Part shown: one piece after another, positions 1 through 64,000 of the stretch | How the letters are laid out: the number at the start of each line of letters is the position of its first letter | Numbering within the stretch: position 1 is the first letter of the stretch | Assembly: GCF_001953745.1 (NCBI RefSeq) | Contig: NZ_LWLN01000001.1 | Span: 2,852,001-2,916,000, forward strand | Direction of reading: 5' to 3' | DNA: 64,000 nucleotides | DNA from: Natrinema saccharevitans | GTDB taxonomy: Archaea > Halobacteriota > Halobacteria > Halobacteriales > Natrialbaceae | Notes under the pieces: model-generated | Databases searched by the model: none | What the model was told of the DNA's origin: nothing | Seen by the model: the letters and a program-made list of their open reading frames with translations, nothing else | Position numbers and translations under genes: made by a program

Positions 1-587
1 CCGGCGGCCAGCCCCTTGCGGCGGGCCAGCGAGAAGACGGCGGCGGCCTCCATCTCGACCGCCAGCAGGCCGGCGGCCTCCCAGTCGTCGACGGCGTCGT
101 CGGTCTCGGCGTAGTAGGCGTCGTCGGAGGCGATCGGGCCGACGTGAACGTCCTCATTGTTGGCTTCGGCCGAGTCCACCAGCGCCGACAGCGCGTCGTA
201 ATCGGGTACCGCGGGGTACTCGACAGCTTCGTAGCGCTTCGAGGTCCCCTCGTTTTTCGCCGCGCCGGTCGCGACGATCATGTCGCCGATCTCGATCCCA
301 GACTGGAGCGCGCCGGTCGTCCCGACCCGGAGGAACGTCTCGACGCCGACGTTGGCCATCTCTTCGATCGCGATCGCCGCGGAGGGACAGCCGATCCCCG
401 TCGAACAGATCGTCAGCTCCCGCCCCTCGTAGGTGGCGTTGACGACCTTGTACTCGCGATTGCGCGCGATCGTCTCCGACTCGTCGCAGTGGTCGGCGAT
501 GCGATCGACCCGGCCGGGGTCGCCCGGGAGCAGTGCGATATCCGTCAGGTCGCCGTCGTCGACCAGCAAGTGTGGCTGCGTCGCCAT
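1..587 (-). CDS. udp: Uridine phosphorylase (3' end beyond window)
   Basis: Reading the minus strand from the ATG at 587 gives a nucleoside phosphorylase of the PNP/UDP superfamily. It cleaves uridine (possibly other nucleosides) with phosphate to base plus ribose 1-phosphate in the cytoplasm. The phosphate-binding motif LLPGDPGR lies at residues 19-26, GVETFLRVGTTGAL at about 85-98, and the ribose-binding VEMEAAAVF near residue 180. About 195 residues are visible and the C-terminus is off the left edge. A PfkB sugar kinase and a ribose-1,5-bisphosphate isomerase lie within 4 kb on the same strand, which fits nucleoside salvage through pentose bisphosphates. Base specificity cannot be read from sequence. 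Confidence 0.9.
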   Translation of the reverse strand, partial: MATQPHLLVDDGDLTDIALLPGDPGRVDRIADHCDESETIARNREYKVVNATYEGRELTICSTGIGCPSAAIAIEEMANVGVETFLRVGTTGALQSGIEIGDMIVATGAAKNEGTSKRYEAVEYPAVPDYDALSALVDSAEANNEDVHVGPIASDDAYYAETDDAVDDWEAAGLLAVEMEAAAVFSLARRKGLAA

Positions 588-733
588 ACTCTCGCGTTCC
601 GCGGGCGGCGAGAAAAAAGGTTCGAGGAAGGGTCGAGAAGCGATCGATTCGTCTCGGCAGTCCTCGACGCCACCCCTTCCCGGCCCGACGGCGTCTCGTC
701 CGGACGGCTGTCGGTTACAACCGGCAGCCCGTC

Positions 734-1036
734 TCAGTCCGTCGGGCGCACTTCGACGCAGTCGGGCCGAATCGTGACCGTCGCGCCGTCGGCCTCGAAC
801 TCGACGATCCCCGTCGCTCGAGCGTCGCCGCGATTGGTGTCGGCGAACAGTTCGTCGAGCGCGTCGGGGTCGACGTAGTCGTACAGCTGCGTGCCGGCCG
901 CCGTGACTTCGTGACCGTGGTAGCGGGCCAGGGCGGTCGCAGCGGCGATACTCGGCGGTTCGTCAGCGTCTCGGTCGTACTGGATGCGCCGTCTGAGGCC
1001 GCATCCGTTGGACTCGGTTACCCTTCCTTCCGTCAT
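734..1036 (-). CDS. HalOD1 output domain protein
   Basis: A 100-residue haloarchaeal protein matching the HalOD1 (halobacterial output domain 1) family, recognised by the core pattern SIAAATALARYHG followed by LYDYVDPDALDELF around residues 29-65. HalOD1 domains occur alone or at the end of sensor and response-regulator proteins and are thought to act in signalling; the biochemical role is unknown. The protein is a single domain with no membrane segment and stands between udp and the PfkB kinase gene without overlap, so it is probably transcribed alone. Confidence 0.8.
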   Translation of the reverse strand: MTEGRVTESNGCGLRRRIQYDRDADEPPSIAAATALARYHGHEVTAAGTQLYDYVDPDALDELFADTNRGDARATGIVEFEADGATVTIRPDCVEVRPTD

Positions 1037-1169
1037 GTCTCTCAGTCACGGGATCGTGACTGTTCAGTCGAGTGGCCAACGGCCCGGCCTATATACCTAC
1101 CGTCAGACGACACCGGGTGAGAACCACACGGCGGCGACGTACCGGATCGCGATCGGTTGCCCCGCCTTT

Positions 1170-2054
1170 TCAAGGGCGGCGCTCGAGGAGCGTCTCGAGT
1201 TCCGCGTCGGTCGGCGCGCTCCGGGCACCCTCGCGGCTCGCGATCACGGCCCCGCAGGCGTTGCCGGTCGTCAGCGCCCGCTCGAGGTCGCGGTCCGCGA
1301 GCCAGCTCGCGAGGAAGCCGGCGGCGAAGGCGTCGCCCGCACCGGCGGTGTCGACGGGGTCGATATCGAACCCCGCGTGAACGACGGTTTCCGACGGCGC
1401 GTACGCTTCCGCGCCGTCGGCCCCGCAGGTGACGACGACGATCCGGTCGTCGGTCGCCCCGTCGGGGCCGCCGTCGAACAGGGCGGCGGCCTCCCGGTCG
1501 GTCACGAAGACGACGTCGGCGAGCGCGAGCGGCTCGCCGTACTCGCGGTCGGCGAGTCGCCGGCCGGGATCGAAGCTGATCCCGACGCCGGCCTCGTCGG
1601 CGATCCCTGCGATCGCGGCGGCCGTCGCCGGTCGCTGTCCGGTGAGATGGACGTGGTCGACCCGCCGGATCCGGGACGGCTCGAGGTCCGCCGGTTGGAC
1701 GGCCTCGTTGACGCCGTCGTTACCGAGAACCGCGACCTCGCCCTCGTCGTCGACCAGCAGGTACTTTACCGCCGTCGCGTCGTCCTCGACGACGCGGACG
1801 CCCTCGAGGGAGACGCCGGCGGCCTCGAGTTCGCGGCGGGCGAGCAGGCCGTTGTCGTCGTCGCCGACGCTGCCGATCAGGCCGACCTCGACGCCGCGGC
1901 CGGCCAGCGCCGCGGCGACGTTGGCCGCGCTGCCGCCGCCCGACTGGCGTTGCGAGCGGATCGACGCCTCGCCGTCGCTCTCCGGCAGTCTGTCGACGCG
2001 AAGGGTCACGTCCCAGTTGACGTGACCGGCCGCGAGTACGGTGATCGAATCCAT
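1170..2054 (-). CDS. PfkB-family carbohydrate kinase, ribose-1-phosphate kinase candidate
   Basis: A complete 294-residue ribokinase-family protein. The substrate-side glycine motif SGGGSAANVA covers residues 38-47, and the anion-hole/ATP signature DTAGAGDAF covers 235-243 with D241 as the expected catalytic base. It phosphorylates a sugar or sugar phosphate with a nucleoside triphosphate. PfkB proteins vary too much for the substrate to be read directly. The neighbours are uridine phosphorylase, which makes ribose 1-phosphate, and ribose-1,5-bisphosphate isomerase, which uses its phosphorylated form. This makes ribose-1-phosphate kinase a good candidate activity; ribokinase or 2-keto-3-deoxygluconate kinase are alternatives. 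Confidence 0.85.
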   Translation of the reverse strand: MDSITVLAAGHVNWDVTLRVDRLPESDGEASIRSQRQSGGGSAANVAAALAGRGVEVGLIGSVGDDDNGLLARRELEAAGVSLEGVRVVEDDATAVKYLLVDDEGEVAVLGNDGVNEAVQPADLEPSRIRRVDHVHLTGQRPATAAAIAGIADEAGVGISFDPGRRLADREYGEPLALADVVFVTDREAAALFDGGPDGATDDRIVVVTCGADGAEAYAPSETVVHAGFDIDPVDTAGAGDAFAAGFLASWLADRDLERALTTGNACGAVIASREGARSAPTDAELETLLERRP

Positions 2055-2150
2055 TCGCCGATAGGAAGAGGACGGGACGGGCCGGCAAAAACCTAGGTTT
2101 CGGTGGCAGACACTGAGGTAGACGCGAACGACGCGGGGAACCGGCCGCGG

Positions 2151-2972
2151 TCACATCACGGTGAACAACAGGACGTTGTGGACGGCCGGACCGAGCCCGA
2201 CCGCGGCGACGAGAGCGAGGACCGTCCGGCCCTGCTGTGGCCGGTCCGCGACGTACTCGCGGAACAGTCCGACGATGACCAGCGCGAGGGCGACTTTGAC
2301 CAGCACGAACAGCCAGCCGGCACCGACGTACTCCGCGGTCGGCAGCGCCTCCCCCGCCTCGAGTAACAACAGCGACAGCGGGACGTTCTCGCCGGCCCCG
2401 AGGACGTCGTAGCCGACGGCGGTCGTGACGCCGTCTAACGTGTGCGCGAAGACGACGAGCGCGCCGGTCGTACTCGTGGTCGCCGCGACGTCGGTAAACC
2501 AGAGGCTCAGGGCGAGCCAGGCGAGGGCAGTCACGATACCGGCGACGACGACGGTGATGACGGGCCAGAACGGCTCGAACGTCCCCGTCTGGATGCTCTG
2601 GAAGAGCGCGAACATCGTGAAGACGGTAAAGAATGCCGTCCCGGCGACGCCGACGAAGCGTGGGATGGTCGGCTGGAGCCCGCCGACGTGGAGGAAGACG
2701 CCGACGATCCAGGCCAGCCCCGCGATGATCGCCGTCACGACGTAGACCATCGGCGCGGTAAACAGGGGTTCGATGGTCGGCGGGAACGCACTCATCTTGT
2801 ACAGGACGTGTAACGTCGCGCCGAACATCATCCACGGGGCAAAGGCCAGCACGGTCCGGTCGGTTACGGGCGGTTCGATCGCCCACAGCAGCGCGATCAC
2901 CCCCCCGAGAATCACGACGGCCGGCACCACCATGTACCACGGCGGAACGACGAACCCCTCGGGTAACACCAT
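2151..2972 (-). CDS. DUF63 family membrane protein
   Basis: A roughly 273-residue polytopic membrane protein matching DUF63, a family typical of haloarchaea whose members begin with a LPEGF-like N-terminus. About seven hydrophobic segments are visible, and HTLDGVTT and VFFREY-like stretches occur in the second half as in relatives. I chose the ATG at 2972 (MVLPEGF); an in-frame TTG nine bases upstream is less likely. It lies between the PfkB kinase and R15P isomerase genes on the same strand, but gaps of about 100-200 nt argue for separate transcripts. No function is established. Confidence 0.8.
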   Translation of the reverse strand: MVLPEGFVVPPWYMVVPAVVILGGVIALLWAIEPPVTDRTVLAFAPWMMFGATLHVLYKMSAFPPTIEPLFTAPMVYVVTAIIAGLAWIVGVFLHVGGLQPTIPRFVGVAGTAFFTVFTMFALFQSIQTGTFEPFWPVITVVVAGIVTALAWLALSLWFTDVAATTSTTGALVVFAHTLDGVTTAVGYDVLGAGENVPLSLLLLEAGEALPTAEYVGAGWLFVLVKVALALVIVGLFREYVADRPQQGRTVLALVAAVGLGPAVHNVLLFTVM

Positions 2973-3171
2973 ACGGGGCAATGGCTGTCACCAGTGACTA
3001 ACACTTTCCGATCCCGGACGATTCACAGTGTTGAAGGTTTCGGCCGCGATCCCGTCGTCCCGGAGCGCGGTTCGGGCCACTGGACGCCAGAGAGCCGGTG
3101 TATCGACCGTCCGGACGGTGGCGAGGTCTCGAGGGCCCGTGTCGACGTTCCGACCATCGAGAGGCCGTCGG

Positions 3172-4179
3172 TCACTCCGCCCAGGGCTCGTCGGTCGTGT
3201 CGCCGAACAGTTCTCGCATGAGCGTCACGATGCTCTCGGGCGGGAACTGACCGCGCTCGGTGACGATCGCGTCGACGTACCGCGGGGGCGTCACGTCGAA
3301 CGCGGGGTTTTCGACGGTCAGCCCGCCCTCGCTTCCCGGCTCGCCGGCCGACCCGTCCGGCGCGTCGCTCGAGCGGAGCGACGCGCGCTCCTCGTCCGAC
3401 AGCACCTCGCGCTCGTCGCGGGTCTCGATCGCGACGGTGTGGCCCGTCAGCGTGTCCGGGTGCAGTTTGATCGTCTGCGCCGCGACCATCACCGGCACGC
3501 CGCGTTCTCGGGCGGTCACCGCCAGTCCGCTAGTTCCGATCTTGTTGATCACGCTCCCGTCGGCCGCGATGCTGTCGGCCCCGACCAGCACGTGGTCGGC
3601 CGCGTCCAGGTACCGCCGGGCCGCCCCGTCGACGATCAGCGTTACCGGCACCCCCCACTCGCGCAACTGCGCGGCCGTGATGTGACCCTGCTTGCGGGGC
3701 CGGGTCTCCTTGACGATCGCCTCGAGGGCCGTCCCGTCCTCGAGGGCGGCCTCGACACAGGCCAGCGCGTCCGTCGAGTGACAGTGAGTCAGGACGACGT
3801 CGCCGTCCCGCAACCGGTTGGCACCGATTCCGCCGAGGGTCTCCCGGGCGTGTTCGAGGTCGCGACGGAACGACTCCGCGCGGTCGATCGTCGACGCCCG
3901 TAACTCGCCGACGGTGTCGCCGTCGGCTCCCCGAAGCACGTATCGGAGCGCGTTCGGCAGACTGACCGCGGTCGGACGGGTTTCGTAGAGGGTTCGGGCG
4001 GCGGCCCGAAGCCCGCGGCGAAACGCCGCCGGCGTCTCGACCCGACTCTCCTCGGCCTGGGTCGCCAGCGCCGCCGCGGCCGCGTCGGCGATCGTCGCCG
4101 CCCCCCGGATCTCCATCGTGGCGATGGCGTCGGCGGTGGATTCGACGGCCGGCACGACCGCCGGTTCGGCATCGACCAT
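3172..4179 (-). CDS. Ribose-1,5-bisphosphate isomerase
   Basis: A 335-residue member of the eIF2B/MtnA/R15P isomerase superfamily. It isomerises ribose 1,5-bisphosphate to ribulose 1,5-bisphosphate in archaeal nucleoside degradation. The sequence THCHSTDA places Cys133, and VLVGADSI places Asp202; these match, from memory and by number, the catalytic Cys133/Asp202 pair of the Thermococcus enzyme. KETRPRKQGH (157-166) and NKIGT (212-216) are further family signatures. A Ser/Gly/Asp-rich insert at about 245-275 is a haloarchaeal feature. A translation-factor eIF2B role is less likely given these residues and the udp/PfkB neighbours. No RubisCO gene is visible here. Confidence 0.85.
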   Translation of the reverse strand: MVDAEPAVVPAVESTADAIATMEIRGAATIADAAAAALATQAEESRVETPAAFRRGLRAAARTLYETRPTAVSLPNALRYVLRGADGDTVGELRASTIDRAESFRRDLEHARETLGGIGANRLRDGDVVLTHCHSTDALACVEAALEDGTALEAIVKETRPRKQGHITAAQLREWGVPVTLIVDGAARRYLDAADHVLVGADSIAADGSVINKIGTSGLAVTARERGVPVMVAAQTIKLHPDTLTGHTVAIETRDEREVLSDEERASLRSSDAPDGSAGEPGSEGGLTVENPAFDVTPPRYVDAIVTERGQFPPESIVTLMRELFGDTTDEPWAE

Positions 4180-4374
4180 GAGAGCGACTTACACGAAGGC
4201 GCTGAAAAGACTGCCGTCGGTTCCGGTGGTTACCCTGACGACCCGTTCGATGGCTCGAGTCCCGGTCCGAACACCGCTCGAGCGATCGTCGAAGCGGGAT
4301 CGACCACCGAACCGAGGGCCGACGGGTGATCGAAAGCCGAAACTCCGAAACCGATCCGCCGGCTACGAGCGCCC

Positions 4375-4848
4375 ATGACCGAACGAACCGGCACGTTCGT
4401 CGTGACCCACGCCGAGCCCGACTCGGCGGTCGTCCGCGACGTCCAGACCGCACAGGTACACACCCTCGCGTCCAACCCCGGCCTCGAGGTCCACGACGTC
4501 CTCGAGGCGACCGTCGCCCCCGAACCGCCCATGGAAGTCACCTGGGAGGTGATCGAGGTCGACGACCGGCGCTCGATCGAGGTGGTCGACAGCGACCTCG
4601 AGCCGACCACCTACGAGAAAGAGCTCGCGGCCGACGCCGAGATCGGCGACCTCGTCCAGGAGGAGCGGGCCGGCACCGGCGAGATCCACGTCTTCCGGGT
4701 TCCCGGCGACGAGGTCGCGGCCGCCGCCGCCGACGTCCTCGCGGACGAGGAGACGATCGCCCGTGCCGCCCGGCTCGAGGCGGTCCGAGTAGAGGTCCGG
4801 TCGGCGGCCGACGAGGGCGTGCTGAGCGTTCGGTACCTGCCGGACTGA
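4375..4848 (+). CDS. DUF5812 family protein
   Basis: A 157-residue acidic cytoplasmic protein of a haloarchaea-only family (DUF5812), recognised by the N-terminal TGTFVVTHA followed by repeated beta-type segments and the ending VRYLPD. It has no membrane segment, metal motif or known catalytic signature. It lies about 75 nt upstream of secF on the same strand; that position before secFD may be conserved in relatives, which would hint at a secretion link, but nothing in the sequence shows such a role. Confidence 0.75.
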   Translation: MTERTGTFVVTHAEPDSAVVRDVQTAQVHTLASNPGLEVHDVLEATVAPEPPMEVTWEVIEVDDRRSIEVVDSDLEPTTYEKELAADAEIGDLVQEERAGTGEIHVFRVPGDEVAAAAADVLADEETIARAARLEAVRVEVRSAADEGVLSVRYLPD

Positions 4849-4922
4849 CGCGCGGTCCGACCGGCGGCTCGCCGGGTCGAATTGAGAAGGCTTACTTCGG
4901 GGGGGTGTAAGTACACCGGTAT

Positions 4923-5798
4923 ATGGGGTATTTCGACGTACCGGAGATCGATTACACCCGGTACAGCAATCGCCAGCTCGCAGCGGTTCCGCTGGCGGTT
5001 CTCGCGGTCGCACTGCTCGTGTTAAGCGGCGCGTTCCTCGCGTACGGAACGCCGGTGCCGCTGGGCATGGACTTCGCCGGCGGGACGGAGCTGACCGTCC
5101 AGACGACGACGGCGGAAGGCGACATCGGGGCGGCGTTCGACGAACAGCCCGAGTCCGTGACCGGAACGGGAAGCGAGAACCAGTACATCGTCCAGTTCTC
5201 CTCGACCGACTCGCAGGCCCTGAGCGATCAGGCCGAGGAAAACCTCGAGCAAGACGGGAGCGCCGAGGTCGTCCAGTCGGTGTCGGCGACATCGGCGAGC
5301 TTCGGTCAGGGTAGTCAGCAGACGGCCATGCTCGGACTCGTCATCGCGTTCGTCGGCATGAGCGCGATCGCGTTCCTGCTCTTTCGAACGTTCGTACCCT
5401 CGATCGCGATCGTCATCTCCGCGTTTTCCGATCTGATGATCCCGCTCGCGTTCATGCGGCTGGCCGGCATTCCGCTCTCGCTGGGCACCGTCGCCGGCCT
5501 CCTGATGCTCATCGGGTACTCCGTCGACTCCGACATCCTGTTGAACAACCACGTCCTGCGCCGGAGCGGTGACTTCTACGAGAGTACCCACCGCGCGATG
5601 CGGACCGGCGTCACGATGACGGTCACGTCGATGGTTGCGATGCTCGTCATGGCCGTCTCGGCGTATATCTTCGGTATCGGCCTGCTGGCGTCGATCGGGA
5701 CCATCCTGTTCGTCGGCCTCGCCGCCGACCTGCTGAACACCTACATGTTGAACCTGAGCCTGCTTCGCTGGTACAAGTTCGAGGGGGTCCGCTCATGA
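4923..5798 (+). CDS. secF: Protein-export membrane protein SecF
   Basis: A 291-residue SecF subunit of the archaeal SecDF complex, which aids the late steps of Sec-dependent export using the ion gradient. One N-terminal membrane helix (about 20-42) is followed by the DFAGGTELTV periplasm-side motif near residue 50, an external domain rich in Asp/Glu/Gln, and five C-terminal helices from about residue 135 containing the conserved GYSVDSDILLNNHVLR. The length is normal. secD follows in an ATGA overlap of 4 nt, so the two are translationally coupled. The archaeal order secF-secD is seen. Confidence 0.95.
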   Translation: MGYFDVPEIDYTRYSNRQLAAVPLAVLAVALLVLSGAFLAYGTPVPLGMDFAGGTELTVQTTTAEGDIGAAFDEQPESVTGTGSENQYIVQFSSTDSQALSDQAEENLEQDGSAEVVQSVSATSASFGQGSQQTAMLGLVIAFVGMSAIAFLLFRTFVPSIAIVISAFSDLMIPLAFMRLAGIPLSLGTVAGLLMLIGYSVDSDILLNNHVLRRSGDFYESTHRAMRTGVTMTVTSMVAMLVMAVSAYIFGIGLLASIGTILFVGLAADLLNTYMLNLSLLRWYKFEGVRS

Positions 5799-7408
5799 GT
5801 CCGATCGGCGCGATCAAGGGCAACTGGCGCGTCCTCCTGCTCGTGGCGTTTCTCGCGTTCGCCGTCGTCGCGCTCTTTATCCCCGGCGGGATCGTCGCCG
5901 ACGACGGCCTCGCCAGTGACAGCGTCGACAGCGGGCCGACGAACCTCGAGTTCGGGCTCGGACTCGATGGCGGGACCCGGATCCGGGTCCCGGTCGCGGG
6001 CATGACCGCGGAGGACATCGACACCGGCGCGGTCAGCGACGACGGGCAGGTCGATCAGGAGCGGATCGACGGCGTCGAGTCGACGCTCCAGAGCGAACTC
6101 GACCTCGATCAGGCGGACGTCAGCGTCGACGTCCGGGACGACGGGACCGTCACCGCCGAGGTGTTCAACGACAACGTCAGCGAATCGGAGTTCGCCGCGG
6201 CGTTGCAGGCGGCCGACGTCGACGCCTCCGAAGACGCCATCCGCGACGGCGTCACCCAGGGCACCCGCGACGAGATGATCAGGACGATCCAGACGAAGAT
6301 CAACGCCGCGGGCCTCTCCGGCGGGACGGCCTACGAGTCGACGACGGTTGGCGGCCAACACTACATCGTCGTCGAGGTCCCCAACATGGACGCCGACGAG
6401 CTCCGGACCATCCTCTCGGAGCGCGGCCAGGTCGAGGTCGTCGCCTACTATCCGGACGGGAACGAGACCCAGACGAACCAGACGGTCCTGCGGGGCGAAA
6501 ACATCGTCGAGGTCGATCCGCCGGAACAGAACCAGCGCGGCTCGGGCTACTTCGTTCCCGTCCAGGTCGGCGAAGACGCCGCACCGGGATTCCAACAGCA
6601 GATGGTCGATCTCGGATTCACGACCGAGGGACGGGGGCAGTGCAGCCTCAGCGGCGACGGTGAGAGCGTCGACTTCGATCACGAGGGCCAGCAGTACTGT
6701 CTGCTGACCGTCGTGGACGACGAAGTCGTCGACGCCCACTCGATGGGCGATCTCGCCGACCCGATGAACGACGGGAGCTGGGAGAACGACCCGACGTTCC
6801 AGATGGGCGCACCGGGCCAGGAACAGGCCCAGTCGCTGTCGGTTAACCTTCGGGCGGGGAGCCTGCGCGCGCCGCTTGACTTCAGTGAGGAACAGATCTA
6901 CTCGATCGAGCCCGGCCACGCCGACCAGTTCAAACAGTACTCGCTGCTGATCGGGCTGCTCTCGGTCCTCACCGTCAGCGGCGTCGTCTACGCCCGATAC
7001 ACCGACACCCGCGTCGCCCTGCCGATGATCGTCACGGCCATGGCCGAAGTGGTCATTCTGCTCGGCTTCGCGGCGGTGATACGCATGCCGCTTGATCTCT
7101 CCCACGTCGCCGGGTTCATCGCCGTCGTGGGGACCGGGGTCGACGACCTCGTGATCATCGCCGACGAGGTGATGGACGAGGGCGACGTCAGCTCCGAACG
7201 GGTCTTCCAATCCCGGTTCCGCAAGGCGTTCTGGGTCATCGGGGCCGCCGCCGCGACAACCGTCGTCGCCCTCTCGCCGCTCGCAGTCCTCAGCCTCGGC
7301 GACCTCCGCGGGTTCGCCATCATCACCATCCTCGGCGTGTTCATCGGGGTCCTCATCACCCGACCCGCCTACGGGGACATCCTGCGACGCCTGCTGACCG
7401 ACCGCTGA
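5795..7408 (+). CDS. secD: Protein-export membrane protein SecD
   Basis: A 537-residue SecD partner of the SecF encoded just upstream. One N-terminal helix (about 9-32) precedes the LGLDGGTRI motif (about 51-59), a large exposed domain with GTRDEMIRTIQTKIN and YYIVVEVPN-type beta segments, and a C-terminal group of five helices from about residue 385. The last part contains VVGTGVDDLVIIADEV, the SecD version of the conserved RND proton-path region. The start overlaps the secF stop. Length and domain order are as expected for haloarchaea. Confidence 0.95.
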   Translation: MSPIGAIKGNWRVLLLVAFLAFAVVALFIPGGIVADDGLASDSVDSGPTNLEFGLGLDGGTRIRVPVAGMTAEDIDTGAVSDDGQVDQERIDGVESTLQSELDLDQADVSVDVRDDGTVTAEVFNDNVSESEFAAALQAADVDASEDAIRDGVTQGTRDEMIRTIQTKINAAGLSGGTAYESTTVGGQHYIVVEVPNMDADELRTILSERGQVEVVAYYPDGNETQTNQTVLRGENIVEVDPPEQNQRGSGYFVPVQVGEDAAPGFQQQMVDLGFTTEGRGQCSLSGDGESVDFDHEGQQYCLLTVVDDEVVDAHSMGDLADPMNDGSWENDPTFQMGAPGQEQAQSLSVNLRAGSLRAPLDFSEEQIYSIEPGHADQFKQYSLLIGLLSVLTVSGVVYARYTDTRVALPMIVTAMAEVVILLGFAAVIRMPLDLSHVAGFIAVVGTGVDDLVIIADEVMDEGDVSSERVFQSRFRKAFWVIGAAAATTVVALSPLAVLSLGDLRGFAIITILGVFIGVLITRPAYGDILRRLLTDR

Positions 7409-7742
7409 CAGCGTCCGATCGCGTTCGTTTTATCCCGTCCGACAGCGCGGACACCAGTCGACACTGTTGCCGTCGCCGTGTGCACGTGCGAAATCGTACG
7501 AAACCGGCCGCTGAAGACGTACAAACGGGCATTCGACACACCACCGTAACGCACCGGCGGGACGATCAATAGCGATTAGCCTGCGACTGCAACTGTACTC
7601 GAAAGGGCCGCGAGACTGCAGTTCTGAACCGGTGTCGACGCCGTCGCTCGAGGCGTCGTCCGGCTGAGACCGTGCCGAACAGGACTCGAGACCGGTCGAT
7701 CCGACAGCTGGTACTAGGTGACTCGAGACGACGAAAACGAAA
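7409..7742. other. Intergenic region between secD and tRNA-Thr
   Basis: No complete gene is seen. On the minus strand an open frame ending at 7430 carries two closely spaced W-C-x2-C motifs, but it has no ATG, GTG or TTG start upstream before it runs into the tRNA gene. It is discussed as a finding, not called as a gene. Confidence 0.5.
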
Positions 7743-7814
7743 AGCCTAGGCCGGGATTTGAACCCGGGCTCTCGTCCTTACCAAGGACGCGCTTTACCGC
7801 TAAGCTACCCAGGC
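7743..7814 (-). tRNA. tRNA-Thr (GGT)
   Basis: A full cloverleaf on the minus strand: acceptor GCCTGGG pairs with CCTAGGC (one G-T wobble), D stem GCTT/AAGC, anticodon stem CGTCC/GGACG around loop TTGGTAA (anticodon GGT), and T arm CCGGG-TTCAAAT-CCCGG. The discriminator base is T, as expected for archaeal tRNA-Thr. CCA is not encoded and there is no intron. Confidence 0.95.
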
Positions 7815-7913
7815 GCGTACTTCTTCGTTGATCGGAGATGTCTTTATGCGTTTCGATCCACGGGAGCCGTGCGCCGGTGTGTCGCGGTGCCGTCTCGGAG
7901 TCTCGAGGCGCGA

Positions 7914-8690
7914 TCAGGGATCGGTCGCCGACGTCGCCCGGTCGGTCGCGTGGTCCTCGAGCGAGCGGTCGGAGACCGACGGCCCGAGATCGGTGAGACA
8001 GTCCTCGACGGCGGGAAACGAGGTGCCGGCGGCGTCGGCGAGGTTCTCGGCGAGGGCCAGCAGCCGCGGCGAGGGGGTTTCGCCGACGGCGACGGCTCCG
8101 GTCCGGACCGCGAGTTCGAGGACGTCGCGCTCGAGGTTGGCGTCGATCGCCGCGGGATCGCCCTCGTCGATCGCGGCGGTCGGATCGGGATCGTCGCCCG
8201 CCGCGAGGTCGGCCCGACGGGTCTGGTCGCGGCCGAACGACTGGACGGTGCGGACGGCCGTGCCGGCGGCCTCGGTGCGAGCCAGCAGGTAAAAGCCTCG
8301 CGCGACGAGGATGTCGGCAGCCAGGATCGCGAGGTCGGCCTCGCCCGCGTCGGCGTCACTTTTCGTCCAGGGTTCGTCGTGGGCGAGCGCCCGCGTCAGT
8401 CGCAGTCCCTCGTAGATGAGTTGGACGCCGGCCGCGTGGGTGACGACGTCGTGGTCACTGCCGGACGAACGGTCCCGATCGGCGGTCGCCTCGTCGGCCA
8501 CCCCGTGATCGTACTGTTCGTCGAAGCCGTGGCCATCGGTGGCCATCGCAGCGGCGCTCTCGAGCGTGAGCGTCGCGGGTACCATCGACGCCCGATCGAG
8601 AACGGATTCGAGATACTCGTGTAGCTGTGGTGGTTCGACGTCCGCGACGGCCTCGGCGGCGGCACGCCGACAGCTGTCGGCATTCTCCAT
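7914..8690 (-). CDS. Conserved haloarchaeal protein (DUF7114-like)
   Basis: A 258-residue alpha-helical protein, start ATG at 8690 (MENADSCRRA). I recognise it only as a haloarchaeal conserved family; relatives have at times been labelled polyprenyl synthetase-like, but the DDxxD prenyltransferase motifs are not visible here, so no function is given. A helix-rich N-terminus with MVPATLTLESA near residue 37, an ILAADILVARGFYLLA stretch and an acidic C-terminus are the main landmarks. It diverges from an enoyl-CoA hydratase-like gene 60 nt away. Long open frame extends upstream over that gene but only by antisense chance. Confidence 0.7.
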   Translation of the reverse strand: MENADSCRRAAAEAVADVEPPQLHEYLESVLDRASMVPATLTLESAAAMATDGHGFDEQYDHGVADEATADRDRSSGSDHDVVTHAAGVQLIYEGLRLTRALAHDEPWTKSDADAGEADLAILAADILVARGFYLLARTEAAGTAVRTVQSFGRDQTRRADLAAGDDPDPTAAIDEGDPAAIDANLERDVLELAVRTGAVAVGETPSPRLLALAENLADAAGTSFPAVEDCLTDLGPSVSDRSLEDHATDRATSATDP

Positions 8691-8750
8691 TAGCGGGGGG
8701 TTACGACGGGGGAGGCAAAGACCTTTGGAAACGCCGGATCGACTGCGGAT

Positions 8751-9455
8751 ATGATCGACGTCGACGCTGACGGACGGATTCGGACCGTGACGATCGACCG
8801 CCCCGAGGCACGCAACGCCCTCACCGAAGACGGCCTCGAGGCCCTCGAAGCGGCGGTCGCCGACGCCGACGAGCCCGTGATCTACCTGCGCGGGCGCGGA
8901 CCGGCCTTTTCGGCCGGCGCGGATCTCAACGAAGTCGCGGCCCTCGAGGGGGATCGGGACCGCGCGGCCGAGTTCGCGCGGCTGGGACAGCGGGTCGCCC
9001 GAACGATCGAGGATTCGCCCGCGGTCGTCGTGGCGGGGATCGACGGCCCCGCGCGCGGCGGCGGGCTCGAGCTCGCGCTGGCCTGCGACGTCCGCGTCGG
9101 AACGCCCGCGTCGACCTACGGCGAGCCCGGCGTCAGCTTCGGCCTGTTCGGTGCCTGGGGCGGCACCGTCCGACTGCCTCGCGTCCTCGGCGAGGGCGAC
9201 GCCCTCGAGTTCGCGCTCTCGGGACGGTCGGTCGACGCCGAGGAGGCCCTTCGAATGGGGCTGATATCGCGGATCGAGGACGACCCACGCACGGTCGCCG
9301 CGGAGATCGCCGACAACGCGACGGATGCGCTGGCGGTTCTCAAACGCCGGCTCCGGGACGACGGCGAACGCGCGACCCAGGAGCGACGCGAGGCCGCGGC
9401 CTTCGCCGATCTCGTGGCCGCCCACGCCGACGACGTCGACGCGCTGCTCGAGTGA
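8751..9455 (+). CDS. Enoyl-CoA hydratase/isomerase family protein
   Basis: A 234-residue crotonase-fold protein. The first oxyanion-hole region FSAGADL (53-59) and the second, RGGGLELALACD (102-113), are intact. Of the two glutamates used by crotonase, the first is present (E107), but the second position, normally FPEVNLG, reads GEPGVSFG (124-131), so Gly126 replaces it. That makes a standard hydratase uncertain; isomerase, hydrolase or decarboxylase activity of the same fold is possible. It is shorter than the usual 255-265 residues. The gene starts at an ATG 60 nt from a divergent neighbour. Confidence 0.85.
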   Translation: MIDVDADGRIRTVTIDRPEARNALTEDGLEALEAAVADADEPVIYLRGRGPAFSAGADLNEVAALEGDRDRAAEFARLGQRVARTIEDSPAVVVAGIDGPARGGGLELALACDVRVGTPASTYGEPGVSFGLFGAWGGTVRLPRVLGEGDALEFALSGRSVDAEEALRMGLISRIEDDPRTVAAEIADNATDALAVLKRRLRDDGERATQERREAAAFADLVAAHADDVDALLE

Positions 9456-9509
9456 CGAGACATGTGAGGGAACCATAATAGTTTTCTCCGTGTGACGAGA
9501 TCCGAGATC

Positions 9510-10049
9510 ATGCCCGATTCGACGTTCCTCACCGGCGAGAGGGTCGATCTCCGACCGATCGAGGAAGCCGACCTCGACTACCTGCGCGATGCGATCAACG
9601 ATCCGGCGATCTGGCGACCGATCGGCGGCTCTCGTCCGATCAACCGCAAACAGGAACAGGAGTTCTTCGACGAGGTGGTGTGTGGTGACGACGGCGTCCA
9701 CCTGCTGATCACCGCCGACGACGCGCCGGTCGGGACGATCGGCCTCCGCGAGATCGACTGGGAGGCCGGACGCGGCGAGGTCGGCTACTGGATCGACCCC
9801 GACGAACACGGGCAGGGGTACGGCACCGAGGCGACCGAACTGATGGTCGCGTACGCCTTCGACCAGCTGGGCCTCCACCGGATCGAGGCCCGCGTGTTCG
9901 AGTTCAACGAGGCCTCTCAGCGGCTCCTCGAGTCGGTCGGGTTCGTTCGCGAAGGAACTAGCCGGGAGTTCGAGTTCGTCGACGGGGAGTACCGGGACAC
10001 CCACTGGTACGGGCTACTCGAGGACGAGTGGCGAGACCGGGAGTCGTAG
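9510..10049 (+). CDS. GNAT family N-acetyltransferase (RimJ/RimL type)
   Basis: A 179-residue acetyltransferase with the RimJ/RimL layout: an N-terminal GERVDLRPIEEADLDYL, the acetyl-CoA binding segment YWIDPDEHGQGYGTEA (residues about 92-107, RGxGxG-like), and the C-terminal LLESVGFVREG with HWYGLLEDEW at the end. It transfers an acetyl group to an amine, perhaps a protein N-terminus or small molecule. I chose the ATG at 9510; an in-frame GTG 18 nt upstream is possible. It ends one base before the convergent nadE gene. Confidence 0.9.
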   Translation: MPDSTFLTGERVDLRPIEEADLDYLRDAINDPAIWRPIGGSRPINRKQEQEFFDEVVCGDDGVHLLITADDAPVGTIGLREIDWEAGRGEVGYWIDPDEHGQGYGTEATELMVAYAFDQLGLHRIEARVFEFNEASQRLLESVGFVREGTSREFEFVDGEYRDTHWYGLLEDEWRDRES

Positions 10050-10844
10050 TCAGTCCAGCGGGTCCGGAGCCGGCGGGACGGTGCGTTTGTGGGCACTGCG
10101 CTCGTACATGCCGCGAACCCGTTCGACCGTGTCCTCATCGATCGCGAGCAACCGAGCGGTCGCGGCGACCGACAGCGGGCCGTCGATGTGAGTCGCGAGG
10201 ATCGAATCGAGGGTGTCGTAGCCGATCCCGAGTTCGTCCTCGTCGGTCTGGTCGGCCCACAGCTCCGCGGTGGCGGTCTTGGCGGCGAGTTCCTCGGGGA
10301 CGCCGACGTGGCGAGCGAGCTGGCGGACCTGTCCCTTATAGAGGTTCCCGATTGGGTGACAGTCGACCGCGCCGTCGCCGTACTTGGTGAAGTAGCCCAC
10401 CGCGGCCTCGCTCCGGTTTCCAGTCCCGAGTACGAGACGTTCCTCGTGGTTGGCGACGAGGTAGTTCAGAACCGCCCGGACGCGGGCGCGGGCGTTGCCC
10501 ACCGCCTCGCGGTCGCCCTCGGCTTCGGGATAGGCCGCCAGCACGGCGTCGACGATCGGCTCGACCTCGAGGACGTCGTAGCCGATCCCCAGCTCCTGGG
10601 CGACCCACTCGGCGTCGCTCATGTGCTCCTCGCTGCTGACCGTCGCCGGGAGAACGAGCCCGTGGAGGTTCTCGGTGCCGAGCGCCTCGACGGCGAGATA
10701 GGCCGTCAGCGTGCTGTCGATTCCGCCCGAAAGGCCAAGCACGGCACCGTCGGCCCCCGCGGCCGCGACCCGCTCCTCGATGAAGGACGTGATGTGTTCG
10801 CGACGCCGCTCGAGTTCCGACTCCGAAAATCGAAGGTCGATCAT
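10050..10844 (-). CDS. nadE: NAD(+) synthase, ammonia-dependent
   Basis: A 264-residue NadE that adenylates and amidates nicotinic acid adenine dinucleotide to NAD in the cytoplasm. The N-type ATP pyrophosphatase loop GLSGGIDST lies at 37-45; VLGTGNRSEAAVGYFTKYGDG (around 140-160) and PIGNLYKGQVRQLA follow as expected. There is no glutaminase domain, so it should use ammonia. A NAD kinase gene lies 6.3 kb away. The stop abuts the convergent GNAT gene. The ATG at 10844 gives MIDLRFS. Confidence 0.95.
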   Translation of the reverse strand: MIDLRFSESELERRREHITSFIEERVAAAGADGAVLGLSGGIDSTLTAYLAVEALGTENLHGLVLPATVSSEEHMSDAEWVAQELGIGYDVLEVEPIVDAVLAAYPEAEGDREAVGNARARVRAVLNYLVANHEERLVLGTGNRSEAAVGYFTKYGDGAVDCHPIGNLYKGQVRQLARHVGVPEELAAKTATAELWADQTDEDELGIGYDTLDSILATHIDGPLSVAATARLLAIDEDTVERVRGMYERSAHKRTVPPAPDPLD

Positions 10845-11299
10845 AGGAGAGGGTACGACTGCGGTGACCTAATAGGCTCGCCTAACCGGAAAGAAGTGAC
10901 CGGACGTTCGGTTTCGATGGGGCGGCACCGTCGTCACTGACCGGCCGACGTGACGACGACAGCGATCGAACGCGGGAGATCCGGGTGCGAGATCCGGGTG
11001 CGAGAATCGAACTGCGCGTCGCAGCCGAAACGGGCTGAAGGAGGGCCACTACCCTAACCCGGACACATCGTCTCGCCGCGTCCCTCGCTACGACGGCCGA
11101 TCGGTAAGGGGAACGGACCGTCCGCAAATCCTGCAACTCGAGGCCGGATTTGTGAGTCGGCCGTCGAACTCGCTCGAGAGCGCTACGTTGAAGTGTGATC
11201 GGTGGGTATGCTCGAGTGTCGACGTGAGTGAGCGCCGGTGGTGAGCAAATCCAACGGATTTGCGATCCTCGGCGCACAAGCGAACGAAGTGAGCGTAGT
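10845..11299. other. Intergenic region upstream of tRNA-Gly
   Basis: No protein gene is supported. At 11232-11276 the first 11 bases of the tRNA-Gly gene (GCGCCGGTGGT) and its last 7 (CGGCGCA) occur around a hairpin GCAAATCC-AAC-GGATTTGC, and 11271-11303 is an imperfect palindrome that ends in the tRNA acceptor. The rest shows nothing recognisable. Confidence 0.5.
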
Positions 11300-11370
11300 G
11301 CGCCGGTGGTCCAGTGGTAGGACTCGAGCTTCCCAAGCTCGCGGCCCGGGTTCAATTCCCGGCCGGCGCA
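11300..11370 (+). tRNA. tRNA-Gly (CCC)
   Basis: A full cloverleaf: acceptor GCGCCGG/CCGGCGC, D arm with GGTCCAGTGGTAGGACT, anticodon stem CGAGC/GCTCG around loop TTCCCAA (anticodon CCC), T arm CCCGGGTTCAATTCCCGG and discriminator A. No intron and no encoded CCA. Confidence 0.95.
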
Positions 11371-11418
11371 TCCTGTCGATCACTTCTGCTCTCGACGCAC
11401 TATCTGTTCGTTGCGTAA

Positions 11419-11937
11419 TTGCACGCACCCATAACATACTTTATTGGCAATATTTCGGGACTGTATTATATAGCATCGGACTACACGGAGCAGGATTGTC
11501 GCTCGTCGCTCCGAGAGGCGGCACGCAGGTTGGAAAAATCACCGACACAGGCGGAGTACCGGGAACTTGGGCTTTCACCGTGCGTGACGCATATCTGTAC
11601 GATCACGGGCGGTTGGAACGAGGCGAAGCGGAAAGCGGGAATCGAGACGTACGACCAAGTCAGAGCCTCGTACGACCACGTTCCGCTCTATGGGGACTCG
11701 AACGGGTACGAGCGGTGGGTCCATACGTACGACGGAGAGCAATCCGAGGTTCCGGTTCACCGCCTCCTCGCGGTCGCTGAGTTCGGAACGGAGGCGGTTG
11801 CGGGCAAACAGATCCACCACAAGAAGCCGATTCCGTGGTTGAATACGCCCGCCAACGTGATCGCATTGACGAAGCGACAACACCTTGCCCTCCATATCCG
11901 TCTGGCAGACTTCGACGTGACTCTCGAGGAAGACTAA
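11419..11937 (+). CDS. Stand-alone HNH endonuclease with homing-associated repeat
   Basis: The reading frame encodes a small HNH nuclease. Residues about 29-75 (SLREAARRLEKSPTQAEY then ITGGWNEAKRKAG) look like the homing-endonuclease-associated repeat that binds DNA, and IHHKKPIPWLNTPANVIAL plus QHLALH (132-159) give the HNH His/Asn residues (H133, H134, N142, N146, H155, H159). The gene lies 49 nt after tRNA-Gly. The only upstream start is a TTG at 11419 inside AT-rich sequence, so the true start is unsure and the N-terminus may be eroded. GC content is lower than that of the neighbours, a sign of transfer. It resembles a selfish endonuclease without a host intron or intein. Confidence 0.7.
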   Translation: MHAPITYFIGNISGLYYIASDYTEQDCRSSLREAARRLEKSPTQAEYRELGLSPCVTHICTITGGWNEAKRKAGIETYDQVRASYDHVPLYGDSNGYERWVHTYDGEQSEVPVHRLLAVAEFGTEAVAGKQIHHKKPIPWLNTPANVIALTKRQHLALHIRLADFDVTLEED

Positions 11938-12036
11938 AACGACGGTCCGGGTTCGCCGTCGAACGCCGAATACGTTATCGTTCAAGGACACCCGAAAACG
12001 AGGAATCGATGGTCACCGCCTGGAGGGGCGACTGCC

Positions 12037-13005
12037 TTACTCGTGGATGCCCATCGCTTCGATCTGCTCCTGATACCGGTTCCGAATCGTGACCTCGGTC
12101 ACCTGCGCGACGTCGGAGACCTCGCGCTGTGTCTTCTTCTCGTTACAGAGCAGGGAGGCGGCGTAGATCGCGGCCGCGGCGTAGCCGGTCGGGGACTTGC
12201 CCGAGAGCAGCCCCTTCTCGGTCGTGACGTCGATGATCTCGTTTGCCTTCACCTGGACCTCCTCGGAGAGCTCGAGTTCCGAGCAGAACCGAGGAACGTA
12301 CTTCTTGGGGTTGACCGGCTCCATCTCGAGGTTGAGTTCCTGGGCGACGTACCGATACGTGCGGCCGATCTCCTTGCGTTCGACCCGGGAGACGGCGGCG
12401 ACCTCCTCGAGCGAGCGGGGGATGCCCTCCATCCGGCAGGCGGCATAGAGGGTGCTGGTGGCGACGCCCTCGATCGAGCGCCCGCGGATGAGGTCCTCGT
12501 CTAGCGCGCGCCGGTAGATGACGCAGGCGACCTCCCGGACCGAGCGGGGGATAGCGAGCGAGGAGGCCATCCGGTCGGTCTCGGAGAGGGCGAACTGGAG
12601 GTTCCGTTCGCCGGCGTCTTTGGTCCGGATGCGTTCCTGCCACTTGCGCAGGCGGCGCATCTGACTGCGTTTGTCCGAGGAGATCGAGCGGCCGTAGGCG
12701 TCCTGGTTCTTCCAGTCGATGGCGGTCGTCAGGCCCTTGTCGTGCATCGTCTGGGTCGTCGGCGCGCCCACTCGGGACTTGTTCTGGCGCTCGGAGTGGT
12801 TGAACGCGCGCCACTCGGGCCCGTGGTCGATGTTGCTCCCCTCGACGATCAGTCCGCACTGGTCACAGATGAGTTCCCCCTGGTCCTCGCTCTTGACGAG
12901 CGTCCCGCCGTCGCACTCGTCACACACCCGCTCGCGCTCCGATTCCTGCGTTTTTGCTGTCGTTGTTTCAGGATCGCGTTCGCGCTGGCGGGTGGGGCTT
13001 GCCAT
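12037..13005 (-). CDS. tfb: Transcription initiation factor IIB (TFB)
   Basis: A 322-residue archaeal TFB that bridges TBP-DNA and RNA polymerase at promoters. A zinc ribbon uses C28, C31, C47 and C50 (CDEC...CDQC), followed by the B-reader/linker with EWRAFN and then two cyclin folds ending in a helix-turn-helix ([15 protein letters not shown]-like, near 300-320). An acidic/Lys-poor N-terminal extension of about 25 residues precedes the ribbon. I chose the ATG at 13005; a longer frame upstream would lose the leaderless promoter. Haloarchaea carry several TFB paralogues, and which one this is cannot be told. Confidence 0.95.
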
Positions 13006-13030
13006 GTCGTGTTGGTAACGACGGCGGAAG

Positions 13031-13039
13031 AACTTAAGC
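13031..13039 (-). promoter_or_regulatory. TATA box of tfb
   Basis: On the minus strand GCTTAAGTT lies 26-34 nt before the tfb ATG, the spacing expected for a leaderless haloarchaeal transcript. Confidence 0.6.
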
Positions 13040-13111
13040 ACTCGCCACGGCCCGATTTCGCTCGAGCGGGCTGGAGAGCGGCTGTCGAATCGGAAATCGG
13101 CCGAGCCGTCC

Positions 13112-14605
13112 CTACAGGTAGCCGAACAGCGTGCCGGCCAGTACCAGCACCCACATCGCCGAGCCGACCAGCAGCATGTCGTTGAACTTCGAACTGCGCG
13201 CGGCGCGTTTGGCCGCGCCGCCGGCGATCAGCCCGAGCGCGACGACGACGAGCATCCGCTGGAGGACGACGTCGACGGGCAGGGCGGTGATACCGAGCCA
13301 GCCGTAATCGATCCAGACGGCGGCCGCGAGCGAGCCCGCGGCGACGACGGCGGCGTCGAGTCGCCGCGTGAGCCCGCGTGCGATCAGGTAGGTCGCGGTC
13401 GGGATCCCGATCGCGATCACCGGATAGAGGATCGCGGCGATCTGGTGGGGCGTCAGCGACGCGGCTCGGCGCTCGAGGACGAGCCCGCCCGTCCGGACGC
13501 CGAGGAACAGCGCCAGGATGACCAGGATCAACAGGACGTGACCGACCTCGAGGCGGTCGTAGGCGGCGGCGAGTCGCCGTCTGTCGACGTCGGTCAGGTG
13601 GTCGTCGATCGCGTGGGGCGTATGCCGCGCGACCCGCTCGTCCGTCGAGCCCTCGGGGCTCCCGCCGGCCTCGAGGCGGCGTCTGCCGGCCCCGACGCCG
13701 ACCAGCGTGGGGACGACGATCAGCCCGGCGAGTTCGACGAACGTCGCCCAGCCGTCGGCGTCCGAGGAGTTGCTGTTGTCGAGATAGAGTCGTCGCACGT
13801 CGTCTTGCACGTCGACGCCCGGATGCTCCATGAAGTCCTGCTCGATTTTCGTCTGGGCGTCCTGCGAGCCGTGGACGCGGTGTCTGAGCGTGAACCAGTC
13901 GAAGTGTTCGGAGTGGGTCTGCATGATGACCCAGTCGTCGTCCTCGTTGGGGCTCTCGTAGAGCCGGATGTGATAGCGCTGGCCGTAGTAGGTGCCGTCC
14001 TCGAGCTGGCGCGTTTCGGTCGTCCAGTAGCCGCTCTCGTTCTCGCCGGGGTCGACGTAGGCGTAGCGGGTGCCGCCGTCGGCCTGGCCCCAGTTGAGGG
14101 TCGGGAGGACGCCCGAGCGCCCGGCCGACTCGTTGGCGGTCGCGTTCTCGGTGTCGTTGGCAGTCGCGTTCCCGGTGACGTTGCCGGTCGCGTGCTCGGT
14201 GTCGTTCGCTCCCGGGCCCTCGATCGCCCCCGTCTCGTTGTCGGATTCGTTGCCGGCGGTGATCGCGTACGTGTCGGGGAGGGCCTCCTCTTCCGACTCG
14301 TTCATCTCGGACCAATCGCCGCCGTCGGCCTCCGTCAGGACCCGCTCGACGTCTTCGGTATCGCCGCGAACGACCACGTTGATCGGACTCCGCTTTTGGA
14401 ACCCCTTGCTCGGGCTGAGATACTCCCAGAAGCTGCTCTCGGAGTCCTCGGGCGTGACCAACTCCGGCGTCGGCTTCGAGTCACGCTCTGTGGCCCCGTC
14501 GCCCGCGGTCTGGTCGGCCGACAGCGACAGCAACATCGAGGGACCGCCGACGAACACGAACGCGAGGACGATCAGTACCGCACCGATGACGAGCGAGCGA
14601 CGCAT
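13112..14605 (-). CDS. Sequon-rich membrane protein, function unknown
   Basis: A 497-residue membrane protein I do not recognise. One N-terminal helix (about 5-27) acts as anchor or signal; residues about 30-250 should lie outside and hold a Thr/Asn/Asp-rich stretch (about 100-155) with at least nine N-x-S/T glycosylation sequons; a helix at about 255-275 and six or so C-terminal helices follow, with a short charged loop between. The outside domain has a [17 protein letters not shown] segment. The ATG at 14605 gives [10 protein letters not shown] and sits behind a TATA box. The gene stands alone between tfb and a universal stress protein gene. Confidence 0.75.
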
Positions 14606-14627
14606 CTCCCGGAGACTAGCGACGGGG

Positions 14628-14636
14628 TATATATCA
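14628..14636 (-). promoter_or_regulatory. TATA box of the sequon-rich membrane protein gene
   Basis: TGATATATA on the minus strand, 23-31 nt before the ATG at 14605; supports that start over longer upstream extensions. Confidence 0.6.
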
Positions 14637-14661
14637 AACCGTGTGTAACCGTGCCGACCGT

Positions 14662-15090
14662 TTAAACGTCGGGACCGACGGTCGTGACCGGAACCGGGGC
14701 CTCGCGGACGACTCGCTGTGAAACGCTGCCGACGACGTTCCGTTCGTACTCGTCGCCGCTGGTCCCCATGACGATCAGGTCGACGGGCTCGCTCGCGGCG
14801 TAGTCGACGATACACTCGGCCGGGTTTCCGGTGTCGACGGCCGTCGTCGTCTCGACGCCGCGGTCGGCGGCACGGGTCGCCGCCTCGTCGACGGCTTCGC
14901 GGGCGGTCGCCTCGAGATCGTCGCGGACCTGCTCGACGCGGTCCTCGTCGAGGACGAGAAAGGCGCGGTCGTCGACGACCGAGAGGACGTGGAGGGTCGC
15001 GTCACGGGTGGCCGCGACGTCGATGGCGTGATCGGCGACGGTCGCCGCGTGGTCGCTGCCGTCCGTCGGAAGCAGGATCGTCTCGTACAT
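14662..15090 (-). CDS. Universal stress protein UspA family
   Basis: A 142-residue single-domain Usp. The N-terminus ILLPTDGSDHA and the ATP-loop IVMGTSGDEYERNVVGSVSQRVV (about 110-132, G-x2-G-x9-G-S pattern) suggest an ATP-binding type of the family. It is a cytoplasmic protein probably acting as a homodimer. Many copies exist per haloarchaeal genome and the specific role is unknown. It stands alone with its own upstream region. Confidence 0.9.
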   Translation of the reverse strand: MYETILLPTDGSDHAATVADHAIDVAATRDATLHVLSVVDDRAFLVLDEDRVEQVRDDLEATAREAVDEAATRAADRGVETTTAVDTGNPAECIVDYAASEPVDLIVMGTSGDEYERNVVGSVSQRVVREAPVPVTTVGPDV

Positions 15091-15180
15091 TGCTGTCTAG
15101 GTGGACCACTCGTCCGGACGGAAAAAGGGGTTTCCCTCCGTCTTCGACGGCGGGAACTCCGGCGCGATCCGGGCGGCCGT

Positions 15181-15543
15181 CTAGACGCCGGGGATGCCGA
15201 GCGCGTCGGGGGTGACGAAACCGACGGCGGCCAGCGCGTAGAGGATGCCGACGGCAACGATCCAGGCGACGAACCCGATCGCGGCCGCCGATCCCCAGCC
15301 GCCGGGGTAGCGCCAGTTGATGACGCCGACCCAGATGACCAACATCAGCAACACGCCGAGGATGGGGATCCAGCCGACGAAGAAACTCGTGATCCCCCAG
15401 GCGGCCGCCCCGATGAGGGCGGTGATCGCCGCGTTCACGAAGCTCGCGTCCCTGTCAAGCACCAGCCGCGCGCCGGCGAGGATGCCGATGGTCCCGATCA
15501 GCAGGCTCAGGACGAAGATCAGGATCGAGTCTGCGGCGGCCAT
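15181..15543 (-). CDS. Small four-helix membrane protein
   Basis: A 120-residue protein with four hydrophobic segments (about 5-25, 35-55, 60-75, 87-110) and few charges. I do not recognise the family. Its ATG is one base after the stop of the amphi-Trp domain gene, so the two are co-transcribed and probably translationally coupled. Confidence 0.7.
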   Translation of the reverse strand: MAAADSILIFVLSLLIGTIGILAGARLVLDRDASFVNAAITALIGAAAWGITSFFVGWIPILGVLLMLVIWVGVINWRYPGGWGSAAAIGFVAWIVAVGILYALAAVGFVTPDALGIPGV

Positions 15544-15544
15544 G

Positions 15545-15784
15545 TTAGGGTTTCCAGCTCAGTTCGATCTCGACCGTCTCGCGATCGCCCCGGAGCATCG
15601 AGGACCGCTCGACCGTCTCGACCGAGACATCGATGTTACGCGGCGGATTCAGCGATACGTTCTTGTTGCCGACCCGTATCGAGACCGTCTCGCTCTCGTC
15701 CTCGAGTTCCGTGGCGAGTTCCCGAAGGTAGGCGGCGAATTCCTCCCGTGGCAGTGTTTCGTCGGCTGTCGTCCGTTGCGCCAT
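15545..15784 (-). CDS. Amphi-Trp domain protein
   Basis: A 79-residue protein matching the amphi-Trp domain family: short beta strands with amphipathic pattern and the ending VEIELSWKP, which contains the conserved Trp. The start is the ATG at 15784 (MAQRTTADE). The family's function is not known; a role at membranes has been guessed. It forms a two-gene operon with the four-helix membrane protein that follows with a one-base gap. Confidence 0.75.
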   Translation of the reverse strand: MAQRTTADETLPREEFAAYLRELATELEDESETVSIRVGNKNVSLNPPRNIDVSVETVERSSMLRGDRETVEIELSWKP

Positions 15785-15904
15785 ACGGGAGTGTCCGGTT
15801 CCCGCCCGCAAAAGTATGGGCCTTGAACACGTCGATAAGTGGCTTTTACCGGACCAGAACCGTCTGTAACGTTCAGATTGTAGACACTGGTGCGCGATCT
15901 GTCA

Positions 15905-16930
15905 CTAGAACAGGTTCGCCTGCTGGTAGACCGAGATCCCCTCGCCGGTGATCTCGTAGGGCTTTTTCTCCCGGGAGTGGTTCGCGTCGCGGATCTTCTG
16001 AATCTCGACCGCCAGCCGCGTCTCCCGGAAGTCGTCGGGACGGACGTACTGCAGGACGAAGACGGCGTCCGTGAGATACTCGACGATTCCGTACCGCGAG
16101 GAGTAGGCCGTCTCCGGGGAAGCCTCGCTGGTCAGCAGGGCGGTGACGCCCGCCTCCTTCAGGCTCCGGGCGAAGTCGTAGATCTCGTTGCGTCGTTTCG
16201 CGCGGTCCTCGTACATCATCTCGAGCAGGGAGACCGAGTCCAACACGAGCCGCGAGGCGCCGAACTCCTCGACGAGTGCGGGGAGTTCGTTGCGGATCGA
16301 GGCGAGGCTGTTGGCCATCTCGATGGGATCGACGTCGACGACGGCCAGCTGGCCGTCGGCGACGTACTCGTCGAAGCCGTAGCCCTTCTCGGTCGCGCTG
16401 GTGATCACGTGATCGCGGCTCTCTTCGAGCGTGATGAAGACGGCGCGTTCGCCTTGCTCGAGGCCGTGAGTGAGAAACTGTAGGCCGAAGGTGGTCTTGC
16501 CGGTGCCGGCGCTGCCCATCGCGACGATCAGCGAACGCTTCGGGATGCCGCCCTGAATCATCCGGTCGAGGCCCTCGATGCCGAGCTCGAGTCGCGGGAG
16601 GTCCGAGTCGACCGCCTCGTCGAAGTCGGGTTCGTCGCCTCCGAGGACGAAATCGAGGTCGTCGAACCCCTCGGGGCCGTCGGTCCCGGGGCCGACGTCG
16701 GCGTCGATCGCCGGGGCGTCGGTATCGTGCAGGGCCGAGCCGAAGTCTTCCTCGAAGAGGGAGTCGTCGCGTTCACCGTCGGTGACGTCGTCCGCGGCCG
16801 TCGGGGTCGGGCCATCGCCGCTCGAGTCCGGTTCGTCGATCGCCTCGGACGGATCGTCCTCGGCGTCGGCCTCGTCGTCGAGTGCGCGATCGAACCAGTC
16901 GTCGTCCGCATCGTCCGCGTCGTCGCTCAC
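15905..16930 (-). CDS. KaiC-like RecA-fold ATPase
   Basis: A 341-residue protein with a single KaiC domain after an acidic, disordered-looking N-terminus (1-115). Walker A GSAGTGKT lies at 139-146, a KaiC-type catalytic pair LEE at 168-170 and Walker B RLVLDS at 227-232. Such haloarchaeal proteins are ATPases linked to signalling or membrane regulators; there are no circadian partners KaiA or KaiB here. The start is a GTG at 16930; no ATG lies in the acidic tract. The acidic N-terminus could bind partner proteins, but this is inference. Confidence 0.85.
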   Translation of the reverse strand: MSDDADDADDDWFDRALDDEADAEDDPSEAIDEPDSSGDGPTPTAADDVTDGERDDSLFEEDFGSALHDTDAPAIDADVGPGTDGPEGFDDLDFVLGGDEPDFDEAVDSDLPRLELGIEGLDRMIQGGIPKRSLIVAMGSAGTGKTTFGLQFLTHGLEQGERAVFITLEESRDHVITSATEKGYGFDEYVADGQLAVVDVDPIEMANSLASIRNELPALVEEFGASRLVLDSVSLLEMMYEDRAKRRNEIYDFARSLKEAGVTALLTSEASPETAYSSRYGIVEYLTDAVFVLQYVRPDDFRETRLAVEIQKIRDANHSREKKPYEITGEGISVYQQANLF

Positions 16931-17145
16931 GGGAACCACCCGCCGAGTTCGGACGGAGGAAAAAGCGGTCGCTGGTGTCGACGGCGATCGACGGTGGGGG
17001 ACGGGGAAGCCGACGCCATACTGGACACTGCGACGGGGGTCGTCGCAGCGGTTCACCTGATCGGAGTCGTTCCATCCGGATTAACCTTGTTGCCGCTGGC
17101 CGGACAAGCGTGGGTTTTTGGCGTAGCGGCGGGTAGCCGCCGCCG

Positions 17146-17982
17146 ATGGACGTCGCCGTCGGAATCGTCGCCCAGCGCGACAACGAGCGTGCACAGGACC
17201 TCGCCGCCGCCCTCGTCGACGCCCTCGAGGGGGCCGGCGCGAGCGCAGTCGTCGACGAAGCCACGGGCGAGGCGATCGCGGCGACGGCCGTGCCGGTCGG
17301 CTCGATGGGCGATCGCGACCTCGTCGTGAGCATCGGCGGCGACGGGACCCTGCTGTTCGTGGCCCGCGAGGTCGGCCCCACGCCGATCATGGGCGTCAAC
17401 CTCGGTGAGGTCGGCTTTCTCAACGCCGTCGCACCCGAAAACGCCGTCGACGTCGTCACCGACATCGTCGCGGACATCGCGCGCACGGGCCGGGTCGAGG
17501 GCCGGGAACTGGCGCGGCTCCGGGCGACCGGCGTCGACGAGGACTGGACGCTCGCGCCCGCGCTCAACGAGATCGTCGTCCACGGACGGCGACGCGGCCA
17601 CGGCGGCGGTGCGACGATCGAGGTTCGGGTCGACGGCCAGTCGTACGCGGAGAGCCACGCCGACGGCGTCCTCGTCGCGACCCCGACGGGATCGACCGCC
17701 TACAACCTGAGCGAGGGCGGGCCGCTGGTCCACCCCGCGACGGACGCCGTCATCGTCACGCAGATGGCCGCGGCCGAGTCGATGCCGCCGCTGGTCGTCG
17801 AACCGGACACCGAAATCAGCCTCACGGTCACCGGTGCCGACACCGCCTACGCGATCAGCGACGGCCGCAACAGACGGCGCCTCGAGCCGCCCGCGACGGT
17901 CTCGGTTACGCCGGCGGCCGACCCGGTCACGCTCGTCGGCCCGCGGGCGAACTTCTTCGACGGCCTCGACAAACTCGAGTGA
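17146..17982 (+). CDS. nadK: NAD kinase
   Basis: A 278-residue NAD(+)/NADH kinase that makes NADP(H) with ATP or polyphosphate. The hallmark GGDGT is at 64-68, LNEIVVH at 140-146 (the NE motif) and TGSTAYNLS at 181-189. Length fits archaeal enzymes. The stop is directly followed by the convergent DsbA-like gene. nadE lies in the same window but far away, so no operon is implied. Confidence 0.95.
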   Translation: MDVAVGIVAQRDNERAQDLAAALVDALEGAGASAVVDEATGEAIAATAVPVGSMGDRDLVVSIGGDGTLLFVAREVGPTPIMGVNLGEVGFLNAVAPENAVDVVTDIVADIARTGRVEGRELARLRATGVDEDWTLAPALNEIVVHGRRRGHGGGATIEVRVDGQSYAESHADGVLVATPTGSTAYNLSEGGPLVHPATDAVIVTQMAAAESMPPLVVEPDTEISLTVTGADTAYAISDGRNRRRLEPPATVSVTPAADPVTLVGPRANFFDGLDKLE

Positions 17983-18633
17983 CTACTGGCCCTCGACGAG
18001 TCGCTCGAGGTGTTCCGGCGGGACCGAGCCGCGGGCGACGCGGCCGTCCGAGACGAACGTCGGGACGCCGGTGACGCCCGTCTGCTGGGCCTGTGCGAAC
18101 AGGTCCTCGAGTTCCGCCCGGATGCCGTCGTCGTCGACCGCGTCCCGAACCTCGTCGACCGGTAGCTCGCAGTCGGCCGCGAGATCGGCCAGCACGTCGA
18201 CGTCGCCGATGTCGCGACCGTCCTGCCACAGCGCCGCGTAGATGGCTTCGTCGAAGGCCGCCCACCGATCGGGGTACTCCCCCTTGACGTACCACGAGGC
18301 GACCTGCGCGTCGAAAGAGTCGACGTCGGTCGCGATCTCCTGGGCCATCTCGACGCCGTACTCCTCCTGCAGTCGGCGGACGTTCTGTCTGGCCTGCTCG
18401 TAGTACTCGTCGCCCTTGCCGTCGTCGACGTCGTGATCGATCGAGCCGTCGGGGTTTCGCTTCCCGCTTCGCAGATCGAAGGGGTGCCAGTCGACGGTCA
18501 GGGGCTCGTCGCGATCCTCACGGTACTGTGCGAGCGAGCGGGTCCCCAGATAACAGAACGGGCAGACGTAGTCGGCGTAGATTTCGATTCGGTCGGTCGT
18601 CTCGGGGGTCGGTCCGGAGTCAGCGTCGGTCAT
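17983..18633 (-). CDS. DsbA family oxidoreductase (FrnE-like)
   Basis: A 216-residue thioredoxin-fold protein of the FrnE/2-hydroxychromene-2-carboxylate isomerase branch. The CPFC redox motif is at 24-27, and GVTGVPTFV near residue 187 supplies the cis-Pro loop. There is no signal peptide, so it acts in the cytoplasm, likely on disulphides or glutathione-like thiols. FrnE proteins of other organisms protect against oxidants. It stands convergent to nadK with no gap. Confidence 0.9.
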   Translation of the reverse strand: MTDADSGPTPETTDRIEIYADYVCPFCYLGTRSLAQYREDRDEPLTVDWHPFDLRSGKRNPDGSIDHDVDDGKGDEYYEQARQNVRRLQEEYGVEMAQEIATDVDSFDAQVASWYVKGEYPDRWAAFDEAIYAALWQDGRDIGDVDVLADLAADCELPVDEVRDAVDDDGIRAELEDLFAQAQQTGVTGVPTFVSDGRVARGSVPPEHLERLVEGQ

Positions 18634-18741
18634 AGCTTTGGTAGGGTTCTGCGAGGGAAAAGTCGCCGGTCCCCGGCAGCGGCGGCCGCGGCTCGAGCCG
18701 CGGCCGGAGAGACAGTGCGAACGGAGCCCACCGAACGCCGC

Positions 18742-19479
18742 CTACGACTCCGATTCGGACGCCGGCGCGTCGCCGGTCCCGGTCGCGTTCGGCAGGTTCG
18801 GGTCGCGGTAGGGGTTACGGCCGTAGGCCGGCAGCTCGTCCTCGAGTTGTTCCTTGAGGACGCGACGAAGCCGGTTCAGGCTCGTCGTATCGAGCCCGTA
18901 CGCCGACGCGAGCCGCTCGAACGGTTCCTCGTCGGTGATGTCGTGGGCCCGGTACTGGGCGAACAGTTCTTCCATGCGGTCGGCCGACAGCGCCTGGGCG
19001 TCGATGTCGTCGAGCCCGAAGTACTGCTTCCGGTCAGCGTCGACGACGTGGCGGATCACCACCAGCGCGACCTTCTCGATGGCGCGCTGGCTGCCGAACT
19101 CGGTGAGGTCGATCTCGTCCATGACGCCCAGCGCCAGATCGCGCTGCCACGGCGTCACCTCGAGGGCGTTACACAGCGCCTGCGTGGTCCGCAGTCGATC
19201 GAGGTGGTGGGCGCGCTCGCTGTAGCCCGGCGTGGCCGCGTGCTGTTCGTCGTGGAGACGACGCACGCTCTCGGAGAGGTCGGCGTCGGGCGACTCCGCC
19301 CGCCCGATGACCGTCGCGCTCGGCGTGACGACGCCCCACTGGCGGACCGTCGAGTCGCGCTGGACGTCCGCCCGCGAGAGCGAGCCGGAGCCGGGTCGGG
19401 TCTCGAGGCGGCGCTCGTCGTCCGTCTCGACCGGGGCTCGCTCGGACGCTGGACCGGAGTCGGCACCGTCGTCTTGCAT
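18742..19479 (-). CDS. RNA polymerase subunit epsilon-like protein
   Basis: A 245-residue protein that I recognise as the haloarchaeal family annotated as DNA-directed RNA polymerase subunit epsilon. Signature runs are VRQWGVVTPSATVIGRA (about 45-61), LRTTQALCNALEVTPWQRD (about 95-113), and GRNPYRDPNLP near the C-terminus. The middle part looks like a cyclin/TFB-like helical repeat. Ends are disordered. The role in transcription rests on family annotation and not on any catalytic motif seen here. Confidence 0.75.
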   Translation of the reverse strand: MQDDGADSGPASERAPVETDDERRLETRPGSGSLSRADVQRDSTVRQWGVVTPSATVIGRAESPDADLSESVRRLHDEQHAATPGYSERAHHLDRLRTTQALCNALEVTPWQRDLALGVMDEIDLTEFGSQRAIEKVALVVIRHVVDADRKQYFGLDDIDAQALSADRMEELFAQYRAHDITDEEPFERLASAYGLDTTSLNRLRRVLKEQLEDELPAYGRNPYRDPNLPNATGTGDAPASESES

Positions 19480-19665
19480 CGTCTGTCGCTCGGAGAGGGA
19501 GCGTGAAAAAGGCTCGCTCCGTGGAATCGATCGGCTGAACGGACTGACAGGTCCGCTAACAGGTGTCCGTCAACAGGTGAACGGGCGGGAGGGTCGAACG
19601 AACGCGTTCACTGCCGTTTCGATGAGCAACGCCGTCGCTCGAGTGTCCCGTCGATCCGCGAAAAG

Positions 19666-19709
19666 CCCTTCGTAGCTTCACCTCGTAACCAGAGACACGT
19701 AAAGAACGA
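19666..19709 (+). repeat. WSQG-type 45-bp repeat, copy 1
   Basis: Most diverged of five copies: GTAGCTTCACCTCGTAACCA, then GAGACACGTAAAGAACGA. Its minus-strand frame would read F-x-C-L-W-L-R-G. Confidence 0.75.
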
Positions 19710-19860
19710 GCCGTTCGGGTCGGTCAGTAGCGATCACGGTCGATCCTCACCTCGAAGGTGCGACGCGGCCCGGGGCCGTCGCCGACCGGCAGTGTCGGTC
19801 CGCGGAGGTGAGTTCGGACGCGTCGCTGCTCGGTGAAACCCACTCGAGAAGGATTCGTTC

Positions 19861-19906
19861 TCCCGTCGTATCTTCACCTTGTGACCAGAGGCAGCTAAAG
19901 AACGAC
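19861..19906 (+). repeat. WSQG-type 45-bp repeat, copy 2
   Basis: Core TTCACCTTGTGACCAGAG, then AGCTAAAGAACGACG. It ends 11 nt before the stop codon of the nucleotidyltransferase gene. Confidence 0.8.
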
Positions 19907-19917
19907 GCAGGTGCGAG

Positions 19918-20862
19918 CTACCGGACCGCCGCGATCAACTCGTCGACGAACCCGTCGAGGCGGTCGGGGTCGGGACCGGCCCGCGCGTGAACGTCCGGAT
20001 CGATCTCCCGCGGCGGGTGGGCAAACGCCCGACCGATGGCGTCGCCGATCCGCTCGTCGCCCTCGCCGGTCCGCTTTCGCTCGAGGAGGTCTCGAGCCCG
20101 TTCGATCCGATCGGCGTTGAAGACGGCGGGCGCTTGCTCGGTGAGGAACGACTCGAACTCGAGCGCGGGCAGGTCGTGGTCGCCGCGGTCCCCGGTTGCT
20201 TTCAGGTACCGCGCGGCCATCGCCGCCCGGGCGATCACGAGGTTGCGCTTCACCGTAGGCCTCGTCCGGGTTTCTCGAAAACGGTCGTCGTCGGCCGCGA
20301 CCGTCGTCGTCCCGTCGTCGGTCTCGACGACGTACTCGTCGTCGCACACCTCCAGAATCGGGAAGAGTTCGTCGTCGCTCCGGACCAGGTGGTGTGAGAG
20401 ATACTTCCGGTAGTTGTTCGTCGCGATACCCCGCCACGTGTGATAGAGATCCATCGGGTTGTAGGCCCGTTCGACGTACGCTCCGAGATCCGTGGGGTCG
20501 AACGCGGTTCGATAGCGGATCGGACTCCGGAGCAGATCGATCGCCCCGTCGTTGGAGTCGGCCAACAGCCGCGCGAACGTCCGCACGTCCCAGCCCTGAT
20601 ACTCGAACTCGCCGTCCGTCTCGACGATCGTCTCCGGCGGTCCCTCGAGGTGGGCGTACCGACGCAGGTCCGTCGGTACGTAGACGAACCTGACGTCGTA
20701 GTCGCTGTCGGGACCGGCCGCACCCCACGCGTGGCTGCCGTGGGCGACCGCCAGCGCGACCCAGACGTCACGGTCGCGCTCGATCGCCGTCAAGTGGTCG
20801 TCGACGGTCGCACGGATGGCTGCCGAGACGCTGGTCAGATAGTAGCCGCTGAAACGATTCAC
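19918..20862 (-). CDS. RlaP-type nucleotidyltransferase
   Basis: A DNA polymerase beta-fold nucleotidyltransferase of the RlaP (RNA repair pathway) kind. AHGSHAWGAAGPDSDYDVR (40-58) gives the GS signature with metal ligands D54 and D56, and the following helical region resembles the family to the end. The partner expected in bacterial RNA repair, an RNA ligase, is absent nearby. The first usable start in frame is a GTG at 20862 located inside the palindromic element, so the first ten residues come from repeat DNA and the real start may differ. The gene is bracketed by copies 2 and 3 of the 45-bp repeat, suggesting an accessory insertion. Confidence 0.75.
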   Translation of the reverse strand: MNRFSGYYLTSVSAAIRATVDDHLTAIERDRDVWVALAVAHGSHAWGAAGPDSDYDVRFVYVPTDLRRYAHLEGPPETIVETDGEFEYQGWDVRTFARLLADSNDGAIDLLRSPIRYRTAFDPTDLGAYVERAYNPMDLYHTWRGIATNNYRKYLSHHLVRSDDELFPILEVCDDEYVVETDDGTTTVAADDDRFRETRTRPTVKRNLVIARAAMAARYLKATGDRGDHDLPALEFESFLTEQAPAVFNADRIERARDLLERKRTGEGDERIGDAIGRAFAHPPREIDPDVHARAGPDPDRLDGFVDELIAAVR

Positions 20863-20920
20863 ACACTGATCGCAGCGCCATCGTGCGATCAGGTGTGCAA
20901 TGACTTTCAGCGGCTACTAT
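20839..20920 (-). repeat. CTATAGTAGC palindrome, copy A
   Basis: Two arms of 36-37 nt (20839-20874 and 20884-20920) around a 9-nt centre form an imperfect hairpin. Stem base variable block CGCTG pairs with CAGCG. Relative to copies B and C it lies in inverted orientation. It overlaps the 5' end of the RlaP-type gene. Confidence 0.85.
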
Positions 20921-20974
20921 AGTTGTCGCTCGACGCCGTCGAGAACGACGCCGAAGAAGACCGGGTGACGAATG

Positions 20975-21016
20975 CCCTTCGTAGCTTCACCTTGTGACCA
21001 GAAACACGTAAAGATC
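20975..21016 (+). repeat. WSQG-type 45-bp repeat, copy 3
   Basis: GTAGCTTCACCTTGTGACCA, then GAAACACGTAAAGATCG; closest to copies 1 and 2. Confidence 0.8.
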
Positions 21017-21090
21017 GAAACCCGAGCATCGCGATCGTCCGGAGGGCGTCGCGACTGCCGAACGGAACTCGCGGAGAACGGCTGCCGTCT

Positions 21091-21139
21091 TCCCGTCATA
21101 GCTCTACCTTGTGACCAGAGACGCTTAAACGAACGACGG
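21091..21139 (+). repeat. WSQG-type 45-bp repeat, copy 4
   Basis: CATAGCTCTACCTTGTGACC, then AGAGACGCTTAAACGAACGACGG in two parts; nearly identical to copy 5. Confidence 0.8.
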
Positions 21140-21206
21140 CTTTGAGGAGAGACTGCGGAGACCGGCCCCTCGTTCCGGCGGGAGGGCATCGGCCAGTCTG
21201 GGAGAG

Positions 21207-21215
21207 TTATAAAAC
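21207..21215 (+). promoter_or_regulatory. TATA box of small membrane protein gene
   Basis: GTTATAAAA 29-37 nt before the ATG at 21244; the half palindrome lies between box and start. Confidence 0.55.
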
Positions 21216-21223
21216 CGACCGTG

Positions 21224-21246
21224 CTATAGTAGCTATTGAAACGATG
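21224..21246 (+). repeat. CTATAGTAGC palindrome, half copy D
   Basis: CTATAGTAGCTATTGAAACG matches one arm (type 1) of the palindrome family; no second arm is seen. It covers the likely transcription start and the ATG of the small gene. Confidence 0.65.
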
Positions 21247-21447
21247 TCTGCGCTCCGGGCCGTACTGTTCGAGTGGGACCTGAACCGGGTGACAAGGATC
21301 GCCGTCTCCGCGTTGGCCGTCTTTCTCGCGCAACGCGTCACGGACGACTTCCTCACCGGCCTCGGTGCGACGATAGTCTTTCTCGTCGTCCTCTCGATCC
21401 CGTGGGAAGTGACAGAGCGTTTCCCAGGTCGGTCGGACGGGTCGTGA
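21244..21447 (+). CDS. Small two-helix membrane protein
   Basis: A 67-residue protein, MSALRAVLF then two hydrophobic segments (about 18-31 and 40-53) and a basic/acidic tail. I do not recognise a family. A TATA box and an ATG at leaderless distance support expression, and codon choice is GC-rich at third positions. It lies between copies 4 and 5 of the 45-bp repeat and starts in the half palindrome. Confidence 0.55.
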   Translation: MSALRAVLFEWDLNRVTRIAVSALAVFLAQRVTDDFLTGLGATIVFLVVLSIPWEVTERFPGRSDGS

Positions 21448-21500
21448 TTACCGCGGCCGGCGTCGTGACTATCGAATCAAAAACCCGGAGAACGACGACC

Positions 21501-21550
21501 TCCCGTCATAGCTCTACCTTGTGACCAGAACCACTTAAAGAAACGACGGC
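21501..21550 (+). repeat. WSQG-type 45-bp repeat, copy 5
   Basis: CATAGCTCTACCTTGTGACC, then AGAACCACTTAAAGAAACGACGG in two parts; 80 nt upstream of mptA. Confidence 0.8.
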
Positions 21551-21629
21551 TCGAGCCGCTGTTAGCGTCGGGACGCAAGCGATCCCCGGTTCCGAAAGGT
21601 TGAATCGAACGCTGCCCTGAATGCGGCCA

Positions 21630-22556
21630 ATGAGTCATCAGTTACCGGACGTGCAAGCCACGTCACCGGACGTCACCGTCGGCCTGAGTCAGGTCGGCGT
21701 CACGGGCGTCGACAAGCTCGTCAAGATCGCCCGCGAGGGGAAGCGACCGATCGTCCTCACGGCCGAGTTCGAGGTCTTCGTAGATCTCCCCGGCTGGCGT
21801 AAGGGGGCCGACATGAGCCGCAACATGGAGGTCATCGACGAGATCTTGGAGGACGCGACTCGCGAGGAGGCCTACGGCGTCGAGGAGGTCTGTGGCGAGG
21901 CCGCCGAACGGTTGCTCGAGAAACACGACTACACCTCGAAGGCGGAGGTCTCGATGGAAGCGGAGTTCATGCGCCGGGAGCAGACCCCCGCGAGCGACCG
22001 CGAGACTCAGCACACGGTCGACATCGTCGCCTCGGCGACGGCGACCGGCGAGGGGACCCGCGAGGAGATCGGCGCGACGGTCACCGGGATGACCGTCTGC
22101 CCCTGCTCGCAGGGGATGTCCGCCGCCCGCGCGAAAGAGACCCTCGAGGATTTGGGCGTCGAGGAGGGGACGATCACGGAGTTCTTAGAGGAGGTGCCAC
22201 AGCCGGGCCACTCCCAGCGAGGGCACGCGACGCTGACCGTCGAAGCGGGCGGCGATCCCGAGGTCGATCTGAACGACATCATCGACATCGCTCGTGACTC
22301 GATGAGCGCGCGGATCTACAACCTCGCGAAACGGCCCGACGAGGACCACATGACCTACGCGGCCCACGCCGACGCGAAGTTCGTCGAGGACTGCGTGCGC
22401 GCGCTGGCGGAGGGCGTCGTCGACGAGTTCGACCACCTGCCCGACGACGCGGTGATCACGATGAGCCAGTCCAACGACGAGTCGATCCACCAGCACAACG
22501 CCCACGCCGAGCGGGTCGTCAAGCTGGGGACGCTGCGCGACGAGATCGAGAGTTAG
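21630..22556 (+). CDS. mptA: GTP cyclohydrolase MptA
   Basis: A 308-residue archaeal-type GTP cyclohydrolase (FolE2/MptA, COG1469) that converts GTP to the 7,8-dihydro-D-neopterin 2',3'-cyclic phosphate for pterin cofactors. [10 protein letters not shown] is the family start; an ATG 9 nt upstream in frame is less likely. The CPCSQ motif at about residue 155 holds the conserved Cys; the enzyme is metal-dependent. [13 protein letters not shown] near 230 is conserved too. Its stop overlaps the convergent trmB-like gene by 4 nt. Confidence 0.95.
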
Positions 22557-23356
22557 AACTCGAGCGGCTCGGCCTCCTCCCACCGCGGGACGAACTCCTC
22601 GTGGACGTTCGCGGCGAACTCCGGGTCCTTCAGATCGATCATGGCGAAGGCCTCGCCCGAGGACAGCGGGTTGGGCACCTGAATGCAGACCTCGACGCCG
22701 TCGATGATGTTGAACGAGCCCGTGATGTCGTTGTTTGTGCGAACGTCGAAGTCCTCGCGTTGCTGCAAGGTCTCCCGGTAGCGCCGCCCCACCTCCTCCG
22801 ACATCGAACCGACCATCTCCCGAGTCATCAGCAGGTCGATCGACACCCCGCGATCGAGGGCGTCCTCGAGCTGGGCGTTGATCTCCTCGCTGGCGGCCTG
22901 CATGTCCCACTGGGGCGACGGGTGAGACGAGACCATCACGATGTCACGGTCGGCGGCCGCCAACCGCTCTAAGAGCAGGTCCTTCGTCTCCTCGGGGCCG
23001 ACCGCGGCGGTCCAGAACTGCTCCTCGACGGGTTCGGCCGCGTCGAGTTCGTCCGCCAGATCGTCGACGATCGATTCGTACTGGTCGGCCTTTTCCTCGA
23101 GTTCGCGTTTCTTGTCCTCGAGGAGACGATCCAGCGCCGTCGAGGGCTCGACGGCGACGTACTTCTTCGGCCGGCTGGCGGTCTGGCTGCGGACGAGGTT
23201 GTACTGTTCGATACTGTTCAACACGTCGTAGATCCGCCCCATCGGGACGTCGCTCGCCCGGGACAACTCTTTGGCCGTTGTGGGGCCGGTGTTGAGCAGC
23301 GATCGGTAGGCTCGAGCTTCGTACTCGGAGAGCCCGAGGTCCCTGAGACTGGCCAT
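22553..23356 (-). CDS. TrmB family transcription regulator
   Basis: A 267-residue TrmB-type regulator. The N-terminal winged helix ([19 protein letters not shown], then [23 protein letters not shown]-like to about residue 70) is followed by a coiled coil (about 85-110) and a PLD-like C-terminal effector domain ([23 protein letters not shown]). Such proteins control sugar or central metabolism genes in archaea. I chose the ATG at 23356; a TTG 12 nt upstream is in frame. The effector cannot be told from sequence and no sugar transporter is adjacent. Confidence 0.9.
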
Positions 23357-23438
23357 GTCCGAGAGCAACCCGCTGAAGAAATATAAACACTGTGGTAGTT
23401 TGGCGTTTCGACGGCGTCGGCCGCGAGGGGGCCGAGCG

Positions 23439-25085
23439 TCAGTCGAGAAGCCGCTGGACCGCGTCGCTCAACTCGGCGGGAGTTTCGGCAGTAGCTGACA
23501 CGGCCTCGCCCAGGTCGGCCCGCGCCGTCCCCGACTCGCGGTCGGCGTCGGGGACGACCACCTTCTCGTGGTCGGCCATCCGCAGGGCCGCCCGATGGAG
23601 GTCGGAGCCTGCGTCGGCACCGACCCGGATCACCAGCGGGCCCTCGAGCAGTCGGGAGGCCGCCGTCGCGTACCCGGCGATCTGGACGCCGAAGCGGTCG
23701 CTGGCCCCCGCAAAGGCCTCGAGCGTTTCTCGGGCGTACTCGCGGTAGCGGTCCTCGCCGGACAGCGCCGCCAGATCGATCAGCGCGTCCGCAAAGGCGA
23801 CGTTGGCGTCCAGAGGCCGCAGCGGGCGATCGCAGAGTCCGACCCCGTCCGCGGGGCCGTCGAGGAACGAGTCCCCGTCGTGGAGCCGCTCGATCGTCGC
23901 GTCGGCGATCGCCGTCGCGTCCGCCAGCGCGTCCGTCTCGAGGGTACTGGCGACCGTCGTCAGGGCCGCTAACGCGCGGGCCTGATTGGTGAGCAGGGGG
24001 AGCGCCTCGCTGCCCTCGTCACGGTCGATCGTGTCTTCGCGTGCGTGTGCGACGACGCCGTCAGCGAGCAGGTCCGTCCGGAGGGTCTCGAGGGCGCGCT
24101 CGGCGTACCGGCGGGCCCGCTCGTCGTCGGTGTAGGCGTAGTAGGTCAGCAGGCCGTCGATGGCCAGCGCGTTCGGCCCGGCGAAGACCCCCGGATCGAC
24201 CGGCGGTTCGTCGGCGGCCGCGCGATCGGTCGCGTCGAGGCTGTGGGCGTCGGCGTCGCCCGGGGACTGGCTGTTGGCGAAGGCGTCGACCGCGTCGTTC
24301 CACAGCGTCGTCGTCAGGTAATCGATGGTGTCGGCGGCGGGCTCGCGGTACTCGTCTCTCCCGGTCAGCAGGTAGGCGTTGGCGAAGGCCCGGACCAACG
24401 CGCCGTTGGAGTCGAGCAGCTTCTCGCGCTGGAGCCCCGACCAGTCCCGGTCGGTCGCGAACCGGTAGAAGCCGCCGTCGTACTCGTCTAACAGGTTCGC
24501 GCTGACCGCGTCGTAGGACCGCAGAGCCATCTCGCGGTCGCGTTTGAGCGCGAACTCGAGGGCGTCGGGCAGGGGGAACTTCGGGCTCTGGCCCCAGCCG
24601 CCGGCGGTCTCGTCGTAGGTGTCGGTGAGGTGGCCGAGCATCCCCTGTTCGATCTCGGCGGTTAGCTCGCCGGCCGGCGGGTTGTCCTCCCGAAGCGGTC
24701 GGGGAACGCGGGCGGCACCGCTTCCTTTCGTCTCCCACATGGTCCGAACGCTGTCCAAGACCTGACGCATCCCGTCGGGGCCGAGATAGCCCGCGCCGGT
24801 CAGGACCTCGCCGTTCGGGGCGAGAAAGACCGTCGAGGGAAAGCCGCCCATGTTGTACCGGTCGCGGACCCGCGGGTACCGATCGACGTCGACCCGGACG
24901 GGGACGAAACTGTCGTTGAGGTTGGCCGCGATCCGGGGCTCGGCGTAGGTTTCCTCGTCCATCTCGTGGCAGTGGTCACACCACGTCGCGGTCAGCGAGA
25001 GCAAGACGGGGCGGTCGGCCTCGGCGGCCTCGTCGAAGGCCGCCTGTCCCCACTCGCGCCACTCGACGCGGGTCGTATCGTCCAT
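23439..25085 (-). CDS. DUF255 thioredoxin-domain protein (YyaL/spermatogenesis-associated 20 type)
   Basis: A 548-residue cytoplasmic protein. The N-terminal thioredoxin fold carries C36-D-H-C39 in LTATWCDHCHEMDEETY, then GGFPSTVFLAPNGEV, and the large C-terminal part is an (alpha/alpha)6-barrel-like region with GGWGQSPKFPLP near 180 and GGFYRFATDRDW near 230. Family members are usually 600-700 residues, so this one is on the short side. Activity is unknown; a redox-linked sugar-epimerase-like enzyme has been proposed for the fold. The ATG at 25085 follows directly on a short intergenic gap. Confidence 0.9.
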   Translation of the reverse strand: MDDTTRVEWREWGQAAFDEAAEADRPVLLSLTATWCDHCHEMDEETYAEPRIAANLNDSFVPVRVDVDRYPRVRDRYNMGGFPSTVFLAPNGEVLTGAGYLGPDGMRQVLDSVRTMWETKGSGAARVPRPLREDNPPAGELTAEIEQGMLGHLTDTYDETAGGWGQSPKFPLPDALEFALKRDREMALRSYDAVSANLLDEYDGGFYRFATDRDWSGLQREKLLDSNGALVRAFANAYLLTGRDEYREPAADTIDYLTTTLWNDAVDAFANSQSPGDADAHSLDATDRAAADEPPVDPGVFAGPNALAIDGLLTYYAYTDDERARRYAERALETLRTDLLADGVVAHAREDTIDRDEGSEALPLLTNQARALAALTTVASTLETDALADATAIADATIERLHDGDSFLDGPADGVGLCDRPLRPLDANVAFADALIDLAALSGEDRYREYARETLEAFAGASDRFGVQIAGYATAASRLLEGPLVIRVGADAGSDLHRAALRMADHEKVVVPDADRESGTARADLGEAVSATAETPAELSDAVQRLLD

Positions 25086-25212
25086 ACCGGAGCGACGGGA
25101 GTCGCGGGCGTAAGCCCTTCGTTCGCGTCTCCCAGTCGGCTCGACGGCGGCCGCGATTCGGTTCCCGAACCGAGAGTAAAAGATTTTCACTCGTCGGCGG
25201 CTAGATCGCGGT

Positions 25213-25803
25213 ATGCTCCGGTGGATCTTCGCGCTGTTGCTCATCCCGTTTCTCGACGCCGTGTTGCTCGCGGTGATCGTCACCCAGTTCGACGCGCTCA
25301 GTTGGGTCGGGATGATACTGCTCGTCGTCCTGACCGGCCTCGTCGGGATGCTCCTCGTCCGCGCCGAAGGCCGGCGGACGATCCGGAAGATGCAACGGTC
25401 GATGGCCCAGGGACAGCCCCCGACCAACGAACTGCTCGACGGGGGCCTGCTGATCGCCGCCGGAGCCTTTCTGCTGACCCCCGGACTGGTGACCGACCTG
25501 CTCGGGTTCCTGCTGGCCGTCCCGCTGACCCGGGTCCCGATCAGAATGGCGCTCAAACGCTACGTGGTCGTCCCCTACGCGGACAAGAAGACCGGCGGGT
25601 TCGCCAGCGGCGGGGTCTGGACGTTCGGCTTCCCCGACGAGGACCCGACTCGAGACACCGCCGACTCGAACGACGGCGGGACCTACGACCTCGGTGAGGA
25701 CGCCTACAGCGTCGACGACGAAGACGCCTACACGATCGACTTCGAGGACGAGCGATCGGACGACGGCGACGACGACCGGGACGACGACCCCCTCGCTCGG
25801 TAG
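25213..25803 (+). CDS. fxsA: FxsA family membrane protein
   Basis: A 196-residue protein with the FxsA core: two or three membrane segments (residues about 3-20, 28-48, 75-95), LVRAEGRRTIRKMQ between them and GGLLIAAGAFLLTPGLVTD. The C-terminal third is highly acidic and likely cytoplasmic. In E. coli FxsA over-production relieves F-exclusion of phage T7; the normal role is unknown. It precedes the tRNA-Ile gene that hosts an integrated element. Confidence 0.85.
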   Translation: MLRWIFALLLIPFLDAVLLAVIVTQFDALSWVGMILLVVLTGLVGMLLVRAEGRRTIRKMQRSMAQGQPPTNELLDGGLLIAAGAFLLTPGLVTDLLGFLLAVPLTRVPIRMALKRYVVVPYADKKTGGFASGGVWTFGFPDEDPTRDTADSNDGGTYDLGEDAYSVDDEDAYTIDFEDERSDDGDDDRDDDPLAR

Positions 25804-25878
25804 CGGTTCGCACGGGTCGCGGAGAAAGAAACGCTTAAACGTACCACCGAGCAACTATCGAGTGCGAAGGACGGGCGC

Positions 25879-25952
25879 GGGCCAATAGCTCAATTAGGTT
25901 GAGCGCCACTCTGATAAGGTGGAGGCTCTCGGTTCAAATCCGAGTTGGCCCA
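25879..25952 (+). tRNA. tRNA-Ile (GAT)
   Basis: Cloverleaf with acceptor GGGCCAA/TTGGCCC, D arm GCTCAATTAGGTTGAGC, anticodon stem CCACT/GGTGG with loop CTGATAA (anticodon GAT), T arm CTCGGTTCAAATCCGAG and discriminator A. Its 3' 14 bases are repeated at 30486-30499. Confidence 0.95.
25939..25952 (+). repeat. Attachment site repeat (tRNA side)
   Basis: TCCGAGTTGGCCCA forming the T-stem/acceptor end of tRNA-Ile; partner copy at 30486. Confidence 0.8.
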
Positions 25953-26111
25953 CTCAGCTTCTGAACGCTTCTTAGACACCCGATAACGCCAGGTTTAGCG
26001 CCCAACAGTTCCGTTCACGGCGTTCGAGGAAACGGGTGCCCCCTCGATTTCGCCGCTTAGTTGAATCACTTCTGAACGCGGGTCGCCTCCGTCTTGGGAT
26101 TCCGATTAGCC

Positions 26112-26855
26112 GGCACTGTCTAGTTGAGCCAGTTTGAGAAGTGAGCAGGTCGTACTGTTGAGTTGGTTGATGCTCGCAGACCTGCTCAGCGAGAGTTATG
26201 AGACGGATTTAGAAGAATCTTGGGAGAACGAGCGGACGGCGACGCCCGTCAGGGCGTTCGCCGTCCGCCTCCATCAGACCGGTTGTTCGCTTCGAGAGAC
26301 AACAACGATTCTCGCTGAATTAGGCGTTCAACGCTCTCACGGGGCGGTTTGGAACTGGGTTCATCGGCTAGCTGACAGCGGACGCGACCCGCCTGAGGCG
26401 CAGCCGAAGCGGGTCGCCGTTGACGAAACCGCTGTCAAGATTAACGGCGAGTGGTCTTGGTTATACGCTGCAATAGACACCGAGACAAAGTTGATTCTCG
26501 ATGTTGCGTTATTTGGGCGGCATGGCACCGATCCGGCGGCTGCGTTTCTCCATCGACTCACCGAGAAACACGATCTCTCGGATGCTGAGTTTCTCGTGGA
26601 TCAATTCAGCTATCGGACTGCCCTTGCTCGATTAGGATTGAGCGGTCAGGTCAACTATACCGACCGAAACCTCATCGAAAAGTGGTTTCACACCCTCAAA
26701 ATGCGTATCGACCGCTTCCATAACTCGTGGGTGGGCAGTCGGTCGAGCGTCCGCGAGTGTCTTGAACAGTTCATGCATTACTACAATCATCAGAGACCGC
26801 ATCAAGCTCTCGATGGAAAGACGCCGATTGAGAAGGTTCAGAACTATACAGTGCC
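26112..26855 (+). mobile_element. IS6-family insertion sequence
   Basis: Terminal inverted repeats GGCACTGTCTAGTTG (26112-26126) and its near complement ending at 26855 (GGCACTGTATAGTTC read inward) enclose the transposase gene. No 8-bp target duplication is visible (GATTAGCC left, AGTGGACC right), so an adjacent deletion or recombination has occurred. Confidence 0.75.
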
Positions 26856-26889
26856 AGTGGACCTATTGAGTCGTTTCAACGCCAAGTGA
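26170..26889 (+). CDS. IS6 family transposase
   Basis: A 239-residue DDE transposase of the haloarchaeal IS6 type. An N-terminal helix-turn-helix region (LHQTGCSLRETTTILAELG, 35-53) is followed by the catalytic residues D85 (VAVDETAVK), D144 (FLVDQFS) and E170 (NLIEKWF), all intact. YYNHQRPHQALDGKTPIE near the end is typical. I chose ATG 26170 (MLADLLSESY); a TTG at 26134 is possible. The reading frame runs 34 bases past the right terminal repeat, so the last residues come from flanking DNA. Confidence 0.9.
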   Translation: MLADLLSESYETDLEESWENERTATPVRAFAVRLHQTGCSLRETTTILAELGVQRSHGAVWNWVHRLADSGRDPPEAQPKRVAVDETAVKINGEWSWLYAAIDTETKLILDVALFGRHGTDPAAAFLHRLTEKHDLSDAEFLVDQFSYRTALARLGLSGQVNYTDRNLIEKWFHTLKMRIDRFHNSWVGSRSSVRECLEQFMHYYNHQRPHQALDGKTPIEKVQNYTVPVDLLSRFNAK

Positions 26890-26990
26890 CTCATCGGAAC
26901 CGATGATCGGGTTGTATGTTCCCGTCTTTCGTACCGATTGTCAAATAGCGTACCTCAAAGTACGATACTCTGAAGTATGGTTATGGGAAG

Positions 26991-27000
26991 TATTATATTT
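26991..27000 (+). promoter_or_regulatory. TATA box of the DUF234-type ATPase gene
   Basis: TATTATATTT 22-31 nt before the ATG at 27022; this favours that start over the in-frame ATG at 26977 lying before the box. Confidence 0.6.
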
Positions 27001-27021
27001 GGCACTGCCGTATCGGAGACT

Positions 27022-28413
27022 ATGCCCGGGTTCGTGAACCGAACGGAGGAACTTTCGCGCCTTTACAACCTCTACGATTCAGATAAGGCGGAATTGGCGG
27101 TGATTTTCGGACGACGACGACTCGGAAAAACCGAACTCGTCAAGCAGTCCCTCAAAGGATACGACGACGCGGTTCTCTATCAAGCGAAGCAAAAAACGAG
27201 CGCACTACAGCTCCAGCAGTTCGTCGAGGTCGCTTCGGACGCGTACCCAGGAATCACGCGGATCCGCGAAGAGTGGGAGTCTATCCTCGGGTATCTCGCA
27301 GATCAGGATGCGATCGTCGTCCTCGACGAGTTTCCGTATTTGGTCGAACAGGACGAAAGCCTCCCCTCCGTTCTGCAGGCGATGTTCGATCACGAACTCG
27401 ACGACTCCAGTGCCACGTTCCTCCTCGTCGGCTCGTCGATCAGTATGATGGAAGAAGCCGCGCTGTTGGGAAACAGCCCCCTGTACGGCCGCTCGTCGTT
27501 GAAACTGGATATCAGGCAGCTCCCGTTCGATGCGGCGATGGAATTCTTTCCGCAGAGCTACACGGCTGACGAGCAGACATTGACGTGGGGAGTCTTCGGT
27601 GGCGTTCCGTACTATCTCGAAGAGGTGGATCCAGAGGGCGATCTCGGCGAGAATATCCAGCGAACGATCCTCTCACGCCACGGAACGCTGCACGACGAAC
27701 CAGACTACGTTCTCCGAATGGAACTCACGGAACCGACGCGGTACTTTTCGATTCTGGAAGCGATTGCAGGCGGAAGCACGAGTCGAAACGAGATCGCCGG
27801 AGCGACGGGTATCGATTACAATCAACTATCGAAATACGTGAATCGGCTCTCTCGGTTGCGACTGGTCGATCAACACGTTCCGGTTACCGAACAAAAGGAG
27901 CGGACCAAGCGAAGTCGCTACCGCATCCGTGACCAGTTCTTCCGGTTCTGGTTCCACTTCGTCTACGGGAGCGGAGACAGATACGAGGATTTTGGAGACG
28001 AAGCGTACGAGACGCTCATCGAGCCGGAGCTCGCGGACTTCGTAAGCGACTCGTTCGAGGATCTCTGTGGTTCCGCTCTTCGAACGCTGTATCCCGAGTA
28101 TACGATCACGGACGTCGGTCAATGGTGGTATCAGGAGCACGAGGTTGACGTCGTGGGTCTGACGAACGAGGACGCGCTGATCGCCGGAGAGTGCAAATTC
28201 CAGCGGTCACCGTTAGACTACGACGCGTTCTCGAAGCTTCAAACTCACGTGGATGAACTTCGATGGACGCCATCCGGAGGCGGAGAGCGGAAGCACGAGT
28301 ACGCGTTGTTCTCTCGAAGTGGCTTTACGCGGGCCGTAGAGGACGCCGCGACGGAACGAGATAATCTGCGGTTGTTCACCGTCGACGAAGTCGTAACAGC
28401 GCTGAAATCATAG
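27022..28413 (+). CDS. Archaeal ATPase with DUF234-like C-terminus
   Basis: A 463-residue P-loop ATPase of the archaeal ATPase_2 (PF01637) plus DUF234 type. FVNRTEELSRL (4-14) is the family start, Walker A GRRRLGKT is at 30-37 and Walker B IVVLDEFPY at 98-106; a winged helix (NEIAGATGIDYNQLSKYVNRL, about 250-270) follows. The C-terminal region with DVVGLTNEDALIAGECKFQ (about 370-390) matches a PD-(D/E)xK-like core (D...E-x-K), so it may be a nuclease. Such proteins are common on archaeal mobile elements and may act in defence or stability. Their true role is unknown. Confidence 0.85.
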   Translation: MPGFVNRTEELSRLYNLYDSDKAELAVIFGRRRLGKTELVKQSLKGYDDAVLYQAKQKTSALQLQQFVEVASDAYPGITRIREEWESILGYLADQDAIVVLDEFPYLVEQDESLPSVLQAMFDHELDDSSATFLLVGSSISMMEEAALLGNSPLYGRSSLKLDIRQLPFDAAMEFFPQSYTADEQTLTWGVFGGVPYYLEEVDPEGDLGENIQRTILSRHGTLHDEPDYVLRMELTEPTRYFSILEAIAGGSTSRNEIAGATGIDYNQLSKYVNRLSRLRLVDQHVPVTEQKERTKRSRYRIRDQFFRFWFHFVYGSGDRYEDFGDEAYETLIEPELADFVSDSFEDLCGSALRTLYPEYTITDVGQWWYQEHEVDVVGLTNEDALIAGECKFQRSPLDYDAFSKLQTHVDELRWTPSGGGERKHEYALFSRSGFTRAVEDAATERDNLRLFTVDEVVTALKS

Positions 28414-28653
28414 CTGCAAGTGTCGTCGAATTAACTACTCCACGAGACGATCACCTCTCTAAATACCCTCGCTGCTGTTCCAGTATCGTTTTCTCGCTCC
28501 GCTTGCGTGGTGAATTTCGAGAGCTTCGGTACTGACGCTCACCGGCTGCTGACGATGACCAGGGGGCTATCTTAGATGAGATTGCGGTTGAGCCACACCG
28601 TTTTCCAGAGACGGCTGACTTCCTAAGTGCGATGGGGGGGACCAAGGACCCGT

Positions 28654-29310
28654 ATGTGCGATGATGACGGCGACGAATTCGTCGATATCCTACTGGAGTG
28701 GTACGCTGCCAATGGACGTCACGATCTCCCCTGGCGCGATCCGAGCACCACGCCGTTCGAGATCCTCATCGCCGAGTACATGCTCCAGCAGACGTCCGTG
28801 GAACAAGTTCTCGGCGTCTACGAAGAGTTCGTGGAAAAGTACCCAACGCCGGCGTCGCTTGTCGATGCGGAATCCGACGAGATCGGTGAAGATCTCGAAC
28901 CACTCGGCTTGCACAAGCGGACGGCGTACATTGAGAGAGCATCCGAGCAGATTATCCGACAGCACGACGGTGAAGTGCCAGACGCGTTGGACGAACTTCT
29001 CGACCTACACGGGGTCGGCGAGTACACGGCGGCGTCGGTACTTGCTCACGCCTACGACGGTGATATTGCAGCCGTAGACACGAACGTTGCGAGAATACTC
29101 GCTCGCGTGTTCGGCCTTGAGACGGAAGACAAACCCGATGCGAGGGAAAACTGGGAACTCGCGGAGCGCTTAGCACCGCCGGGTAGGTGCGGAGATTTCG
29201 TCCACGCGCTCATCGACTTCGGCGCGAGCGTCTGTACGGCGTCGAACCCAGGCTGCGAGGGGTGTCCGGTGAACGGACTCTGCGAGTACGCTGATGCGGA
29301 AGACGACTAA
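28654..29310 (+). CDS. Mig-like T/G-mismatch DNA glycosylase (HhH-GPD, 4Fe-4S)
   Basis: A 218-residue helix-hairpin-helix glycosylase. LPWRDPSTTPFEILIAEYMLQQT (25-47), the HhH LDLHGVGEYTAASVL (116-130), the catalytic Asp142 in VDTNVARIL, and an Fe-S loop with Cys194, 201, 204 and 210 (C-x6-C-x2-C-x5-C) are all present. The residue at the endonuclease III lysine/MutY serine position is Tyr124, as in the Methanothermobacter Mig thymine-DNA glycosylase; the C-terminal region also follows Mig and stops there with no MutY NUDIX-like domain. Mig repairs T opposite G formed from 5-methylcytosine. No methyltransferase gene is in the element. The ATG at 28654 is preferred over GTG 28627. Confidence 0.85.
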   Translation: MCDDDGDEFVDILLEWYAANGRHDLPWRDPSTTPFEILIAEYMLQQTSVEQVLGVYEEFVEKYPTPASLVDAESDEIGEDLEPLGLHKRTAYIERASEQIIRQHDGEVPDALDELLDLHGVGEYTAASVLAHAYDGDIAAVDTNVARILARVFGLETEDKPDARENWELAERLAPPGRCGDFVHALIDFGASVCTASNPGCEGCPVNGLCEYADAEDD

Positions 29311-29382
29311 AAACGAATTAACGCAGGTGCAGCGGTAACTTGAGAAGCGATCCGGCTAATAAATCGGAGAGGGGTAACTCGA

Positions 29383-30375
29383 TCAGATGTTATCGAGGTA
29401 CGAGCGTCGCTGCTCCAACTTCACCTCCTCAGATCGTCGGTCGTAGTGCTTGTCCAGAATTTTCCGACTAACGTCCATCCGGTCGCCAACCACTTCGGTC
29501 GGAACGTCTTTCGTCAGAAAGTGGGTGATGCTCCCTCGACGAACCGCGTGAGGCGTCACCGACTCGGGACACTTCGCTGTCGTTCCGCGCTCGCAATCCG
29601 GACACTCCAGGTTTCGAAAACAAGGTGCGGTAACGTCGTAGATGTACCGTCGAACGGTACTCGAAGCGAGACGACCCTCGCGGCTCGTCAACAGCGGTTC
29701 GCGGCCGACATCATCGGTCTGTTCGGGACGCGTGTTCTCGATGAAGTCCTCTACGAGGTACGCGAGATCGGGTGAAATCGCCACGAGTCGTTCGCCACCG
29801 ACGCCGTTCTTTAACGGCGTCCCGGTCTCGGGTCGGTGTCTCAGGCCCAAGAATCGGTCCTCCAGATCGACGTCTTTCAGATCAATAGACCTGGCAGCGC
29901 CCATCCGCATCCCGGTCCCCCATAGCAGCGCGAGCAGGACGTGTTTGGTCGACGCGTAGTGAAACTCCGCGAGGTACGCGAGGATTTCCTGCGCATTGTC
30001 GGCTTCGAGTAGTTCGTCGCGCTGTTGCTCCTCTGGCGGCACCTGCGGGACCATGACTTTGGTGTGGAGGTCCGGATCGACCGCCTCGATCGACCCTCAC
30101 CAGCGGAGGAACACGCGGATCGCACACATCTGCGTCTGAAGCGACACGGTGTTGAGGTCACCGTCCTCCTTCCGCCAGAGGCGGTACTCGTGCACGTGCC
30201 GTCCCGTGAGGTCGTTCATATTGTCGATGCTGTTCTCGTCGCACCAGCGGACGAAGTGGTTCGTTCGATAGCGGTGGCCGCGGACGGTCCACTCCATCGA
30301 CTGCGTCTCCTTGTGGTCGAGGTAGAGTTTCTGCGCGGTGCGCGGATCGATCGGTTCGAGATTGTCATTTTCCAT
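29383..30375 (-). pseudogene. Tyrosine recombinase/integrase interrupted by an in-frame stop
   Basis: Reading from the ATG at 30375 gives an integrase N-terminal (SAM-like) domain, MENDNLEPIDPRTAQ to IRVFLRW, then TGA at 30097-30099, after which the same frame continues through GSIEAVDP and the catalytic domain to 29383. In that domain GTGMRMGAARSIDL (first Arg), HAVRRGSI (H-x2-R) and DKHYDRRS (Tyr nucleophile) are intact. One nonsense change, not a frameshift, divides it. Total length would be about 330 residues, normal for such integrases. It is next to the distal attachment repeat and belonged to the tRNA-Ile element. Read-through cannot be excluded. Confidence 0.85.
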
Positions 30376-30485
30376 GACTAGATATGGTTTTCCTCGGAAT
30401 CCCAACCTGAAGGAAACCACCCGACTACGACCGGTTGACAGAAGCGTTCAGTCACTGAGCGGATCTGTAATTCGTCTGAATTATT

Positions 30486-30499
30486 TCCGAGTTGGCCCA
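30486..30499 (+). repeat. Attachment site repeat (distal)
   Basis: Exact 14-bp copy of the tRNA-Ile 3' end, outside any tRNA gene; the bases before it (TT instead of AA) end the identity. Confidence 0.75.
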
Positions 30500-31512
30500 T
30501 ACTTTTGCGGCGAGTACCCTCGCGAGCCACGGCTCCGGAAGTCGACTCGTCGCCTTCTCCCCACGGACTAACACTACTGGACAGCAGTCGATACGCCGCC
30601 GGTCGCGAATTCGCAGTCGTTTCCACCGGTGACGACCGCACGCGGCGACCGGCGTCACGTGGTTCTGGCCGGCGGTCGCGAGCCACACGGATCGACTGCC
30701 ACAGTCCGCATCTCGAGGCGACGGGCCGTGAGCCAGCGGGCGGTTCAGCTGGAGCCGATCGACAGCAGTGGCTGTTCAAAGAGTCAGCACACCTTACGCG
30801 AACGCGACGATCCACGGTCGGTCCTCGATACCCGCCGCACGGTCGGCCGCGTTCTCGAGAGCGCGTCGGCACATCGGCCCGTTTCGGCAACCGGCCGATC
30901 CCGAGACGGAGCTGATACTCAGTCCAAAGCAGATGAGGGAGGGTAGAAATACCAGATTCATATACAAATACGAAAATATAGATTAGATAAAGTGTAGTAG
31001 TCCCTACACCTCATACATAGAGATGGATCCGTGTCTATTATGGCCCAAACGCGCGGGATCCACCGAAAAGAGGAAACTGTTCTCAAAGTAGATTGGATAT
31101 CATCAGTGAACGATAGCGACTATAGTAGACACGATATAAGGCTATTTTAGACCAATAATCGACGTTCTTGGCGATGAATAGAACGCAGGAGGGCGGTAGT
31201 ACACGAATCCTGATTAGATTCAGATATAGTCGAATTTCTAGTATGTTCGGGGCGGTCGATGAATCGTCGGAACCGAGTCGGTAGATGCCATCAGTCCCTG
31301 CACCGGTCCGGGACCGACACGATGCGGTACGGCGAACGCACGCGGGTATCGCTCGGTGCTGGAGAAACGATCGGTAGCTCCCGTCCGACAGCCGGTTTCG
31401 GATCCGCCACGATTCGCCGATTCGGTACTCGCGGATGGCGGTCCTCCCGTCGAACGGGCGGGCCGATGGACCCAGCCGAGGGTTTATACGATATCCCGCG
31501 GCCAAGCGGGGT
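30500..31512. other. Gene-poor stretch beyond the integrated element
   Basis: About 1 kb with no gene I can support. The first 440 nt are GC-rich with many overlapping frames on both strands but no family or start signals; 30,930-31,250 is strikingly AT-rich with no clear palindrome. It may be old flanking DNA of the tRNA-Ile site. Confidence 0.5.
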
Positions 31513-31944
31513 ATGTCGGATCAGACCCGACGACCGCGACGAACGGTTCTTCGAACGCTCGGTGCCCTCGGAACGGGGGCGGTCGCCGCAGTGACGACTG
31601 CCGGTGCGGCCGACGGCGCTCGCCCCGATACCGATGCGACGCCGGCGCGCGGACGGCCGCCGGTCGCCACGTCGTCGACCGACGATGGAATCGACGGTAA
31701 CGATCTGTACGTCGGCGTCGTGGATCGAATCGTCGACGGTGACCACGTTGTCCTCCTGCTCGAGGACGGCGAGGCGGTCGTCGACCAGCTCGTGTTGCCG
31801 GCCGAGGAGTTCGAGGAGATGACCACCGACGACATCTTCCTGACCGCCGTCGTCGACGACGAGTTACTCGCTTACCGCTCCCTGCCGTCGAAACCGACCG
31901 ACTGTCACGACGACAGGTTCGACTGCCTCTCGGAGGAGTTGTAG
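31513..31944 (+). CDS. Exported DUF3006-like protein with Tat signal
   Basis: A 143-residue protein. MSDQTRRPRRTVLRTLGALGTG is a twin-arginine signal with a hydrophobic region to about residue 33 and no lipobox Cys. The mature part has GVVDRIVDGDHVVLLLEDGE and VDQLVLPAEEF, the pattern of DUF3006, whose role is unknown, and ends with two Cys residues in DCHDDRFDC. It is expected on the outer face or free outside. The ATG at 31513 matches the signal; the frame is open further upstream but without sense. Confidence 0.75.
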   Translation: MSDQTRRPRRTVLRTLGALGTGAVAAVTTAGAADGARPDTDATPARGRPPVATSSTDDGIDGNDLYVGVVDRIVDGDHVVLLLEDGEAVVDQLVLPAEEFEEMTTDDIFLTAVVDDELLAYRSLPSKPTDCHDDRFDCLSEEL

Positions 31945-32072
31945 CCGGGCACCGAACGTCAGGGCGGTCCGTTCCGAATACAGTCCGGACGTCTGAACGG
32001 TGCCAACGAGCCACAGGCCCGGAATCCGCAAGTCCAAGGCGTAATACTCGGCGGCCCCTCGATCCGAACACG

Positions 32073-32435
32073 ATGGTGGACACAGCGGACGCGTCCGGGA
32101 TCGGATTGGATCGGCCTGGCACCACCAGCCTGCGCGCCGCCTTCTTCGCCGTCTGGTTCGTCGACCTCGTCGCGACGGTGATCTTTTTCACCGTTCCGTA
32201 CGCCTACGAACTCAACCCAGTAACGGTCTTCCTCCACGATCTCTTCGGGCTCGCCGGCGTCGTCCTCGCCGCCGTCATCTACGCCGCCGCCGTACTCGTG
32301 ATCGGCTACGTCCTCTCGAGGCCGTTCGACGTCGTCTTTGTCGTGGCCGTCGTCGGCTGCTATGCTCTCTTCGCGAGCAACAACGTCGTCCTGTTGGTCT
32401 CCCGCGAACCGCTGCTCACGCCGTTGATACCGTGA
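32073..32435 (+). CDS. Small membrane protein (3-4 helices)
   Basis: A 120-residue protein with hydrophobic segments at about 22-45, 52-80 and 84-105. The first ends in VATVIFFTVPYAYELNPVT, the sort of sequence seen in DUF5658-like haloarchaeal proteins, but I would not name the family firmly. No soluble domain. A hairpin of the GCGGTTGCACCGG family lies 70 nt after its stop. Confidence 0.6.
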   Translation: MVDTADASGIGLDRPGTTSLRAAFFAVWFVDLVATVIFFTVPYAYELNPVTVFLHDLFGLAGVVLAAVIYAAAVLVIGYVLSRPFDVVFVVAVVGCYALFASNNVVLLVSREPLLTPLIP

Positions 32436-32505
32436 TCGGTACGGGCCGGGACGAACCGTCGTTGCTCCGCTTCGGGCCCCGAGATACGGTTTATGTAAGT
32501 CAGTA

Positions 32506-32554
32506 CCGGTGGGACCGCGACCGCGCTGCGGTTGCACCGGGACAGCAAACCGGA
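32506..32554 (+). repeat. GCGGTTGCACCGG hairpin, copy 1
   Basis: Left arm CCGGTGGGACCGC (32506-32518), 9-nt loop, right arm GCGGTTGCACCGG (32528-32540); pairs except one G-G mismatch. Tail ACAGCAAACCGGA follows. Confidence 0.8.
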
Positions 32555-33247
32555 CGAGTCACGGTCGGACTCGGGAAACGCATCCTCCCATCCTGCAGTG
32601 TCGCCGCTGGCGGACCGGGGTCAGTGTCGCCGGTCCGGGCAGTCGCTCGACCGTTACACAATCGATTACAGATATATGACTGTATAGTTCGAGTGATCGA
32701 GCGGCCGTTTTCGATGGTCACTCGCTCGTCCGCACCTACGCGTGGACGGCGAACTCGGCTCTGGTCGCCGTCGTCGGCCTCGAGTGGACTGTCGGCAACT
32801 GGCCCAGTCCGTTGAACGGCGAGGAGTACTCGGACGTATCTCACGCACGCCGATCTACCAGTACGGCATTCGTATCACCGTTTACTCACGTTCGATAGCA
32901 AACGGTGACGAATACGCTATGCGTCGACACAATCGTACGTTCCGGCCTCGGGGACGTCGCCGATCACCTCGAGCCCGTCCATTCGGATGAGCCACACCAC
33001 CTTCGGGTGCGGTCTGGGGCCGTCGTCTCGGTCATCGCGTGTGCCATCCCGCGAGGCGGGGAAAAGCCGGTTCGGTGCTGACGGCGGCTGTCGGCACTTT
33101 TCGAAAGTCGAATCCCGTATAGTAGAACGAATAGACTAGAGACCGGGAGAAAGGACGGATCTTCCGGCCACTCGAGGCGGAACGATCGGCCGTGTTCCGG
33201 CCAGTGAAACAGAGGTCGGACGGCGGGCTGATGACGAAACGGCACCA
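32555..33247. other. Gene-poor stretch before the IclR gene
   Basis: About 690 nt without a supported gene. A TATAGT-bearing segment near 32683 and a TATAGTAGAACG segment near 33116 resemble fragments of other repeats here but are too short to call. Confidence 0.4.
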
Positions 33248-34012
33248 TCAGCCGTACGCGAGCGTGACTTTGATTTCGCCGGCCTTGTCCCGGAGGCGGG
33301 CAGCCAGATCGTCATGAACGTAGGTGTCGGTGAACCGGCTGGTCGGCCCGAAGACGGCCAGGGAGCCGAGGAACTCGTCGTGGGGGGTATAGACGGGAAC
33401 GGCGATTCCGCGTAGCCCCTCCATGTGTTCCTGTTCGTTCACCGCGTAGCCACGGTCCCGAACCCGCTCGAGTTCGTCGAAGAGCGCGCCGAGATCGGTA
33501 ATCGTGTTCGACGTGTGTGCCTCGAGGCCGGTCCGCTCGGCGTAGTTCGCGACGGCGTCGTCGTCCCACTCCGCGAGAATCACTTTCCCGGAAGCCATCG
33601 AGTGCAACGGGCGGCGCTGGCCGATCATCGAGTTCGAGAGGCTGCCGTAACGGTGGACGTAGACGGCGTCGTCGTCCTCTTCGACGATGAATACCGCGCG
33701 TTCGTCGGTCTCTTTGCCGAGTTCGAATACCGCTCGCTTCGCGGCCGTGTATCCCGCCTTCCGGGATCGGGCCTGTTCGCCGAGCTCGACGAACCGGAAC
33801 CCGACGTAGTAGCGACCATCGCGTTCGATCACGTACCCCAACTCCGTCAGCGTCTGGAGATGGCGGTAGACGGTGCTTTTCGGAAGGGTCGTCCGCTCGG
33901 TGAGGTCGGCGATAGTAACGCCTTCCTCGTCTTTGAGTGTCTCGAGGAGTCGGAACGTCTTCCGCGTCGTGGAAACGCCGGCCCCGTCGTCCCCGTCTCG
34001 ATCCGTGCCCAT
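33248..34012 (-). CDS. IclR family transcription regulator
   Basis: A 254-residue IclR protein. The winged helix is residues about 15-75 (KTFRLLETLKDEEGVTIADLTERTTLPKSTVYRHLQTL); the effector domain follows, with SMASGKVILAEW and GYAVNEQEHMEGLRGIAVPV typical. It binds DNA as dimer or tetramer and responds to a small ligand, usually an aromatic or short-chain acid. The gene lies 260 nt after the glutaryl-CoA dehydrogenase-like gene on the same strand, next to the TRAP/acyl-CoA genes, so it may control that group. Confidence 0.9.
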   Translation of the reverse strand: MGTDRDGDDGAGVSTTRKTFRLLETLKDEEGVTIADLTERTTLPKSTVYRHLQTLTELGYVIERDGRYYVGFRFVELGEQARSRKAGYTAAKRAVFELGKETDERAVFIVEEDDDAVYVHRYGSLSNSMIGQRRPLHSMASGKVILAEWDDDAVANYAERTGLEAHTSNTITDLGALFDELERVRDRGYAVNEQEHMEGLRGIAVPVYTPHDEFLGSLAVFGPTSRFTDTYVHDDLAARLRDKAGEIKVTLAYG

Positions 34013-34034
34013 GTGCGATACTGTTCGGAAGACA

Positions 34035-34046
34035 CAATTAATATTT
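34035..34046 (-). promoter_or_regulatory. TATA box of the IclR gene
   Basis: AAATATTAATTG on the minus strand, 23-34 nt before the ATG at 34012. Confidence 0.6.
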
Positions 34047-34141
34047 CGGATACTGGGACGGAGATGCTGGCAAGCGGGACACTCGTTTCCGGAGTCGATG
34101 CGGTTCGGTCGAGGGAATCCCAGCCGGAGCGAAACCGGTGG

Positions 34142-34227
34142 CTATAGTAGCTCTTGAGAGTCAATGCACACCCGATCGCAGGACAGCGTTGTGATCGGTG
34201 TGTAAATCGTTTCAAGAGCTACTATAG
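34142..34227 (+). repeat. CTATAGTAGC palindrome, copy B
   Basis: Arms 34142-34180 and 34190-34227 around GGACAGCGT; ends are perfect CTATAGTAGC/GCTACTATAG. The variable block TCTTG pairs with CAAGA. It lies 130 nt upstream of the IclR start and 50 nt downstream of the dehydrogenase stop. Confidence 0.9.
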
Positions 34228-34275
34228 GACGGTGCGCAAAAGGAGCAGAAGAGAACGAGAGTCGTCGACGCGGCG

Positions 34276-35439
34276 TTACTGGTAGGCGGAGATACCGGTG
34301 AACTCCTCGCCGAGGACGAGCGTGTGGATGTCGTGGGTTCCCTCGTAGGTGTAGACCGTCTCGAGGTTGGACATGTGCCGCATCGGCGAGTAGTCGGTGG
34401 TGATGCCGTTGCCGCCGAGCATCTCGCGGGCGATACGGGCCTGATTGCGCGCCATGCGGACGTTGTTTCGCTTCGACATCGAGACGTGCTGTGGCCGCAT
34501 CTCGCCGCGCTCTTTGAGTTCGGCGAGCCGGTGGGCGAGCAGTTGCGCCAGCGTGATCTGGGTACCCATCTCCGCGAGCTTGCGCTGCTGGAGCTGGAAC
34601 CGACCGATCGGGCCGCCGAACTGGTCGCGGTCTTTCGCGTACTGGCGGGCCTCCTCGAAGCAGTCGCGGGCGGCCCCGACGGCACCCCAGGCGATGCCGT
34701 AGCGGGCCTGCGTGAGACAGGACAGCGGCCCCTTCATGCCCTCGACGCCCGGGAGGACGTTCTCCTCGGGGACGTGGACGTCGTTCAGGCCGATCTCGCC
34801 CGTGATCGAGGCCCGCAGCGAGAGCTTGTCGTCGATCTTGTTGGTCGTGACGCCGTCGCGGTCGGTCTCGACGAGGAACCCGCGAACGGGGTCGTCCGCC
34901 GCCGACTTGTCGCGCGCCCAGACGACGGCCACGTCGGCGATCGGCGAGTTCGTGATCCAGGTCTTGGAGCCGTTCAAGACGTAGCCGTCACCGTCGCGCT
35001 CGGCGCGGGTCTCCATCGCCGACGGGTTCGAGCCGTGTTCGGGTTCGGTCAGGCCGAAGCAACCGATCGCTTCGCCCCGCCCCATCTCCGGCAGCCACTC
35101 CTCTTTCTGCTCCTCGCTCCCGTAGGCGTGGATCGGGTACATCACCAGCGCGCCCTGAACCGACGCCATCGAGCGCAATCCCGAGTCGCCGGCCTCGAGT
35201 TCCTGCATCAGGAGTCCGTAGGCCGTCTCGGAGACGTTCGGCGAACCGTAGCCCTCGAGATTGGGGGCGTAGAAGCCGAGTTCACCCATCTTCGGGATGA
35301 GTTCCTTCGGGAACGTCCCCGCCTCGAAGTGGTCGCCGATGTCGGGCTTGACGTGTTCGTCGACGAACTCCCGGGCCGTGTCCCGGATCATCCGCTCTTC
35401 CTGGTCGAGATCTTCCTCGAGCTGAACGAAATCCAGCAT
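34276..35439 (-). CDS. Glutaryl-CoA dehydrogenase-like acyl-CoA dehydrogenase
   Basis: A 387-residue FAD acyl-CoA dehydrogenase close in pattern to glutaryl-CoA dehydrogenase: SVQGALVMYPIHAYGSEEQKEEWLP (93-117), IGCFGLTEPEHGSNPSAMETRA (125-146), SKTWITNSPIADVAVVWAR (158-176), and catalytic E366 in YEGTHDIH. It would oxidise and decarboxylate glutaryl-CoA to crotonyl-CoA, passing electrons to ETF. ATG at 35439; a longer frame upstream is unlikely. It is divergent from the TRAP transporter genes. Other short or branched acyl-CoA substrates remain possible. Confidence 0.85.
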   Translation of the reverse strand: MLDFVQLEEDLDQEERMIRDTAREFVDEHVKPDIGDHFEAGTFPKELIPKMGELGFYAPNLEGYGSPNVSETAYGLLMQELEAGDSGLRSMASVQGALVMYPIHAYGSEEQKEEWLPEMGRGEAIGCFGLTEPEHGSNPSAMETRAERDGDGYVLNGSKTWITNSPIADVAVVWARDKSAADDPVRGFLVETDRDGVTTNKIDDKLSLRASITGEIGLNDVHVPEENVLPGVEGMKGPLSCLTQARYGIAWGAVGAARDCFEEARQYAKDRDQFGGPIGRFQLQQRKLAEMGTQITLAQLLAHRLAELKERGEMRPQHVSMSKRNNVRMARNQARIAREMLGGNGITTDYSPMRHMSNLETVYTYEGTHDIHTLVLGEEFTGISAYQ

Positions 35440-35755
35440 ACCTAGACCTACGGGAATGGCACAATAGGTATTGCGATACCGCTTGTCACGTGAACGAACG
35501 TCGAACAACGGAGAGTCAGCACGTTCGACGGACAGCGGCCCATGGAATCAGCGTACCAAGATCCGCTCGAACGGCTGCTCGTGTTGGCGGCAGCCATGTC
35601 GAAGGCGCTGTCAAGAGGGTCAACAGATCGACAACTCCGTCGAACCGAATCAGTGTCTTTTTCGGGATTTAGCTCTCGACCTACACAGTGCGGTAGTTGT
35701 TTTGCACACGGGCAAATTACAGACGAAAATGACGGCCCGGTGATTGGCTCATATC

Positions 35756-35767
35756 GTTATACTTAAG
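35756..35767 (+). promoter_or_regulatory. TATA box of the TAXI-TRAP operon
   Basis: CGTTATACTTAA 26-37 nt before the ATG at 35793. The remaining 300 nt between it and the divergent dehydrogenase gene hold nothing else recognisable. Confidence 0.6.
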
Positions 35768-35792
35768 AGCAGATACTATAACGGTGTATACC

Positions 35793-36848
35793 ATGGTAGA
35801 CGACAGCAACCAAATTGGTAACCGCACGAATCGTCGAACGTTCCTCGCCGCTGGACTCGGCACCACAGCCGCACTCGCGGGCTGTCTCGACTCTCTCGAC
35901 GAGGGGGTCGGTGGTGGCAGTGGCGATGATTCACAGCTCACGATCGTCACGGCGGAATCGGAAACGGGAACCTACGCGGCCAGTCAGGGGATCGCCGCGA
36001 CGGTTGACGAGAACGCCGACGATCTCGACGTGGAGGCACAGCCGAGTCAGGGTACCGAAGACAACATCGGTCGACTCGGCCGCGGAGAGGCCGATATCGG
36101 GATGATCCAGCATCGATCGGCTCGGAAGATCCTGAACGGCAACGAGCCCTACGGATCCCTCGACTACACCCCTAATCAGATCTTCCACTACAACGACCTC
36201 CCGTGGTTGTTCGTGACCAACAACGACTGGACGTCGATCGCCGATATCGAATCCGGTGCCCGGGTGTCCCCGACGCCGGGTGAGTCGGGTACCCGAGAGA
36301 CGCTTACCGAGGCGCTTGGCACCGTTACCGATGACTACGAGCAGATAAGCGTCAGCTACGGCGAGCAGGCCGGGGCGATGCAGGAGGGCCAACTCGACGT
36401 CGGCGTCGTGACGATCTCGAACTTCGACTTCGAGGCCTCCTGGATTCAAGAGATGAAACAGACCGTCGACACCCGTGTCCTCGAGTGGCCCGACGACGCC
36501 GTCGACGAACTCGAGAGCAACGCCGGCGTCCCGATGGAGCCGATCGACATGACCCGGGACAGCTTGAGTGGGTACGCACACGCCCCTGACGAGGCGATGG
36601 GAGTTAACATTCCGTACAACTTCGTCGTGCGTAACGATCACGAGTACGACTACATCTACAGCTTCCTCGAGACGATGTACGAGTACCGCGAGTCGATGAA
36701 AGAAGACCATCCGTACCTCGGGTACTACATGGAGGACGAGTGGTGGACGACGCGGATGTACGACGACTTCCCGTTCCACCCGGCCGCGGCCGACTTCTAC
36801 GAGGAGAAGGGACTGTGGTCCGACGACTTCGTTCGCGGTGAGGAATAG
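35793..36848 (+). CDS. TAXI family TRAP transporter solute-binding lipoprotein
   Basis: A 351-residue substrate-binding protein. A Tat signal NRRTFLAAGLGTTAALAGC ends in a lipobox Cys at about residue 28, so the protein is a membrane-anchored lipoprotein outside the cell. The mature part has the TAXI pattern: IVTAESETGTYAASQGIAATV, QGTEDNIGRLGRGEADIGMIQ, and IADIESGARVSPTPGESGTRETLTEAL. The fused TRAP permease follows after 12 nt. TAXI systems take up organic acids or glutamate-like solutes; the substrate here is unknown, a dicarboxylate or aromatic acid being likely from context. Confidence 0.9.
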   Translation: MVDDSNQIGNRTNRRTFLAAGLGTTAALAGCLDSLDEGVGGGSGDDSQLTIVTAESETGTYAASQGIAATVDENADDLDVEAQPSQGTEDNIGRLGRGEADIGMIQHRSARKILNGNEPYGSLDYTPNQIFHYNDLPWLFVTNNDWTSIADIESGARVSPTPGESGTRETLTEALGTVTDDYEQISVSYGEQAGAMQEGQLDVGVVTISNFDFEASWIQEMKQTVDTRVLEWPDDAVDELESNAGVPMEPIDMTRDSLSGYAHAPDEAMGVNIPYNFVVRNDHEYDYIYSFLETMYEYRESMKEDHPYLGYYMEDEWWTTRMYDDFPFHPAAADFYEEKGLWSDDFVRGEE

Positions 36849-36860
36849 CGAGAACACACC

Positions 36861-39011
36861 ATGAGTGCTGCTACACCTCGAGATCGGATTCGGGATACCC
36901 TCCCGTCGCCGCGTGAACTCAGCGTCGTCGATGTCCTTACCGGACTCATCTATCTCTTCGGCGTCGCGCTGACGGTCCTGACGATCGATTACGCGCGGAC
37001 GCTTCGGTTCCCGGAGCCGATGGTATACGCGAACATCTTTCTTGGAATCGGGTTGGCCCTCTATTATTTGATGCAGGCCAAAGAGTATCTCGTTGCGGAA
37101 CCGTTTACGGGACGCATCTCGAACACGATCGTTCCCGACTCGCCGGCGGTCCGTCGCAACGGCGCCCGACTCCTCGCAGTGATCGCCGTCGCGATCGCGA
37201 TCGCATCGCTGCTCGTGACCGGGTACGTGCATTTCAACTTCGGCAGACTCCAATCCGCCTACACGGTCGGGTACACGACGCTGGATATCCTCGTCGGCTT
37301 GGGTATCATCCTCATTTTGACCGACGCAACGCGTCGAGCGTTCGGCTACATCTTTACGTCCGTCATCGTGTTCTCGCTCGTGTACGCGTTCGTCGGCCCA
37401 CTGCTACCCGGCATCTTCAACCATAGCGGCATGAGCATTGCCCGGATCTCCCGCGAGGGTGCCATTGGGCTGATGGGGACGTACAGCTTCATCCTGCGTA
37501 TCGGCTCGACCTGGGTAGCGATCTTCATCATGTTCGCCGGCATTGCGAAGGCCTACGGGGCGCTCGACTACGTACTCGATGTCGGCCGGGAAATGGGGAC
37601 GAGCCTCCGAACCGGCGTCGTCCAGATCGCCGTCGTCGCCAGCATGATCATGGGATCGATCACCGGCAGCGCCGCAGCGAACACGGCGACGACCGGCTCC
37701 TTTACCATCCCGATGATCAAAGATCAAGGCATCCGCAAGGACTTCGCGGCCGCCATCGAGGCCGTCGCCTCGAGCGGCGGACAGATGCTCCCGCCGGTGA
37801 TGGGCGTGGCGGCGTTCCTGATGGCCGACATCCTCAACGTCTCCTATCTGACGATCATCCGCGCCGGGATCATTCCCGCGGCGCTGTTCTATCTCAGCGT
37901 CGGAGTCGCCGTCTACCTCCTCGTATTGAAGTTCGGCTGGACGACCGACGAGATCCAACCGTTCGACTACACCGTCCTACTGGGCGGACTGCACTTTGTG
38001 ATCCCGCTTGCCGTCCTGATGTACACGCTCGTCATCCTTCGGTTCACGCCGCTGGCGGCGGGATTGTATACGATTATTACCATCGTCGGCGTGATGTACG
38101 TCCGGAACGTCCTCGTCGACGTCCTTGACGTCGGAGTCTCGAACGGCTCTCTCGAGGCCAACACTGACGCTGTGTCGCTCGGCGATATCGGCTGGAGCGT
38201 TCTTGGAACGACCAAGCAGACGCTCGACGGCTTCAAGCAGGGCGGCGTGGAGATGGCACCACTGGTCGGCATTCTGGGCTCGCTCGGAATCATCTTGCGG
38301 ATGGTCGAGGGTACCGGTCTCGCGGGCGCGATCAGCCAGCAGATGGTGTCTCTCGCTGGCGGAGTCCTCTTCTTCTTGCTCGTGATGGCCATGATCTCGA
38401 GCATCCTCTTTGGGCTCGGCATGCCGACGCCGGCGGCGTACATCCTCGTCGCCATGCTGATTGTCCCGAGCGTCATCGCCGTCGGTATTCCGCCGATCAC
38501 TGCTCACATGTTCGTGTTCTACTTCGCGATGCTGTCGGCGATTACGCCGCCGGTCGCAGTCTCCGTCGCGATCGGTTCGAGCATCGCCGACTCGAGTTTT
38601 CCCCGGTCGTGCGTGCAGGCGCTTCGGATCGGCGCACCCGGCTTCGTGATCCCCTTTGCGTTCATCACGAACAACAGCCTCATTTACTGGTCGATCCCCG
38701 AAACGATCATTGCGCTTCCACTCGTGCTGGCAGGGACGACGGCACTGGTCGTCGTGACCGTCGGATTCGACGGCGCACACTGGCTGTCCGTTCCAGCTCG
38801 AGTACTCTATCTCGTCGCCGCCCTCGCCGCGATGTTCGGTGGAGCATTCATCGCCCCGCTACTGACCACGACTCCGACAATCGATCTTGGAATCCAACTC
38901 GTCGGCGGACTCGCGATCTTCGCCGGACTCGGGTACGCGAACCTCGTTGCCGGCTACGACCACGAGGCGGCACTGGAGCGGACCAAGTCGTCCTCGCCAC
39001 AGGGCGACTAG
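36861..39011 (+). CDS. TRAP transporter fused permease (small plus large subunits)
   Basis: A 716-residue membrane protein with about 16-18 helices that joins the 4-helix small and 12-helix large TRAP subunits. MIMGSITGSAAANTATTGSFTIPMIKDQG (about 253-281) and the second copy-like LGMPTPAAYILVAMLIVPSVIAVGI (about 515-540) are the signature turns of the elevator domain. It uses an ion gradient to move the solute delivered by the TAXI binding protein. Together with that gene it forms an operon; a hairpin lies 37 nt after the stop. Confidence 0.95.
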   Translation: MSAATPRDRIRDTLPSPRELSVVDVLTGLIYLFGVALTVLTIDYARTLRFPEPMVYANIFLGIGLALYYLMQAKEYLVAEPFTGRISNTIVPDSPAVRRNGARLLAVIAVAIAIASLLVTGYVHFNFGRLQSAYTVGYTTLDILVGLGIILILTDATRRAFGYIFTSVIVFSLVYAFVGPLLPGIFNHSGMSIARISREGAIGLMGTYSFILRIGSTWVAIFIMFAGIAKAYGALDYVLDVGREMGTSLRTGVVQIAVVASMIMGSITGSAAANTATTGSFTIPMIKDQGIRKDFAAAIEAVASSGGQMLPPVMGVAAFLMADILNVSYLTIIRAGIIPAALFYLSVGVAVYLLVLKFGWTTDEIQPFDYTVLLGGLHFVIPLAVLMYTLVILRFTPLAAGLYTIITIVGVMYVRNVLVDVLDVGVSNGSLEANTDAVSLGDIGWSVLGTTKQTLDGFKQGGVEMAPLVGILGSLGIILRMVEGTGLAGAISQQMVSLAGGVLFFLLVMAMISSILFGLGMPTPAAYILVAMLIVPSVIAVGIPPITAHMFVFYFAMLSAITPPVAVSVAIGSSIADSSFPRSCVQALRIGAPGFVIPFAFITNNSLIYWSIPETIIALPLVLAGTTALVVVTVGFDGAHWLSVPARVLYLVAALAAMFGGAFIAPLLTTTPTIDLGIQLVGGLAIFAGLGYANLVAGYDHEAALERTKSSSPQGD

Positions 39012-39047
39012 CCGATTCCGACGCCGTTTCACACGGGTCCGTCATTG

Positions 39048-39103
39048 CCGGCGCAACCGCGACCCGGGCGGCGGTTGCACCGGGAACCCTACAGCAATCC
39101 GGA
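39048..39103 (+). repeat. GCGGTTGCACCGG hairpin, copy 2
   Basis: Left arm CCGGCGCAACCGC (39048-39060), 10-nt loop, right arm GCGGTTGCACCGG (39071-39083); one C-A mismatch. Tail TACAGCAATCCGGAT follows. Position suits a terminator but lacks a T run. Confidence 0.8.
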
Positions 39104-39185
39104 TCGCTCGGCGCTCGAGACAACCGAAATAAATCGGCTCGCCGAGTGACAACCCTTTTGCGACCCGGGTAACCATACACAAGGT

Positions 39186-40754
39186 ATGACAAACCTCGTG
39201 ACGGAGGTCGTAGAGACCGTCGATGCGAACCCGGAATCGCCCGCGATCGCGTACGAAGGGACCGAACTGAGCTACGCCGAGTTCTGGGAGCGGGCCGGAC
39301 AGTTCGCACAGGCCCTCGAGAACCGCGGCATCGGCGAGGGCGACCGCGTCGGTATCTACCTGCCGAACCTGCCGCAGTTCGTCACGGCCTTCTACGGCAC
39401 CCTGCGTGCCGGCGGAATCATCGTCCCGATGAACCCCCAGTACAAGGCCCGTGAGATCAGTCACATGCTCGGCGACAGCGAGGCCAAGGCCGTCGTCGCG
39501 CTCGCCGATCTGGTTCCCAACGTCCTCGAGGTCCGGGACGACACGGACGTCGAACAGGTCGTCAGCGTCGGGGCCGACGTCGACGGCGCGACCGAGTTCG
39601 ACGACTTCCTCGCCGAGGACACCAAAGCCGTCGTCGACCGCGACGACGACGACGTCGCGGTCCAGCCGTACACGTCCGGGACGACGGGCACGCCGAAGGG
39701 CGTCCTCCTGACTCATCACAACCTCGCCTTTACGACGCGGGCCAACGCCGTCATCCCGCCGGGCGGCTTTCAGGCCTCCGACCGGCTCATCGGGACGCTC
39801 CCGCTGTTCCACATCTACGGCATGTCCGTCGTCATGAACGGTGCGATGTACAGCGGCGGCACCTACCACCCGGTGCCGAAGTGGGACGCCACCGAGGTGA
39901 TGGACCAGCTCGAGGACGACGAGATCACCGTCATGTTCGCCGTCCCCGCGATGTTCAACGACATGATCAACCACCCCGAGGCCGAGCGCTACGAGTTCGA
40001 ATCCCTGCGCTTTGCCAACTCCGGCGGCTCGAGTCTCCCGCTGGAGGTCTTAGAGCGGTTCGAGGAGCTGTGGGGCGTCCAGCTCAACGAGGGGTACGGC
40101 CTGACCGAGACGAGCCCGGTCACCCACGCCAACACCAACGAGAACCGCCGGAAGGGCAGCATCGGCCAGCCCCTCGAGGGCGTCGAGGCGAAGATCGTCG
40201 ACGACGACTTCGAGACGGTCCCCCGCGTCGAGGAGGGACCGATCGACGAGGAAGAGGCCGACCTGCGTGACGTCACCGGCGAACTCGTCATCCACGGCCC
40301 TAACGTGATGAAGGAGTACTACGGCCTGCCGGAGGCCAACGAGGAGGCCTTCACCCACGAGGACGGCAAGCGCTGGTTCCACACCGGCGACATCGGCTAC
40401 TGGGACGAGGACGACTTCTTCTACGTCGTCGACCGCGAGAAGCACATGATCGTCACGGGCGGCTACAACGTCTATCCGCGCGAAGTCGAGGAACTCCTCT
40501 TCGAGCATCCGGACGTCGCCGACGCCGCCGTCGTCGGGGTGCCGGACGAGCGCCGCGGCGAGACCGTGAAGGCGTTCGTCGTGACGACGCCCGACGCCGA
40601 GGTGACGCCGGAAGAAATCAAGCAGTACTGCCTCGAGAACCTCGCGGAGTACAAACACCCCCGCGAGGTCGAGTTCGTCCAGGAACTACCCCGTACCACG
40701 ACCGGAAAGGTCCAGAAGTTCGAACTCCGCGGCGAGGACGAGAGCGAGCAGTAG
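39186..40754 (+). CDS. AMP-dependent acyl-CoA synthetase/ligase
   Basis: A 522-residue ANL-superfamily enzyme that activates a carboxylic acid with ATP and CoA. The P-loop PYTSGTTGTPKG is at 161-172, GYGLTETSP near 310, the TGDIGYWDEDDFFYVVDREKHMI hinge near 405-425 and TTGKVQKFELR with the catalytic Lys near 513. It resembles medium/long-chain ligases. The neighbours (TRAP transporter, acyl-CoA dehydrogenases, thiolase) suggest it activates the imported acid. Substrate unknown. A possible TATA element (CCCTTTTGC) lies about 30 nt upstream. Confidence 0.9.
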   Translation: MTNLVTEVVETVDANPESPAIAYEGTELSYAEFWERAGQFAQALENRGIGEGDRVGIYLPNLPQFVTAFYGTLRAGGIIVPMNPQYKAREISHMLGDSEAKAVVALADLVPNVLEVRDDTDVEQVVSVGADVDGATEFDDFLAEDTKAVVDRDDDDVAVQPYTSGTTGTPKGVLLTHHNLAFTTRANAVIPPGGFQASDRLIGTLPLFHIYGMSVVMNGAMYSGGTYHPVPKWDATEVMDQLEDDEITVMFAVPAMFNDMINHPEAERYEFESLRFANSGGSSLPLEVLERFEELWGVQLNEGYGLTETSPVTHANTNENRRKGSIGQPLEGVEAKIVDDDFETVPRVEEGPIDEEEADLRDVTGELVIHGPNVMKEYYGLPEANEEAFTHEDGKRWFHTGDIGYWDEDDFFYVVDREKHMIVTGGYNVYPREVEELLFEHPDVADAAVVGVPDERRGETVKAFVVTTPDAEVTPEEIKQYCLENLAEYKHPREVEFVQELPRTTTGKVQKFELRGEDESEQ

Positions 40755-40883
40755 ACGGTCGAGTCGCGCCTCGACTACCGGCATCGGTTTCCATCTCGAC
40801 CCGCGGTCCGGCGATCGAGTTACCAAAACCAACCGGGGAATACATCCGAAGCTACTTTGTAAGACGACCCCAAGCAACCTATT

Positions 40884-42023
40884 ATGACGTTCCAGCTGTC
40901 AGACGAGCACGAAGCGATCCGCGAGGCCGTCCGCGAGTTCGGAGAAAACGAGATGAAGCCGGTCGCCGAGGAACACGACCAGGAGGGGAAATATCCCGAG
41001 GAGCTCCGCAAGAAAGCCGCCGAATACGACTTCGTCGCGCCGAACATCCCGCTCGAGTACGACGGGGCCGGGATGGACAAGATCTCCTCGACGATCGTTA
41101 CCGAGGAACTCTGGCGCGCCGACCCCGGGATCGGGAGCGCCGTCGGCTCGGCCGGCTTCGGGACGGACATGATCATCGAGTTCGGTGACGAGTGGATGAA
41201 AGAGGAGTGGCTGCCCCAGATCGCCAACGGCGAGACCGCCTCCTGTTCGATGATCTCCGAGCCCGCCCACGGCTCGAACGTCGCCGGCATCGAAACGGTC
41301 GCCGAGAAGGACGGCGACGAGTACGTCCTCAACGGCAACAAGATGTGGATCACCAACGGAACCGTCGCCGACGTCGGCGTCTGTATGGCCAAGACCAGCC
41401 CCGGCGAGGGCCACAAGGGCATCACCGCATTCCTCGTCGAGATGGACCGCGACGGCGTCTCGACCGACAAGATCGACAACAAGCTCGGGATCCGCGCCTC
41501 GGACCTCGCCGAGGTCGTCATCGACGACGTCCGCATCCCCGAGGACAACGTCATCGGCGAGGTCGACAAGGGCTTCTACCAGCTGATGGAGTTCTTCGCC
41601 TCCGGCCGCACCAGCGTCGCCGCTCAGGCGGTCGGCGCCGCACAGGGCGCGCTCGACGCCGCCATCGAGTACGCCAACCAGCGCGAGCAGTTCGACCAGA
41701 AGATCTCGGACTTCCAGGCCATCCAGCACAAGATCGCCGAGATGGCCACCAAGGTCGAGGCCGCCCGTTCGCTGACCTACCGCGCTGCGACCCAGGTCGA
41801 GCAGGAGAATCAGGACATCGCCGCGCAGTACTCGAGCATGGCGAAGTACTTCGCCTCCGAAATCTCGGTCGAAGTCGCCGACGAGGGCATTCAGGTCCAC
41901 GGCGGCTCGGGCTACGTCACGGACTACCCCGCCGAGCGCTACTACCGCGACGCCCGCATCACGAAGATCTACGAGGGCACCAGCGAGATCCAGAAGAACA
42001 TCATCGCCGACCAGATCCTCTAG
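40884..42023 (+). CDS. Acyl-CoA dehydrogenase
   Basis: A 379-residue acyl-CoA dehydrogenase of the short/branched-chain type. The N-terminal helical domain, CSMISEPAHGSNVAG and KMWITNGTVADVGV middle strands, and the C-terminal helices with IQVHGGSGYVTDYPAERYYRDARITKIYEGTSEIQ are all regular; E364 in YEGTSE is the expected base. FAD and ETF dependent. It follows the ligase gene on the same strand after 130 nt. Unlike the divergent gcdH-like gene it has the usual TSE rather than THD signature. Confidence 0.9.
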   Translation: MTFQLSDEHEAIREAVREFGENEMKPVAEEHDQEGKYPEELRKKAAEYDFVAPNIPLEYDGAGMDKISSTIVTEELWRADPGIGSAVGSAGFGTDMIIEFGDEWMKEEWLPQIANGETASCSMISEPAHGSNVAGIETVAEKDGDEYVLNGNKMWITNGTVADVGVCMAKTSPGEGHKGITAFLVEMDRDGVSTDKIDNKLGIRASDLAEVVIDDVRIPEDNVIGEVDKGFYQLMEFFASGRTSVAAQAVGAAQGALDAAIEYANQREQFDQKISDFQAIQHKIAEMATKVEAARSLTYRAATQVEQENQDIAAQYSSMAKYFASEISVEVADEGIQVHGGSGYVTDYPAERYYRDARITKIYEGTSEIQKNIIADQIL

Positions 42024-42057
42024 ACCGGTCCGACGATCGCGGCTTCGACCGCGGATC

Positions 42058-42071
42058 CACGCTGTTTTTTC
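42058..42071 (+). terminator. T-rich terminator after acyl-CoA dehydrogenase gene
   Basis: A run of six T (42065-42070) 40 nt after the stop, preceded by a GC-rich stretch; haloarchaeal terminators are often such T runs. Weak evidence. Confidence 0.35.
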
Positions 42072-42186
42072 GCGGTGTTTGCCGACCGCCGAGACAACCG
42101 TCTAACGGCTCTCGAGGACGATTAGCCGGTGGAAACGAAATCCGATCAGAACCGGTGAACGGCCGGTCGCGAACGGAGCGGCGTCG

Positions 42187-43329
42187 CTACTGCTCGGGCA
42201 CGCGGAACTCGACGGCCGCGCCCTGGCCGTAGCCGACGCACATCGTCGAGAGCCCCAGCCCGCCGCCGCGGCGCTGGAGTTCGTGAATCAGCGTGACCGG
42301 GAGGCGCGCACCGGAAGCTCCCAGCGGGTGGCCGATGGCGATCGCGCCGCCGTTGACGTTGAACCGGTCGTCGTCGAAGCCGAGTTCGTCCCGGCAGTAG
42401 ATCGTCTGGCTCGCGAACGCCTCGTTGAGTTCCACGAGGTCGTAGTCGTCGGCCGACCGGCCGTTGCGCTCCCAGATCCCCCGCACCGCGGGGACCGGGC
42501 CGATCCCCATGATCGTCGGATCGACGCCCGCGACGTTGTGGTCCTCGATTTCGGCCATGATCTCGAGGCCCTCACGCTCGGCGAACTCCTTGCTCGTGAT
42601 GAGGACGCCGGCGGCGCCGTCGGAGACCTGCGAGGCGTTGGCGGCGGTGACGGTGCCGTCTTCCTCGAAGGCGGGCGACAGACCGGCGATCTTCTCTTTG
42701 GTCGTGCCGGGACGGAGACCCTCGTCCTCGGTGATCGTGCCGTCCTCGGTTTCGATCGGGACGATCTCCGCGTCGAACGTGCCCGCCTCGGTCGCCTCGA
42801 CCGCGCGCTGCTGGCTCCGGGAACCGTACTCGTCTTGCTGGTCCCGGCTGATGTCGAACTCCTCAGCGACCTTCTCGGCGGTCTGGCCCATCGCGAGCCC
42901 GGCCGCGTCGTACTGCTCTGCGATGCCGTCGTAGGAGTCGATCCCCTTCCGGCGCTCGTTGCGGGACATGTTCTCGACGCCGCCGGCGACGATCACGTCG
43001 CGCTGGCCCGCCCGGACGGCGTCGCTTGCGCTCATGATCGCCTCCGCCGAGGAGGCACAGAGCCGGTCGATCGTGGTGCCGGGAACCCCTTCGCCCAGTT
43101 CCGACAGGAGGGCGATCACCCGCGCGATGTTGTTGCTCTGCTCGTTGACCTGCTTGGCACACCCCCACCGGATATCGTCGACGTCCTCGCCGGTAAGGCC
43201 CGTCCGCTCGAGCATCTCGTCGACGAGCGGTACCGACAGCTCCTCGCTGCCGGTCTCGGCGAAGACGCCACCGTGTTTCCCCTGCGGAGTTCTGACTGCC
43301 TGCACGACGACTGGCTGGCGATCGCTCAT
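42187..43329 (-). CDS. Acetyl-CoA acyltransferase (thiolase)
   Basis: A 380-residue thiolase. The nucleophile Cys91 lies in [21 protein letters not shown] at 117-123, the His of [15 protein letters not shown] near 335-350, and the second Cys in [10 protein letters not shown] near the end. It splits 3-ketoacyl-CoA (or acetoacetyl-CoA) with CoA to give acetyl-CoA, or works in the synthetic direction. ATG at 43329. It is convergent with the acyl-CoA dehydrogenase gene and likely serves the same catabolic set. Chain length preference cannot be read. Confidence 0.95.
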
Positions 43330-43407
43330 TGGTAACTGTTCCCTCTCGCTACAGCGGTAAAGACGCACCGTTCTCGCCGCATCGGCGGCCTGAACGGCGA
43401 ACCGGTA

Positions 43408-43489
43408 AGTAGCAACTGAAAGTCATTGCACACCTGCTCGCACAACAGCGTTGCGATCAGTATGTCAATCGTTGCAGTTGCTACTATAG
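43408..43489 (+). repeat. CTATAGTAGC palindrome, copy C
   Basis: Arms 43408-43442 and 43451-43489 around ACAACAGC. Left end lacks the first CTAT. Variable block AACTG pairs with CAGTT. Located 79 nt upstream of the thiolase start. Confidence 0.85.
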
Positions 43490-44210
43490 GACAGCAACGG
43501 GATGAAGTAAATGACCGTTTGGCTCGCACAACCGGCAGAGAATGCCAGCCACTTCTGCCTTCGAGCGACTCCGTTCGGCCACCCTGTAGATTCTCCGGTG
43601 ATAACAGTACTGTCGATCGCCATTACCGCTGCGGTTCGCTCGCCACGTACCGGTCGGCGATCAGTTGGACGCTCTTGCTCTCGGAGAGGCGTTGTTTAGA
43701 CTAGCTATTTCTATCGGTACCGACAGACATGTTACGATTCTCCATCGGTTGCCGGACTAGTGCCTCTAAAAGTAATTGATCTGGTAGTTATGGATTCATA
43801 TATCAGAAATGATGTCCAATAGCGGTTCGATATCCGTGTTTTTCGCATCGAAATCGGAGTCCGTGACCAGAGAGTCTGCGTTGAGCCACAGTTCTGAATC
43901 GACGAGAACACGGCGTCTCCGCCATCGCATTTCGCTTCGAATTCGTTCAGAATTATTCCCACAAACATGACGGTACGCGTCGAGATAAGCATTTCATAGG
44001 GGAAGCGTTCGTTTCAGGATCGATAGCTACGTGGAGTCAGTTCGATAATATCGGCCTGATTGTGACCTCATACGGTTCGATATGACCCGACTGGTTCCCA
44101 GTTATCAGCTGTCGATCCGCTTTTCGTCGCTACTTATCTATTATCGACTTTGTAACTCGATACAAAATATATGAATTAGATATTATATATAAAATTGGTA
44201 GTAATTGATC
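43490..44210. other. Gene-free decayed stretch
   Basis: No intact gene. On the minus strand 43810-43930 one frame reads VLVDSELWLNADSLVTDSDFDAKN in two parts and ends DIISDI, which resembles the end of a PIN-domain toxin, but no start or N-terminal half is present. The last 60 nt are very AT-rich. Confidence 0.4.
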
Positions 44211-44670
44211 TGGGACGGCGACACCATCGCAGGTCGCTGTTGATGAACCGCTATCAAGATCAACGACGAGTAGTCTTGGTTGTATGTTGCAATAGACATC
44301 GAGACAAAGTTGATTCTCAACGTTGTGTTAGTTGGTCAATATGATACGGACCGGCAGCTGAACTTCTGCAGAAACTCCGCGAAAAAACGATTTTTCCAAG
44401 GCAGAGTTTCTCGTCAGTCGATTCGGCTATCGGACTGCCCTCTTTGGGTCGGTTCGAGTGGCCGGATCAACTATGTCGATCGAAACCGCATCGGAAAGTA
44501 GCCCCACACTCTCAAAATGAGAGTCACCGCTTCCACAATTTGTGAGTGAGCAGTCGGGCAATCATCCGAGAGAGCCTTGAGCAGTTCAGACACTACTATA
44601 ACCATCAACGACCGTGTTGAAGTCTCGATTGAAAACCCCAGTCGAGGAGGTACAGAACTAGATAATGCCC
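44211..44670 (+). pseudogene. IS6 transposase remnant
   Basis: Nucleotides run parallel to the intact IS6 element at 26.4-26.85 kb: GTCGCTGTTGATGAACC matches the first catalytic Asp region, CAATAGACATCGAGACAAAG the AIDTETK region, and the stretch near 44590 the YYNHQRP region, ending in a terminal repeat-like ATAATGCCC at 44670. Several frameshifts and stops are present and the 5' third with its terminal repeat is missing. Confidence 0.8.
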
Positions 44671-45098
44671 AGTTGTCGATACCGAGAGCGGTTACTGAAT
44701 ACACACAAATACAAATTAGGGTGGTATCTGATTTCGGACTGTGCCCACTCCGGTCGTGAGTTTGTTCTTTCATACATGGAATTGTTCCTAGCGCAGTTCT
44801 TCGGTTGGTCGGGGCGGATATATTTACATATATATGGGTGTAATAGTAGTGGGTCGAAGCGATGGGGCAGGGAAGACAAATTACCCGTCTGCCGGTTCAA
44901 CGATTTGGATGGTATACCGAAGACGGCCAATTTCTCCCAAGAAGCGGAAAAGCGACAAATCACGACGCACGATCTTCAGACTACTCGTACCGAGCAAGGG
45001 AGGGACAACTATCGATGTCATCGTGGGTTGTCGCTATGCTGAATGGCAGCGATTCTATTATACATGGATTTATAGGGGCTCAAACGTACGGAGAAAAT
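44671..45098. other. AT-rich region upstream of second IclR gene
   Basis: No gene is supported. Frames here are short and shared by both strands; the last 35 nt hold the IclR promoter. Confidence 0.4.
45068..45076 (+). promoter_or_regulatory. TATA box of the second IclR gene
   Basis: ATTTATAGG 23-31 nt before the ATG at 45099. Confidence 0.6.
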
Positions 45099-45863
45099 AT
45101 GACTGGGAGCCAACTTCTGACGACGACCGAAACATCGTTAGCAATAATCGAGGCGATTCAGGAACTCGACGGGGCAACGCCAGCAGAACTCGCGGCGGCA
45201 CTCGAGTTATCCGAGAGTGCTGTCTACAAACACCTCTATACCCTCGCAAAACACGGCTACGTCACCTCCGAGGGCGACGAATACCGACTCGGGGCGCGGT
45301 TCTATCACATCGGGATGTACGTTCGAAACCGCAGCAAAGTATACGAACTGGCGGGCAAGTACGTCATCGAACTCGCCGAGCAATCGAACGAGGAATCCGA
45401 TTTCGGAATCGAGGAGAATGGGCGCATCGTGACGCTATTTGATTCGGTCGGTAGTTCCGCCAAGCCGAGTTCTCGGCTCAACAACTACGAGTACATGCAT
45501 ACGACGGCCATCGGAAAGGCGATCCTCGCTCGATTGCCGGAGTCACGCATCGACGAAATCGACGACCGGTGGGGCTTCCCGGAACTGACTGAGGAGACGA
45601 TCACGTCACGAGGGGAACTCGATGCCGAACTCGAGCGCATCCGGGAACGGGGCTACGCGATCAACGATCAAGAGTCGATTCCGGGCAAACGCGTTGCCGG
45701 TGTCGTCGCCGAGGGCCCCAATGGGGCCGTCATCGGCGGATTCACCATCTCCGGTCCAGCGTACCGGATCGAAGACGCCGACCTCCACCAGGAATTTCCC
45801 GATATCCTGCAGCGAGTCGTCCCGAATTTCGAGACAGAACTGGTCTCACAGGAACTCCTGTAA
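45099..45863 (+). CDS. IclR family transcription regulator
   Basis: A 254-residue IclR protein. Winged helix LAIIEAIQELDGATPAELAAALELSESAVYKHLYTL at about 14-49, then the effector domain with MHTTAIGKAILARL and GYAINDQESIPGKRVAGVV. The start at ATG 45099 (MTGSQLLTTTET) fits the TATA box; the frame is open far upstream but lies in decayed DNA. It precedes the NhaC-type antiporter and asparaginase genes on the same strand and is their likely regulator. It is only distantly similar to the IclR at 33.2 kb. Confidence 0.9.
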   Translation: MTGSQLLTTTETSLAIIEAIQELDGATPAELAAALELSESAVYKHLYTLAKHGYVTSEGDEYRLGARFYHIGMYVRNRSKVYELAGKYVIELAEQSNEESDFGIEENGRIVTLFDSVGSSAKPSSRLNNYEYMHTTAIGKAILARLPESRIDEIDDRWGFPELTEETITSRGELDAELERIRERGYAINDQESIPGKRVAGVVAEGPNGAVIGGFTISGPAYRIEDADLHQEFPDILQRVVPNFETELVSQELL

Positions 45864-46028
45864 TCGACCCCGAGATCGACGGGAGAGTCGATGATCGATC
45901 GATTGTAGCCGCGATACGGGCAAGTTGAATGGTGTACGTATAGATTTTCCAGCGATATCCGTTGAATATCCCGTAGAGAACGGCACTACATGCACCCATC
46001 TGCGCGCTCTCCCGATTTTCCTTCAAAA

Positions 46029-46039
46029 GATTAAAATAG
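46029..46039 (+). promoter_or_regulatory. TATA box of the NhaC-type gene
   Basis: AGATTAAAATA 24-34 nt before the ATG at 46063. Confidence 0.65.
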
Positions 46040-46062
46040 TACAACTCAAACAGTGGGTGTGT

Positions 46063-47832
46063 ATGTCATACGAATCCCTTCCGATTGCGGCACTAGCGCT
46101 AGCACCGCCGATTCTCGCGATCGCACTCGCGATGTATACGCGCCAGGTACTCGTGTCGTTGTTCGCCGGGGTATGGATCGGTGCGTTGCTGATCGCCGAC
46201 TGGAATCCGATCGCAGCAACAGCGCTATCAATGGACTGGATCGTCGAGGTCGTCAGATCACCGTTTGACACCAAGTTTCTGATCCTGATTATGTTCATGG
46301 GCGCTGGTGCCGCGTTTATTTACAAGTCAGGCGGGATCATCGCGCTCCAGAACTGGATCGGTCATCGAGTGAACACGGCACGAGACTCGCAGATCCTCAC
46401 GTGGCTCATTGGGATTTTCATTTTCTTTGACTCGTATACGAGCACCATCGTGACCGGAAACGCGACTCGTGAATTGTCTCAGGAAAACAATACCTCTCGA
46501 GAGATGCACGCCTACGTGCTGGACTCGACGACTTCGCCGGTGACGACATTCGGACCCGTCTCGAACTGGATCGGGTACCAGGTATCGATGATCATCGTTG
46601 GGTTCGAAGCCGCCCGGTTCACCGCCGAAGAAGTCGGCATCACTGCATTCGGACTCTTCCTTCAGAGCATTCCATGGAACATCTACTGTTTCCTGGCGTT
46701 CTTTATGGTCGGGTTCATTTCGATTACGCAGCGATTCTACGGTCCGATGCTGGACGCGGAGTGGCGTTCGCGCAAAGAAAAGAAAACTCGCCGGGACGAC
46801 GCGACGCCGCTCTCGGACATCACGACCGACGTCGGTGAGCCGAGCGAGAAGAACCCGACGCTGATCAATTTCTTCGCGCCGATTCTGTCGCTGCTGGTCG
46901 TCGGACTCGTCTCGATGTGGTGGCTCGGTGGCGGCCACCAGTCCGGTGTCGATATCGCGACTGCGTTCCAGGAAACCGATGTTGCACTCGGTCTCCTATA
47001 CGGTTCGTTCGCGTTCATGGCCGTCGGCATGCTCGGTGCCGTCGGATTCGGAACCATGGACCTCGAGGAAGCGAGCGATACCGTGATTAGCGGGTTCAAG
47101 ACGATGATGATCGCGGCCGCGATCATTGTCCTCGCGTGGAGTATCGGTCACGCCGCTGAGCAGGTCGGAACCGCCCAGTATATCGTTGACGTCATGGTCG
47201 ACAGTAGCATCCCCGGCTCGTTCCTACCGCTGCTGATCTTCCTTGCGGCGATGTTCATCGCATTTACGACGGGAACGTCGTGGGGGACCATGGCTATTCT
47301 GACCCCGCTCGCGATTCCGCTTGGCTACGAAATGTCCGGACTGTCGATCCTTCCGGTTCTCATGGGAGTGCTGTTCGGCGGCGCGATCTGGGGTGATCAC
47401 GTCTCACCGATCAGTGATACCACCGTCATGTCGTCGATCTTCGCCGGTTCGGACCACATCGATCACGTGACGACACAGATTCCGTTCGCCATGACCGCAG
47501 CCGGCGTGACGGTCCTAATGTTGCTCCTGTACGCAGTCGGTGTGACGTCGCCGCTGGTGTTACTCCCGCTATCAGTCGTCCTCACTGCGGGCGCTGTCAT
47601 CGCGCTGAACAAGTTCGATGCTCGCCGCAAGAATCTGCCCGAAGTCATGCCGACTACCGAAGCCATCGACAAGGGTGAAATCGACGTCGACGCGATCGAA
47701 AACGGAGGGAAAACCGACGGAACGCGGGTCAACGGACGGTACAGTTTCGTTGAATCGATCCCGCTGACCGCAGTCGGGATCGTTATCGCCTATCTCTGCC
47801 TGGTATTCGGGTTTATGACCCTCGGCTTCTAG
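46063..47832 (+). CDS. NhaC-type Na+/H+ antiporter family transporter
   Basis: A 589-residue membrane protein with about 12-13 helices. FFDSYTSTIVTGNATRELS (about 127-146) and TTGTSWGTMAILTPLAIPLGYEM (about 405-428), then GAIWGDHVSPISDTTVMSS (about 443-461) are hallmark runs of the NhaC family. These proteins exchange sodium for protons or an organic anion; the presence of an IclR gene upstream and an asparaginase gene downstream suggests an amino acid or dicarboxylate exchange role. The start is ATG 46063 (MSYESLP). Confidence 0.9.
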   Translation: MSYESLPIAALALAPPILAIALAMYTRQVLVSLFAGVWIGALLIADWNPIAATALSMDWIVEVVRSPFDTKFLILIMFMGAGAAFIYKSGGIIALQNWIGHRVNTARDSQILTWLIGIFIFFDSYTSTIVTGNATRELSQENNTSREMHAYVLDSTTSPVTTFGPVSNWIGYQVSMIIVGFEAARFTAEEVGITAFGLFLQSIPWNIYCFLAFFMVGFISITQRFYGPMLDAEWRSRKEKKTRRDDATPLSDITTDVGEPSEKNPTLINFFAPILSLLVVGLVSMWWLGGGHQSGVDIATAFQETDVALGLLYGSFAFMAVGMLGAVGFGTMDLEEASDTVISGFKTMMIAAAIIVLAWSIGHAAEQVGTAQYIVDVMVDSSIPGSFLPLLIFLAAMFIAFTTGTSWGTMAILTPLAIPLGYEMSGLSILPVLMGVLFGGAIWGDHVSPISDTTVMSSIFAGSDHIDHVTTQIPFAMTAAGVTVLMLLLYAVGVTSPLVLLPLSVVLTAGAVIALNKFDARRKNLPEVMPTTEAIDKGEIDVDAIENGGKTDGTRVNGRYSFVESIPLTAVGIVIAYLCLVFGFMTLGF

Positions 47833-48011
47833 GGCGAGGATCGGTACGTCCGTCTCAGCGTTTTTAGTGAAGAAAGGAGCGGAAGTGTGTCCAGATACGT
47901 CTCGTCAAGGTACCAGAGCCAACACGAACGATTCGTCGAGATACTCTTCGTGCAGTAAACGGCGGGATTCCCTTGCTAAGAAGGGATCGTCGTGGCCAAT
48001 ATCAATCACAA

Positions 48012-48021
48012 TCGATATAGG
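48012..48021 (+). promoter_or_regulatory. TATA box of the asparaginase gene
   Basis: TCGATATAGG 23-32 nt before the ATG at 48044. Confidence 0.6.
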
Positions 48022-48043
48022 TTTTGTTCGGGCAGTACGACGT

Positions 48044-49030
48044 ATGTCGACTGTGTACGTCATTGCTACCGGCGGCACGATCGTGAGTACCTCGAGCGAC
48101 ACCGGGACGGTCCCGACCGAGTCAGTACAGGAGTTAGTGCAGGCCTATCCGGAGACGTTCGAACACGTCGATATCGAACTGGAGCAACTCACGCAAGCCC
48201 CGAGTTCGGAGTTGACAATCGACGACCTCGAGACACTGAGTAATCGTGTACGAGCCGTCGACGACGATATCGACGGAGTCGTCGTCCTCCACGGGACCGA
48301 TACGATCGAAGAGACCGCGTACTACCTCGACCTCGTACTCGACGTCGACGTCCCAGTCGTCCTCACTGGCGCACAACGACCGTACGATAGCCGTAGTCCC
48401 GACGGGCCGGCGAACATTTACGGAGCCCTCGCGGCAGCGAGTCACGACCACGTTCGGACGGGTGCCTACGTCTTCTTCAACGACCAACTTCACGCAGCGC
48501 GACCAGTGACGAAAGAACATAGCAGCAATCCCGACGCGTACGGTTCGGGCAACTACGGACCGGTCGCCGATCGAACACCGGACGGTCTCTGGTTCTACCG
48601 TCGACCCAAGAGCCTATCGGTGACACTCCCCACACGAGAGATCACGGCGACCGTCGAGATCGTATCGACATCGACGGACACCGACGGGAGACAGATCAGT
48701 CACGCCATCGATCGCGGCGTCGATGGAATCGTCGTCGATGCACTTGGACTCGGAAATGTTCCCGCAAACGTTGCAGATTCCATCGGTGACGCCGTTGATA
48801 ACGACGTTGTCGTCGTTATTTCGACGCGGTGTCGCAACGGCGTCGTCTCGCCAGTGTACGGTTCCAAAGGCGGTGGCGCAACTCTCGAGGAAGAGGGCGT
48901 GCTGTTCGCATCGAACCTTCCGGCCCACAAGGCCCGAATCAAACTCCTGGTCGCTCTGTCACAGCAATCAGGAGATACGGTTTTAGATGCGTTTGATTCC
49001 AGCCAAATCGACGGACATGGATATGCGTGA
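48044..49030 (+). CDS. ansA: L-asparaginase (type I/II fold)
   Basis: A 328-residue asparaginase that hydrolyses asparagine to aspartate and ammonia. IATGGTIVST (7-16) holds the nucleophile Thr12, and VVLHGTDTIEETAYY (80-94) holds the second Thr/Asp/Lys-type motif. GAQRPYDSRSPDGPANIYGAL (around 118-138) and the C-terminal SRCRNGVVSPVYGSKGGG-like run are regular. There is no signal peptide, so it is cytoplasmic. It lies 210 nt after the NhaC-type gene with its own TATA box. Confidence 0.9.
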   Translation: MSTVYVIATGGTIVSTSSDTGTVPTESVQELVQAYPETFEHVDIELEQLTQAPSSELTIDDLETLSNRVRAVDDDIDGVVVLHGTDTIEETAYYLDLVLDVDVPVVLTGAQRPYDSRSPDGPANIYGALAAASHDHVRTGAYVFFNDQLHAARPVTKEHSSNPDAYGSGNYGPVADRTPDGLWFYRRPKSLSVTLPTREITATVEIVSTSTDTDGRQISHAIDRGVDGIVVDALGLGNVPANVADSIGDAVDNDVVVVISTRCRNGVVSPVYGSKGGGATLEEEGVLFASNLPAHKARIKLLVALSQQSGDTVLDAFDSSQIDGHGYA

Positions 49031-49519
49031 CAGAATTTTTCAAAATAGCGATCTGAAGTGATGATCGAAAGCACATGTACTGAGCCAGATAACGACTGGT
49101 GGTCGACGACCCCAAGCGAACGCTGGCAAACCCGACCGCGAGTGACGAGGACGCATTCGATGGTCGCAATGATCTGAACTGTAATTGAGCGATAATACAC
49201 TGGATTCACACATATCATCGTAGCTAGCTCGAGTCGAAACGGTCCCGAATCGTCGACCGAGTCACTGTGAACCACTCGGAGTACAGCGCGGCAGAAGACC
49301 GGTATTTAGTGGCAAACGCTGCTAGTCGAGGGAGTATACTACTTCCAATGGGTGCCTCATCCTATTGATCGTATAATTTCAGATGTCATATAGTACCTAT
49401 TTTTAACCAGAAGACAAGAATTATTGTCATCGACATAAGTCGGCCGCGGGGAGGCGTCGGCGGCTGGCCACTGGGGAGTGATAGGAACGCTTTTGATCGC
49501 ATCGTCTGTGGGTTCGAAC
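49031..49519. other. Intergenic region before 3-hydroxyacyl-CoA dehydrogenase
   Basis: About 490 nt, lower GC than flanks, without a gene or a clear repeat that I can support. Confidence 0.4.
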
Positions 49520-50401
49520 ATGCAAATCGCAGTTCTCGGAGCCGGGAGTATGGGACACGGAATCGCACAGGTCTCCGCGACGGCGGGCCACGACATCGTC
49601 CTCCGCGACATCGAGGACGACCTCGTCGAGGACGGCCTCGAGGGGATCCGCGAGAACCTCCAGGGCGGGGTCGACCGGGACAAGCTCACCGAATCGGAGA
49701 TGGAGGCGGCCTTAGAGCGAATCGAGGGAACGACCGACCTCGAGGCGGCGGTCGAAGACGCCGATCTGGTCGTCGAGGCGGTGCCGGAGGACATGGACCT
49801 CAAGCAGCGGGTGTTCTCGGACGTCGAGGACGCGACCGGCGAGGACACGATCATCGCGTCGAACACCTCCTCGCTGTCGGTGACCGAGATGGCAAGCGCC
49901 CTCGAGAAGCCGGAACGGGCGGTCGGCCTGCACTTTTTCAACCCGCCGCACATCATGGACCTCGTCGAGATCGTCATCGCCGAGCAGACCGACGAACGGA
50001 CCGAGGAGGTCGCCGTCGACTACGTCCGTGGGATCGAGAAAGAGGACGTGGTCGTCCGGGACACGGCCGGCTTCGCGACCTCGCGGCTCGGCCTCGCACT
50101 GGGCCTCGAGGCGATCCGGATGGTCGAACAGGGCGTCGCGAGCCCGGCGGACATCGACGAGGGGATGGAGATCGGCTACGGCCACCCGATGGGCCCGCTC
50201 GAGTTGACCGACCACGTCGGGCTGGACGTCCGTCTGCACATCGCCGAACACCTCCGCGAGGAACTCGGCGAGCGGTTCAAGCCGCCCCAATCCCTGCGCC
50301 GGAAGGTCCGAGCGGGCAACCTCGGCAAGAAGACCGGCGAGGGCTACTACGTCTGGGAGGACGGCGAGCGCGTCGGCACGAGCGGCGACTGGGACGAGTA
50401 A
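49520..50401 (+). CDS. 3-hydroxyacyl-CoA dehydrogenase (full length)
   Basis: A 293-residue enzyme that oxidises 3-hydroxyacyl-CoA with NAD+. The Rossmann GAGSMGHG is at 7-14, the catalytic Ser117 and His138 (HFFNPP) and Glu150 are in place. The third catalytic position, normally the Asn of GFIVNRL, reads GFATSRL, a Ser; this could lower or alter activity. The C-terminal dimer domain with GHPMGPLELTDHVGLDV and KKTGEGYYVWEDG is complete, unlike the paralogue at 59.2 kb. ATG 49520 (MQIAVLGAG). Confidence 0.9.
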   Translation: MQIAVLGAGSMGHGIAQVSATAGHDIVLRDIEDDLVEDGLEGIRENLQGGVDRDKLTESEMEAALERIEGTTDLEAAVEDADLVVEAVPEDMDLKQRVFSDVEDATGEDTIIASNTSSLSVTEMASALEKPERAVGLHFFNPPHIMDLVEIVIAEQTDERTEEVAVDYVRGIEKEDVVVRDTAGFATSRLGLALGLEAIRMVEQGVASPADIDEGMEIGYGHPMGPLELTDHVGLDVRLHIAEHLREELGERFKPPQSLRRKVRAGNLGKKTGEGYYVWEDGERVGTSGDWDE

Positions 50402-50742
50402 CGGCGATCGGACGGCCGCGGTGTGCGGGCCGCAGTGGTCGCCGCTCGAGCGCGCCCGGATCCCCAACCAGTTAGGCAGATCGCTTGTTGCGGTGTCGCC
50501 CGTACGTGGAAGTACCGTCCGTGAGATCGGACGGCGGCCCCGGGGGCGCACGTGGGAAAACGACGGGGCCACTTTTCGACTCGGTCACCACTCCCGGTAC
50601 CTCTCTCCCAGGTGCGGGCCGGACGGTTCGAGAGCCGCCGTCCGGCCGCTTCCCATCGACTCGTGACCTGCAGTTTCGCCATCGAGCCACGGTACTGTCG
50701 CCAATGCGGGCGCTTTTGGCCGTGCCTGTGCAAAGAGACCGT

Positions 50743-53700
50743 ATGTTCCTCGAGCCGAGCGCTGACCCGGCCGCCGACCGGCGCGCGAACTACGACTACC
50801 GGAGCGACGATGTCGACCGGCCGGCGCTGGTCGCGGACCTCGAGGCGCTCGTCGACTGCGACGTGCGGGCCGACTCCTACTCCCGGGAGCTGTACGCGAC
50901 CGACGCGAGCCCCTACGAGGTGACCCCGATCGCGGTCGCCTTCCCCGAGTCGACGGCCGACGTGTCGGGGATCCTCGAGTACTGCGCGGCACGCGAGATT
51001 CCGGTCCTCCCGCGGGGCGGGGGGACGAGCCTCGCCGGCCAGGCAGTCAACCGGGCCGTCGTGCTCGACTTCACGCGACACATGGACGAGATCCGCGAGA
51101 TCGATCCCGAGGCCCGGACCGCGACGGTCCAGCCGGGGACGATCCTCGGGACGCTGAACGAGGCGCTTTCCCCCCACGATCTCAAGTTCGCCCCCGACCC
51201 CGCGTGGGGCGACAAGAGCGCCATCGGCGGCGCGATCGGAAACAACTCGACGGGCGCTCACTCGCTGCAGTACGGCAAGACCGACGCCTATATCGAGGAC
51301 GTCGAAGCGGTCCTCGCCGACGGTACCGTCACGCAGTTCGGCGAAGTGACCCTCGAGGAGATCGGCGAGCGAGCGGACCCCGACGGCGACCTCGAAGCCC
51401 GGATCTACGCCGAGGTCGAGCGGATCCTCGCGGACGAGGCCGACCTGATCGCGGAGGCCTATCCGGACCTCAAGCGTAACGTCTCGGGCTACAACCTGGA
51501 TCGGCTCGTCGCGGAGGCCCGCGGCGACGAGCTACCCGGTGGCGAGGACGCGGGCGAGCCGGGCACCGTCAACCTCGCGCGGCTGCTGGCCGGCAGCGAG
51601 GGTACCCTGGCGATCGTCTCCGAGGCGACGGTCTCGCTCGAGCCGGTCCCCGAGACCAAGGCCGTCTCCCTGCTTTGCTACCGCGACCTCCACGAGGCGA
51701 TGGAAGACGTCGAGCCGATCCTCGCACACGACCCCGCGGCGGTCGAGGTGTTGGACGACGTATTACTCGACCTCGCTCGCGACACCGCGGAGTTCGGCCC
51801 CGTCACCGAGATCCTCCCCGAGGGGACCAACGCCGTCCTGCTCGTGGAGTTCTACGCCGCGGACACGGACCACGGCGAGGAGCAGGTCGCGGGTCTGCTG
51901 GCCGACCGCGTTCCGTCGACGACGACGGCGGGAGAGCCGGCCGACGCCGCACCGGAAAGCGACGCCGAGCCCCTCGCGCTCGCGGCGCTCGAGGCCTACG
52001 ACGACGACGAGCGCGCCAAACTGTGGAAGCTCCGCAAGTCCGGGCTCCCGATCCTGCTCTCGCGGACGACCGACGCGAAACACATCTCGTTCATCGAAGA
52101 CACCGCGGTCCCACCCGCGAGGCTCCCCGAGTTCGTCGAGCGCTTCGAGGCGATCCTCGAGGCCCACGACACCTACGCGAGCTTCTACGCCCACGCCGGG
52201 CCCGGCGTGCTTCACGTCCGGCCGCTGGTAAACACCAAGACCGAGGTGGGCCTCGAGCAGTTCCACGGTATCGCCGACGACGTGACGGATCTCGTCGTCG
52301 AGTTAGGTGGCTCCGTCTCGGGCGAACACGGCGACGGCCGCGCCCGCACTCAGTGGAACCACAAGCGCTACGGTGACGATCTCTGGGAGACGTTCCGGAA
52401 CCTCAAGACGGCGTTCGACCCCGACTGGATCCTGAATCCGGGCCAGGTCGTCTTCCGCGAGGCGGAGCCGACCGACCTCCGGGAGAACCTGCGGTTCGAT
52501 CCCGATTACGAGTTCGACGCCGGCTTCGAGCCGACCCTCGAATGGGACGACGACAACGGGATGCAGGGGATGGTCGAACTCTGTCACGGCTGTGGCGGCT
52601 GTCGGGGCGAGCAGTCGACGACCGGCGGCGTGATGTGTCCGACCTACCGCGCGAGTCACGAGGAGGTTACGGCCACCCGCGGCCGGGCCAACGCGCTTCG
52701 ACAGGCGATGAGCGGCGACCTCGATCCGGACGGTGCGGTCTCCGACGAGTTCGTCGAGGAGGTGATGGACCTCTGTATCGGCTGCAAGGGCTGTGCCATC
52801 GACTGCCCCAGCGAGGTCGACATGGCGAAGCTCAAAGCCGAGGTCACCCACGCGTACCACCAGCGAAACGGCGCGAGCATCCGCGATCGGCTCTTCGCCA
52901 ACGTCGCGACCCTCTCGAAGTGGGGGAGCCGGCTCGCGCCGCTGTCGAACGTCTTCCCGAAGCTTCCGGGTACTCGGACGGCCCTCGAGGCGACCCTCGG
53001 AATCGATTCCGACCGGCCGCTGCCGACGTTTCACGCGAAGACGTTCCGGGACTGGTTCCACGAGCGAGGCGGCGCGAGAATCAGCGAGCGCAGCGCGACC
53101 CGCAAGGCCGTCCTCTACCCCGACGCCTACACCAACTACAGCCACCCCGAGGCCGGGAAGGCGGCCGTCCGCGTCCTCGAGGCCGCGGGCGTCCACGTCG
53201 CGGTCCCCGACGACGTCGGCGACACTGGCCGGCCGGCGTTCTCGAAGGGGTTTCTCGAGAAAGCGAGGGACGCGGCGCGGGCGAACGTCGACGCGCTCGA
53301 GCCGCGAGTCGCCGACGGCTGGGACGTGGTCGTCGTCGAGCCCTCCGACGCGGTCATGTTCCAGTCCGATTACCGCGATCTGCTCGGCTCGGACGCCGCC
53401 GAGCGGCTGGCGGGCGGTACGTACGGCGTCTGCGAGTACCTCGATACCTTCCGGCTGGACGAGGCGATCGCGTTCGACGAACGGGCGACCACCGACGAGT
53501 TGGTCTATCACGGCCACTGTCACCAGAAGTCGGTCGCGAAAGACCACCACGCCGTCGGCGTCCTTCGCCGGGCGGGCTACGCCGTCGACCCGCTCGATTC
53601 GGGCTGTTGCGGGATGGCCGGCAGCTTCGGCTACGAGTCCGAACACGCGTCGATGAGCGACGCCATCGCCGACATCCTCTACGAGCAAGTCGAGGACAGT

Positions 53701-53817
53701 CCCGGAGATCGGGTCGTCGCTCCCGGCGCGTCCTGTCGCACGCAACTCGAGAACCGGCCGGACGCCCCCGCGGAGCCGCCGACGCCGATCGAGGTCGTCG
53801 CCGAGGCGCTCGAGTGA
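50743..53817 (+). CDS. FAD/Fe-S D-2-hydroxyacid dehydrogenase (GlcD-GlpC fusion type)
   Basis: A 1,024-residue flavoprotein. The N-terminal FAD domain has PRGGGTSLAGQAV (90-102) and GAIGNNSTGAHS (about 165-176); then a large substrate-domain with GEHGDGRARTQWN near 530. A ferredoxin-like Fe-S region follows with CHGCGGCRGEQS (about 614) and LCIGCKGCAIDCPS (about 676), and CCG-type cysteine motifs GHCHQKS (about 925) and SGCCGMAGSFGYE (about 954). It oxidises D-lactate, D-2-hydroxyglutarate or glycolate and passes electrons to quinone or ETF. The start ATG 50743 is chosen over upstream in-frame ATGs that give low-quality sequence. Confidence 0.9.
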   Translation: MFLEPSADPAADRRANYDYRSDDVDRPALVADLEALVDCDVRADSYSRELYATDASPYEVTPIAVAFPESTADVSGILEYCAAREIPVLPRGGGTSLAGQAVNRAVVLDFTRHMDEIREIDPEARTATVQPGTILGTLNEALSPHDLKFAPDPAWGDKSAIGGAIGNNSTGAHSLQYGKTDAYIEDVEAVLADGTVTQFGEVTLEEIGERADPDGDLEARIYAEVERILADEADLIAEAYPDLKRNVSGYNLDRLVAEARGDELPGGEDAGEPGTVNLARLLAGSEGTLAIVSEATVSLEPVPETKAVSLLCYRDLHEAMEDVEPILAHDPAAVEVLDDVLLDLARDTAEFGPVTEILPEGTNAVLLVEFYAADTDHGEEQVAGLLADRVPSTTTAGEPADAAPESDAEPLALAALEAYDDDERAKLWKLRKSGLPILLSRTTDAKHISFIEDTAVPPARLPEFVERFEAILEAHDTYASFYAHAGPGVLHVRPLVNTKTEVGLEQFHGIADDVTDLVVELGGSVSGEHGDGRARTQWNHKRYGDDLWETFRNLKTAFDPDWILNPGQVVFREAEPTDLRENLRFDPDYEFDAGFEPTLEWDDDNGMQGMVELCHGCGGCRGEQSTTGGVMCPTYRASHEEVTATRGRANALRQAMSGDLDPDGAVSDEFVEEVMDLCIGCKGCAIDCPSEVDMAKLKAEVTHAYHQRNGASIRDRLFANVATLSKWGSRLAPLSNVFPKLPGTRTALEATLGIDSDRPLPTFHAKTFRDWFHERGGARISERSATRKAVLYPDAYTNYSHPEAGKAAVRVLEAAGVHVAVPDDVGDTGRPAFSKGFLEKARDAARANVDALEPRVADGWDVVVVEPSDAVMFQSDYRDLLGSDAAERLAGGTYGVCEYLDTFRLDEAIAFDERATTDELVYHGHCHQKSVAKDHHAVGVLRRAGYAVDPLDSGCCGMAGSFGYESEHASMSDAIADILYEQVEDSPGDRVVAPGASCRTQLENRPDAPAEPPTPIEVVAEALE

Positions 53818-53839
53818 GACGGGCCGCCGGAACGGGGTC

Positions 53840-53894
53840 CCGGTTCGGCCGTCGGGCGGTCGCGGTTGCACCGGAACCGACGTTCAGTAGTCCG
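53840..53894 (+). repeat. GCGGTTGCACCGG hairpin, copy 3
   Basis: Left arm CCGGTTCGGCCGT (53840-53852), 9-nt loop, right arm GCGGTTGCACCGG (53862-53874), held partly by G-T pairs. Tail TTCAGTAGTCCG is diverged. Confidence 0.65.
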
Positions 53895-53913
53895 TATCCG
53901 GGGGGAGTTCAGA

Positions 53914-54477
53914 TCAGTCGTCGGTCCCGGGCGTCCGAGCGAAGTTCTCGAGTGCGCGATCGCCCAGCAGGAGGACGACGATGGCCCCGACGAAGTTGAA
54001 CACGAGATCCAACGCGGTGTCGCGTTTGCCGTAGGTGACCAGTACCGGTTCGAGCCCGAGGCGCTTTGCCGTCGCGTGGATAACGTACTCGAGAAGTTCC
54101 CAGCAGAGGCCAGCGATGGCGACGGCGGCGACGACGCGTGGGCGAGGATCCGCACCGCGACGACGGGCGGCCGCGAAGGCGGCGCTGCCCACGAGCGTCG
54201 ACGAATGAGCGTGAGTCACGTGATCCCACCACCAGACGTCGTCGTAGGGGCCGAGCATGCCGACGGCGTGGGTGAGCATCGCGCCGTCGACGTACGCGCG
54301 TTGCCACGGTCGAAACTCGAGTCCGAAGACGCGCTCGACGACATCGGGGGCGTACGTCGCCGCGAACGCGACGACGGCGTTGACGACCGCGCCCGGATCG
54401 CGTCGTCGCACGCCCGCCACGAGTACGGCGACGAGTCCTGCTCGGACGCCGCGTTCGGCCGCTCGCTCTCCGTTCAT
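53914..54477 (-). CDS. DUF2238/YjdF-like membrane protein
   Basis: A 187-residue protein with about four membrane segments. WWWDHVTHAHSS (near 83-94), GLCWELLEYVIHA (near 122-134) and DTALDLVFNFVGAIVVLLLG are the conserved acidic/His patterns of the DUF2238/YjdF group. They may bind a metal in the membrane; the function is unknown. ATG 54477. It is followed on the same strand (upstream in coordinate) by a YdjM-like gene. Confidence 0.7.
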   Translation of the reverse strand: MNGERAAERGVRAGLVAVLVAGVRRRDPGAVVNAVVAFAATYAPDVVERVFGLEFRPWQRAYVDGAMLTHAVGMLGPYDDVWWWDHVTHAHSSTLVGSAAFAAARRRGADPRPRVVAAVAIAGLCWELLEYVIHATAKRLGLEPVLVTYGKRDTALDLVFNFVGAIVVLLLGDRALENFARTPGTDD

Positions 54478-54536
54478 TACGGAATCGGTTGAAGTACTGA
54501 CTGATAAAAATGTCGTTCAGTCGTACGGCCCTCGCG

Positions 54537-55136
54537 TCACAGATACCGCGCGGGGACGTAGGGTCGAACCGACGCCGGGAGGGCGGCGACGAGTCGCTCG
54601 GCGACGGTCGCGAGCGGTTTCCGCAACAGGACGTAGACGGCCGACACCGCGACGAGGCCGACCGCGAGGGCAGTCACGGGGCCGTCGCCGAGTGCGACGA
54701 GCGGCACGGCCACGACCCCGGCCACGCCGAGGTCTTCGGGCGCGCCGTCGTACCGGACCCACCGCCGCGGGCGCACCCAGCGACCGTGATAGTGGCTGTA
54801 GACCGCCCGCTCGGAGGTCCCCTGCCAGGGCCGTAACTCGAGGCCGCTCCCGGCCGCGTCGGCGACGGCGTGGAGCGCCGCGGCCGCGAGACCGACGGCG
54901 ATCGCGACCGTCAGGGGCGTGGGAACGAGCGCCGCGAGGACGACCGCCGGCACCGTCGCGACGGAGCCGTACACGGGGTAGTGAAGGGTCTTCCGGTGCC
55001 CGGTGTAGAGGTCGAGGTCGGGAGCCACCCCGCCGACCAGTCCCGCGAGGAACGCGGCCGGCGCGAGGTCCGGAGCGACCGCCACCAGGGGCAGCGCCAG
55101 GGCCAGTCCCAACAGCGCGTGGGTCGTCGCCATCAT
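54537..55136 (-). CDS. YdjM-type metal-dependent hydrolase-like membrane protein
   Basis: A 199-residue membrane protein with the LexA-binding/YdjM (PF04307) pattern: TTHALLGLALALP at the start, GGVAPDLDLYTGHRKTLHYPVYG (about 35-57), and ALHAVADAAGSGLELRPW (about 87-104). The His/Asp residues are arranged as a metal site in the membrane. About four helices. It is in tandem with the DUF2238-like gene, but 60 nt apart. Confidence 0.8.
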   Translation of the reverse strand: MMATTHALLGLALALPLVAVAPDLAPAAFLAGLVGGVAPDLDLYTGHRKTLHYPVYGSVATVPAVVLAALVPTPLTVAIAVGLAAAALHAVADAAGSGLELRPWQGTSERAVYSHYHGRWVRPRRWVRYDGAPEDLGVAGVVAVPLVALGDGPVTALAVGLVAVSAVYVLLRKPLATVAERLVAALPASVRPYVPARYL

Positions 55137-55235
55137 TGTGACCCTTCGTAAGGGACGAGAAGGGAAATACGTTTCCCGCGCCTCGAGGCGGTCTCGAGCG
55201 GCGGTGTCGGCGACGAGAGCGGTCGATGCGCCCGG

Positions 55236-56276
55236 CTACGTGCCGAGCAGGTCGTCGTAACGCGCGCCGGTCTGTTTGAGCGTCTCGGTCGAGTAGAGCC
55301 GCTCGTGGTCGACGGGGAGGTAGTCGGCGGCGAGTTCGTCGATCTTCTCGTCGACGGCTTCGGGATCGCGGCCGTGGATCATCGTGAACAGGTTGTACGG
55401 CCAGTCCTGCTCGGGCCGGCGGGGTCGGTGATAGCAGAGGGTGACGTAGGGCAACCCGCCCGCCCGCTCGCCCCACGCGTCGAGGTCGTCGTCGGGAGCG
55501 TCCCAGACGACCATGCAGTTGGCGTCAAAGCCCGTGGCGACGTGGTTGATCACGCAGCCGATCCGCTTGATACAGCCGGTCGCGAGCAGGCGTTCGACGG
55601 CCGCGAGGACGTCCTCGACGGCGGCGTCGAGCGCCGCGGCGATGTCCCGGTACGGCGTCGCAGAGAGGGGAAAGCCGTCTTGGATCTCGAGCAGGAGATC
55701 GGCCTCGAGCGGGGAGAGATCGCCCGTCGCCGACTCGCTGATCCGGGTCGCCGAGGAGTCGGTGCGGTCCTCGAGGGACTCTCGTGCAAAGCGGTCCGCG
55801 TTGACGACGGGGAACTCGAGGTCGATGTAGTAGTCGGTCAGCATCGGCAGGTTCAACACCGCACAGCCGGTTCGAGACTCGATCTCGGCGAGGATCTCGT
55901 CGCGGGCCTCGCGGGAGCCGGCGGTGACGACGAACCACATGTTCCACTCGTGGTCGCGGGCGTAGTTGTGGTTGACCTGCCGGTACTCGTTGACGACGGC
56001 CGCGATCTCGTCGAAGCGATCCTCGGGGGCCTGGATCGCGGCAAGCGTCGAGGAGCCGATCACGGGCGGGTTGAGGACGGCCCCGAACCGGCGGACGATC
56101 CCCGCCTCTCGGAGGGCTCGAACGCGGTCGACCGCGGCGGACTCGTCGATCCCGAGGTCGGCACCGACGCGGTCGAACGGGCGCTCCTCGATCGGGAACC
56201 CGCTCTGATAGCCGTCGATCAGCGCCGCGTCCACGTCGTCGATGGCGTCGCGCCAGTTCCCCGACAGAGCACTCAT
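55236..56276 (-). CDS. Siroheme decarboxylase, AhbA/AhbB-like fusion
   Basis: A 346-residue protein that repeats the Lrp/AsnC-like fold twice. Copy 1: helix-turn-helix FDRVGADLGIDESAAVDRVRALREAGIVRRFGAVLNP (about 35-70) with HNYARDHEWNMWFVV; copy 2: DIAAALDAAVEDVLAAVERLLATGCIKRIGCVIN and a matching CYHRPRRPEQDWPYNLFTMIHG end. This is the layout of AhbA plus AhbB (NirD/L-type), which remove two carboxylates from siroheme to give 12,18-didecarboxysiroheme in archaeal heme synthesis. Both halves in one chain means the heterodimer is fused. The other ahb genes are outside the window. Confidence 0.85.
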   Translation of the reverse strand: MSALSGNWRDAIDDVDAALIDGYQSGFPIEERPFDRVGADLGIDESAAVDRVRALREAGIVRRFGAVLNPPVIGSSTLAAIQAPEDRFDEIAAVVNEYRQVNHNYARDHEWNMWFVVTAGSREARDEILAEIESRTGCAVLNLPMLTDYYIDLEFPVVNADRFARESLEDRTDSSATRISESATGDLSPLEADLLLEIQDGFPLSATPYRDIAAALDAAVEDVLAAVERLLATGCIKRIGCVINHVATGFDANCMVVWDAPDDDLDAWGERAGGLPYVTLCYHRPRRPEQDWPYNLFTMIHGRDPEAVDEKIDELAADYLPVDHERLYSTETLKQTGARYDDLLGT

Positions 56277-56449
56277 TGGTCGTTCTAGGGAGAAGGGGAC
56301 CGTATCGTTTTCGGGTCGTCTCGGCGGCCGGGAGCGGCGAACGAGCGCCCGCGGAGTCACAGCGCTCGAGCGACGGCGACCCGTCGTTTGACGGCCACGG
56401 GAAGACCGGAAACGCGGGATTTTTGCGGTGTCCGTCCGAAGCCCCAGCT

Positions 56450-57517
56450 ATGGCGCAGGCATCCCAAGAGTTCGGCGACTGGCCGTTGAAACGCCTGATG
56501 ACGGAGGTAGTCGGTTCCGGCCCCAAATCGGCCGACAACATGGACCGCGAGCAGGCTCGCGAGGCCTTCCAGCGGATCCTGGCCGGCGAACCCGACGAGA
56601 CCACCCTCGGTGCGTTCTGGCTGGCGAACCGCTGGAAGCGCAACAACTCCGAGGAGCTGGCGGCCTACACCGACGTCATGCGCGAGGCGTCGGTCGTCAC
56701 CGCCGAACCCGAGTGTGATCCGGTCGACTGCGGCGCCAACTACGACGGCAAGGACACCTCCGCCATCCTCGGCGTCGGTGCCGGCGTCGTCGCCGCCGCG
56801 GCCGGGACGCCGGTCGTCGTCCACTCCGGGGACCGCGTCCCCTCCCAGAAGGCGACGCCGTACAAACACGTCCTCGAGGAACTCGGTATCCGCACGGCAC
56901 TCGAGCCGGACGAGAGCGCCGACATGGTCGACGAGACCGGCTTCGGCTTCTACTACCAGCCCGCGTTCAACCCCGGAATCGACGACCTCTTCGACCGCCG
57001 CGACGAGATGGGTGTCCGGACGTTCGTCAACACGATCGAGACGGTGGCCAACCCGGCGAACGCGGACGTCCACCTGGGCTCGTTCTACCACCTCGCGTTC
57101 GCGCGGAAGATGATCGACCTCATCCGGGAGAGCGAGCGACTCGATTACTCGCGGGCCATCTTCTTCCAGGGGATGGAGGGGTACGACGACATCCGCCCCG
57201 GCTACACGAAAGTCGCCGAGTGGAGCAGGGGTGAGGAACTGGACGACTACGAGATCGAGACCGCCGAGTACGGCATGGAGATGGAACGCGAGGACCTCGC
57301 CGTCGACGACGTGGCGGCCGACTCCGCGACGATCACTGCCGAGGTGCTTTCCGGCGAGCGCGAGGACCACTTCGCCGACGCCGTCGCGCTCAACGGCGCG
57401 TTCCGGATGCACGCCCGCCAGGACGTCGACAGCCTGGACGCGGGCCTCGAGCGGGCCCGCGAGGTCATCGCCGACGGCAGCGCACAGGCCGTCCTCGAGG
57501 ACCTGCAGGCGTTCTAA
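56450..57517 (+). CDS. TrpD-like phosphoribosyltransferase homologue
   Basis: A 355-residue protein of the anthranilate phosphoribosyltransferase (TrpD) superfamily. The helical N-terminus (DREQAREAFQRILAGEPDETTLGAFWLANRWK) is followed by CGANYDGKDTSAILGVGAGVVAAAAGTPVV (around 90-120), VPSQKATPYKHVLEELGI, and NTIETVANPANADVHLGSFY. The phosphate-binding GTGGD of true TrpD is changed to GANYDGKD, so its donor may differ and the label TrpD should not be taken as activity. It diverges from the Ahb fusion gene, 170 nt apart. No trp genes are near. Confidence 0.75.
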   Translation: MAQASQEFGDWPLKRLMTEVVGSGPKSADNMDREQAREAFQRILAGEPDETTLGAFWLANRWKRNNSEELAAYTDVMREASVVTAEPECDPVDCGANYDGKDTSAILGVGAGVVAAAAGTPVVVHSGDRVPSQKATPYKHVLEELGIRTALEPDESADMVDETGFGFYYQPAFNPGIDDLFDRRDEMGVRTFVNTIETVANPANADVHLGSFYHLAFARKMIDLIRESERLDYSRAIFFQGMEGYDDIRPGYTKVAEWSRGEELDDYEIETAEYGMEMEREDLAVDDVAADSATITAEVLSGEREDHFADAVALNGAFRMHARQDVDSLDAGLERAREVIADGSAQAVLEDLQAF

Positions 57518-57874
57518 CCGAACGCCGGGCCGCTCGCCGATCGTTTCGATCCGACAGAGTGAGTCGTCGGGTCGACCTATCGACCGCGTTCGGAAGAGAT
57601 CACATACCGTAGCAATTACTCGGCTGTATATATCGGCGCCACCGTTAGACGACAACGACTCCCGATTTCGCGCGTGTAACGGCGCGATACGGGTTCGGCT
57701 GGCAGCTCTGCCCGTTTGCGACCGATACCAGGTGTTCTGGCGCTATCGCTGAATCGAACCACCTCGAAGGCCGCTGGAGCGGTTTTCTACGTCATCCCGA
57801 GAACGCACGGTTGTGTAACCTCTAGTACCTTTTCCGGATATTACCATTTACATTATGTCTTTGACGAGTCGGAA
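57518..57874. other. Intergenic region
   Basis: Contains no gene or repeat I can support apart from the very small frame that starts at its end. Confidence 0.4.
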
Positions 57875-57958
57875 ATGCCGCCGCTCGAGGCGATGGCAAC
57901 CGACGCGGACTCGAGTCGGGACTCGATGGTGCCGGCGGCGGCGCGTGTCTACCAGTGA
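57875..57958 (+). CDS. Possible 27-residue protein
   Basis: An ATG gives MPPLEAMATDADSSRDSMVP and ends AAARVYQ. Third codon positions are GC-rich, acid content fits the host, and an AT-rich segment (TATTACCATTTAC) lies about 25-40 nt upstream. I do not recognise it, and a chance frame is possible. Confidence 0.35.
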   Translation: MPPLEAMATDADSSRDSMVPAAARVYQ

Positions 57959-58026
57959 CCCGGGTCGTCCGCCGGTCGCGGTGTGAAACGGGACACCTTT
58001 TTGATCGGTGACCGTGACCGTCACCC

Positions 58027-58824
58027 ATGGACGAATCACTCGAGACAGTCCTAGTGGAGTTCGACGAAGACAACGGCATCGGTACGCTGACCATGAACCG
58101 GCCGGACGCGCTGAACGCGCTGAGCGCCCAGCTCAGAGACGACATCGTCGCGGGCCTCGAGTTGCTCGAGGCGGAAACCGAGGGCGCGGACGGCGTCGCT
58201 CTGCGCGCGGTGGTCCTCGAGGGGGCCGGCGAGAAGGCCTTCTGTGCCGGGGCGGACATCGGCGGCTTCTCCGACGAGTCGGCCGGCGACACCTCGGCCC
58301 GGAGCCACTACGACGTCATCCGGGACTTCCCGGCGCCGGTCGTCGCGAAGATCGACGGCTACTGTCTGGGCGGCGGCCTGGAGACCGCGCTGGCCTGTGA
58401 CTTCCGGCTGGCCAGCGAGAGTTCCACGTTCGGCTTCCCCGAGGTCAACCTCGGCATCCTGCCCGGTGCCGGCGGCGTCCAGTACGTGACGAAGATCGCC
58501 GGCCCCGCGGTCGCGAAGGAACTCGCGATGACCGGCGACCACATCTCCGCGGCACGCGCGGGCGAGGAGGGCATCGTCAACCACGTCTACGCCGACGACG
58601 AGTTCGACGAGGAGGTCGACGCGTTCGTCACCGATCTGGCGGGCCAGGCACCGCTCGCGATTCAGTCGATCAAGAAATCCGCCGACATGGCCGTCCACAG
58701 CGGACTCGAGGAGGGGCTGGCCTACGACCGCTCGCTCTTCCAGGAGCTGCTCAAGACCGAGGACCACGCGGAGGGCGCGGCGGCGTTCGCCGAGGACCGC
58801 GAGCCCGAGTTCGAAGGGAAGTAA
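58027..58824 (+). CDS. Enoyl-CoA hydratase
   Basis: A 265-residue crotonase. AFCAGADIGGF (about 75-85), YCLGGGLETALACD (first Glu present, about 115-128) and FGFPEVNLGILPGAGGVQ (second Glu present) match active hydratases, unlike the shorter paralogue at 8.75 kb. It adds water to enoyl-CoA to give 3-hydroxyacyl-CoA. The gene stands 125 nt from an inverted repeat and may work with the 3-hydroxyacyl-CoA dehydrogenase genes of this window. Confidence 0.95.
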   Translation: MDESLETVLVEFDEDNGIGTLTMNRPDALNALSAQLRDDIVAGLELLEAETEGADGVALRAVVLEGAGEKAFCAGADIGGFSDESAGDTSARSHYDVIRDFPAPVVAKIDGYCLGGGLETALACDFRLASESSTFGFPEVNLGILPGAGGVQYVTKIAGPAVAKELAMTGDHISAARAGEEGIVNHVYADDEFDEEVDAFVTDLAGQAPLAIQSIKKSADMAVHSGLEEGLAYDRSLFQELLKTEDHAEGAAAFAEDREPEFEGK

Positions 58825-59248
58825 CGGCTTCGGACCGGTAGCTTCCGTTTTACGCCACCCGACGAACCGGCCTGCGGTGGCGCGCGCTGTGTCGCGGTGA
58901 GTGACGACCGAACCGCGACGCAACGCTGCGCGAGGGTGTCGCGAGTGTAACGAGCGAATCGGCTGGGATGGATGCGGAGTTTCCAGTTGCCACGATAGCA
59001 GCTGTTCCCAGTCGAAGATCGGACGTTGAAGGCGGTTCGATCCGACAACGGAGAGCGTCCTGCTACCGTGGCGGCACGGAATCGCCACGCCCTCCCCAGC
59101 CGATTCGCTCGCTCCAACGTCGCTCGCTCATCCCTCGCGCAACGTCGATCCGCGGCTCACCGTCGGCTCGCCGCGGAACGGCGCGCGCCACCACAGACGG
59201 ATTCGTTACTCCGAAACGAAGAGAGTCTCGAGTGGTGAAAGAGTTGCC
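58825..59248. other. Intergenic region made up of one large inverted repeat
   Basis: Nearly all of it is the imperfect palindrome listed separately; there is no gene. Confidence 0.5.
58846..59222. repeat. Large imperfect inverted repeat (about 375 bp)
   Basis: Arms of about 160 nt (58846-59010 and 59055-59222) align when one is reversed: shared blocks include GTGGCGCGCGC, TGCGCGAGGG and AGCGAATCGGCTGGG. Each arm in the same sense yields a similar nonsense peptide (QPIRSL, then TARAT). It is a non-coding, MITE-like element with a 45-nt centre. Confidence 0.75.
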
Positions 59249-59986
59249 TCAGTCCCACTCCTCGCCGATGCCGGCCAGCGAGAACGGGCCGACCGGGAGG
59301 TTGTACCCGTCCTCGAGCGCCTTGTCGACCTGTTCTTTCGTGGCGATCCCCTCGTCGACGATCTTCTGGGCTTCCTCGCGCATCGCCGCATGACAGCGAT
59401 TGGCAAGGAAGCCGTAGGAGCCGGGGTCGTCGTCGATGGTGACACGCGTCTTCCCGAGTTCGTCGACGAGTTGCTCGGCACGCTCGACGACCGCCTCGTC
59501 GGTCTCCGGTGCCTGGACGATTTCGACCATGTCCATGACCGCGACCGGGTTAAAAAAGTGCGTCACCGCGACCCGCGAGGGGTCGGAGACGGCGTTGGCG
59601 ATCGACGTGACGGCAAACCCGCTCGTGTTCGAGTACAGCGGCTGGTCGGCGGTCACCTCGTCCAGATCGCGGAAGACCTGCCCCTTGATCGCCAGATCCT
59701 CCGTGACCGCCTCGATGACGAAGTCGGTGCCGTCGGTCGCCGCATCGAGGTCCGTCGTGAACGTCATCCGCTCCAAGACCGCGCCTTTCTCCTCTTCGGA
59801 GAGATAGCCGCCCTCGACGGCGTCCTCGAGCCCGTAGTTGCCCGAGATAACGCGCTCACGGGCCTTCTCGGCCAGTTCCTCGTTGATCTCGCGGACACTC
59901 ACTTCGTAGCCGTTCCGTGCGAGTACCTGTGCGATACCGGCGCCCATGATGCCGCCGCCGACGACGGCAGCGCTCTTTTGTGCCAT
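59249..59986 (-). CDS. 3-hydroxyacyl-CoA dehydrogenase, C-terminally short
   Basis: A 245-residue paralogue of the enzyme at 49.5 kb. The Rossmann GGGIMGAG, NTSGFAVTSI, HFFNPVAVMDMVE and the Asn of FLANRC are all present, so the NAD-binding and catalytic Ser/His/Glu/Asn set is complete. The C-terminal dimer domain ends at LPVGPFSLAGIGEEWD, about 40-45 residues before the usual end. The stop lies 27 nt from a large inverted repeat, which may have replaced the original 3' end; a genuinely short subfamily is the alternative. ATG 59986 (MAQKSAAV). Confidence 0.85.
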   Translation of the reverse strand: MAQKSAAVVGGGIMGAGIAQVLARNGYEVSVREINEELAEKARERVISGNYGLEDAVEGGYLSEEEKGAVLERMTFTTDLDAATDGTDFVIEAVTEDLAIKGQVFRDLDEVTADQPLYSNTSGFAVTSIANAVSDPSRVAVTHFFNPVAVMDMVEIVQAPETDEAVVERAEQLVDELGKTRVTIDDDPGSYGFLANRCHAAMREEAQKIVDEGIATKEQVDKALEDGYNLPVGPFSLAGIGEEWD

Positions 59987-60177
59987 GTCACCAACCTTCA
60001 CGAGAATCGACTTAGTTCTTGTCAACCCGGAACCATCGGCAGTGGAGCGACCACGATCCGGTCGCGCCGCCAGCCGCTCTCGGCCGCGGTTGATGGCGAC
60101 CGAGGACGTCGGCGACGCCGCTGCAGGCAGTGTCAACGTCCAGAAGCTATTTTACCCATGGTATGGTGGGACATTAC

Positions 60178-60429
60178 ATGGCAATCGGAGAGTACCGCGA
60201 CGAACCGGCGAAGATGGACGACATCGAGCGCGCGGTCGCCGCGGCACAGTACCCCGAGGGCGGGCTGGTGGTCGGTCTCGGGCTCGGAATCGTCGTGCCA
60301 CTGGTTACGGTCCCGGCGCTGCTCGCCGTCGCGCCCGTGCTGGGCGGCGTCGTCGGGTTCGCCCTCGGTCGGCGGATCCGCGACGCCGCGATCCGACGCC
60401 GGCGGGCCGATCGAGCCACGGCGGAATGA
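60178..60429 (+). CDS. Small two-helix membrane protein
   Basis: An 83-residue protein MAIGEYRDEPAKMDDIERA then two hydrophobic segments (about 29-47, 50-62) and a basic RRIRDAAIRRRR tail. Not recognised. The ATG 60178 is 22-30 nt after a weak TATA-like CTATTTTACC. Its stop overlaps the permease start (ATGA), so the two are co-translated. Confidence 0.7.
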   Translation: MAIGEYRDEPAKMDDIERAVAAAQYPEGGLVVGLGLGIVVPLVTVPALLAVAPVLGGVVGFALGRRIRDAAIRRRRADRATAE

Positions 60430-61862
60430 GCGAGTCCAGCGACGCCGACGCGGCGACGCTCTCCTCGAGCATCGGGATCGTCGGCGTCCTCGCGCTGTTG
60501 GTCGGGAACGCGATCTCGGTGCCGATATTCGTCTTGCCGGGGCCGCTGGCGGGGACCGCGGGACCGTCGCTCGTAGTGGCGATCCTCCTCGCGGCGATCC
60601 CGGCGTCGTTCGTCGTCCTCTACAACGCCCTACTCGGGTCGGCGATGCCCGTCGCCGGTGGGTTGTACGTCTATATCTCTCGTTTGACTGCGCCGTACTG
60701 GGGCTTTCTGGTCCCGTTTACCATCCCGCTGGTCGCGTGGGCGTCTCTGCTCATCACGGCGACCGGCTTCGCGGAGTACACCCGGATCTTCGTCGACGTC
60801 CCGTCGACGCCGTTGATCTACGTCCTGCTGGCGTTCGTCCTGCTCGTCAACCTGATCGGGCTCAGGGTGGTCGCGCAGGTCCAGCTCGTCTTCTTCGCCG
60901 GGCTCGTGATCGCGCTCCTGACCTTTATCGTCCCCGGCGCGACCGCGGTCGACGCCGCGAACTACGCGCCGTTTGTCCCGGATTACGGCGCGTTCGGGCT
61001 CGCGGTGGTCGCCCTGTTCTACCCGTTCCTGGGCTTCGGACTGCTGGTCGAACTGGGCGAGGAGATCGAGAACCCCGGCCGGACGATCCCGCTGGTGCTG
61101 GGGCTGGGCATCGGGATCGTCGCCCTGTTTTACGTGGCGCTGATCGTCGTCCTCGTCGGCGTCGTTCCCTACACCGAACTGGGAGCCGAGGCGGACCTCG
61201 CGATGGCCGCCACGCGATTTCTTCCGTGGTGGGGCGAGTACGTCGTCGCCGCCGGTGCCGTCTTCGCGGTCGTCACGACCGTGAACACGACGCTTTTGGT
61301 CTTCTCCCGGACGCTCATGCGCGCGAGCCGCGACGGCATCCTCCCCGCGTCGCTCGCGCGGATCCATCCGCGGTTCGAGACGCCCCACTACGCCGTCGCG
61401 CTGCTCGGACTCCCGCCGTTCCTGCTCGTCCCGATCGCGGACGAGATCGTGGGGCTCTCGGTGTTCATCGGCCTGGCCAGCCTCACCGCGTACTTCTTCT
61501 GTGCGATCGGGCTCTGGAACCTGCCCCGGGAGTTCCCCGCCCACTACGCCAACGCCCCGTTCCGACTCCGGCGCTACCGGGGGCTCCTCCTCGCGGTCCT
61601 CGGCGGGGCCGTCGCGACCGGCGCGTTCTGGATCGTCACGCTGCTCCAGCGGCCGATCGTCGGCGTCGTCCTCGTGGGCTGGTTCGTCGTCGCCTACGGC
61701 TACTACCGCTACCGGCTCGCGAAGACCGACCGGATCGAGACCTACCGGACGATGACCTCCCTCGACCGCCACGAGCGTATCGAGGAGAGCGAGGCGCAAC
61801 GGGCCTCGGATGACGCGAACGGGGATCCACCGCGAGCGGACGCCGGCGAAGGCGACAGCTGA
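60426..61862 (+). CDS. APC superfamily amino acid/amine permease
   Basis: A 478-residue membrane protein with about 12 helices. GIVGVLALLVGNAISVPIFVLPGPLAG (about 17-43) is the first APC helix with its broken core, and PFLGFGLLVELGEEIENPGRTIP (around 205-227) is the conserved helix 6-7 region. C-terminal tail is acidic. It takes up an amino acid or amine. Translationally coupled to a small membrane protein, so this partner may be an accessory subunit. Confidence 0.85.
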   Translation: MSESSDADAATLSSSIGIVGVLALLVGNAISVPIFVLPGPLAGTAGPSLVVAILLAAIPASFVVLYNALLGSAMPVAGGLYVYISRLTAPYWGFLVPFTIPLVAWASLLITATGFAEYTRIFVDVPSTPLIYVLLAFVLLVNLIGLRVVAQVQLVFFAGLVIALLTFIVPGATAVDAANYAPFVPDYGAFGLAVVALFYPFLGFGLLVELGEEIENPGRTIPLVLGLGIGIVALFYVALIVVLVGVVPYTELGAEADLAMAATRFLPWWGEYVVAAGAVFAVVTTVNTTLLVFSRTLMRASRDGILPASLARIHPRFETPHYAVALLGLPPFLLVPIADEIVGLSVFIGLASLTAYFFCAIGLWNLPREFPAHYANAPFRLRRYRGLLLAVLGGAVATGAFWIVTLLQRPIVGVVLVGWFVVAYGYYRYRLAKTDRIETYRTMTSLDRHERIEESEAQRASDDANGDPPRADAGEGDS

Positions 61863-61900
61863 TCGCTCGAGCGGACTCGAGACCGAGTGACAGGGACTGC

Positions 61901-61910
61901 ACATTTAATA
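61901..61910 (+). promoter_or_regulatory. TATA box of the R2lox-like gene
   Basis: ACATTTAATA 23-32 nt before the ATG at 61933. Confidence 0.6.
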
Positions 61911-61932
61911 GCCGCGACGAGTAGTATGTGAT

Positions 61933-62865
61933 ATGGCAACTGAGTACACGCCAACCGAGATGATGGATCGGGAGTCCCGATCGAACCGCTACTACCGCAA
62001 CGCGGTCGAGCGCCACTGGGACCCCGGCGAGATCGACCTCGAGCGAGACGTCGAGAACCTGCTCGCGTTCATCGAGGAGACGGACGGTTACGACCGGGAA
62101 TCGTGGTACGGGACCCTCAACGGCATCGCGAAGTTCGGCGCGGGGGAAGACGCCGTCACCGAGGACCTCGCGCCGTTGGGGGCCGTCCTCGACGACATCG
62201 ACGATCAGCTGTTCCTGACGACCCAGCTATACGAGGAGGCCAAGCACGCGGACTTCTTCGACCGCTACTGGCGGGAGGTCGTCTGGACCGTGGAGGACGA
62301 ACTCGGCTGGGAGCGATCGAACCCGCGCCACGGGCGGTGGTTCAACGACCCCTACATCGAGCTGTTCGACCGCAACCGGAAAGCGCAGTTCCGACTGCTC
62401 GAGGAGGACACGCCCGAAAACAGGGCGACGGCGTACTGTCACTATCACCTCACGGTGGAGGGAATCCTCGCCCAGACTGGCTATTACGGGATGCAGACCT
62501 CCTACGGCGGCGAGTTCGAGGGGCTGCCACACCTTCCGGGGCTCGTCCAGGGCTTCACCAAGATCCGCAGCGACGAGGGCCGGCACGTCGGCTTCGGGAT
62601 GAACCAGCTCAAGAAGCTCATCGCCGAGGGGGTCGACCCCCACCTCATCGAGGAGACCGTCGAGGACCTGCTCCCGCTCGTTCAGGGGATCACCGAGGAC
62701 GAGCGGTTCCAGCCCGACGACCCCGCCGACCGCCGGGGCCTCGAGTCCGGCAAGCTCGCCGAGTACGCGATCGAGAAACACGCCGACCGGATGCAACAGA
62801 TCACCGACGCCGCGGCCGACATCCCGGACGTCGACGACCTGGTGGCGCTCGAGGGCGACGACTGA
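61933..62865 (+). CDS. R2-like ligand-binding oxidase (R2lox)
   Basis: A 310-residue ferritin-like protein of the ribonucleotide-reductase R2 family, but of the R2lox branch. Metal ligands E72, E102, H105, E176, E215 and H218 are spaced as in the mycobacterial R2lox (E68/E101/H104/E167/E202/H205, from memory). V75 and Y171 stand at the places (V71, Y162) that form the tyrosine-valine ether cross-link near a Mn/Fe site with a bound fatty acid. Class I nrdA/R1 is not next to it. It may oxidise a lipid-like substrate; the true reaction is unknown. A CaiB/AMACR-like gene follows 80 nt on. Confidence 0.85.
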   Translation: MATEYTPTEMMDRESRSNRYYRNAVERHWDPGEIDLERDVENLLAFIEETDGYDRESWYGTLNGIAKFGAGEDAVTEDLAPLGAVLDDIDDQLFLTTQLYEEAKHADFFDRYWREVVWTVEDELGWERSNPRHGRWFNDPYIELFDRNRKAQFRLLEEDTPENRATAYCHYHLTVEGILAQTGYYGMQTSYGGEFEGLPHLPGLVQGFTKIRSDEGRHVGFGMNQLKKLIAEGVDPHLIEETVEDLLPLVQGITEDERFQPDDPADRRGLESGKLAEYAIEKHADRMQQITDAAADIPDVDDLVALEGDD

Positions 62866-62946
62866 GCGATTCGCGTCCGGTCGTGGCCGCGGGGCCGCGG
62901 CCCCGACCGACAGTAGACTTTTGGGACCGGATCGAAACGTGGTACC

Positions 62947-64000
62947 ATGCAGCTCGATTCCGTTCGGATACTCGACCTGTCGCGCCTGTTACCGGGCCCG
63001 TACGCGACGCAACTGCTCGCCGACGCGGGCGCCGACGTGATCAAAGTCGAGGACACCGACGCGGGCGACTACGCCCGCTATACGCCGCCGACGACCGAGC
63101 GTGACGTCGGCGCGCTGTTCGACGGCGTCAACCGCGGCAAGCGAAGCGTCGCGCTCGACCTGAAATCGGAGGGCGGTCGCGAGGCGTTCTACGACCTCGT
63201 CGCCGACGCCGACGTCGTCTTCGAACAGTTCCGCCCCGGCGTCGCCGACCGACTCGAGATCGATTACGAGACGCTCGTCGAGTACAACGAGGAACTGGTC
63301 TACTGCTCGCTGTCGGGCTACGGGGGAACCGGCCCGTACGCCCAGCGCGCGGGCCACGACCTCAACTACGTCGGGGTGGCCGGCTTACTCGATATGACCC
63401 GCGAGGACGAGGCGGCGGCCCCGCAGCTCCCGGGCTACCAGATCGGCGACCTCGGCGGCGGGCTGTTCGCGGCGTTTTCGATCGTCGGCGGCCTGCTCTC
63501 GCGGGAACTGGGCAACGGCGGCGAGTACGTCGACGTGGCCATGACCGACGTGGTCGCCTCCTTCTCGCAGGCGGTCGCCCACGGGGCGCTGACCGGCGAC
63601 GATCCCCGTCCCGGCGAGACGACACTGACCGGTGGCGTCCCCTGGTACGACGTCTACGAGACCGCCGACGGCCGCTATCTGACGCTGGCGGCCCTCGAGC
63701 CGAAGTTCTGGACGGCCTTCTGTGAGGAGGTCGGCCGCGAGGACCTGACGGACCTGCACGGAACGGACGATCCGGCCGAACTCGAAGCCGTCCGCGAGGA
63801 ACTCGAGTCCCTGTTCGCGACCCGCACGCGGGACGACTGGCTCGCGGAACTGAGCGACGAGACGATGACTGGACCGGTCTGTACGCCCGCCGAGGCGCTC
63901 GAGCATCCACAGCTCGAGGCCCGCGGGCTGGTCGAACGACCCGACGACGCGCCGCCGCGGGTCGGTTTCCCCGCGGTCGGATCGGCCCTCCCCGAGCGTC
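62947..64000 (+). CDS. AMACR-like CoA-transferase family III protein (3' end beyond window)
   Basis: The first 351 residues of a CaiB/BaiF family protein. RLLPGPYATQLLADAGADVIKVED (13-36) is the N-terminal signature, H137 in AGHDLNYVG and D168 in IGDLGGG match the His/Asp pair of alpha-methylacyl-CoA racemases, 31 residues apart. So racemisation of 2-methylacyl-CoA is more likely than CoA transfer. The C-terminus is cut by the window edge. Downstream of the R2lox-like gene in the same direction. Confidence 0.85.
   Translation, partial: MQLDSVRILDLSRLLPGPYATQLLADAGADVIKVEDTDAGDYARYTPPTTERDVGALFDGVNRGKRSVALDLKSEGGREAFYDLVADADVVFEQFRPGVADRLEIDYETLVEYNEELVYCSLSGYGGTGPYAQRAGHDLNYVGVAGLLDMTREDEAAAPQLPGYQIGDLGGGLFAAFSIVGGLLSRELGNGGEYVDVAMTDVVASFSQAVAHGALTGDDPRPGETTLTGGVPWYDVYETADGRYLTLAALEPKFWTAFCEEVGREDLTDLHGTDDPAELEAVREELESLFATRTRDDWLAELSDETMTGPVCTPAEALEHPQLEARGLVERPDDAPPRVGFPAVGSALPER

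Follow-up and report, generated by a model that had tools for sequence, protein, structure and literature searches.

What is a repeat that lies five times, always in the same orientation, within a short chromosomal interval, and what maintains it? The stretch analysed here (the window; 64,000 nucleotides) lies on the chromosome of Natrinema saccharevitans (G000, 3.98 Mb). An initial annotation of it had left the choice between short peptides, gene ends and conservation at the level of DNA.

The repeated element and its distribution

Five copies of a 44-bp core were located in the window, all on the + strand, with starts at 19665, 19861, 20974, 21091 and 21501; the shared orientation described for them earlier was borne out, and the spacings were about right. 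A search with the 22-nt consensus and up to three mismatches returned exactly these five matches in 64 kb, whereas shuffled sequences predicted 0.01, so the copies are real and not due to chance. The copies and the genes around them are as follows.

18742..19479, − strand: RpoEps gene, 245 aa, modelled as a TFIIB-like single-cyclin-fold protein; proposed trans-acting partner (annotated homologues, AlphaFold2 model, co-occurrence)
19665..19708, + strand: site copy 1, subtype GCCCTTCGTAGCTTC, upstream of the RpoEps gene (PWM score 56.1)
19861..19904, + strand: site copy 2, subtype TCCCGTCGTATCTTC, between the RpoEps 5′ end and the nucleotidyltransferase 3′ end (PWM score 60.0)
19918..20862, − strand: RlaP-type nucleotidyltransferase gene inside the array, start codon uncertain (PF10127, E 2.7e-31; synteny)
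20974..21017, + strand: site copy 3, subtype GCCCTTCGTAGCTTC (PWM score 64.4)
21091..21134, + strand: site copy 4, subtype TCCCGTCATAGCTCT (PWM score 61.8)
21501..21544, + strand: site copy 5, subtype TCCCGTCATAGCTCT (PWM score 73.7)
21630..22556, + strand: MptA GTP cyclohydrolase gene, right-hand syntenic neighbour with no proposed role in the system (TIGR00294, E 5.6e-123)

The consensus quoted in the initial annotation is not exact everywhere (copy 1 has CTCGTAACCAGA, copy 2 CAGCTAAA and copy 4 AAACGAAC), and its two subtypes were replaced by three, formed by copies 1 and 3, copy 2, and copies 4 and 5. The palindrome TCACCTTGTGA, which it had placed in two copies, is confined to copies 2 and 3.

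The consensus CCCkTCrTAkCTyyACCTTGTGACCAGArgyACTTAAAg was derived from 241 non-redundant copies; less strongly conserved sequence on both flanks brings the total to about 60 bp; conservation among relatives thus reaches further than the 45 bp first given. Approximately 20 positions are nearly invariant, and conservation ends abruptly on both flanks. The subtypes are set by correlated positions (core position −11 with −20 to −15). An invariant TTTAAGT, which reads TTAAA on the + strand, is TATA-like. The element is non-palindromic, in that core positions −2 and −1 vary and their would-be partners do not. Sites are intergenic, with 1 of 428 in the fetched loci falling inside a predicted gene; context genes were called with a home-made codon-usage finder checked on the window only.

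Copies were counted genome-wide and in 391 Halobacteriales genomes, each at least 90% complete (f, g, G and L denote our codes for families, genera, genomes and loci), using a sequence-only profile on which the site counts depend. Seven copies were present in the G000 genome, the two beyond the window lying 107 and 215 kb to its right on the same strand; the opposite strand held no copies, and a reversed control pattern gave no matches. All 28 other congeners searched had several copies, mostly on one strand, and the element was found in 171/391 genomes, belonging to f1, f4, f5, f6, f7, f12, f14 and f17. Copies elsewhere in the genome, and hundreds in relatives, thus speak against the local duplication that the initial annotation had considered. 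Outside Natrialbaceae the orientation of sites is mixed.

Named records that share both element and synteny are mostly from Natrialbaceae, in which three syntenic places were recognized: between the 245-aa gene, the RlaP-type nucleotidyltransferase and MptA; between ThiE-GNAT and an AEC transporter; and between convergent genes for MgtE and a TrkA-C protein. The median spacing of array copies is about 130 bp, without significant helical phasing (p about 0.15), and the largest array comprises nine copies in 2.2 kb (L105). Copy number varies by gain or loss of whole array units. The element was also present in 16 plasmid records, often as one copy per plasmid (four Halococcus dombrowskii plasmids carry single sites), and was not found in the phage and viral collections searched. 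On Halomontanus rarus plasmid unnamed3 (L195, 1350-1881) a ParA gene and its small partner are followed, 76 bp further on, by a site; no other plasmid site was seen immediately next to a partition operon.

RpoEps as the proposed partner of the element

The gene adjoining the first copy on its left encodes a protein of 245 aa, to which four plasmid genes annotated as DNA-directed RNA polymerase subunit epsilon show 54-61% identity (tblastn); at two plasmid loci a homologous, epsilon-annotated gene has sites on both sides. The window gene is taken to be RpoEps, its identity with Halobacterium OE_1279R resting on the annotated homologues. Epsilon, as described in PMC8305020, is found in a subset of haloarchaea, co-purifies with RNA polymerase in Halobacterium and enables the purified enzyme to transcribe native templates; its biological relevance is called 'enigmatic' there. 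Homologues of the partner gene bear the same name as Halobacterium rpoeps, OE_1279R (PMC8305020, section 3.8), and both are restricted to a haloarchaeal subset; the part of that paper concerned with OE_1279R names no DNA target, whereas here an element of about 60 bp is tied to RpoEps. The core string was not found in a haloarchaeal context in the literature searched.

A match to RpoEps was obtained in 198/391 genomes. These 198 include all 171 site-bearing genomes, and no site was found in any of the 193 RpoEps-less genomes (Fisher p 1.6e-82, a value that ignores relatedness). Gene and site were also jointly present or absent within each of f1, f4, f5, f7, f12 and f14. There remained 27 genomes with an RpoEps match and no profile match, of which 11 hold remote homologues only; among the other 16, divergent sites were found beside the gene in 10 and a conserved half-site elsewhere in four more, and no site was found in two strong-RpoEps genomes (G221, G224). 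The half-site alone matched in 162/391 genomes, none of which was seen to lack an RpoEps match, and in G183, which has a remote homologue (35% identity), it lies about 100 bp from the gene. In nearly every lineage a site is located about 70-350 bp upstream of RpoEps, and chromosomal sites flank the gene also in f4 g58, f6, f12 and f17. Five f4 g66 genomes (L235, L240, L242, L244, L246) have RpoEps without an adjoining array and 0-2 half-sites elsewhere; they should be useful for the study of site loss or divergence.

Variation in the site follows variation in the protein. RpoEps of the Natrialbaceae genera g7, g9 and g34 groups with f7 and f4 proteins, not with those of other Natrialbaceae, and a single Natrialbaceae RpoEps clade was rejected (AU p 2.4e-8). 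In the sites of the same three genera the left half TCRTAKCT is replaced by TCACTAYGA, and the right half CCnTTGTnnCnAGAnnnACTTAAAG is kept. This subtype adjoins the gene in g7, g9 and g34 and also occurs at unlinked places (G034 C8 and C9, gene on C7; G305 C1 and C5, gene on C4; G264 C31, gene on C11); simple hitch-hiking of adjacent DNA does not account for this. Mapped onto the RpoEps tree, subtype required five changes, where the minimum is four and the shuffled mean 20.3; element subtype therefore tracks the RpoEps tree and not the family of the organism. We read this as evidence that RpoEps, or something travelling with it, recognizes the site, and the pairing of element with RpoEps is well supported by these genome comparisons.

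The structure of RpoEps was modelled with AlphaFold2 using 34 homologues. The model is helical (mean pLDDT 67.6), confident in residues 80-210 only, and the N-terminus is predicted to be disordered. Residues 88-214 were aligned by VIA-align with a Brf2 cyclin repeat (Z 10.4, 94 residues, 2.4 Å); human TFIIB scored 9.8 (range 94-100 residues), cyclins 7.3-8.8 and unrelated folds at most 4.9. Foldseek alone gave no significant match to the model, and no Pfam or PDB profile, those of TFIIB included, matched the RpoEps sequence; a TFIIB-like fold is for these reasons likely but not proven. RpoEps would share the cyclin-repeat fold with TFIIB, TFB and Brf2, and differs from TFIIB in having one modelled cyclin fold and no CxxC pair of an N-terminal zinc ribbon in its alignment.

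An element kept only with RpoEps, whose variants follow those of RpoEps, is probably the long-missing DNA target of the epsilon protein, and probably a promoter-like site for loading RNA polymerase. We favour, with some confidence, the combined reading that it is the cognate element of RpoEps, which helps place RNA polymerase there. RpoEps, modelled with a TFIIB-type cyclin fold, would bind the element directly, and once bound may help to set RNA polymerase in position, with the invariant TTTAAGT acting as a TATA-like box and the remaining sequence being specific to epsilon. On the TTTAAGT strand the conserved block spans the TATA-like box to about the expected start-site position, a layout consistent with a promoter at the first copy that fires toward RpoEps; sites adjoining the gene could in this way provide autoregulation. 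At most sites, transcription would be short or non-coding, or the output would be regulatory, because neighbouring genes apparently have promoters of their own; the output may also be architectural.

Two known kinds of promoter invite comparison. The TATA-like TTTAAGT recalls the BRE and TATA box, but the element greatly exceeds BRE plus TATA in length and specificity, and the genes beside it retain promoters of their own. For the 58-bp Class I intergenic repeats of halovirus HF2, promoter function was demonstrated (PMC8707807); they too are long, multi-copy, intergenic and haloarchaeal, but they are viral, lie near viral genes and have mapped start sites, whereas the present element has no phage or viral match. 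A broader proposal, which we advance tentatively and hold to be somewhat less likely than its opposite, is that these elements form a second, factor-specific class of haloarchaeal initiation or loading sites, about 60 bp long, recognized by TFIIB-like RpoEps, also plasmid-borne, exchanged between lineages with their own specificity and apart from ordinary gene promoters. A site that occurs only with epsilon, and whose subtypes switch along with it, opens the enigmatic role of this subunit to direct experiment: the sites and the gene are known, and specificity swaps come ready-made. Archaea could prove to have another type of TFIIB-based initiation, or a new system of site and factor.

Alternative readings of the sites

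Before homologous contexts were collapsed, the 5′ end of the left gene faced the site in 64/91 contexts, which suggested a reverse-strand promoter of that gene. Counted by distinct gene family, orientation was without bias on the left (29 vs 23, p 0.49) and on the right (30 vs 39), and the flanking genes show an AT peak of their own at −36 to −25. The sites are therefore not ordinary promoters of these genes, and a reverse-strand promoter of the left gene and an archaeal core promoter of a flanking gene were both rejected. As a weak trend, the right end of the element lies nearer to 3′ ends (median 59 vs 126 bp, p 0.016), often less than 70 bp from a stop codon (23/39 gene families); its left end is less close.

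Independence of site position from gene direction would also be expected if RpoEps bound architectural, partition or centromere-like sites that organize or segregate replicons and do not start transcription. The sites resemble those of parS/ParB and SegB-type systems in being few per replicon, clustered in arrays near the gene of the presumed binding protein and present on plasmids, including the single sites in Halococcus dombrowskii; one-strand orientation within most congeners and the plasmid site just after a ParA operon point the same way. They differ in that the element is not palindromic, has no conserved ParA partner and is not generally near an origin gene. A generally origin-proximal centromere, suggested by Natrialbaceae maps, was rejected, the RpoEps locus being near orc1 in f1 and f4 g58 and far from it in f17, f4 g82 and f7. 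Mixed orientation outside Natrialbaceae, and a modelled fold that is that of an initiation factor, also count against this reading, which we consider unlikely.

A similarly low probability is given to the sites being operators of an RpoEps regulon, at which RpoEps or its complex with RNA polymerase would adjust neighbouring genes, chiefly that for RpoEps itself and the RlaP-type nucleotidyltransferase gene, from positions outside their core promoters. The site upstream of RpoEps in nearly every lineage, the uncollapsed excess of left-gene 5′ ends and the separate core promoters of flanking genes agree with this, but the excess is gone by gene family, several sites lie between convergent genes and no common theme was found among the genes flanked.

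A small-RNA or short-peptide gene family, to which the tandem copies and an open reverse frame had pointed, is very improbable. The frame proposed in the initial annotation is open in all five window copies as described, but its W-S-Q-G reads W-L-R-G in copy 1 and its 'A' is D in copy 2. Among the 241 non-redundant copies, stops were found in 43 and the variable positions were mostly codon positions 1 and 2, not the third; a protein-coding short ORF and gene ends were both rejected on these grounds and on the abrupt halt of conservation on both sides. The alternative of conservation at DNA level proved correct. A hairpin or structured RNA family was likewise rejected: the Rfam search gave no match, and there were no convincing covarying base pairs, the top paired-column signals being the subtype correlations. 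Conservation between copies was not found outside the element, so no defined RNA product is seen.

CRISPR, excluded from the outset by irregular spacing, and tandem duplication were rejected on that spacing and the wide conservation. Mobile-element remnants, attachment sites or a local duplication would accommodate the varying copy number and the gain or loss of whole units, but are hardly credible given that some positions are nearly invariant across families, that no transposon ends are conserved at the flanks, that viral contigs and phages contained no copy, and that the element depends strictly on RpoEps; the co-occurrence already largely refutes them.

Neighbouring features in the window

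The RlaP-type nucleotidyltransferase (RNA repair pathway) lies in the array of most Natrialbaceae and is absent from it in L016, L054, L086 and L165. A probable MITE of about 83 bp (20839-20922), whose 16-bp terminal inverted repeats match perfectly (ATAGTAGCCGCTGAAA...TTTCAGCGGCTACTAT), is inserted between this gene and site copy 3 of the window, and the called GTG start of the gene falls within it. Between copies 4 and 5 (21244-21447) a 67-aa putative membrane protein is encoded, which has no Pfam or NCBIfam match and which, among the loci scanned, is shared by only one relative (L077). An ORF at 26134-26889, at the start of a lower-GC stretch (26-32 kb), is likely to encode a DDE transposase (IS6-like by eye).

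Follow-up and report, generated by a model that had tools for sequence, protein, structure and literature searches.

The window analysed here, a 64-kb stretch of the Natrinema saccharevitans genome, contains four copies of a palindromic repeat (A to D), all of which were verified; extents below include the target base and TA. Copy A (20837..20922, minus strand; covariance-model match C1:2872837-2872922; core 20840-20919) belongs to the CCGCTG/CAGCGG subfamily and is reversed relative to B and C, as a preliminary description had it. It meets the start of an open reading frame for an RlaP-type nucleotidyltransferase (19918..20862, minus strand), a gene identified by PF10127 (E=1.2e-29). The TA duplication flanking copy A is present, with one of its two TA mutated to TC. 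In two congeners the empty site reads CTAT and holds an ATG in the RlaP reading frame, where the corresponding N. saccharevitans codon is CTG; this ancestral ATG, the putative start codon, is presumed to have been the copy A target.

Copy B (34142..34227, plus strand; core 34145-34224; CTCTTG/CAAGAG subfamily) is flanked by TA duplications at 34143-34144 and 34225-34226. It lies about 130 bp upstream of an IclR gene, and the stop codon of an acyl-CoA dehydrogenase gene precedes it by 48 bp; 18 of 40 scored places in its own genome, B included, share at least 98% identity with it. Copy C (43405..43489, plus strand; C1:2895405-2895489; CAACTG/CAGTTG) is old, with a degenerate left end, and stands 36 to 75 bp upstream of a thiolase gene, depending on the start codon chosen; the orthologous site in genome G006 also carries a copy. 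Copy D (21224..21245, plus strand) is a 22-bp remnant of one end of the element, and its orthologous site in G006 lacks it, reading GTGCTAGC. The motif CTATAGTAGC, allowing one mismatch, occurs seven times in the window, where shuffles predict 0.43, with two of the seven (31116-31129) outside any copy. The genes beside the copies are unrelated to each other. The earlier description of all four as lying just before a gene start or across one fits A and D; B also follows a stop codon.

Comparison with empty sites defines the element as an 80-bp core, TAGTAGC...GCTACTA (TAGTAGCnnnTGAAA...TTTCAnnnGCTACTA), with terminal inverted repeats and no coding capacity. The outer CTA/TAG is the target base plus the duplicated TA and lies outside this core, so that the extent of about 85 bp given previously is trimmed to 80. 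Sixteen copies were queried for empty sites and 20 orthologous sites were taken from the best spanning matches, with none fetched for C2:104729, C1:895147 and copy B, for which no empty site appeared among the orthologous sites listed. Nineteen of the 20 sites, representing 12 of 13 copies, are empty, each with a single 4-bp site, which reads NTAN in 15 cases and CTAG in eight of those. The net insertion is 82 bp, three further between-locus comparisons support the TA duplication, and the orthologous sites reveal insertion polymorphism among congeners. Across 111 copies, the outer base is C/G in 78%/80% and the TA letters are kept in 93-99%. The core inserts into TA, preferably within CTAG, and duplicates the TA, which fits IS630/Tc1-mariner transposition; from this family we infer a cut-and-paste mode.

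The family is real and abundant. A covariance-model search over the genome, one of the checks envisaged in the preliminary description, found at least 131 places, a lower bound because all 150 of the 150 scored candidates matched. Of these, 120 were taken, with 11 weak ones omitted, and 119 were read; end statistics come from 111 of the read copies and gene context from 109 places. Under stricter filters, which counted up to 109 places per congener genome and up to 18 per class genome, the family occurs in 24 of 24 congeners searched and, across the class, in 95 of 242 sampled genomes (own genome included) and 33 of 74 genera. Phages gave no BLAST match to the element, and viral contigs no exact match to its pattern. 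In N. limicola and N. innermongolicus, copies that stand in tandem contain N and were therefore treated as assembly gaps. A segment of about 7.15 kb with CTATAGTAGCTCTTGA at both outer sides (C1:1128187-1135429) is not a parent element; it is another transposon that entered a copy and duplicated 7 bp, CTTGAAA. The N. saccharevitans genome lacks a detectable IS630 transposase yet holds very similar copies.

The ends of the repeat resemble, in part, those of haloarchaeal ISNpe3-type IS630 elements, most of which have TATAGTA ends flanked by TA. Beyond the terminal box, the left arm agrees with IRR in 15 of 23 columns (shuffle p 0.00025) and the right arm with IRL in 13 of 23 (shuffle p 0.003), whereas the crossed comparisons give 9/23 and 11/23 (the latter for the right arm against IRR, p 0.023); in this alignment a single IRL row is shifted by 2 bases and a single IRR row by 1. 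Among more distant IS630 relatives, three from Halorubrum, Haloarcula and Halococcus (42-45% identity) have no TATAGTA in the stretch read, and a fourth, from Natribaculum breve (44.9%), has it. The palindrome probably consists of the two ends of an ISNpe3-like element, fused and diverged, and an ISNpe3-like transposase would move it in trans, as the similar ends, target and duplication suggest. The earlier idea that a transposase elsewhere moves the palindrome is thus borne out for mobility, through the empty sites and the TA duplication, with the transposase itself a candidate deduced from these likenesses.

A different mobiliser, such as a TA-specific transposase of another family or a host-encoded enzyme acting on a MITE- or SMR-like element, is an unlikely alternative that several observations nevertheless favour. 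In the own genome, PF13358 gave 0 matches, NF033545 24 weak ones (the best at 18.7 bits, cut-off 100) and the IS-end pattern 0. No autonomous element with exactly the MITE arms was seen. MITE counts (taken up to 109) do not correlate with IS-end counts across 25 genomes (rho 0.065, p 0.76), and at least 40 copies occur in each of G000, G002, G006, G008, G010, G016 and G020, where the IS-end pattern at one mismatch finds nothing; the DDE_3 search covered these genomes except G016 and G020 and gave one partial match in G002. The SMRs of Haloquadratum, 80-110 bp long, likewise have no known mobiliser (PMC3119063). Against this alternative, the CTAG target, the TA duplication and the likeness of the arms to IRL and IRR favour ISNpe3-type ends, and the insertion sequence may be lost once the MITE has spread.

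The 109 classified copies neighbour 108 gene 5' ends and 110 gene 3' ends, so the family shows no genome-wide 5' preference in N. saccharevitans, and a position at gene 5' ends, once proposed as a family trait, does not hold. Only one probable gene interruption was found in this genome. CTAG is scarce inside its genes, so persisting insertions are intergenic or sit exactly on stop codons. At 19 gene ends (17 copies) a native stop codon served as the target; there the element usually provides an in-frame TGA of its own four codons later, giving the extension Tyr-Ser-Ser-X-stop. With a new TGA supplied by the element end, such insertions may be tolerated; if so, the four-residue extension would let the element colonise gene ends with little harm.

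The paired stem changes were correctly described (CGCTG/CAGCG, TCTTG/CAAGA, AACTG/CAGTT), and the covariation behind them is real. From 236 distinct copies, the 206 of exactly 86 bp formed the pairing set; 111 of them carry mirrored 3-base blocks against a shuffled mean of 33, in a shuffle that ignores relatedness, and these blocks tell subfamilies apart. The arms are not random, as the preliminary description had supposed they would be under plain MITE insertion, although MITE insertion is what the empty sites reveal. Resident copies lose pairing freely: a nearest-neighbour count, which ignores the tree, gives 290 one-sided against 12 mirrored changes, with four further cells changed on both sides but not both Watson-Crick. 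The 12 mirrored changes exceed the roughly 1.6 expected and could reflect selection on pairing in the source elements. Per-site change is slightly lower at paired than at unpaired positions (nominally 0.032 versus 0.043). A subfamily with asymmetric blocks (CAC/AAC, 31 of the 206 copies) has also spread; symmetry is thus no requirement.

Three inverted loops among the 206 copies and one homogenised copy at C2:357336 point to template switching, of which inverted loops and arm homogenisation are signatures (PMC8604942). The corresponding spacer is mirrored in 0 of 10 IS630 copies, so arm proximity seems to matter. The matched changes therefore probably come from palindrome mutation and spread, not from a regulatory hairpin: occasional template switching between the arms would mirror a stem change, and symmetrical versions would then be amplified, which explains them better than a host role of the hairpin at each site. 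A fuller version is possible but doubtful: a MITE present throughout the class, with arms evolving in concert as DNA polymerase repeatedly re-templates the element on its own hairpin, a fresh symmetrical "barcode" being amplified in each lineage, and ends so arranged that landing in a CTAG stop costs only a four-residue extension.

A structured RNA leader or attenuator, with a hairpin selected at gene 5' ends, has in its favour the strong predicted fold (mean -44 kcal/mol over the 206 copies), the covarying pairs 11:76, 12:75, 13:74 and 32:56, and copy A on a presumed start codon. It is now highly improbable, since copies adjoin gene 3' ends as often as 5' ends, insertions are polymorphic between congeners, decay is one-sided, the neighbour genes in the window are unrelated, and an Rfam scan of the window at gathering score returned three tRNAs only and nothing on the palindromes; the earlier argument for selection on the hairpin is likewise unsupported. 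A protein-binding operator spread by site conservation, another early proposal, suits a palindromic, intergenic, many-copy sequence but is scarcely credible for an 86-bp sequence that recurs 98-100% identical in many places, and is largely refuted by the empty orthologous sites and TA duplications. The palindromes are very probably an IS630/Tc1-mariner MITE, which would be a fusion of ISNpe3-like ends moved in trans, with blocks mirrored by template switching.

For a repeat abundant in Natrinema and in many further haloarchaeal genera, the boundary, target site and duplication are thereby defined, along with a likely mobiliser. Covariation between the stem bases of a repeat family does not have to reflect a selected RNA structure, because template switching can mirror mutations within a palindrome; the IS630 ends offer a natural control for the mirrored blocks. 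Direct tests are possible both for landing in stop codons and for the mirrored blocks of the subfamilies.

Several known systems resemble this element. RUP, the repeat unit of pneumococcus (PMC2229807), is about 107 bp long with 108 intergenic copies, IS630-like ends and a TA target, and with IS630-Spn1 it forms a comparable pair. Unlike RUP, the present element is archaeal, with an 80-bp core, a full-length palindrome, co-varying arms, a CTAG preference, stop-codon landing and a parent insertion sequence not found in the genome studied. The SMRs of Haloquadratum walsbyi share the size of 80-110 bp, the inverted terminal repeats, the lack of genes and the many copies; PMC3119063 reports no target duplication, describes ends unlike any transposon there and has SMR-A targeting IS605/PATE palindromes, whereas here there are a TA duplication and IS630-like ends. 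An origin from PATE or IS605 likewise disagrees with the terminal inverted repeats and TA duplication. IS630 of Shigella, which transposes to TA within 5'-CTAG-3' (Tenzen and Ohtsubo 1991, as cited in PMC2170065), has the same target but is autonomous and bacterial. ISNpe3 (Natrinema pellirubrum) and ISNamo16 differ in their length of about 1.06 kb, their transposase genes and the unmirrored spacer of their two ends, and share with the element TATAGTA ends beside TA, partly matching inner ends and haloarchaeal hosts.

The family of palindromes of about 86 bp in the window includes copy A (20837-20922, minus strand), copies B (34142-34227) and C (43405-43489) and half copy D (21224-21245), the last three on the plus strand, all borne out by sequence searches of the window. 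A covariance model built from 17 copies, a search proposed in the preliminary description, reveals the family throughout the Natrinema saccharevitans genome, with at least 150 matches representing at least 131 distinct places; 19 of the matches are second hits, on the reverse strand, to places already counted. Of 40 places in this genome scored by BLAST, 18 (counting B itself) share at least 98% identity with copy B. Contig C2 carries the same copies and flanks close to each of its ends (C2:1-6648 and C2:405965-413064, offset about 406,415), and these two pairs may represent one repeated contig end, through a terminal repeat or circular-assembly redundancy. Outside any copy, the window also contains a pair of overlapping near-matches to the CTATAGTAGC end, on opposite strands (31116-31129).

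Comparison with empty sites, also proposed earlier, identifies this family as a transposable element. After 82 bp were cut from 16 copies and the flanks joined, searches of 28 congeners and the own genome retrieved 20 orthologous sites for 13 copies, taken from the best spanning hits. Nineteen of these (12 copies) are empty, with flanks running continuously, small gaps at most, through a single 4-bp site whose TA is duplicated upon insertion. The empty site reads NTAN in 15 cases (CTAG 8, CTAT 3, CTAC 2, TTAG 1, GTAG 1) and has diverged in four (CTGG, CCAG, CCAA, CCTG), while the twentieth, the orthologue of copy C, carries an old copy in the congener G006. No empty site for copy B appears among the matches listed from the 28 congeners and the own genome. 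Together with three consistent between-locus comparisons, these results show that the element is an 80-bp core, TAGTAGC...GCTACTA, plus a duplicated TA, with CTAG preferred as target. Across 111 copies, the outer bases are C in 78% and G in 80%, and conservation of the TA letters is 93-99%. The empty relative of C1:1499293 shows 98% identity in the sequence surrounding the site, so insertion there was recent.

Since CTAG is scarce within genes, this target preference goes far to explain where copies lie; selection against gene disruption contributes as well. Outside the copies, the window contains 31 CTAG sites: 22 intergenic, five in stop codons and four within 47.8 kb of genes; the corresponding counts across every own locus, a set biased toward the surroundings of copies, are 86, 12 and 26. 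Placement at gene 5' ends, claimed in the preliminary description, is not a family trait: using our own simple gene caller, the 109 classified copies neighbour 108 gene starts (median 149 bp) and 110 gene ends (median 72 bp). Tandem genes flank 50 of them, convergent genes 30 and divergent genes 29, against 81, 30 and 36 copy-free gaps in the same loci, a mild convergent excess judged from raw counts.

Some copies have landed in stop codons. When both sides of 119 copies were tested, 34 gene ends proved to run into a copy, and restoring the site shows that the native stop is the target at 19 of them (17 copies), with TAG in 17 (13 restoring as CTAG) and TAA in two. In this frame the element reads TAT AGT AGC NNN TGA, the TGA being the present end of 17 of the 19. 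Copies C1:3076320 and C1:752088 each provide this ending for two convergent genes at once; empty relatives of stop-codon copies read CTAG for C2:185421, C1:884946 and C1:3076320, and CTGG for C1:1499293. The remaining 15 gene ends find another stop within a codon (2) or within 2-14 codons (6), or stay open with a weak coding signal (6), and one gene among these 15 is probably interrupted. Copy A, whose site reads CT ATG AC in relatives, with CTG in frame in the own genome, probably inserted on the RlaP start codon (gene at 19918-20862, minus strand).

The paired stem changes, previously taken to argue for hairpin selection, are real. In a set of 206 distinct copies of 86 bp, several Watson-Crick types occur at each of the pairs 11:76, 12:75, 13:74 and 32:56, and 111 copies have a mirrored 3-base spacer, compared with a mean of 33 and a maximum of 48 in shuffles that treat copies as unrelated. 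Symmetrical combinations (CGC, TCT, CAC, AAC, CAG) occur alongside asymmetrical CAC/AAC (31 copies) and CAT/AAT (8 copies); at IS630 ends, about 1 kb apart, the corresponding spacer is mirrored in 0 of 10. Hairpin selection is nevertheless not the favored reading, as 154 nearest-neighbor comparisons contain 290 one-sided versus 12 mirrored changes, with about 1.6 of the latter expected by coincidence. Resident copies thus decay largely irrespective of pairing, while mirrored changes are several times commoner than chance; raw change rates are slightly lower at paired than unpaired positions (0.032 versus 0.043 per site). Three copies have an inverted loop, and the C2:357336 copy has a right arm that mirrors the left even at positions unpaired in the consensus, the sole exact match to this homogenized pattern in 29 genomes; the opposite arm conversion has no exact match there. 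Arm homogenization and spacer inversion are described as template-switching signatures (PMC8604942), and we read the covariation as the probable outcome of template switching together with amplification of source copies, in which pairing may itself be under selection. At about 2920-2980 of locus L123 (C2:355836-360317), 1.4 kb from the homogenized copy, a copy that lacks its left end sits in what, by eye, appears to be a broken TrmB/HTH regulator gene.

The likely relatives of this miniature element (MITE) are IS630 elements. In congeners these IS elements measure about 1.06 kb, encode proteins matching NF033545 and DDE_3, and end mostly in TATAGTA within CTATAG, from which TA duplication may be read; ISNpe3 itself has the same type of ends. 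With a congener transposase as query, the 60 best plasmid records are all haloarchaeal, two of them bearing the names ISNpe3 and ISNamo16. IS630/Tc1-mariner elements typically duplicate TA, and a CTAG preference is known for IS630 itself (PMC2170065). Beyond the terminal box, consensus comparison matches the MITE left arm to the IS right end at 15 of 23 positions (shuffle p 0.00025) and the right arm to the left end at 13 of 23 (p 0.003), with 9 of 23 (p 0.11) and 11 of 23 (p 0.023) in crossed comparisons, suggesting fused IS630 ends that have since diverged. Against a simple IS630 story, domain, family-profile and IS-end pattern searches detected no IS630 transposase in the own genome, and MITE counts (lower bounds) and IS-end counts are uncorrelated across 25 genomes. 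The mobilizer may have disappeared, may be present only intermittently, or may be a different enzyme.

Covariance-model searches found the family in all 24 congeners (2 to at least 109 matches per genome) and in none of 16 genomes from other families. An even sample of the class widens this range, with 95 of 242 genomes positive, own included, across 33 of 74 genera, other families too. The matches listed come from hosts such as Natrinema, Natronorubrum, Natronococcus, Natronolimnohabitans, Halobiforma, Haloarcula, Halomicrobium and Halostella. Forty-two plasmid records match; phage records gave no BLAST match, and viral contigs lack the exact pattern. In N. limicola and N. innermongolicus, what look like tandem copies (L159, L042; L182, L199, L200) have N between them and are likely assembly gaps at MITE repeats.

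A motif near CTTGTGACCAGANACNCNTAAA recurs five times with at most 2 mismatches, against 0 in 100 shuffles, at 19682-19703, 19878-19899, 20991-21012, 21108-21129 and 21518-21539, around and upstream of folE2 (21651-22553). All 29 genomes searched have matches to the stretch 20930-21460, in which two of these motif copies lie, mostly at motif-bearing parts. This motif is a candidate operator, perhaps, as a guess, of a metal regulon. Elsewhere in the own genome (C1:1128187-1135429, L139), a transposon of about 7.15 kb with ends GAGGGTGTCATAG... and a 7-bp duplication, CTTGAAA, sits inside an 86-bp copy; by eye, its ORFs are transposase- and recombinase-like.

Searches of the literature covered here found no paper specific to this haloarchaeal repeat. 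The closest known kinds in it are RUP and the SMRs of Haloquadratum.

Follow-up and report, generated by a model that had tools for sequence, protein, structure and literature searches.

Why should a small integrated element in a haloarchaeal chromosome carry a DNA glycosylase gene and no DNA methylase? Mig-type enzymes are regarded as handling repair for restriction-modification (R-M) systems that methylate cytosine, and the initial annotation of the window (the whole 64,000-nucleotide stretch of DNA analysed here) had read the product of this gene, P0001, as a Mig-like thymine-DNA glycosylase, perhaps left over from such a system. We consider it probable, with considerable room for doubt, that P0001 is a glycosylase of the T(U)/G type, monofunctional, which travels as cargo of integrase elements and is not an R-M repair arm.

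The glycosylase gene and its product

The reading frame lies exactly where it had been annotated, and has the following features:

28654..29310, + strand: HhH-GPD [4Fe-4S] glycosylase P0001, 218 aa, an intact ORF ending in a stop codon
28627, + strand: alternative in-frame GTG start, which would extend the protein by 9 residues
28774..28776, + strand: Glu41, equivalent to the MutY general acid Glu43; in MutY, Mig-type and clade proteins alike, and not discriminating
28909..28911, + strand: Leu86, at the position of the MutY wedge Tyr88 (human Tyr179), from the 100-protein alignment
29023..29025, + strand: Tyr124, where endonuclease III has Lys, equal to MutY Tyr126, from the 100-protein alignment
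29077..29079, + strand: catalytic Asp142 (MutY Asp144), found in all groups
29203..29205, + strand: His184, at the MutY Glu188 position, from residue counts by group
29233..29283, + strand: [4Fe-4S] cysteines Cys194, 201, 204 and 210, from the Pfam match and the alignment

P0001 is short (~220 aa), consisting of an HhH-GPD core with [4Fe-4S] cysteines and no C-terminal domain, and it matched the Pfam models HhH-GPD (1.9e-16), HHH (4.5e-07) and EndIII_4Fe-2S (1.3e-04) above their cut-offs. When its AlphaFold2 model (pLDDT 94.3) was searched with Foldseek, MutY cores and Mig (PDB 1kea) ranked together at the top, and of these leading matches Mig had the best mutual fit (TM 0.91/0.91, rmsd 1.7 A). 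The protein is 89% identical to its homologue in a second genus (genome G121) and belongs to a clade present in 24 of 392 genomes, which is spread over several haloarchaeal families and forms two subclades; because of this identity across genera, and because the 24 clade members align over nearly their full length, a chance origin is excluded. The gene is intact in the window and in G121, dN/dS between these two copies is 0.21, and the values for eight pairs of clade glycosylases are 0.14-0.32. Therefore, P0001 is a genuine, intact HhH-GPD [4Fe-4S] protein under purifying selection. Since the host genome also encodes a 310-aa MutY and a 230-aa Nth, together with a further 297-aa relative, P0001 is not the housekeeping MutY.

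An integrated element at a tRNA-Ile gene

The gene lies within an element that has the following features:

25879-25953: tRNA-Ile, from a tRNA search
25939..25952, + strand: att copy TCCGAGTTGGCCCA, 14 bp, at the tRNA-Ile 3′ end
25953..30499, no strand assigned: integrated element of 4547 bp at tRNA-Ile, from empty-site comparison with genome G004
26134..26889, + strand: IS6-family transposase (NF033587, 1.5e-59), a later insertion, absent from the G121 element
26977..28413, + strand: ATPase_2/DUF234 protein, matching the PADLOC candidate defence family PDC-S27
29383..30420, − strand: tyrosine integrase (PF00589, 1e-11), with an in-frame TGA at 30097-30099
30486..30499, + strand: second att copy TCCGAGTTGGCCCA, at the element end away from tRNA-Ile, from empty-site comparison

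The empty site is found in a sister genome of the same genus (G004, locus L295), where a 95% identical flank passes straight from 25952 to 30500; the bounds of the element are therefore 25953-30499. An integrase gene, a tRNA target, direct att repeats and the empty site of a relative were thus all found, as expected of a tRNA-integrated element. In the G121 genome, from another genus, this element occupies the corresponding tRNA (L075) but lacks the IS6 copy, the alignment resuming at 26866. Its integrase is broken at a codon other than that of the window's TGA and is apparently frame-shifted as well, and the glycosylase is intact in both. Because the integrases are broken at different codons, the two elements died independently, and the glycosylase can outlive the mobility of its element.

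The repeat search used found no direct att repeats around five other loci. Separately, in several relatives (L296, L299, L300, L301 and L303) the tRNA-Ile 3′ end recurs as a perfect copy ~120-140 nt downstream of its first occurrence, and these extra copies are apparently att sites left behind by elements that had inserted there before.

Linkage to integrases and not to cytosine methylases

HMM scans covered the surroundings of four sets of loci: the clade (29), haloarchaeal Mig-type genes (13), other Mig-type genes (28) and MutY controls (29). A tyrosine integrase lies within 3 kb of the glycosylase in 15/29 clade loci, as compared with 2/13 haloarchaeal Mig-type loci, 0/28 other Mig-type loci and 0/29 MutY controls. 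Conversely, a C5 methylase lies within 5 kb in 9/13 Mig-type loci of haloarchaea and 25/28 of the other Mig-type set, and in none of the 29 clade loci or 29 MutY controls. The Fisher p-values (5e-6 for integrases, clade versus MutY; 2e-13 for methylases, 0/29 clade versus 34/41 Mig-type loci) overstate the significance because the loci share ancestry; the pattern nevertheless holds across both subclades. In ~12 clade loci the glycosylase abuts the 3′ end of the integrase gene, in either orientation and mostly at less than 100 nt, and in five (L076, L105, L106, L107 and L111) it is flanked by two integrases. The elements of L106, a locus of the second subclade, L107 and L111 have an intact integrase. 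The clade, then, travels with integrase genes instead of the DNA-methylating enzymes of its Mig relatives.

One genome (G080) has two clade glycosylases ~6.4 kb apart (L077:6971-7603 and L077:13341-13985) with an integrase near each, and in one of the two the N-terminal part is missing or frame-shifted. Mig-type genes beside C5 methylases are common, for example on Caldicellulosiruptor pCALKR01 and in Halomicrobium urmianum. A second haloarchaeal Mig-type group, N-terminally longer (L085, L117, L168, L175, L176 and L178), was also noted; for five of its six members, L117 being the exception, a C5 methylase is no more than ~350 nt away.

Other cargo and a possible role in defence

Might the glycosylase itself be a weapon, such as the toxin-like enzyme against foreign DNA for which the initial annotation allowed? 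The ATPase_2/DUF234 gene lies upstream of it in the window, G121 and G122, and the non-integrase neighbours of the clade include PDC-S27 ATPases (3 loci), PDC-M05A nucleotidyltransferases (5 loci), Fic (2 loci), PD-Lambda-3_A (1 locus) and an McrBC protein. In four loci the nucleotidyltransferase and a 160-aa protein directly precede the glycosylase, and in a fifth the nucleotidyltransferase does so alone; the three genes form an intact, operon-like trio on one strand in L078:8812-10662, L103:8601-10434 and L104:8047-9890. The 160-aa protein had no Pfam match, and our guess is that it and the nucleotidyltransferase form a nucleotidyltransferase/HEPN-type toxin-antitoxin pair. Because neighbours of the MutY controls also match PADLOC models (AbiE, mad3 and Csx1), the excess of defence-type genes is modest; they appear to be of more kinds near clade genes than near MutY, which is suggestive only, the control not being clean.

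We regard it as unlikely that the enzyme is directed at viral or plasmid DNA, where it would strike a modified or mispaired base, together with defence-type genes and in the manner of Brig1. The neighbours listed above and the operon-like trio would fit such a role, for which Brig1 provides a bacterial precedent (PMC11078745), but besides the modest excess over the controls, the active site is of the canonical repair type, the viral contigs searched contained no clade member, and Brig1 belongs to the UDG superfamily, which has a different fold. In a similarly doubtful extension, the glycosylase would work in partnership with the integrase or element (or excise bases as an antiviral weapon) and have its own substrate, which might be a modified pyrimidine of halovirus DNA, read by a clade-specific His184/Lys88 pocket; it would then be an archaeal, HhH-superfamily counterpart of Brig1.

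Relation to cytosine methylation

It is correct, as initially annotated, that the element contains no methylase. A check of the host genome found two full-length C5 methylases (C1:2235892 and C1:2239081), ~640 kb from P0001, and an additional split or divergent one on C3. The full-length pair (L056, G000:C1:2227000-2245000) lies ~2 kb apart on opposite strands with no adjoining HhH glycosylase.

On this basis P0001 could be a true Mig of the V.MthTI type that has lost its methylase and endonuclease and now mends 5-methylcytosine deamination caused by methylases elsewhere. The host, with its two full-length C5 methylases, has no other Mig-type gene; Mig 1kea is the best profile match of the clade; and the PADLOC REase_II ("nicking endonuclease") model, 221 aa long and probably Mig-type, matches P0001 at 4.5e-38. 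Judging from its length and its equal matches to Mig-type genes, we take this model to have probably been built on Mig-type proteins, and the identity "Type II nicking endonuclease" was rejected for that reason. Against this history, in neither subclade does any clade locus lie within 5 kb of a C5 methylase, whereas such neighbours are the rule for both sets of Mig-type loci; furthermore, C5 methylases occur in 11/24 genomes with the clade and 141/368 of the others (392 genomes; Fisher p 0.52), with no enrichment. Because both neighbours and genome-wide co-occurrence are missing, the orphan account misfits the lineage, and we consider it quite unlikely for P0001. The related proposal, that P0001 repairs deaminated 5-methylcytosine made elsewhere, is possible in the host genome but finds no counterpart in co-occurrence across the 392 genomes.

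Residues that separate P0001 from MutY and endonuclease III

Residues were counted in an alignment of 100 proteins (24 clade, 38 Mig-type and 36 MutY rows, with Nth also included). Tyr124, Asp142 and the four cysteines are present as annotated, and had been taken to exclude MutY. However, Tyr occupies the Tyr124 position in all 24 clade proteins, all 38 Mig-type proteins and 35 of the 36 MutYs, the equivalent Tyr126 of Geobacillus MutY is itself catalytic (PMC10993402), and Asp142 and the Fe-S cysteines are common to essentially all proteins aligned. Because MutY has the same residues and Nth has Lys, this set rules out endonuclease III only. With Tyr124 in place of the lyase Lys of bifunctional endonuclease III, P0001 is most likely monofunctional. 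In Mig, replacement of the corresponding Tyr by Lys is reported to confer lyase activity.

The verdict that P0001 is not MutY stands, on other grounds than those first given: the features that DISCRIMINATE P0001 from MutY are Leu86, His184, the missing C-terminal 8-oxoG domain and its place in the tree. In Gs MutY, Gln48 and Tyr88 are wedged into the DNA, with Tyr88 linked to the 8-oxoG reader Ser308 (PMC10993402, PMC12871665), Glu188 bonds adenine N6, and Glu43 is the general acid (PMC12871665). The P0001 equivalents of Gln48, Tyr88 and Glu188 are Gln46, Leu86 and His184. First, the Tyr88 position is Tyr in 36/36 MutYs, Leu in 23/24 clade proteins, and Leu (27/38) or Phe (9/38) in Mig-type proteins. 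Second, the Glu188 position is His in 22/24 clade proteins, N/Q/E in 36/36 MutYs and L/F/Y in 37/38 Mig-type proteins; because this His is the residue of neither MutY nor Mig, the base removed could be something else. Third, the C-terminal tail measures 0-15 aa in the clade versus about 87-111 aa in haloarchaeal MutY. At Leu86, Leu44, Ala40, Asp188 and Phe189 the clade and Mig-type proteins agree and haloarchaeal MutY differs; P0001 retains the Gln-Gln-Thr of MutY.

Two further marks were rejected: VDTN (versus VDGN) as a sign of Mig, because haloarchaeal and bacterial MutYs carry VDTN too, and the lack of the C-terminal domain, taken by itself, as proof that P0001 is not MutY, because short bacterial sequences retain the MutY Tyr. 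Gemmatimonadetes MutY homologues (L229, L238, L240, L243, L253 and others) seem to stop just past the Fe-S motif and so apparently lack the 8-oxoG domain, although the wedge Tyr is present in them.

A third lineage of haloarchaeal glycosylases

Does P0001 nest within MutY? In a maximum-likelihood (ML) tree, the 24-member clade (support 96/89) lies outside MutY (36 rows, 100/99), and it still does so (clade 100, MutY 99) when bacterial MutYs are added. Among the best 80 matches in a scan of 84,980 species, clade members occurred in Halobacteria only, and all ~69 bacterial matches retain the MutY Tyr; bacterial homologues at 40% identity were accordingly rejected as clade members, all being MutY by residues. 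Viral contigs searched yielded no clade member, and phage records only matches of 38% or less. By these comparisons the P0001 clade is a haloarchaea-only lineage outside MutY, and a previously unremarked one.

Its kinship beyond this point is evenly balanced. An AU test gave p 0.66 for the clade with Mig and 0.64 for the clade with MutY, and the overall HMM scores for the two are a near tie. The best solved structure for the clade profile is Mig 1kea (186.8 bits vs 171 for MutY), and in a single-sequence search P0001 scores 143.5 bits with Bst MutY vs 130.1 with Mig. Because the trees and the near-equal HMM scores leave kinship with Mig and with MutY alike, we call the clade a third lineage beside these two, and the trees would fit a position nearer either. 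The Mig-likeness proposed initially is thus borne out by the residues, but membership of the Mig family is not established by the AU test or HMM scores; the third lineage probably works like Mig. That P0001 is a short, divergent A/G (MutY-like) glycosylase is improbable: it keeps the MutY catalytic set Glu/Tyr/Asp/Asn, it matches the NCBIfam mutY model (E 2.3e-56), and Gemmatimonadetes seem to have short MutYs that lack the C-terminal domain, but its 191 bits fall under the model's cut-off of 286.5, for which reason the mutY identity was rejected, Tyr88 and Glu188 are replaced by Leu and His, the clade lies outside MutY in the ML trees, and a full MutY is encoded in the same genome.

Proposed activity

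By analogy with Mig, P0001 most likely acts on T or U mispaired with G. Carried beside the integrase of small integrative elements, the enzyme would flip the mispaired base into a site formed by Glu41, Tyr124, Asp142 and Asn144, where Glu41 would protonate or activate it and Asp142, Tyr124 and Asn144 would stabilise the oxocarbenium. The product would be an AP site, made without lyase activity and taken over by a host AP endonuclease, possibly to the benefit of the host or the element. P0001 lacks the machinery that MutY uses to recognise 8-oxoG and to hold adenine.

A lineage of this apparent Mig sister type, tied to tyrosine integrases and with no methylase link, raises the question of which mismatches or modified bases have to be removed for the sake of these elements. 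Because the clade includes Haloferax massiliensis, whose genus is genetically tractable, both biochemistry and genetics should be feasible.

Comparison with known systems

The element shares with SNJ2-type haloarchaeal elements its integrase domains (PF00589 with PF02899/PF13495) and the presence of a short att where the tRNA gene ends (3′), matching their published description (PMC8371274). This likeness is one of domain make-up and att site, and the window element differs in having no viral structural genes. The cargo also differs: clade elements carry the glycosylase with an ATPase or a nucleotidyltransferase.

Among enzymes, P0001 shares with endonuclease III (Nth) the HhH-GPD and [4Fe-4S] architecture, but has Tyr124 for the lyase Lys and only 28% identity in the structural alignment. 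With MutY/MUTYH it has in common the catalytic Glu-Tyr-Asp-Asn, Gln-Gln-Thr and the Fe-S motif, at ~40% identity to the Bst MutY core; it differs in lacking the 8-oxoG (NUDIX-like) domain, in Leu for the wedge Tyr88 and His for Glu188, and in lying outside the MutY clade. Similar in size and fold is Mig of Methanothermobacter (1kea), a thymine-DNA mismatch glycosylase of 221 aa (vs 218; TM 0.91, rmsd 1.7 A), which likewise has Tyr in place of the Lys, Leu where MutY has Tyr88, the Fe-S motif and no C-terminal domain. P0001 nevertheless shares only ~35% identity with Mig, has His and not Leu at position 184 and Gln45-Gln46 in place of Arg-Arg, and belongs to a separate clade that never stands beside a C5 methylase (0/29).
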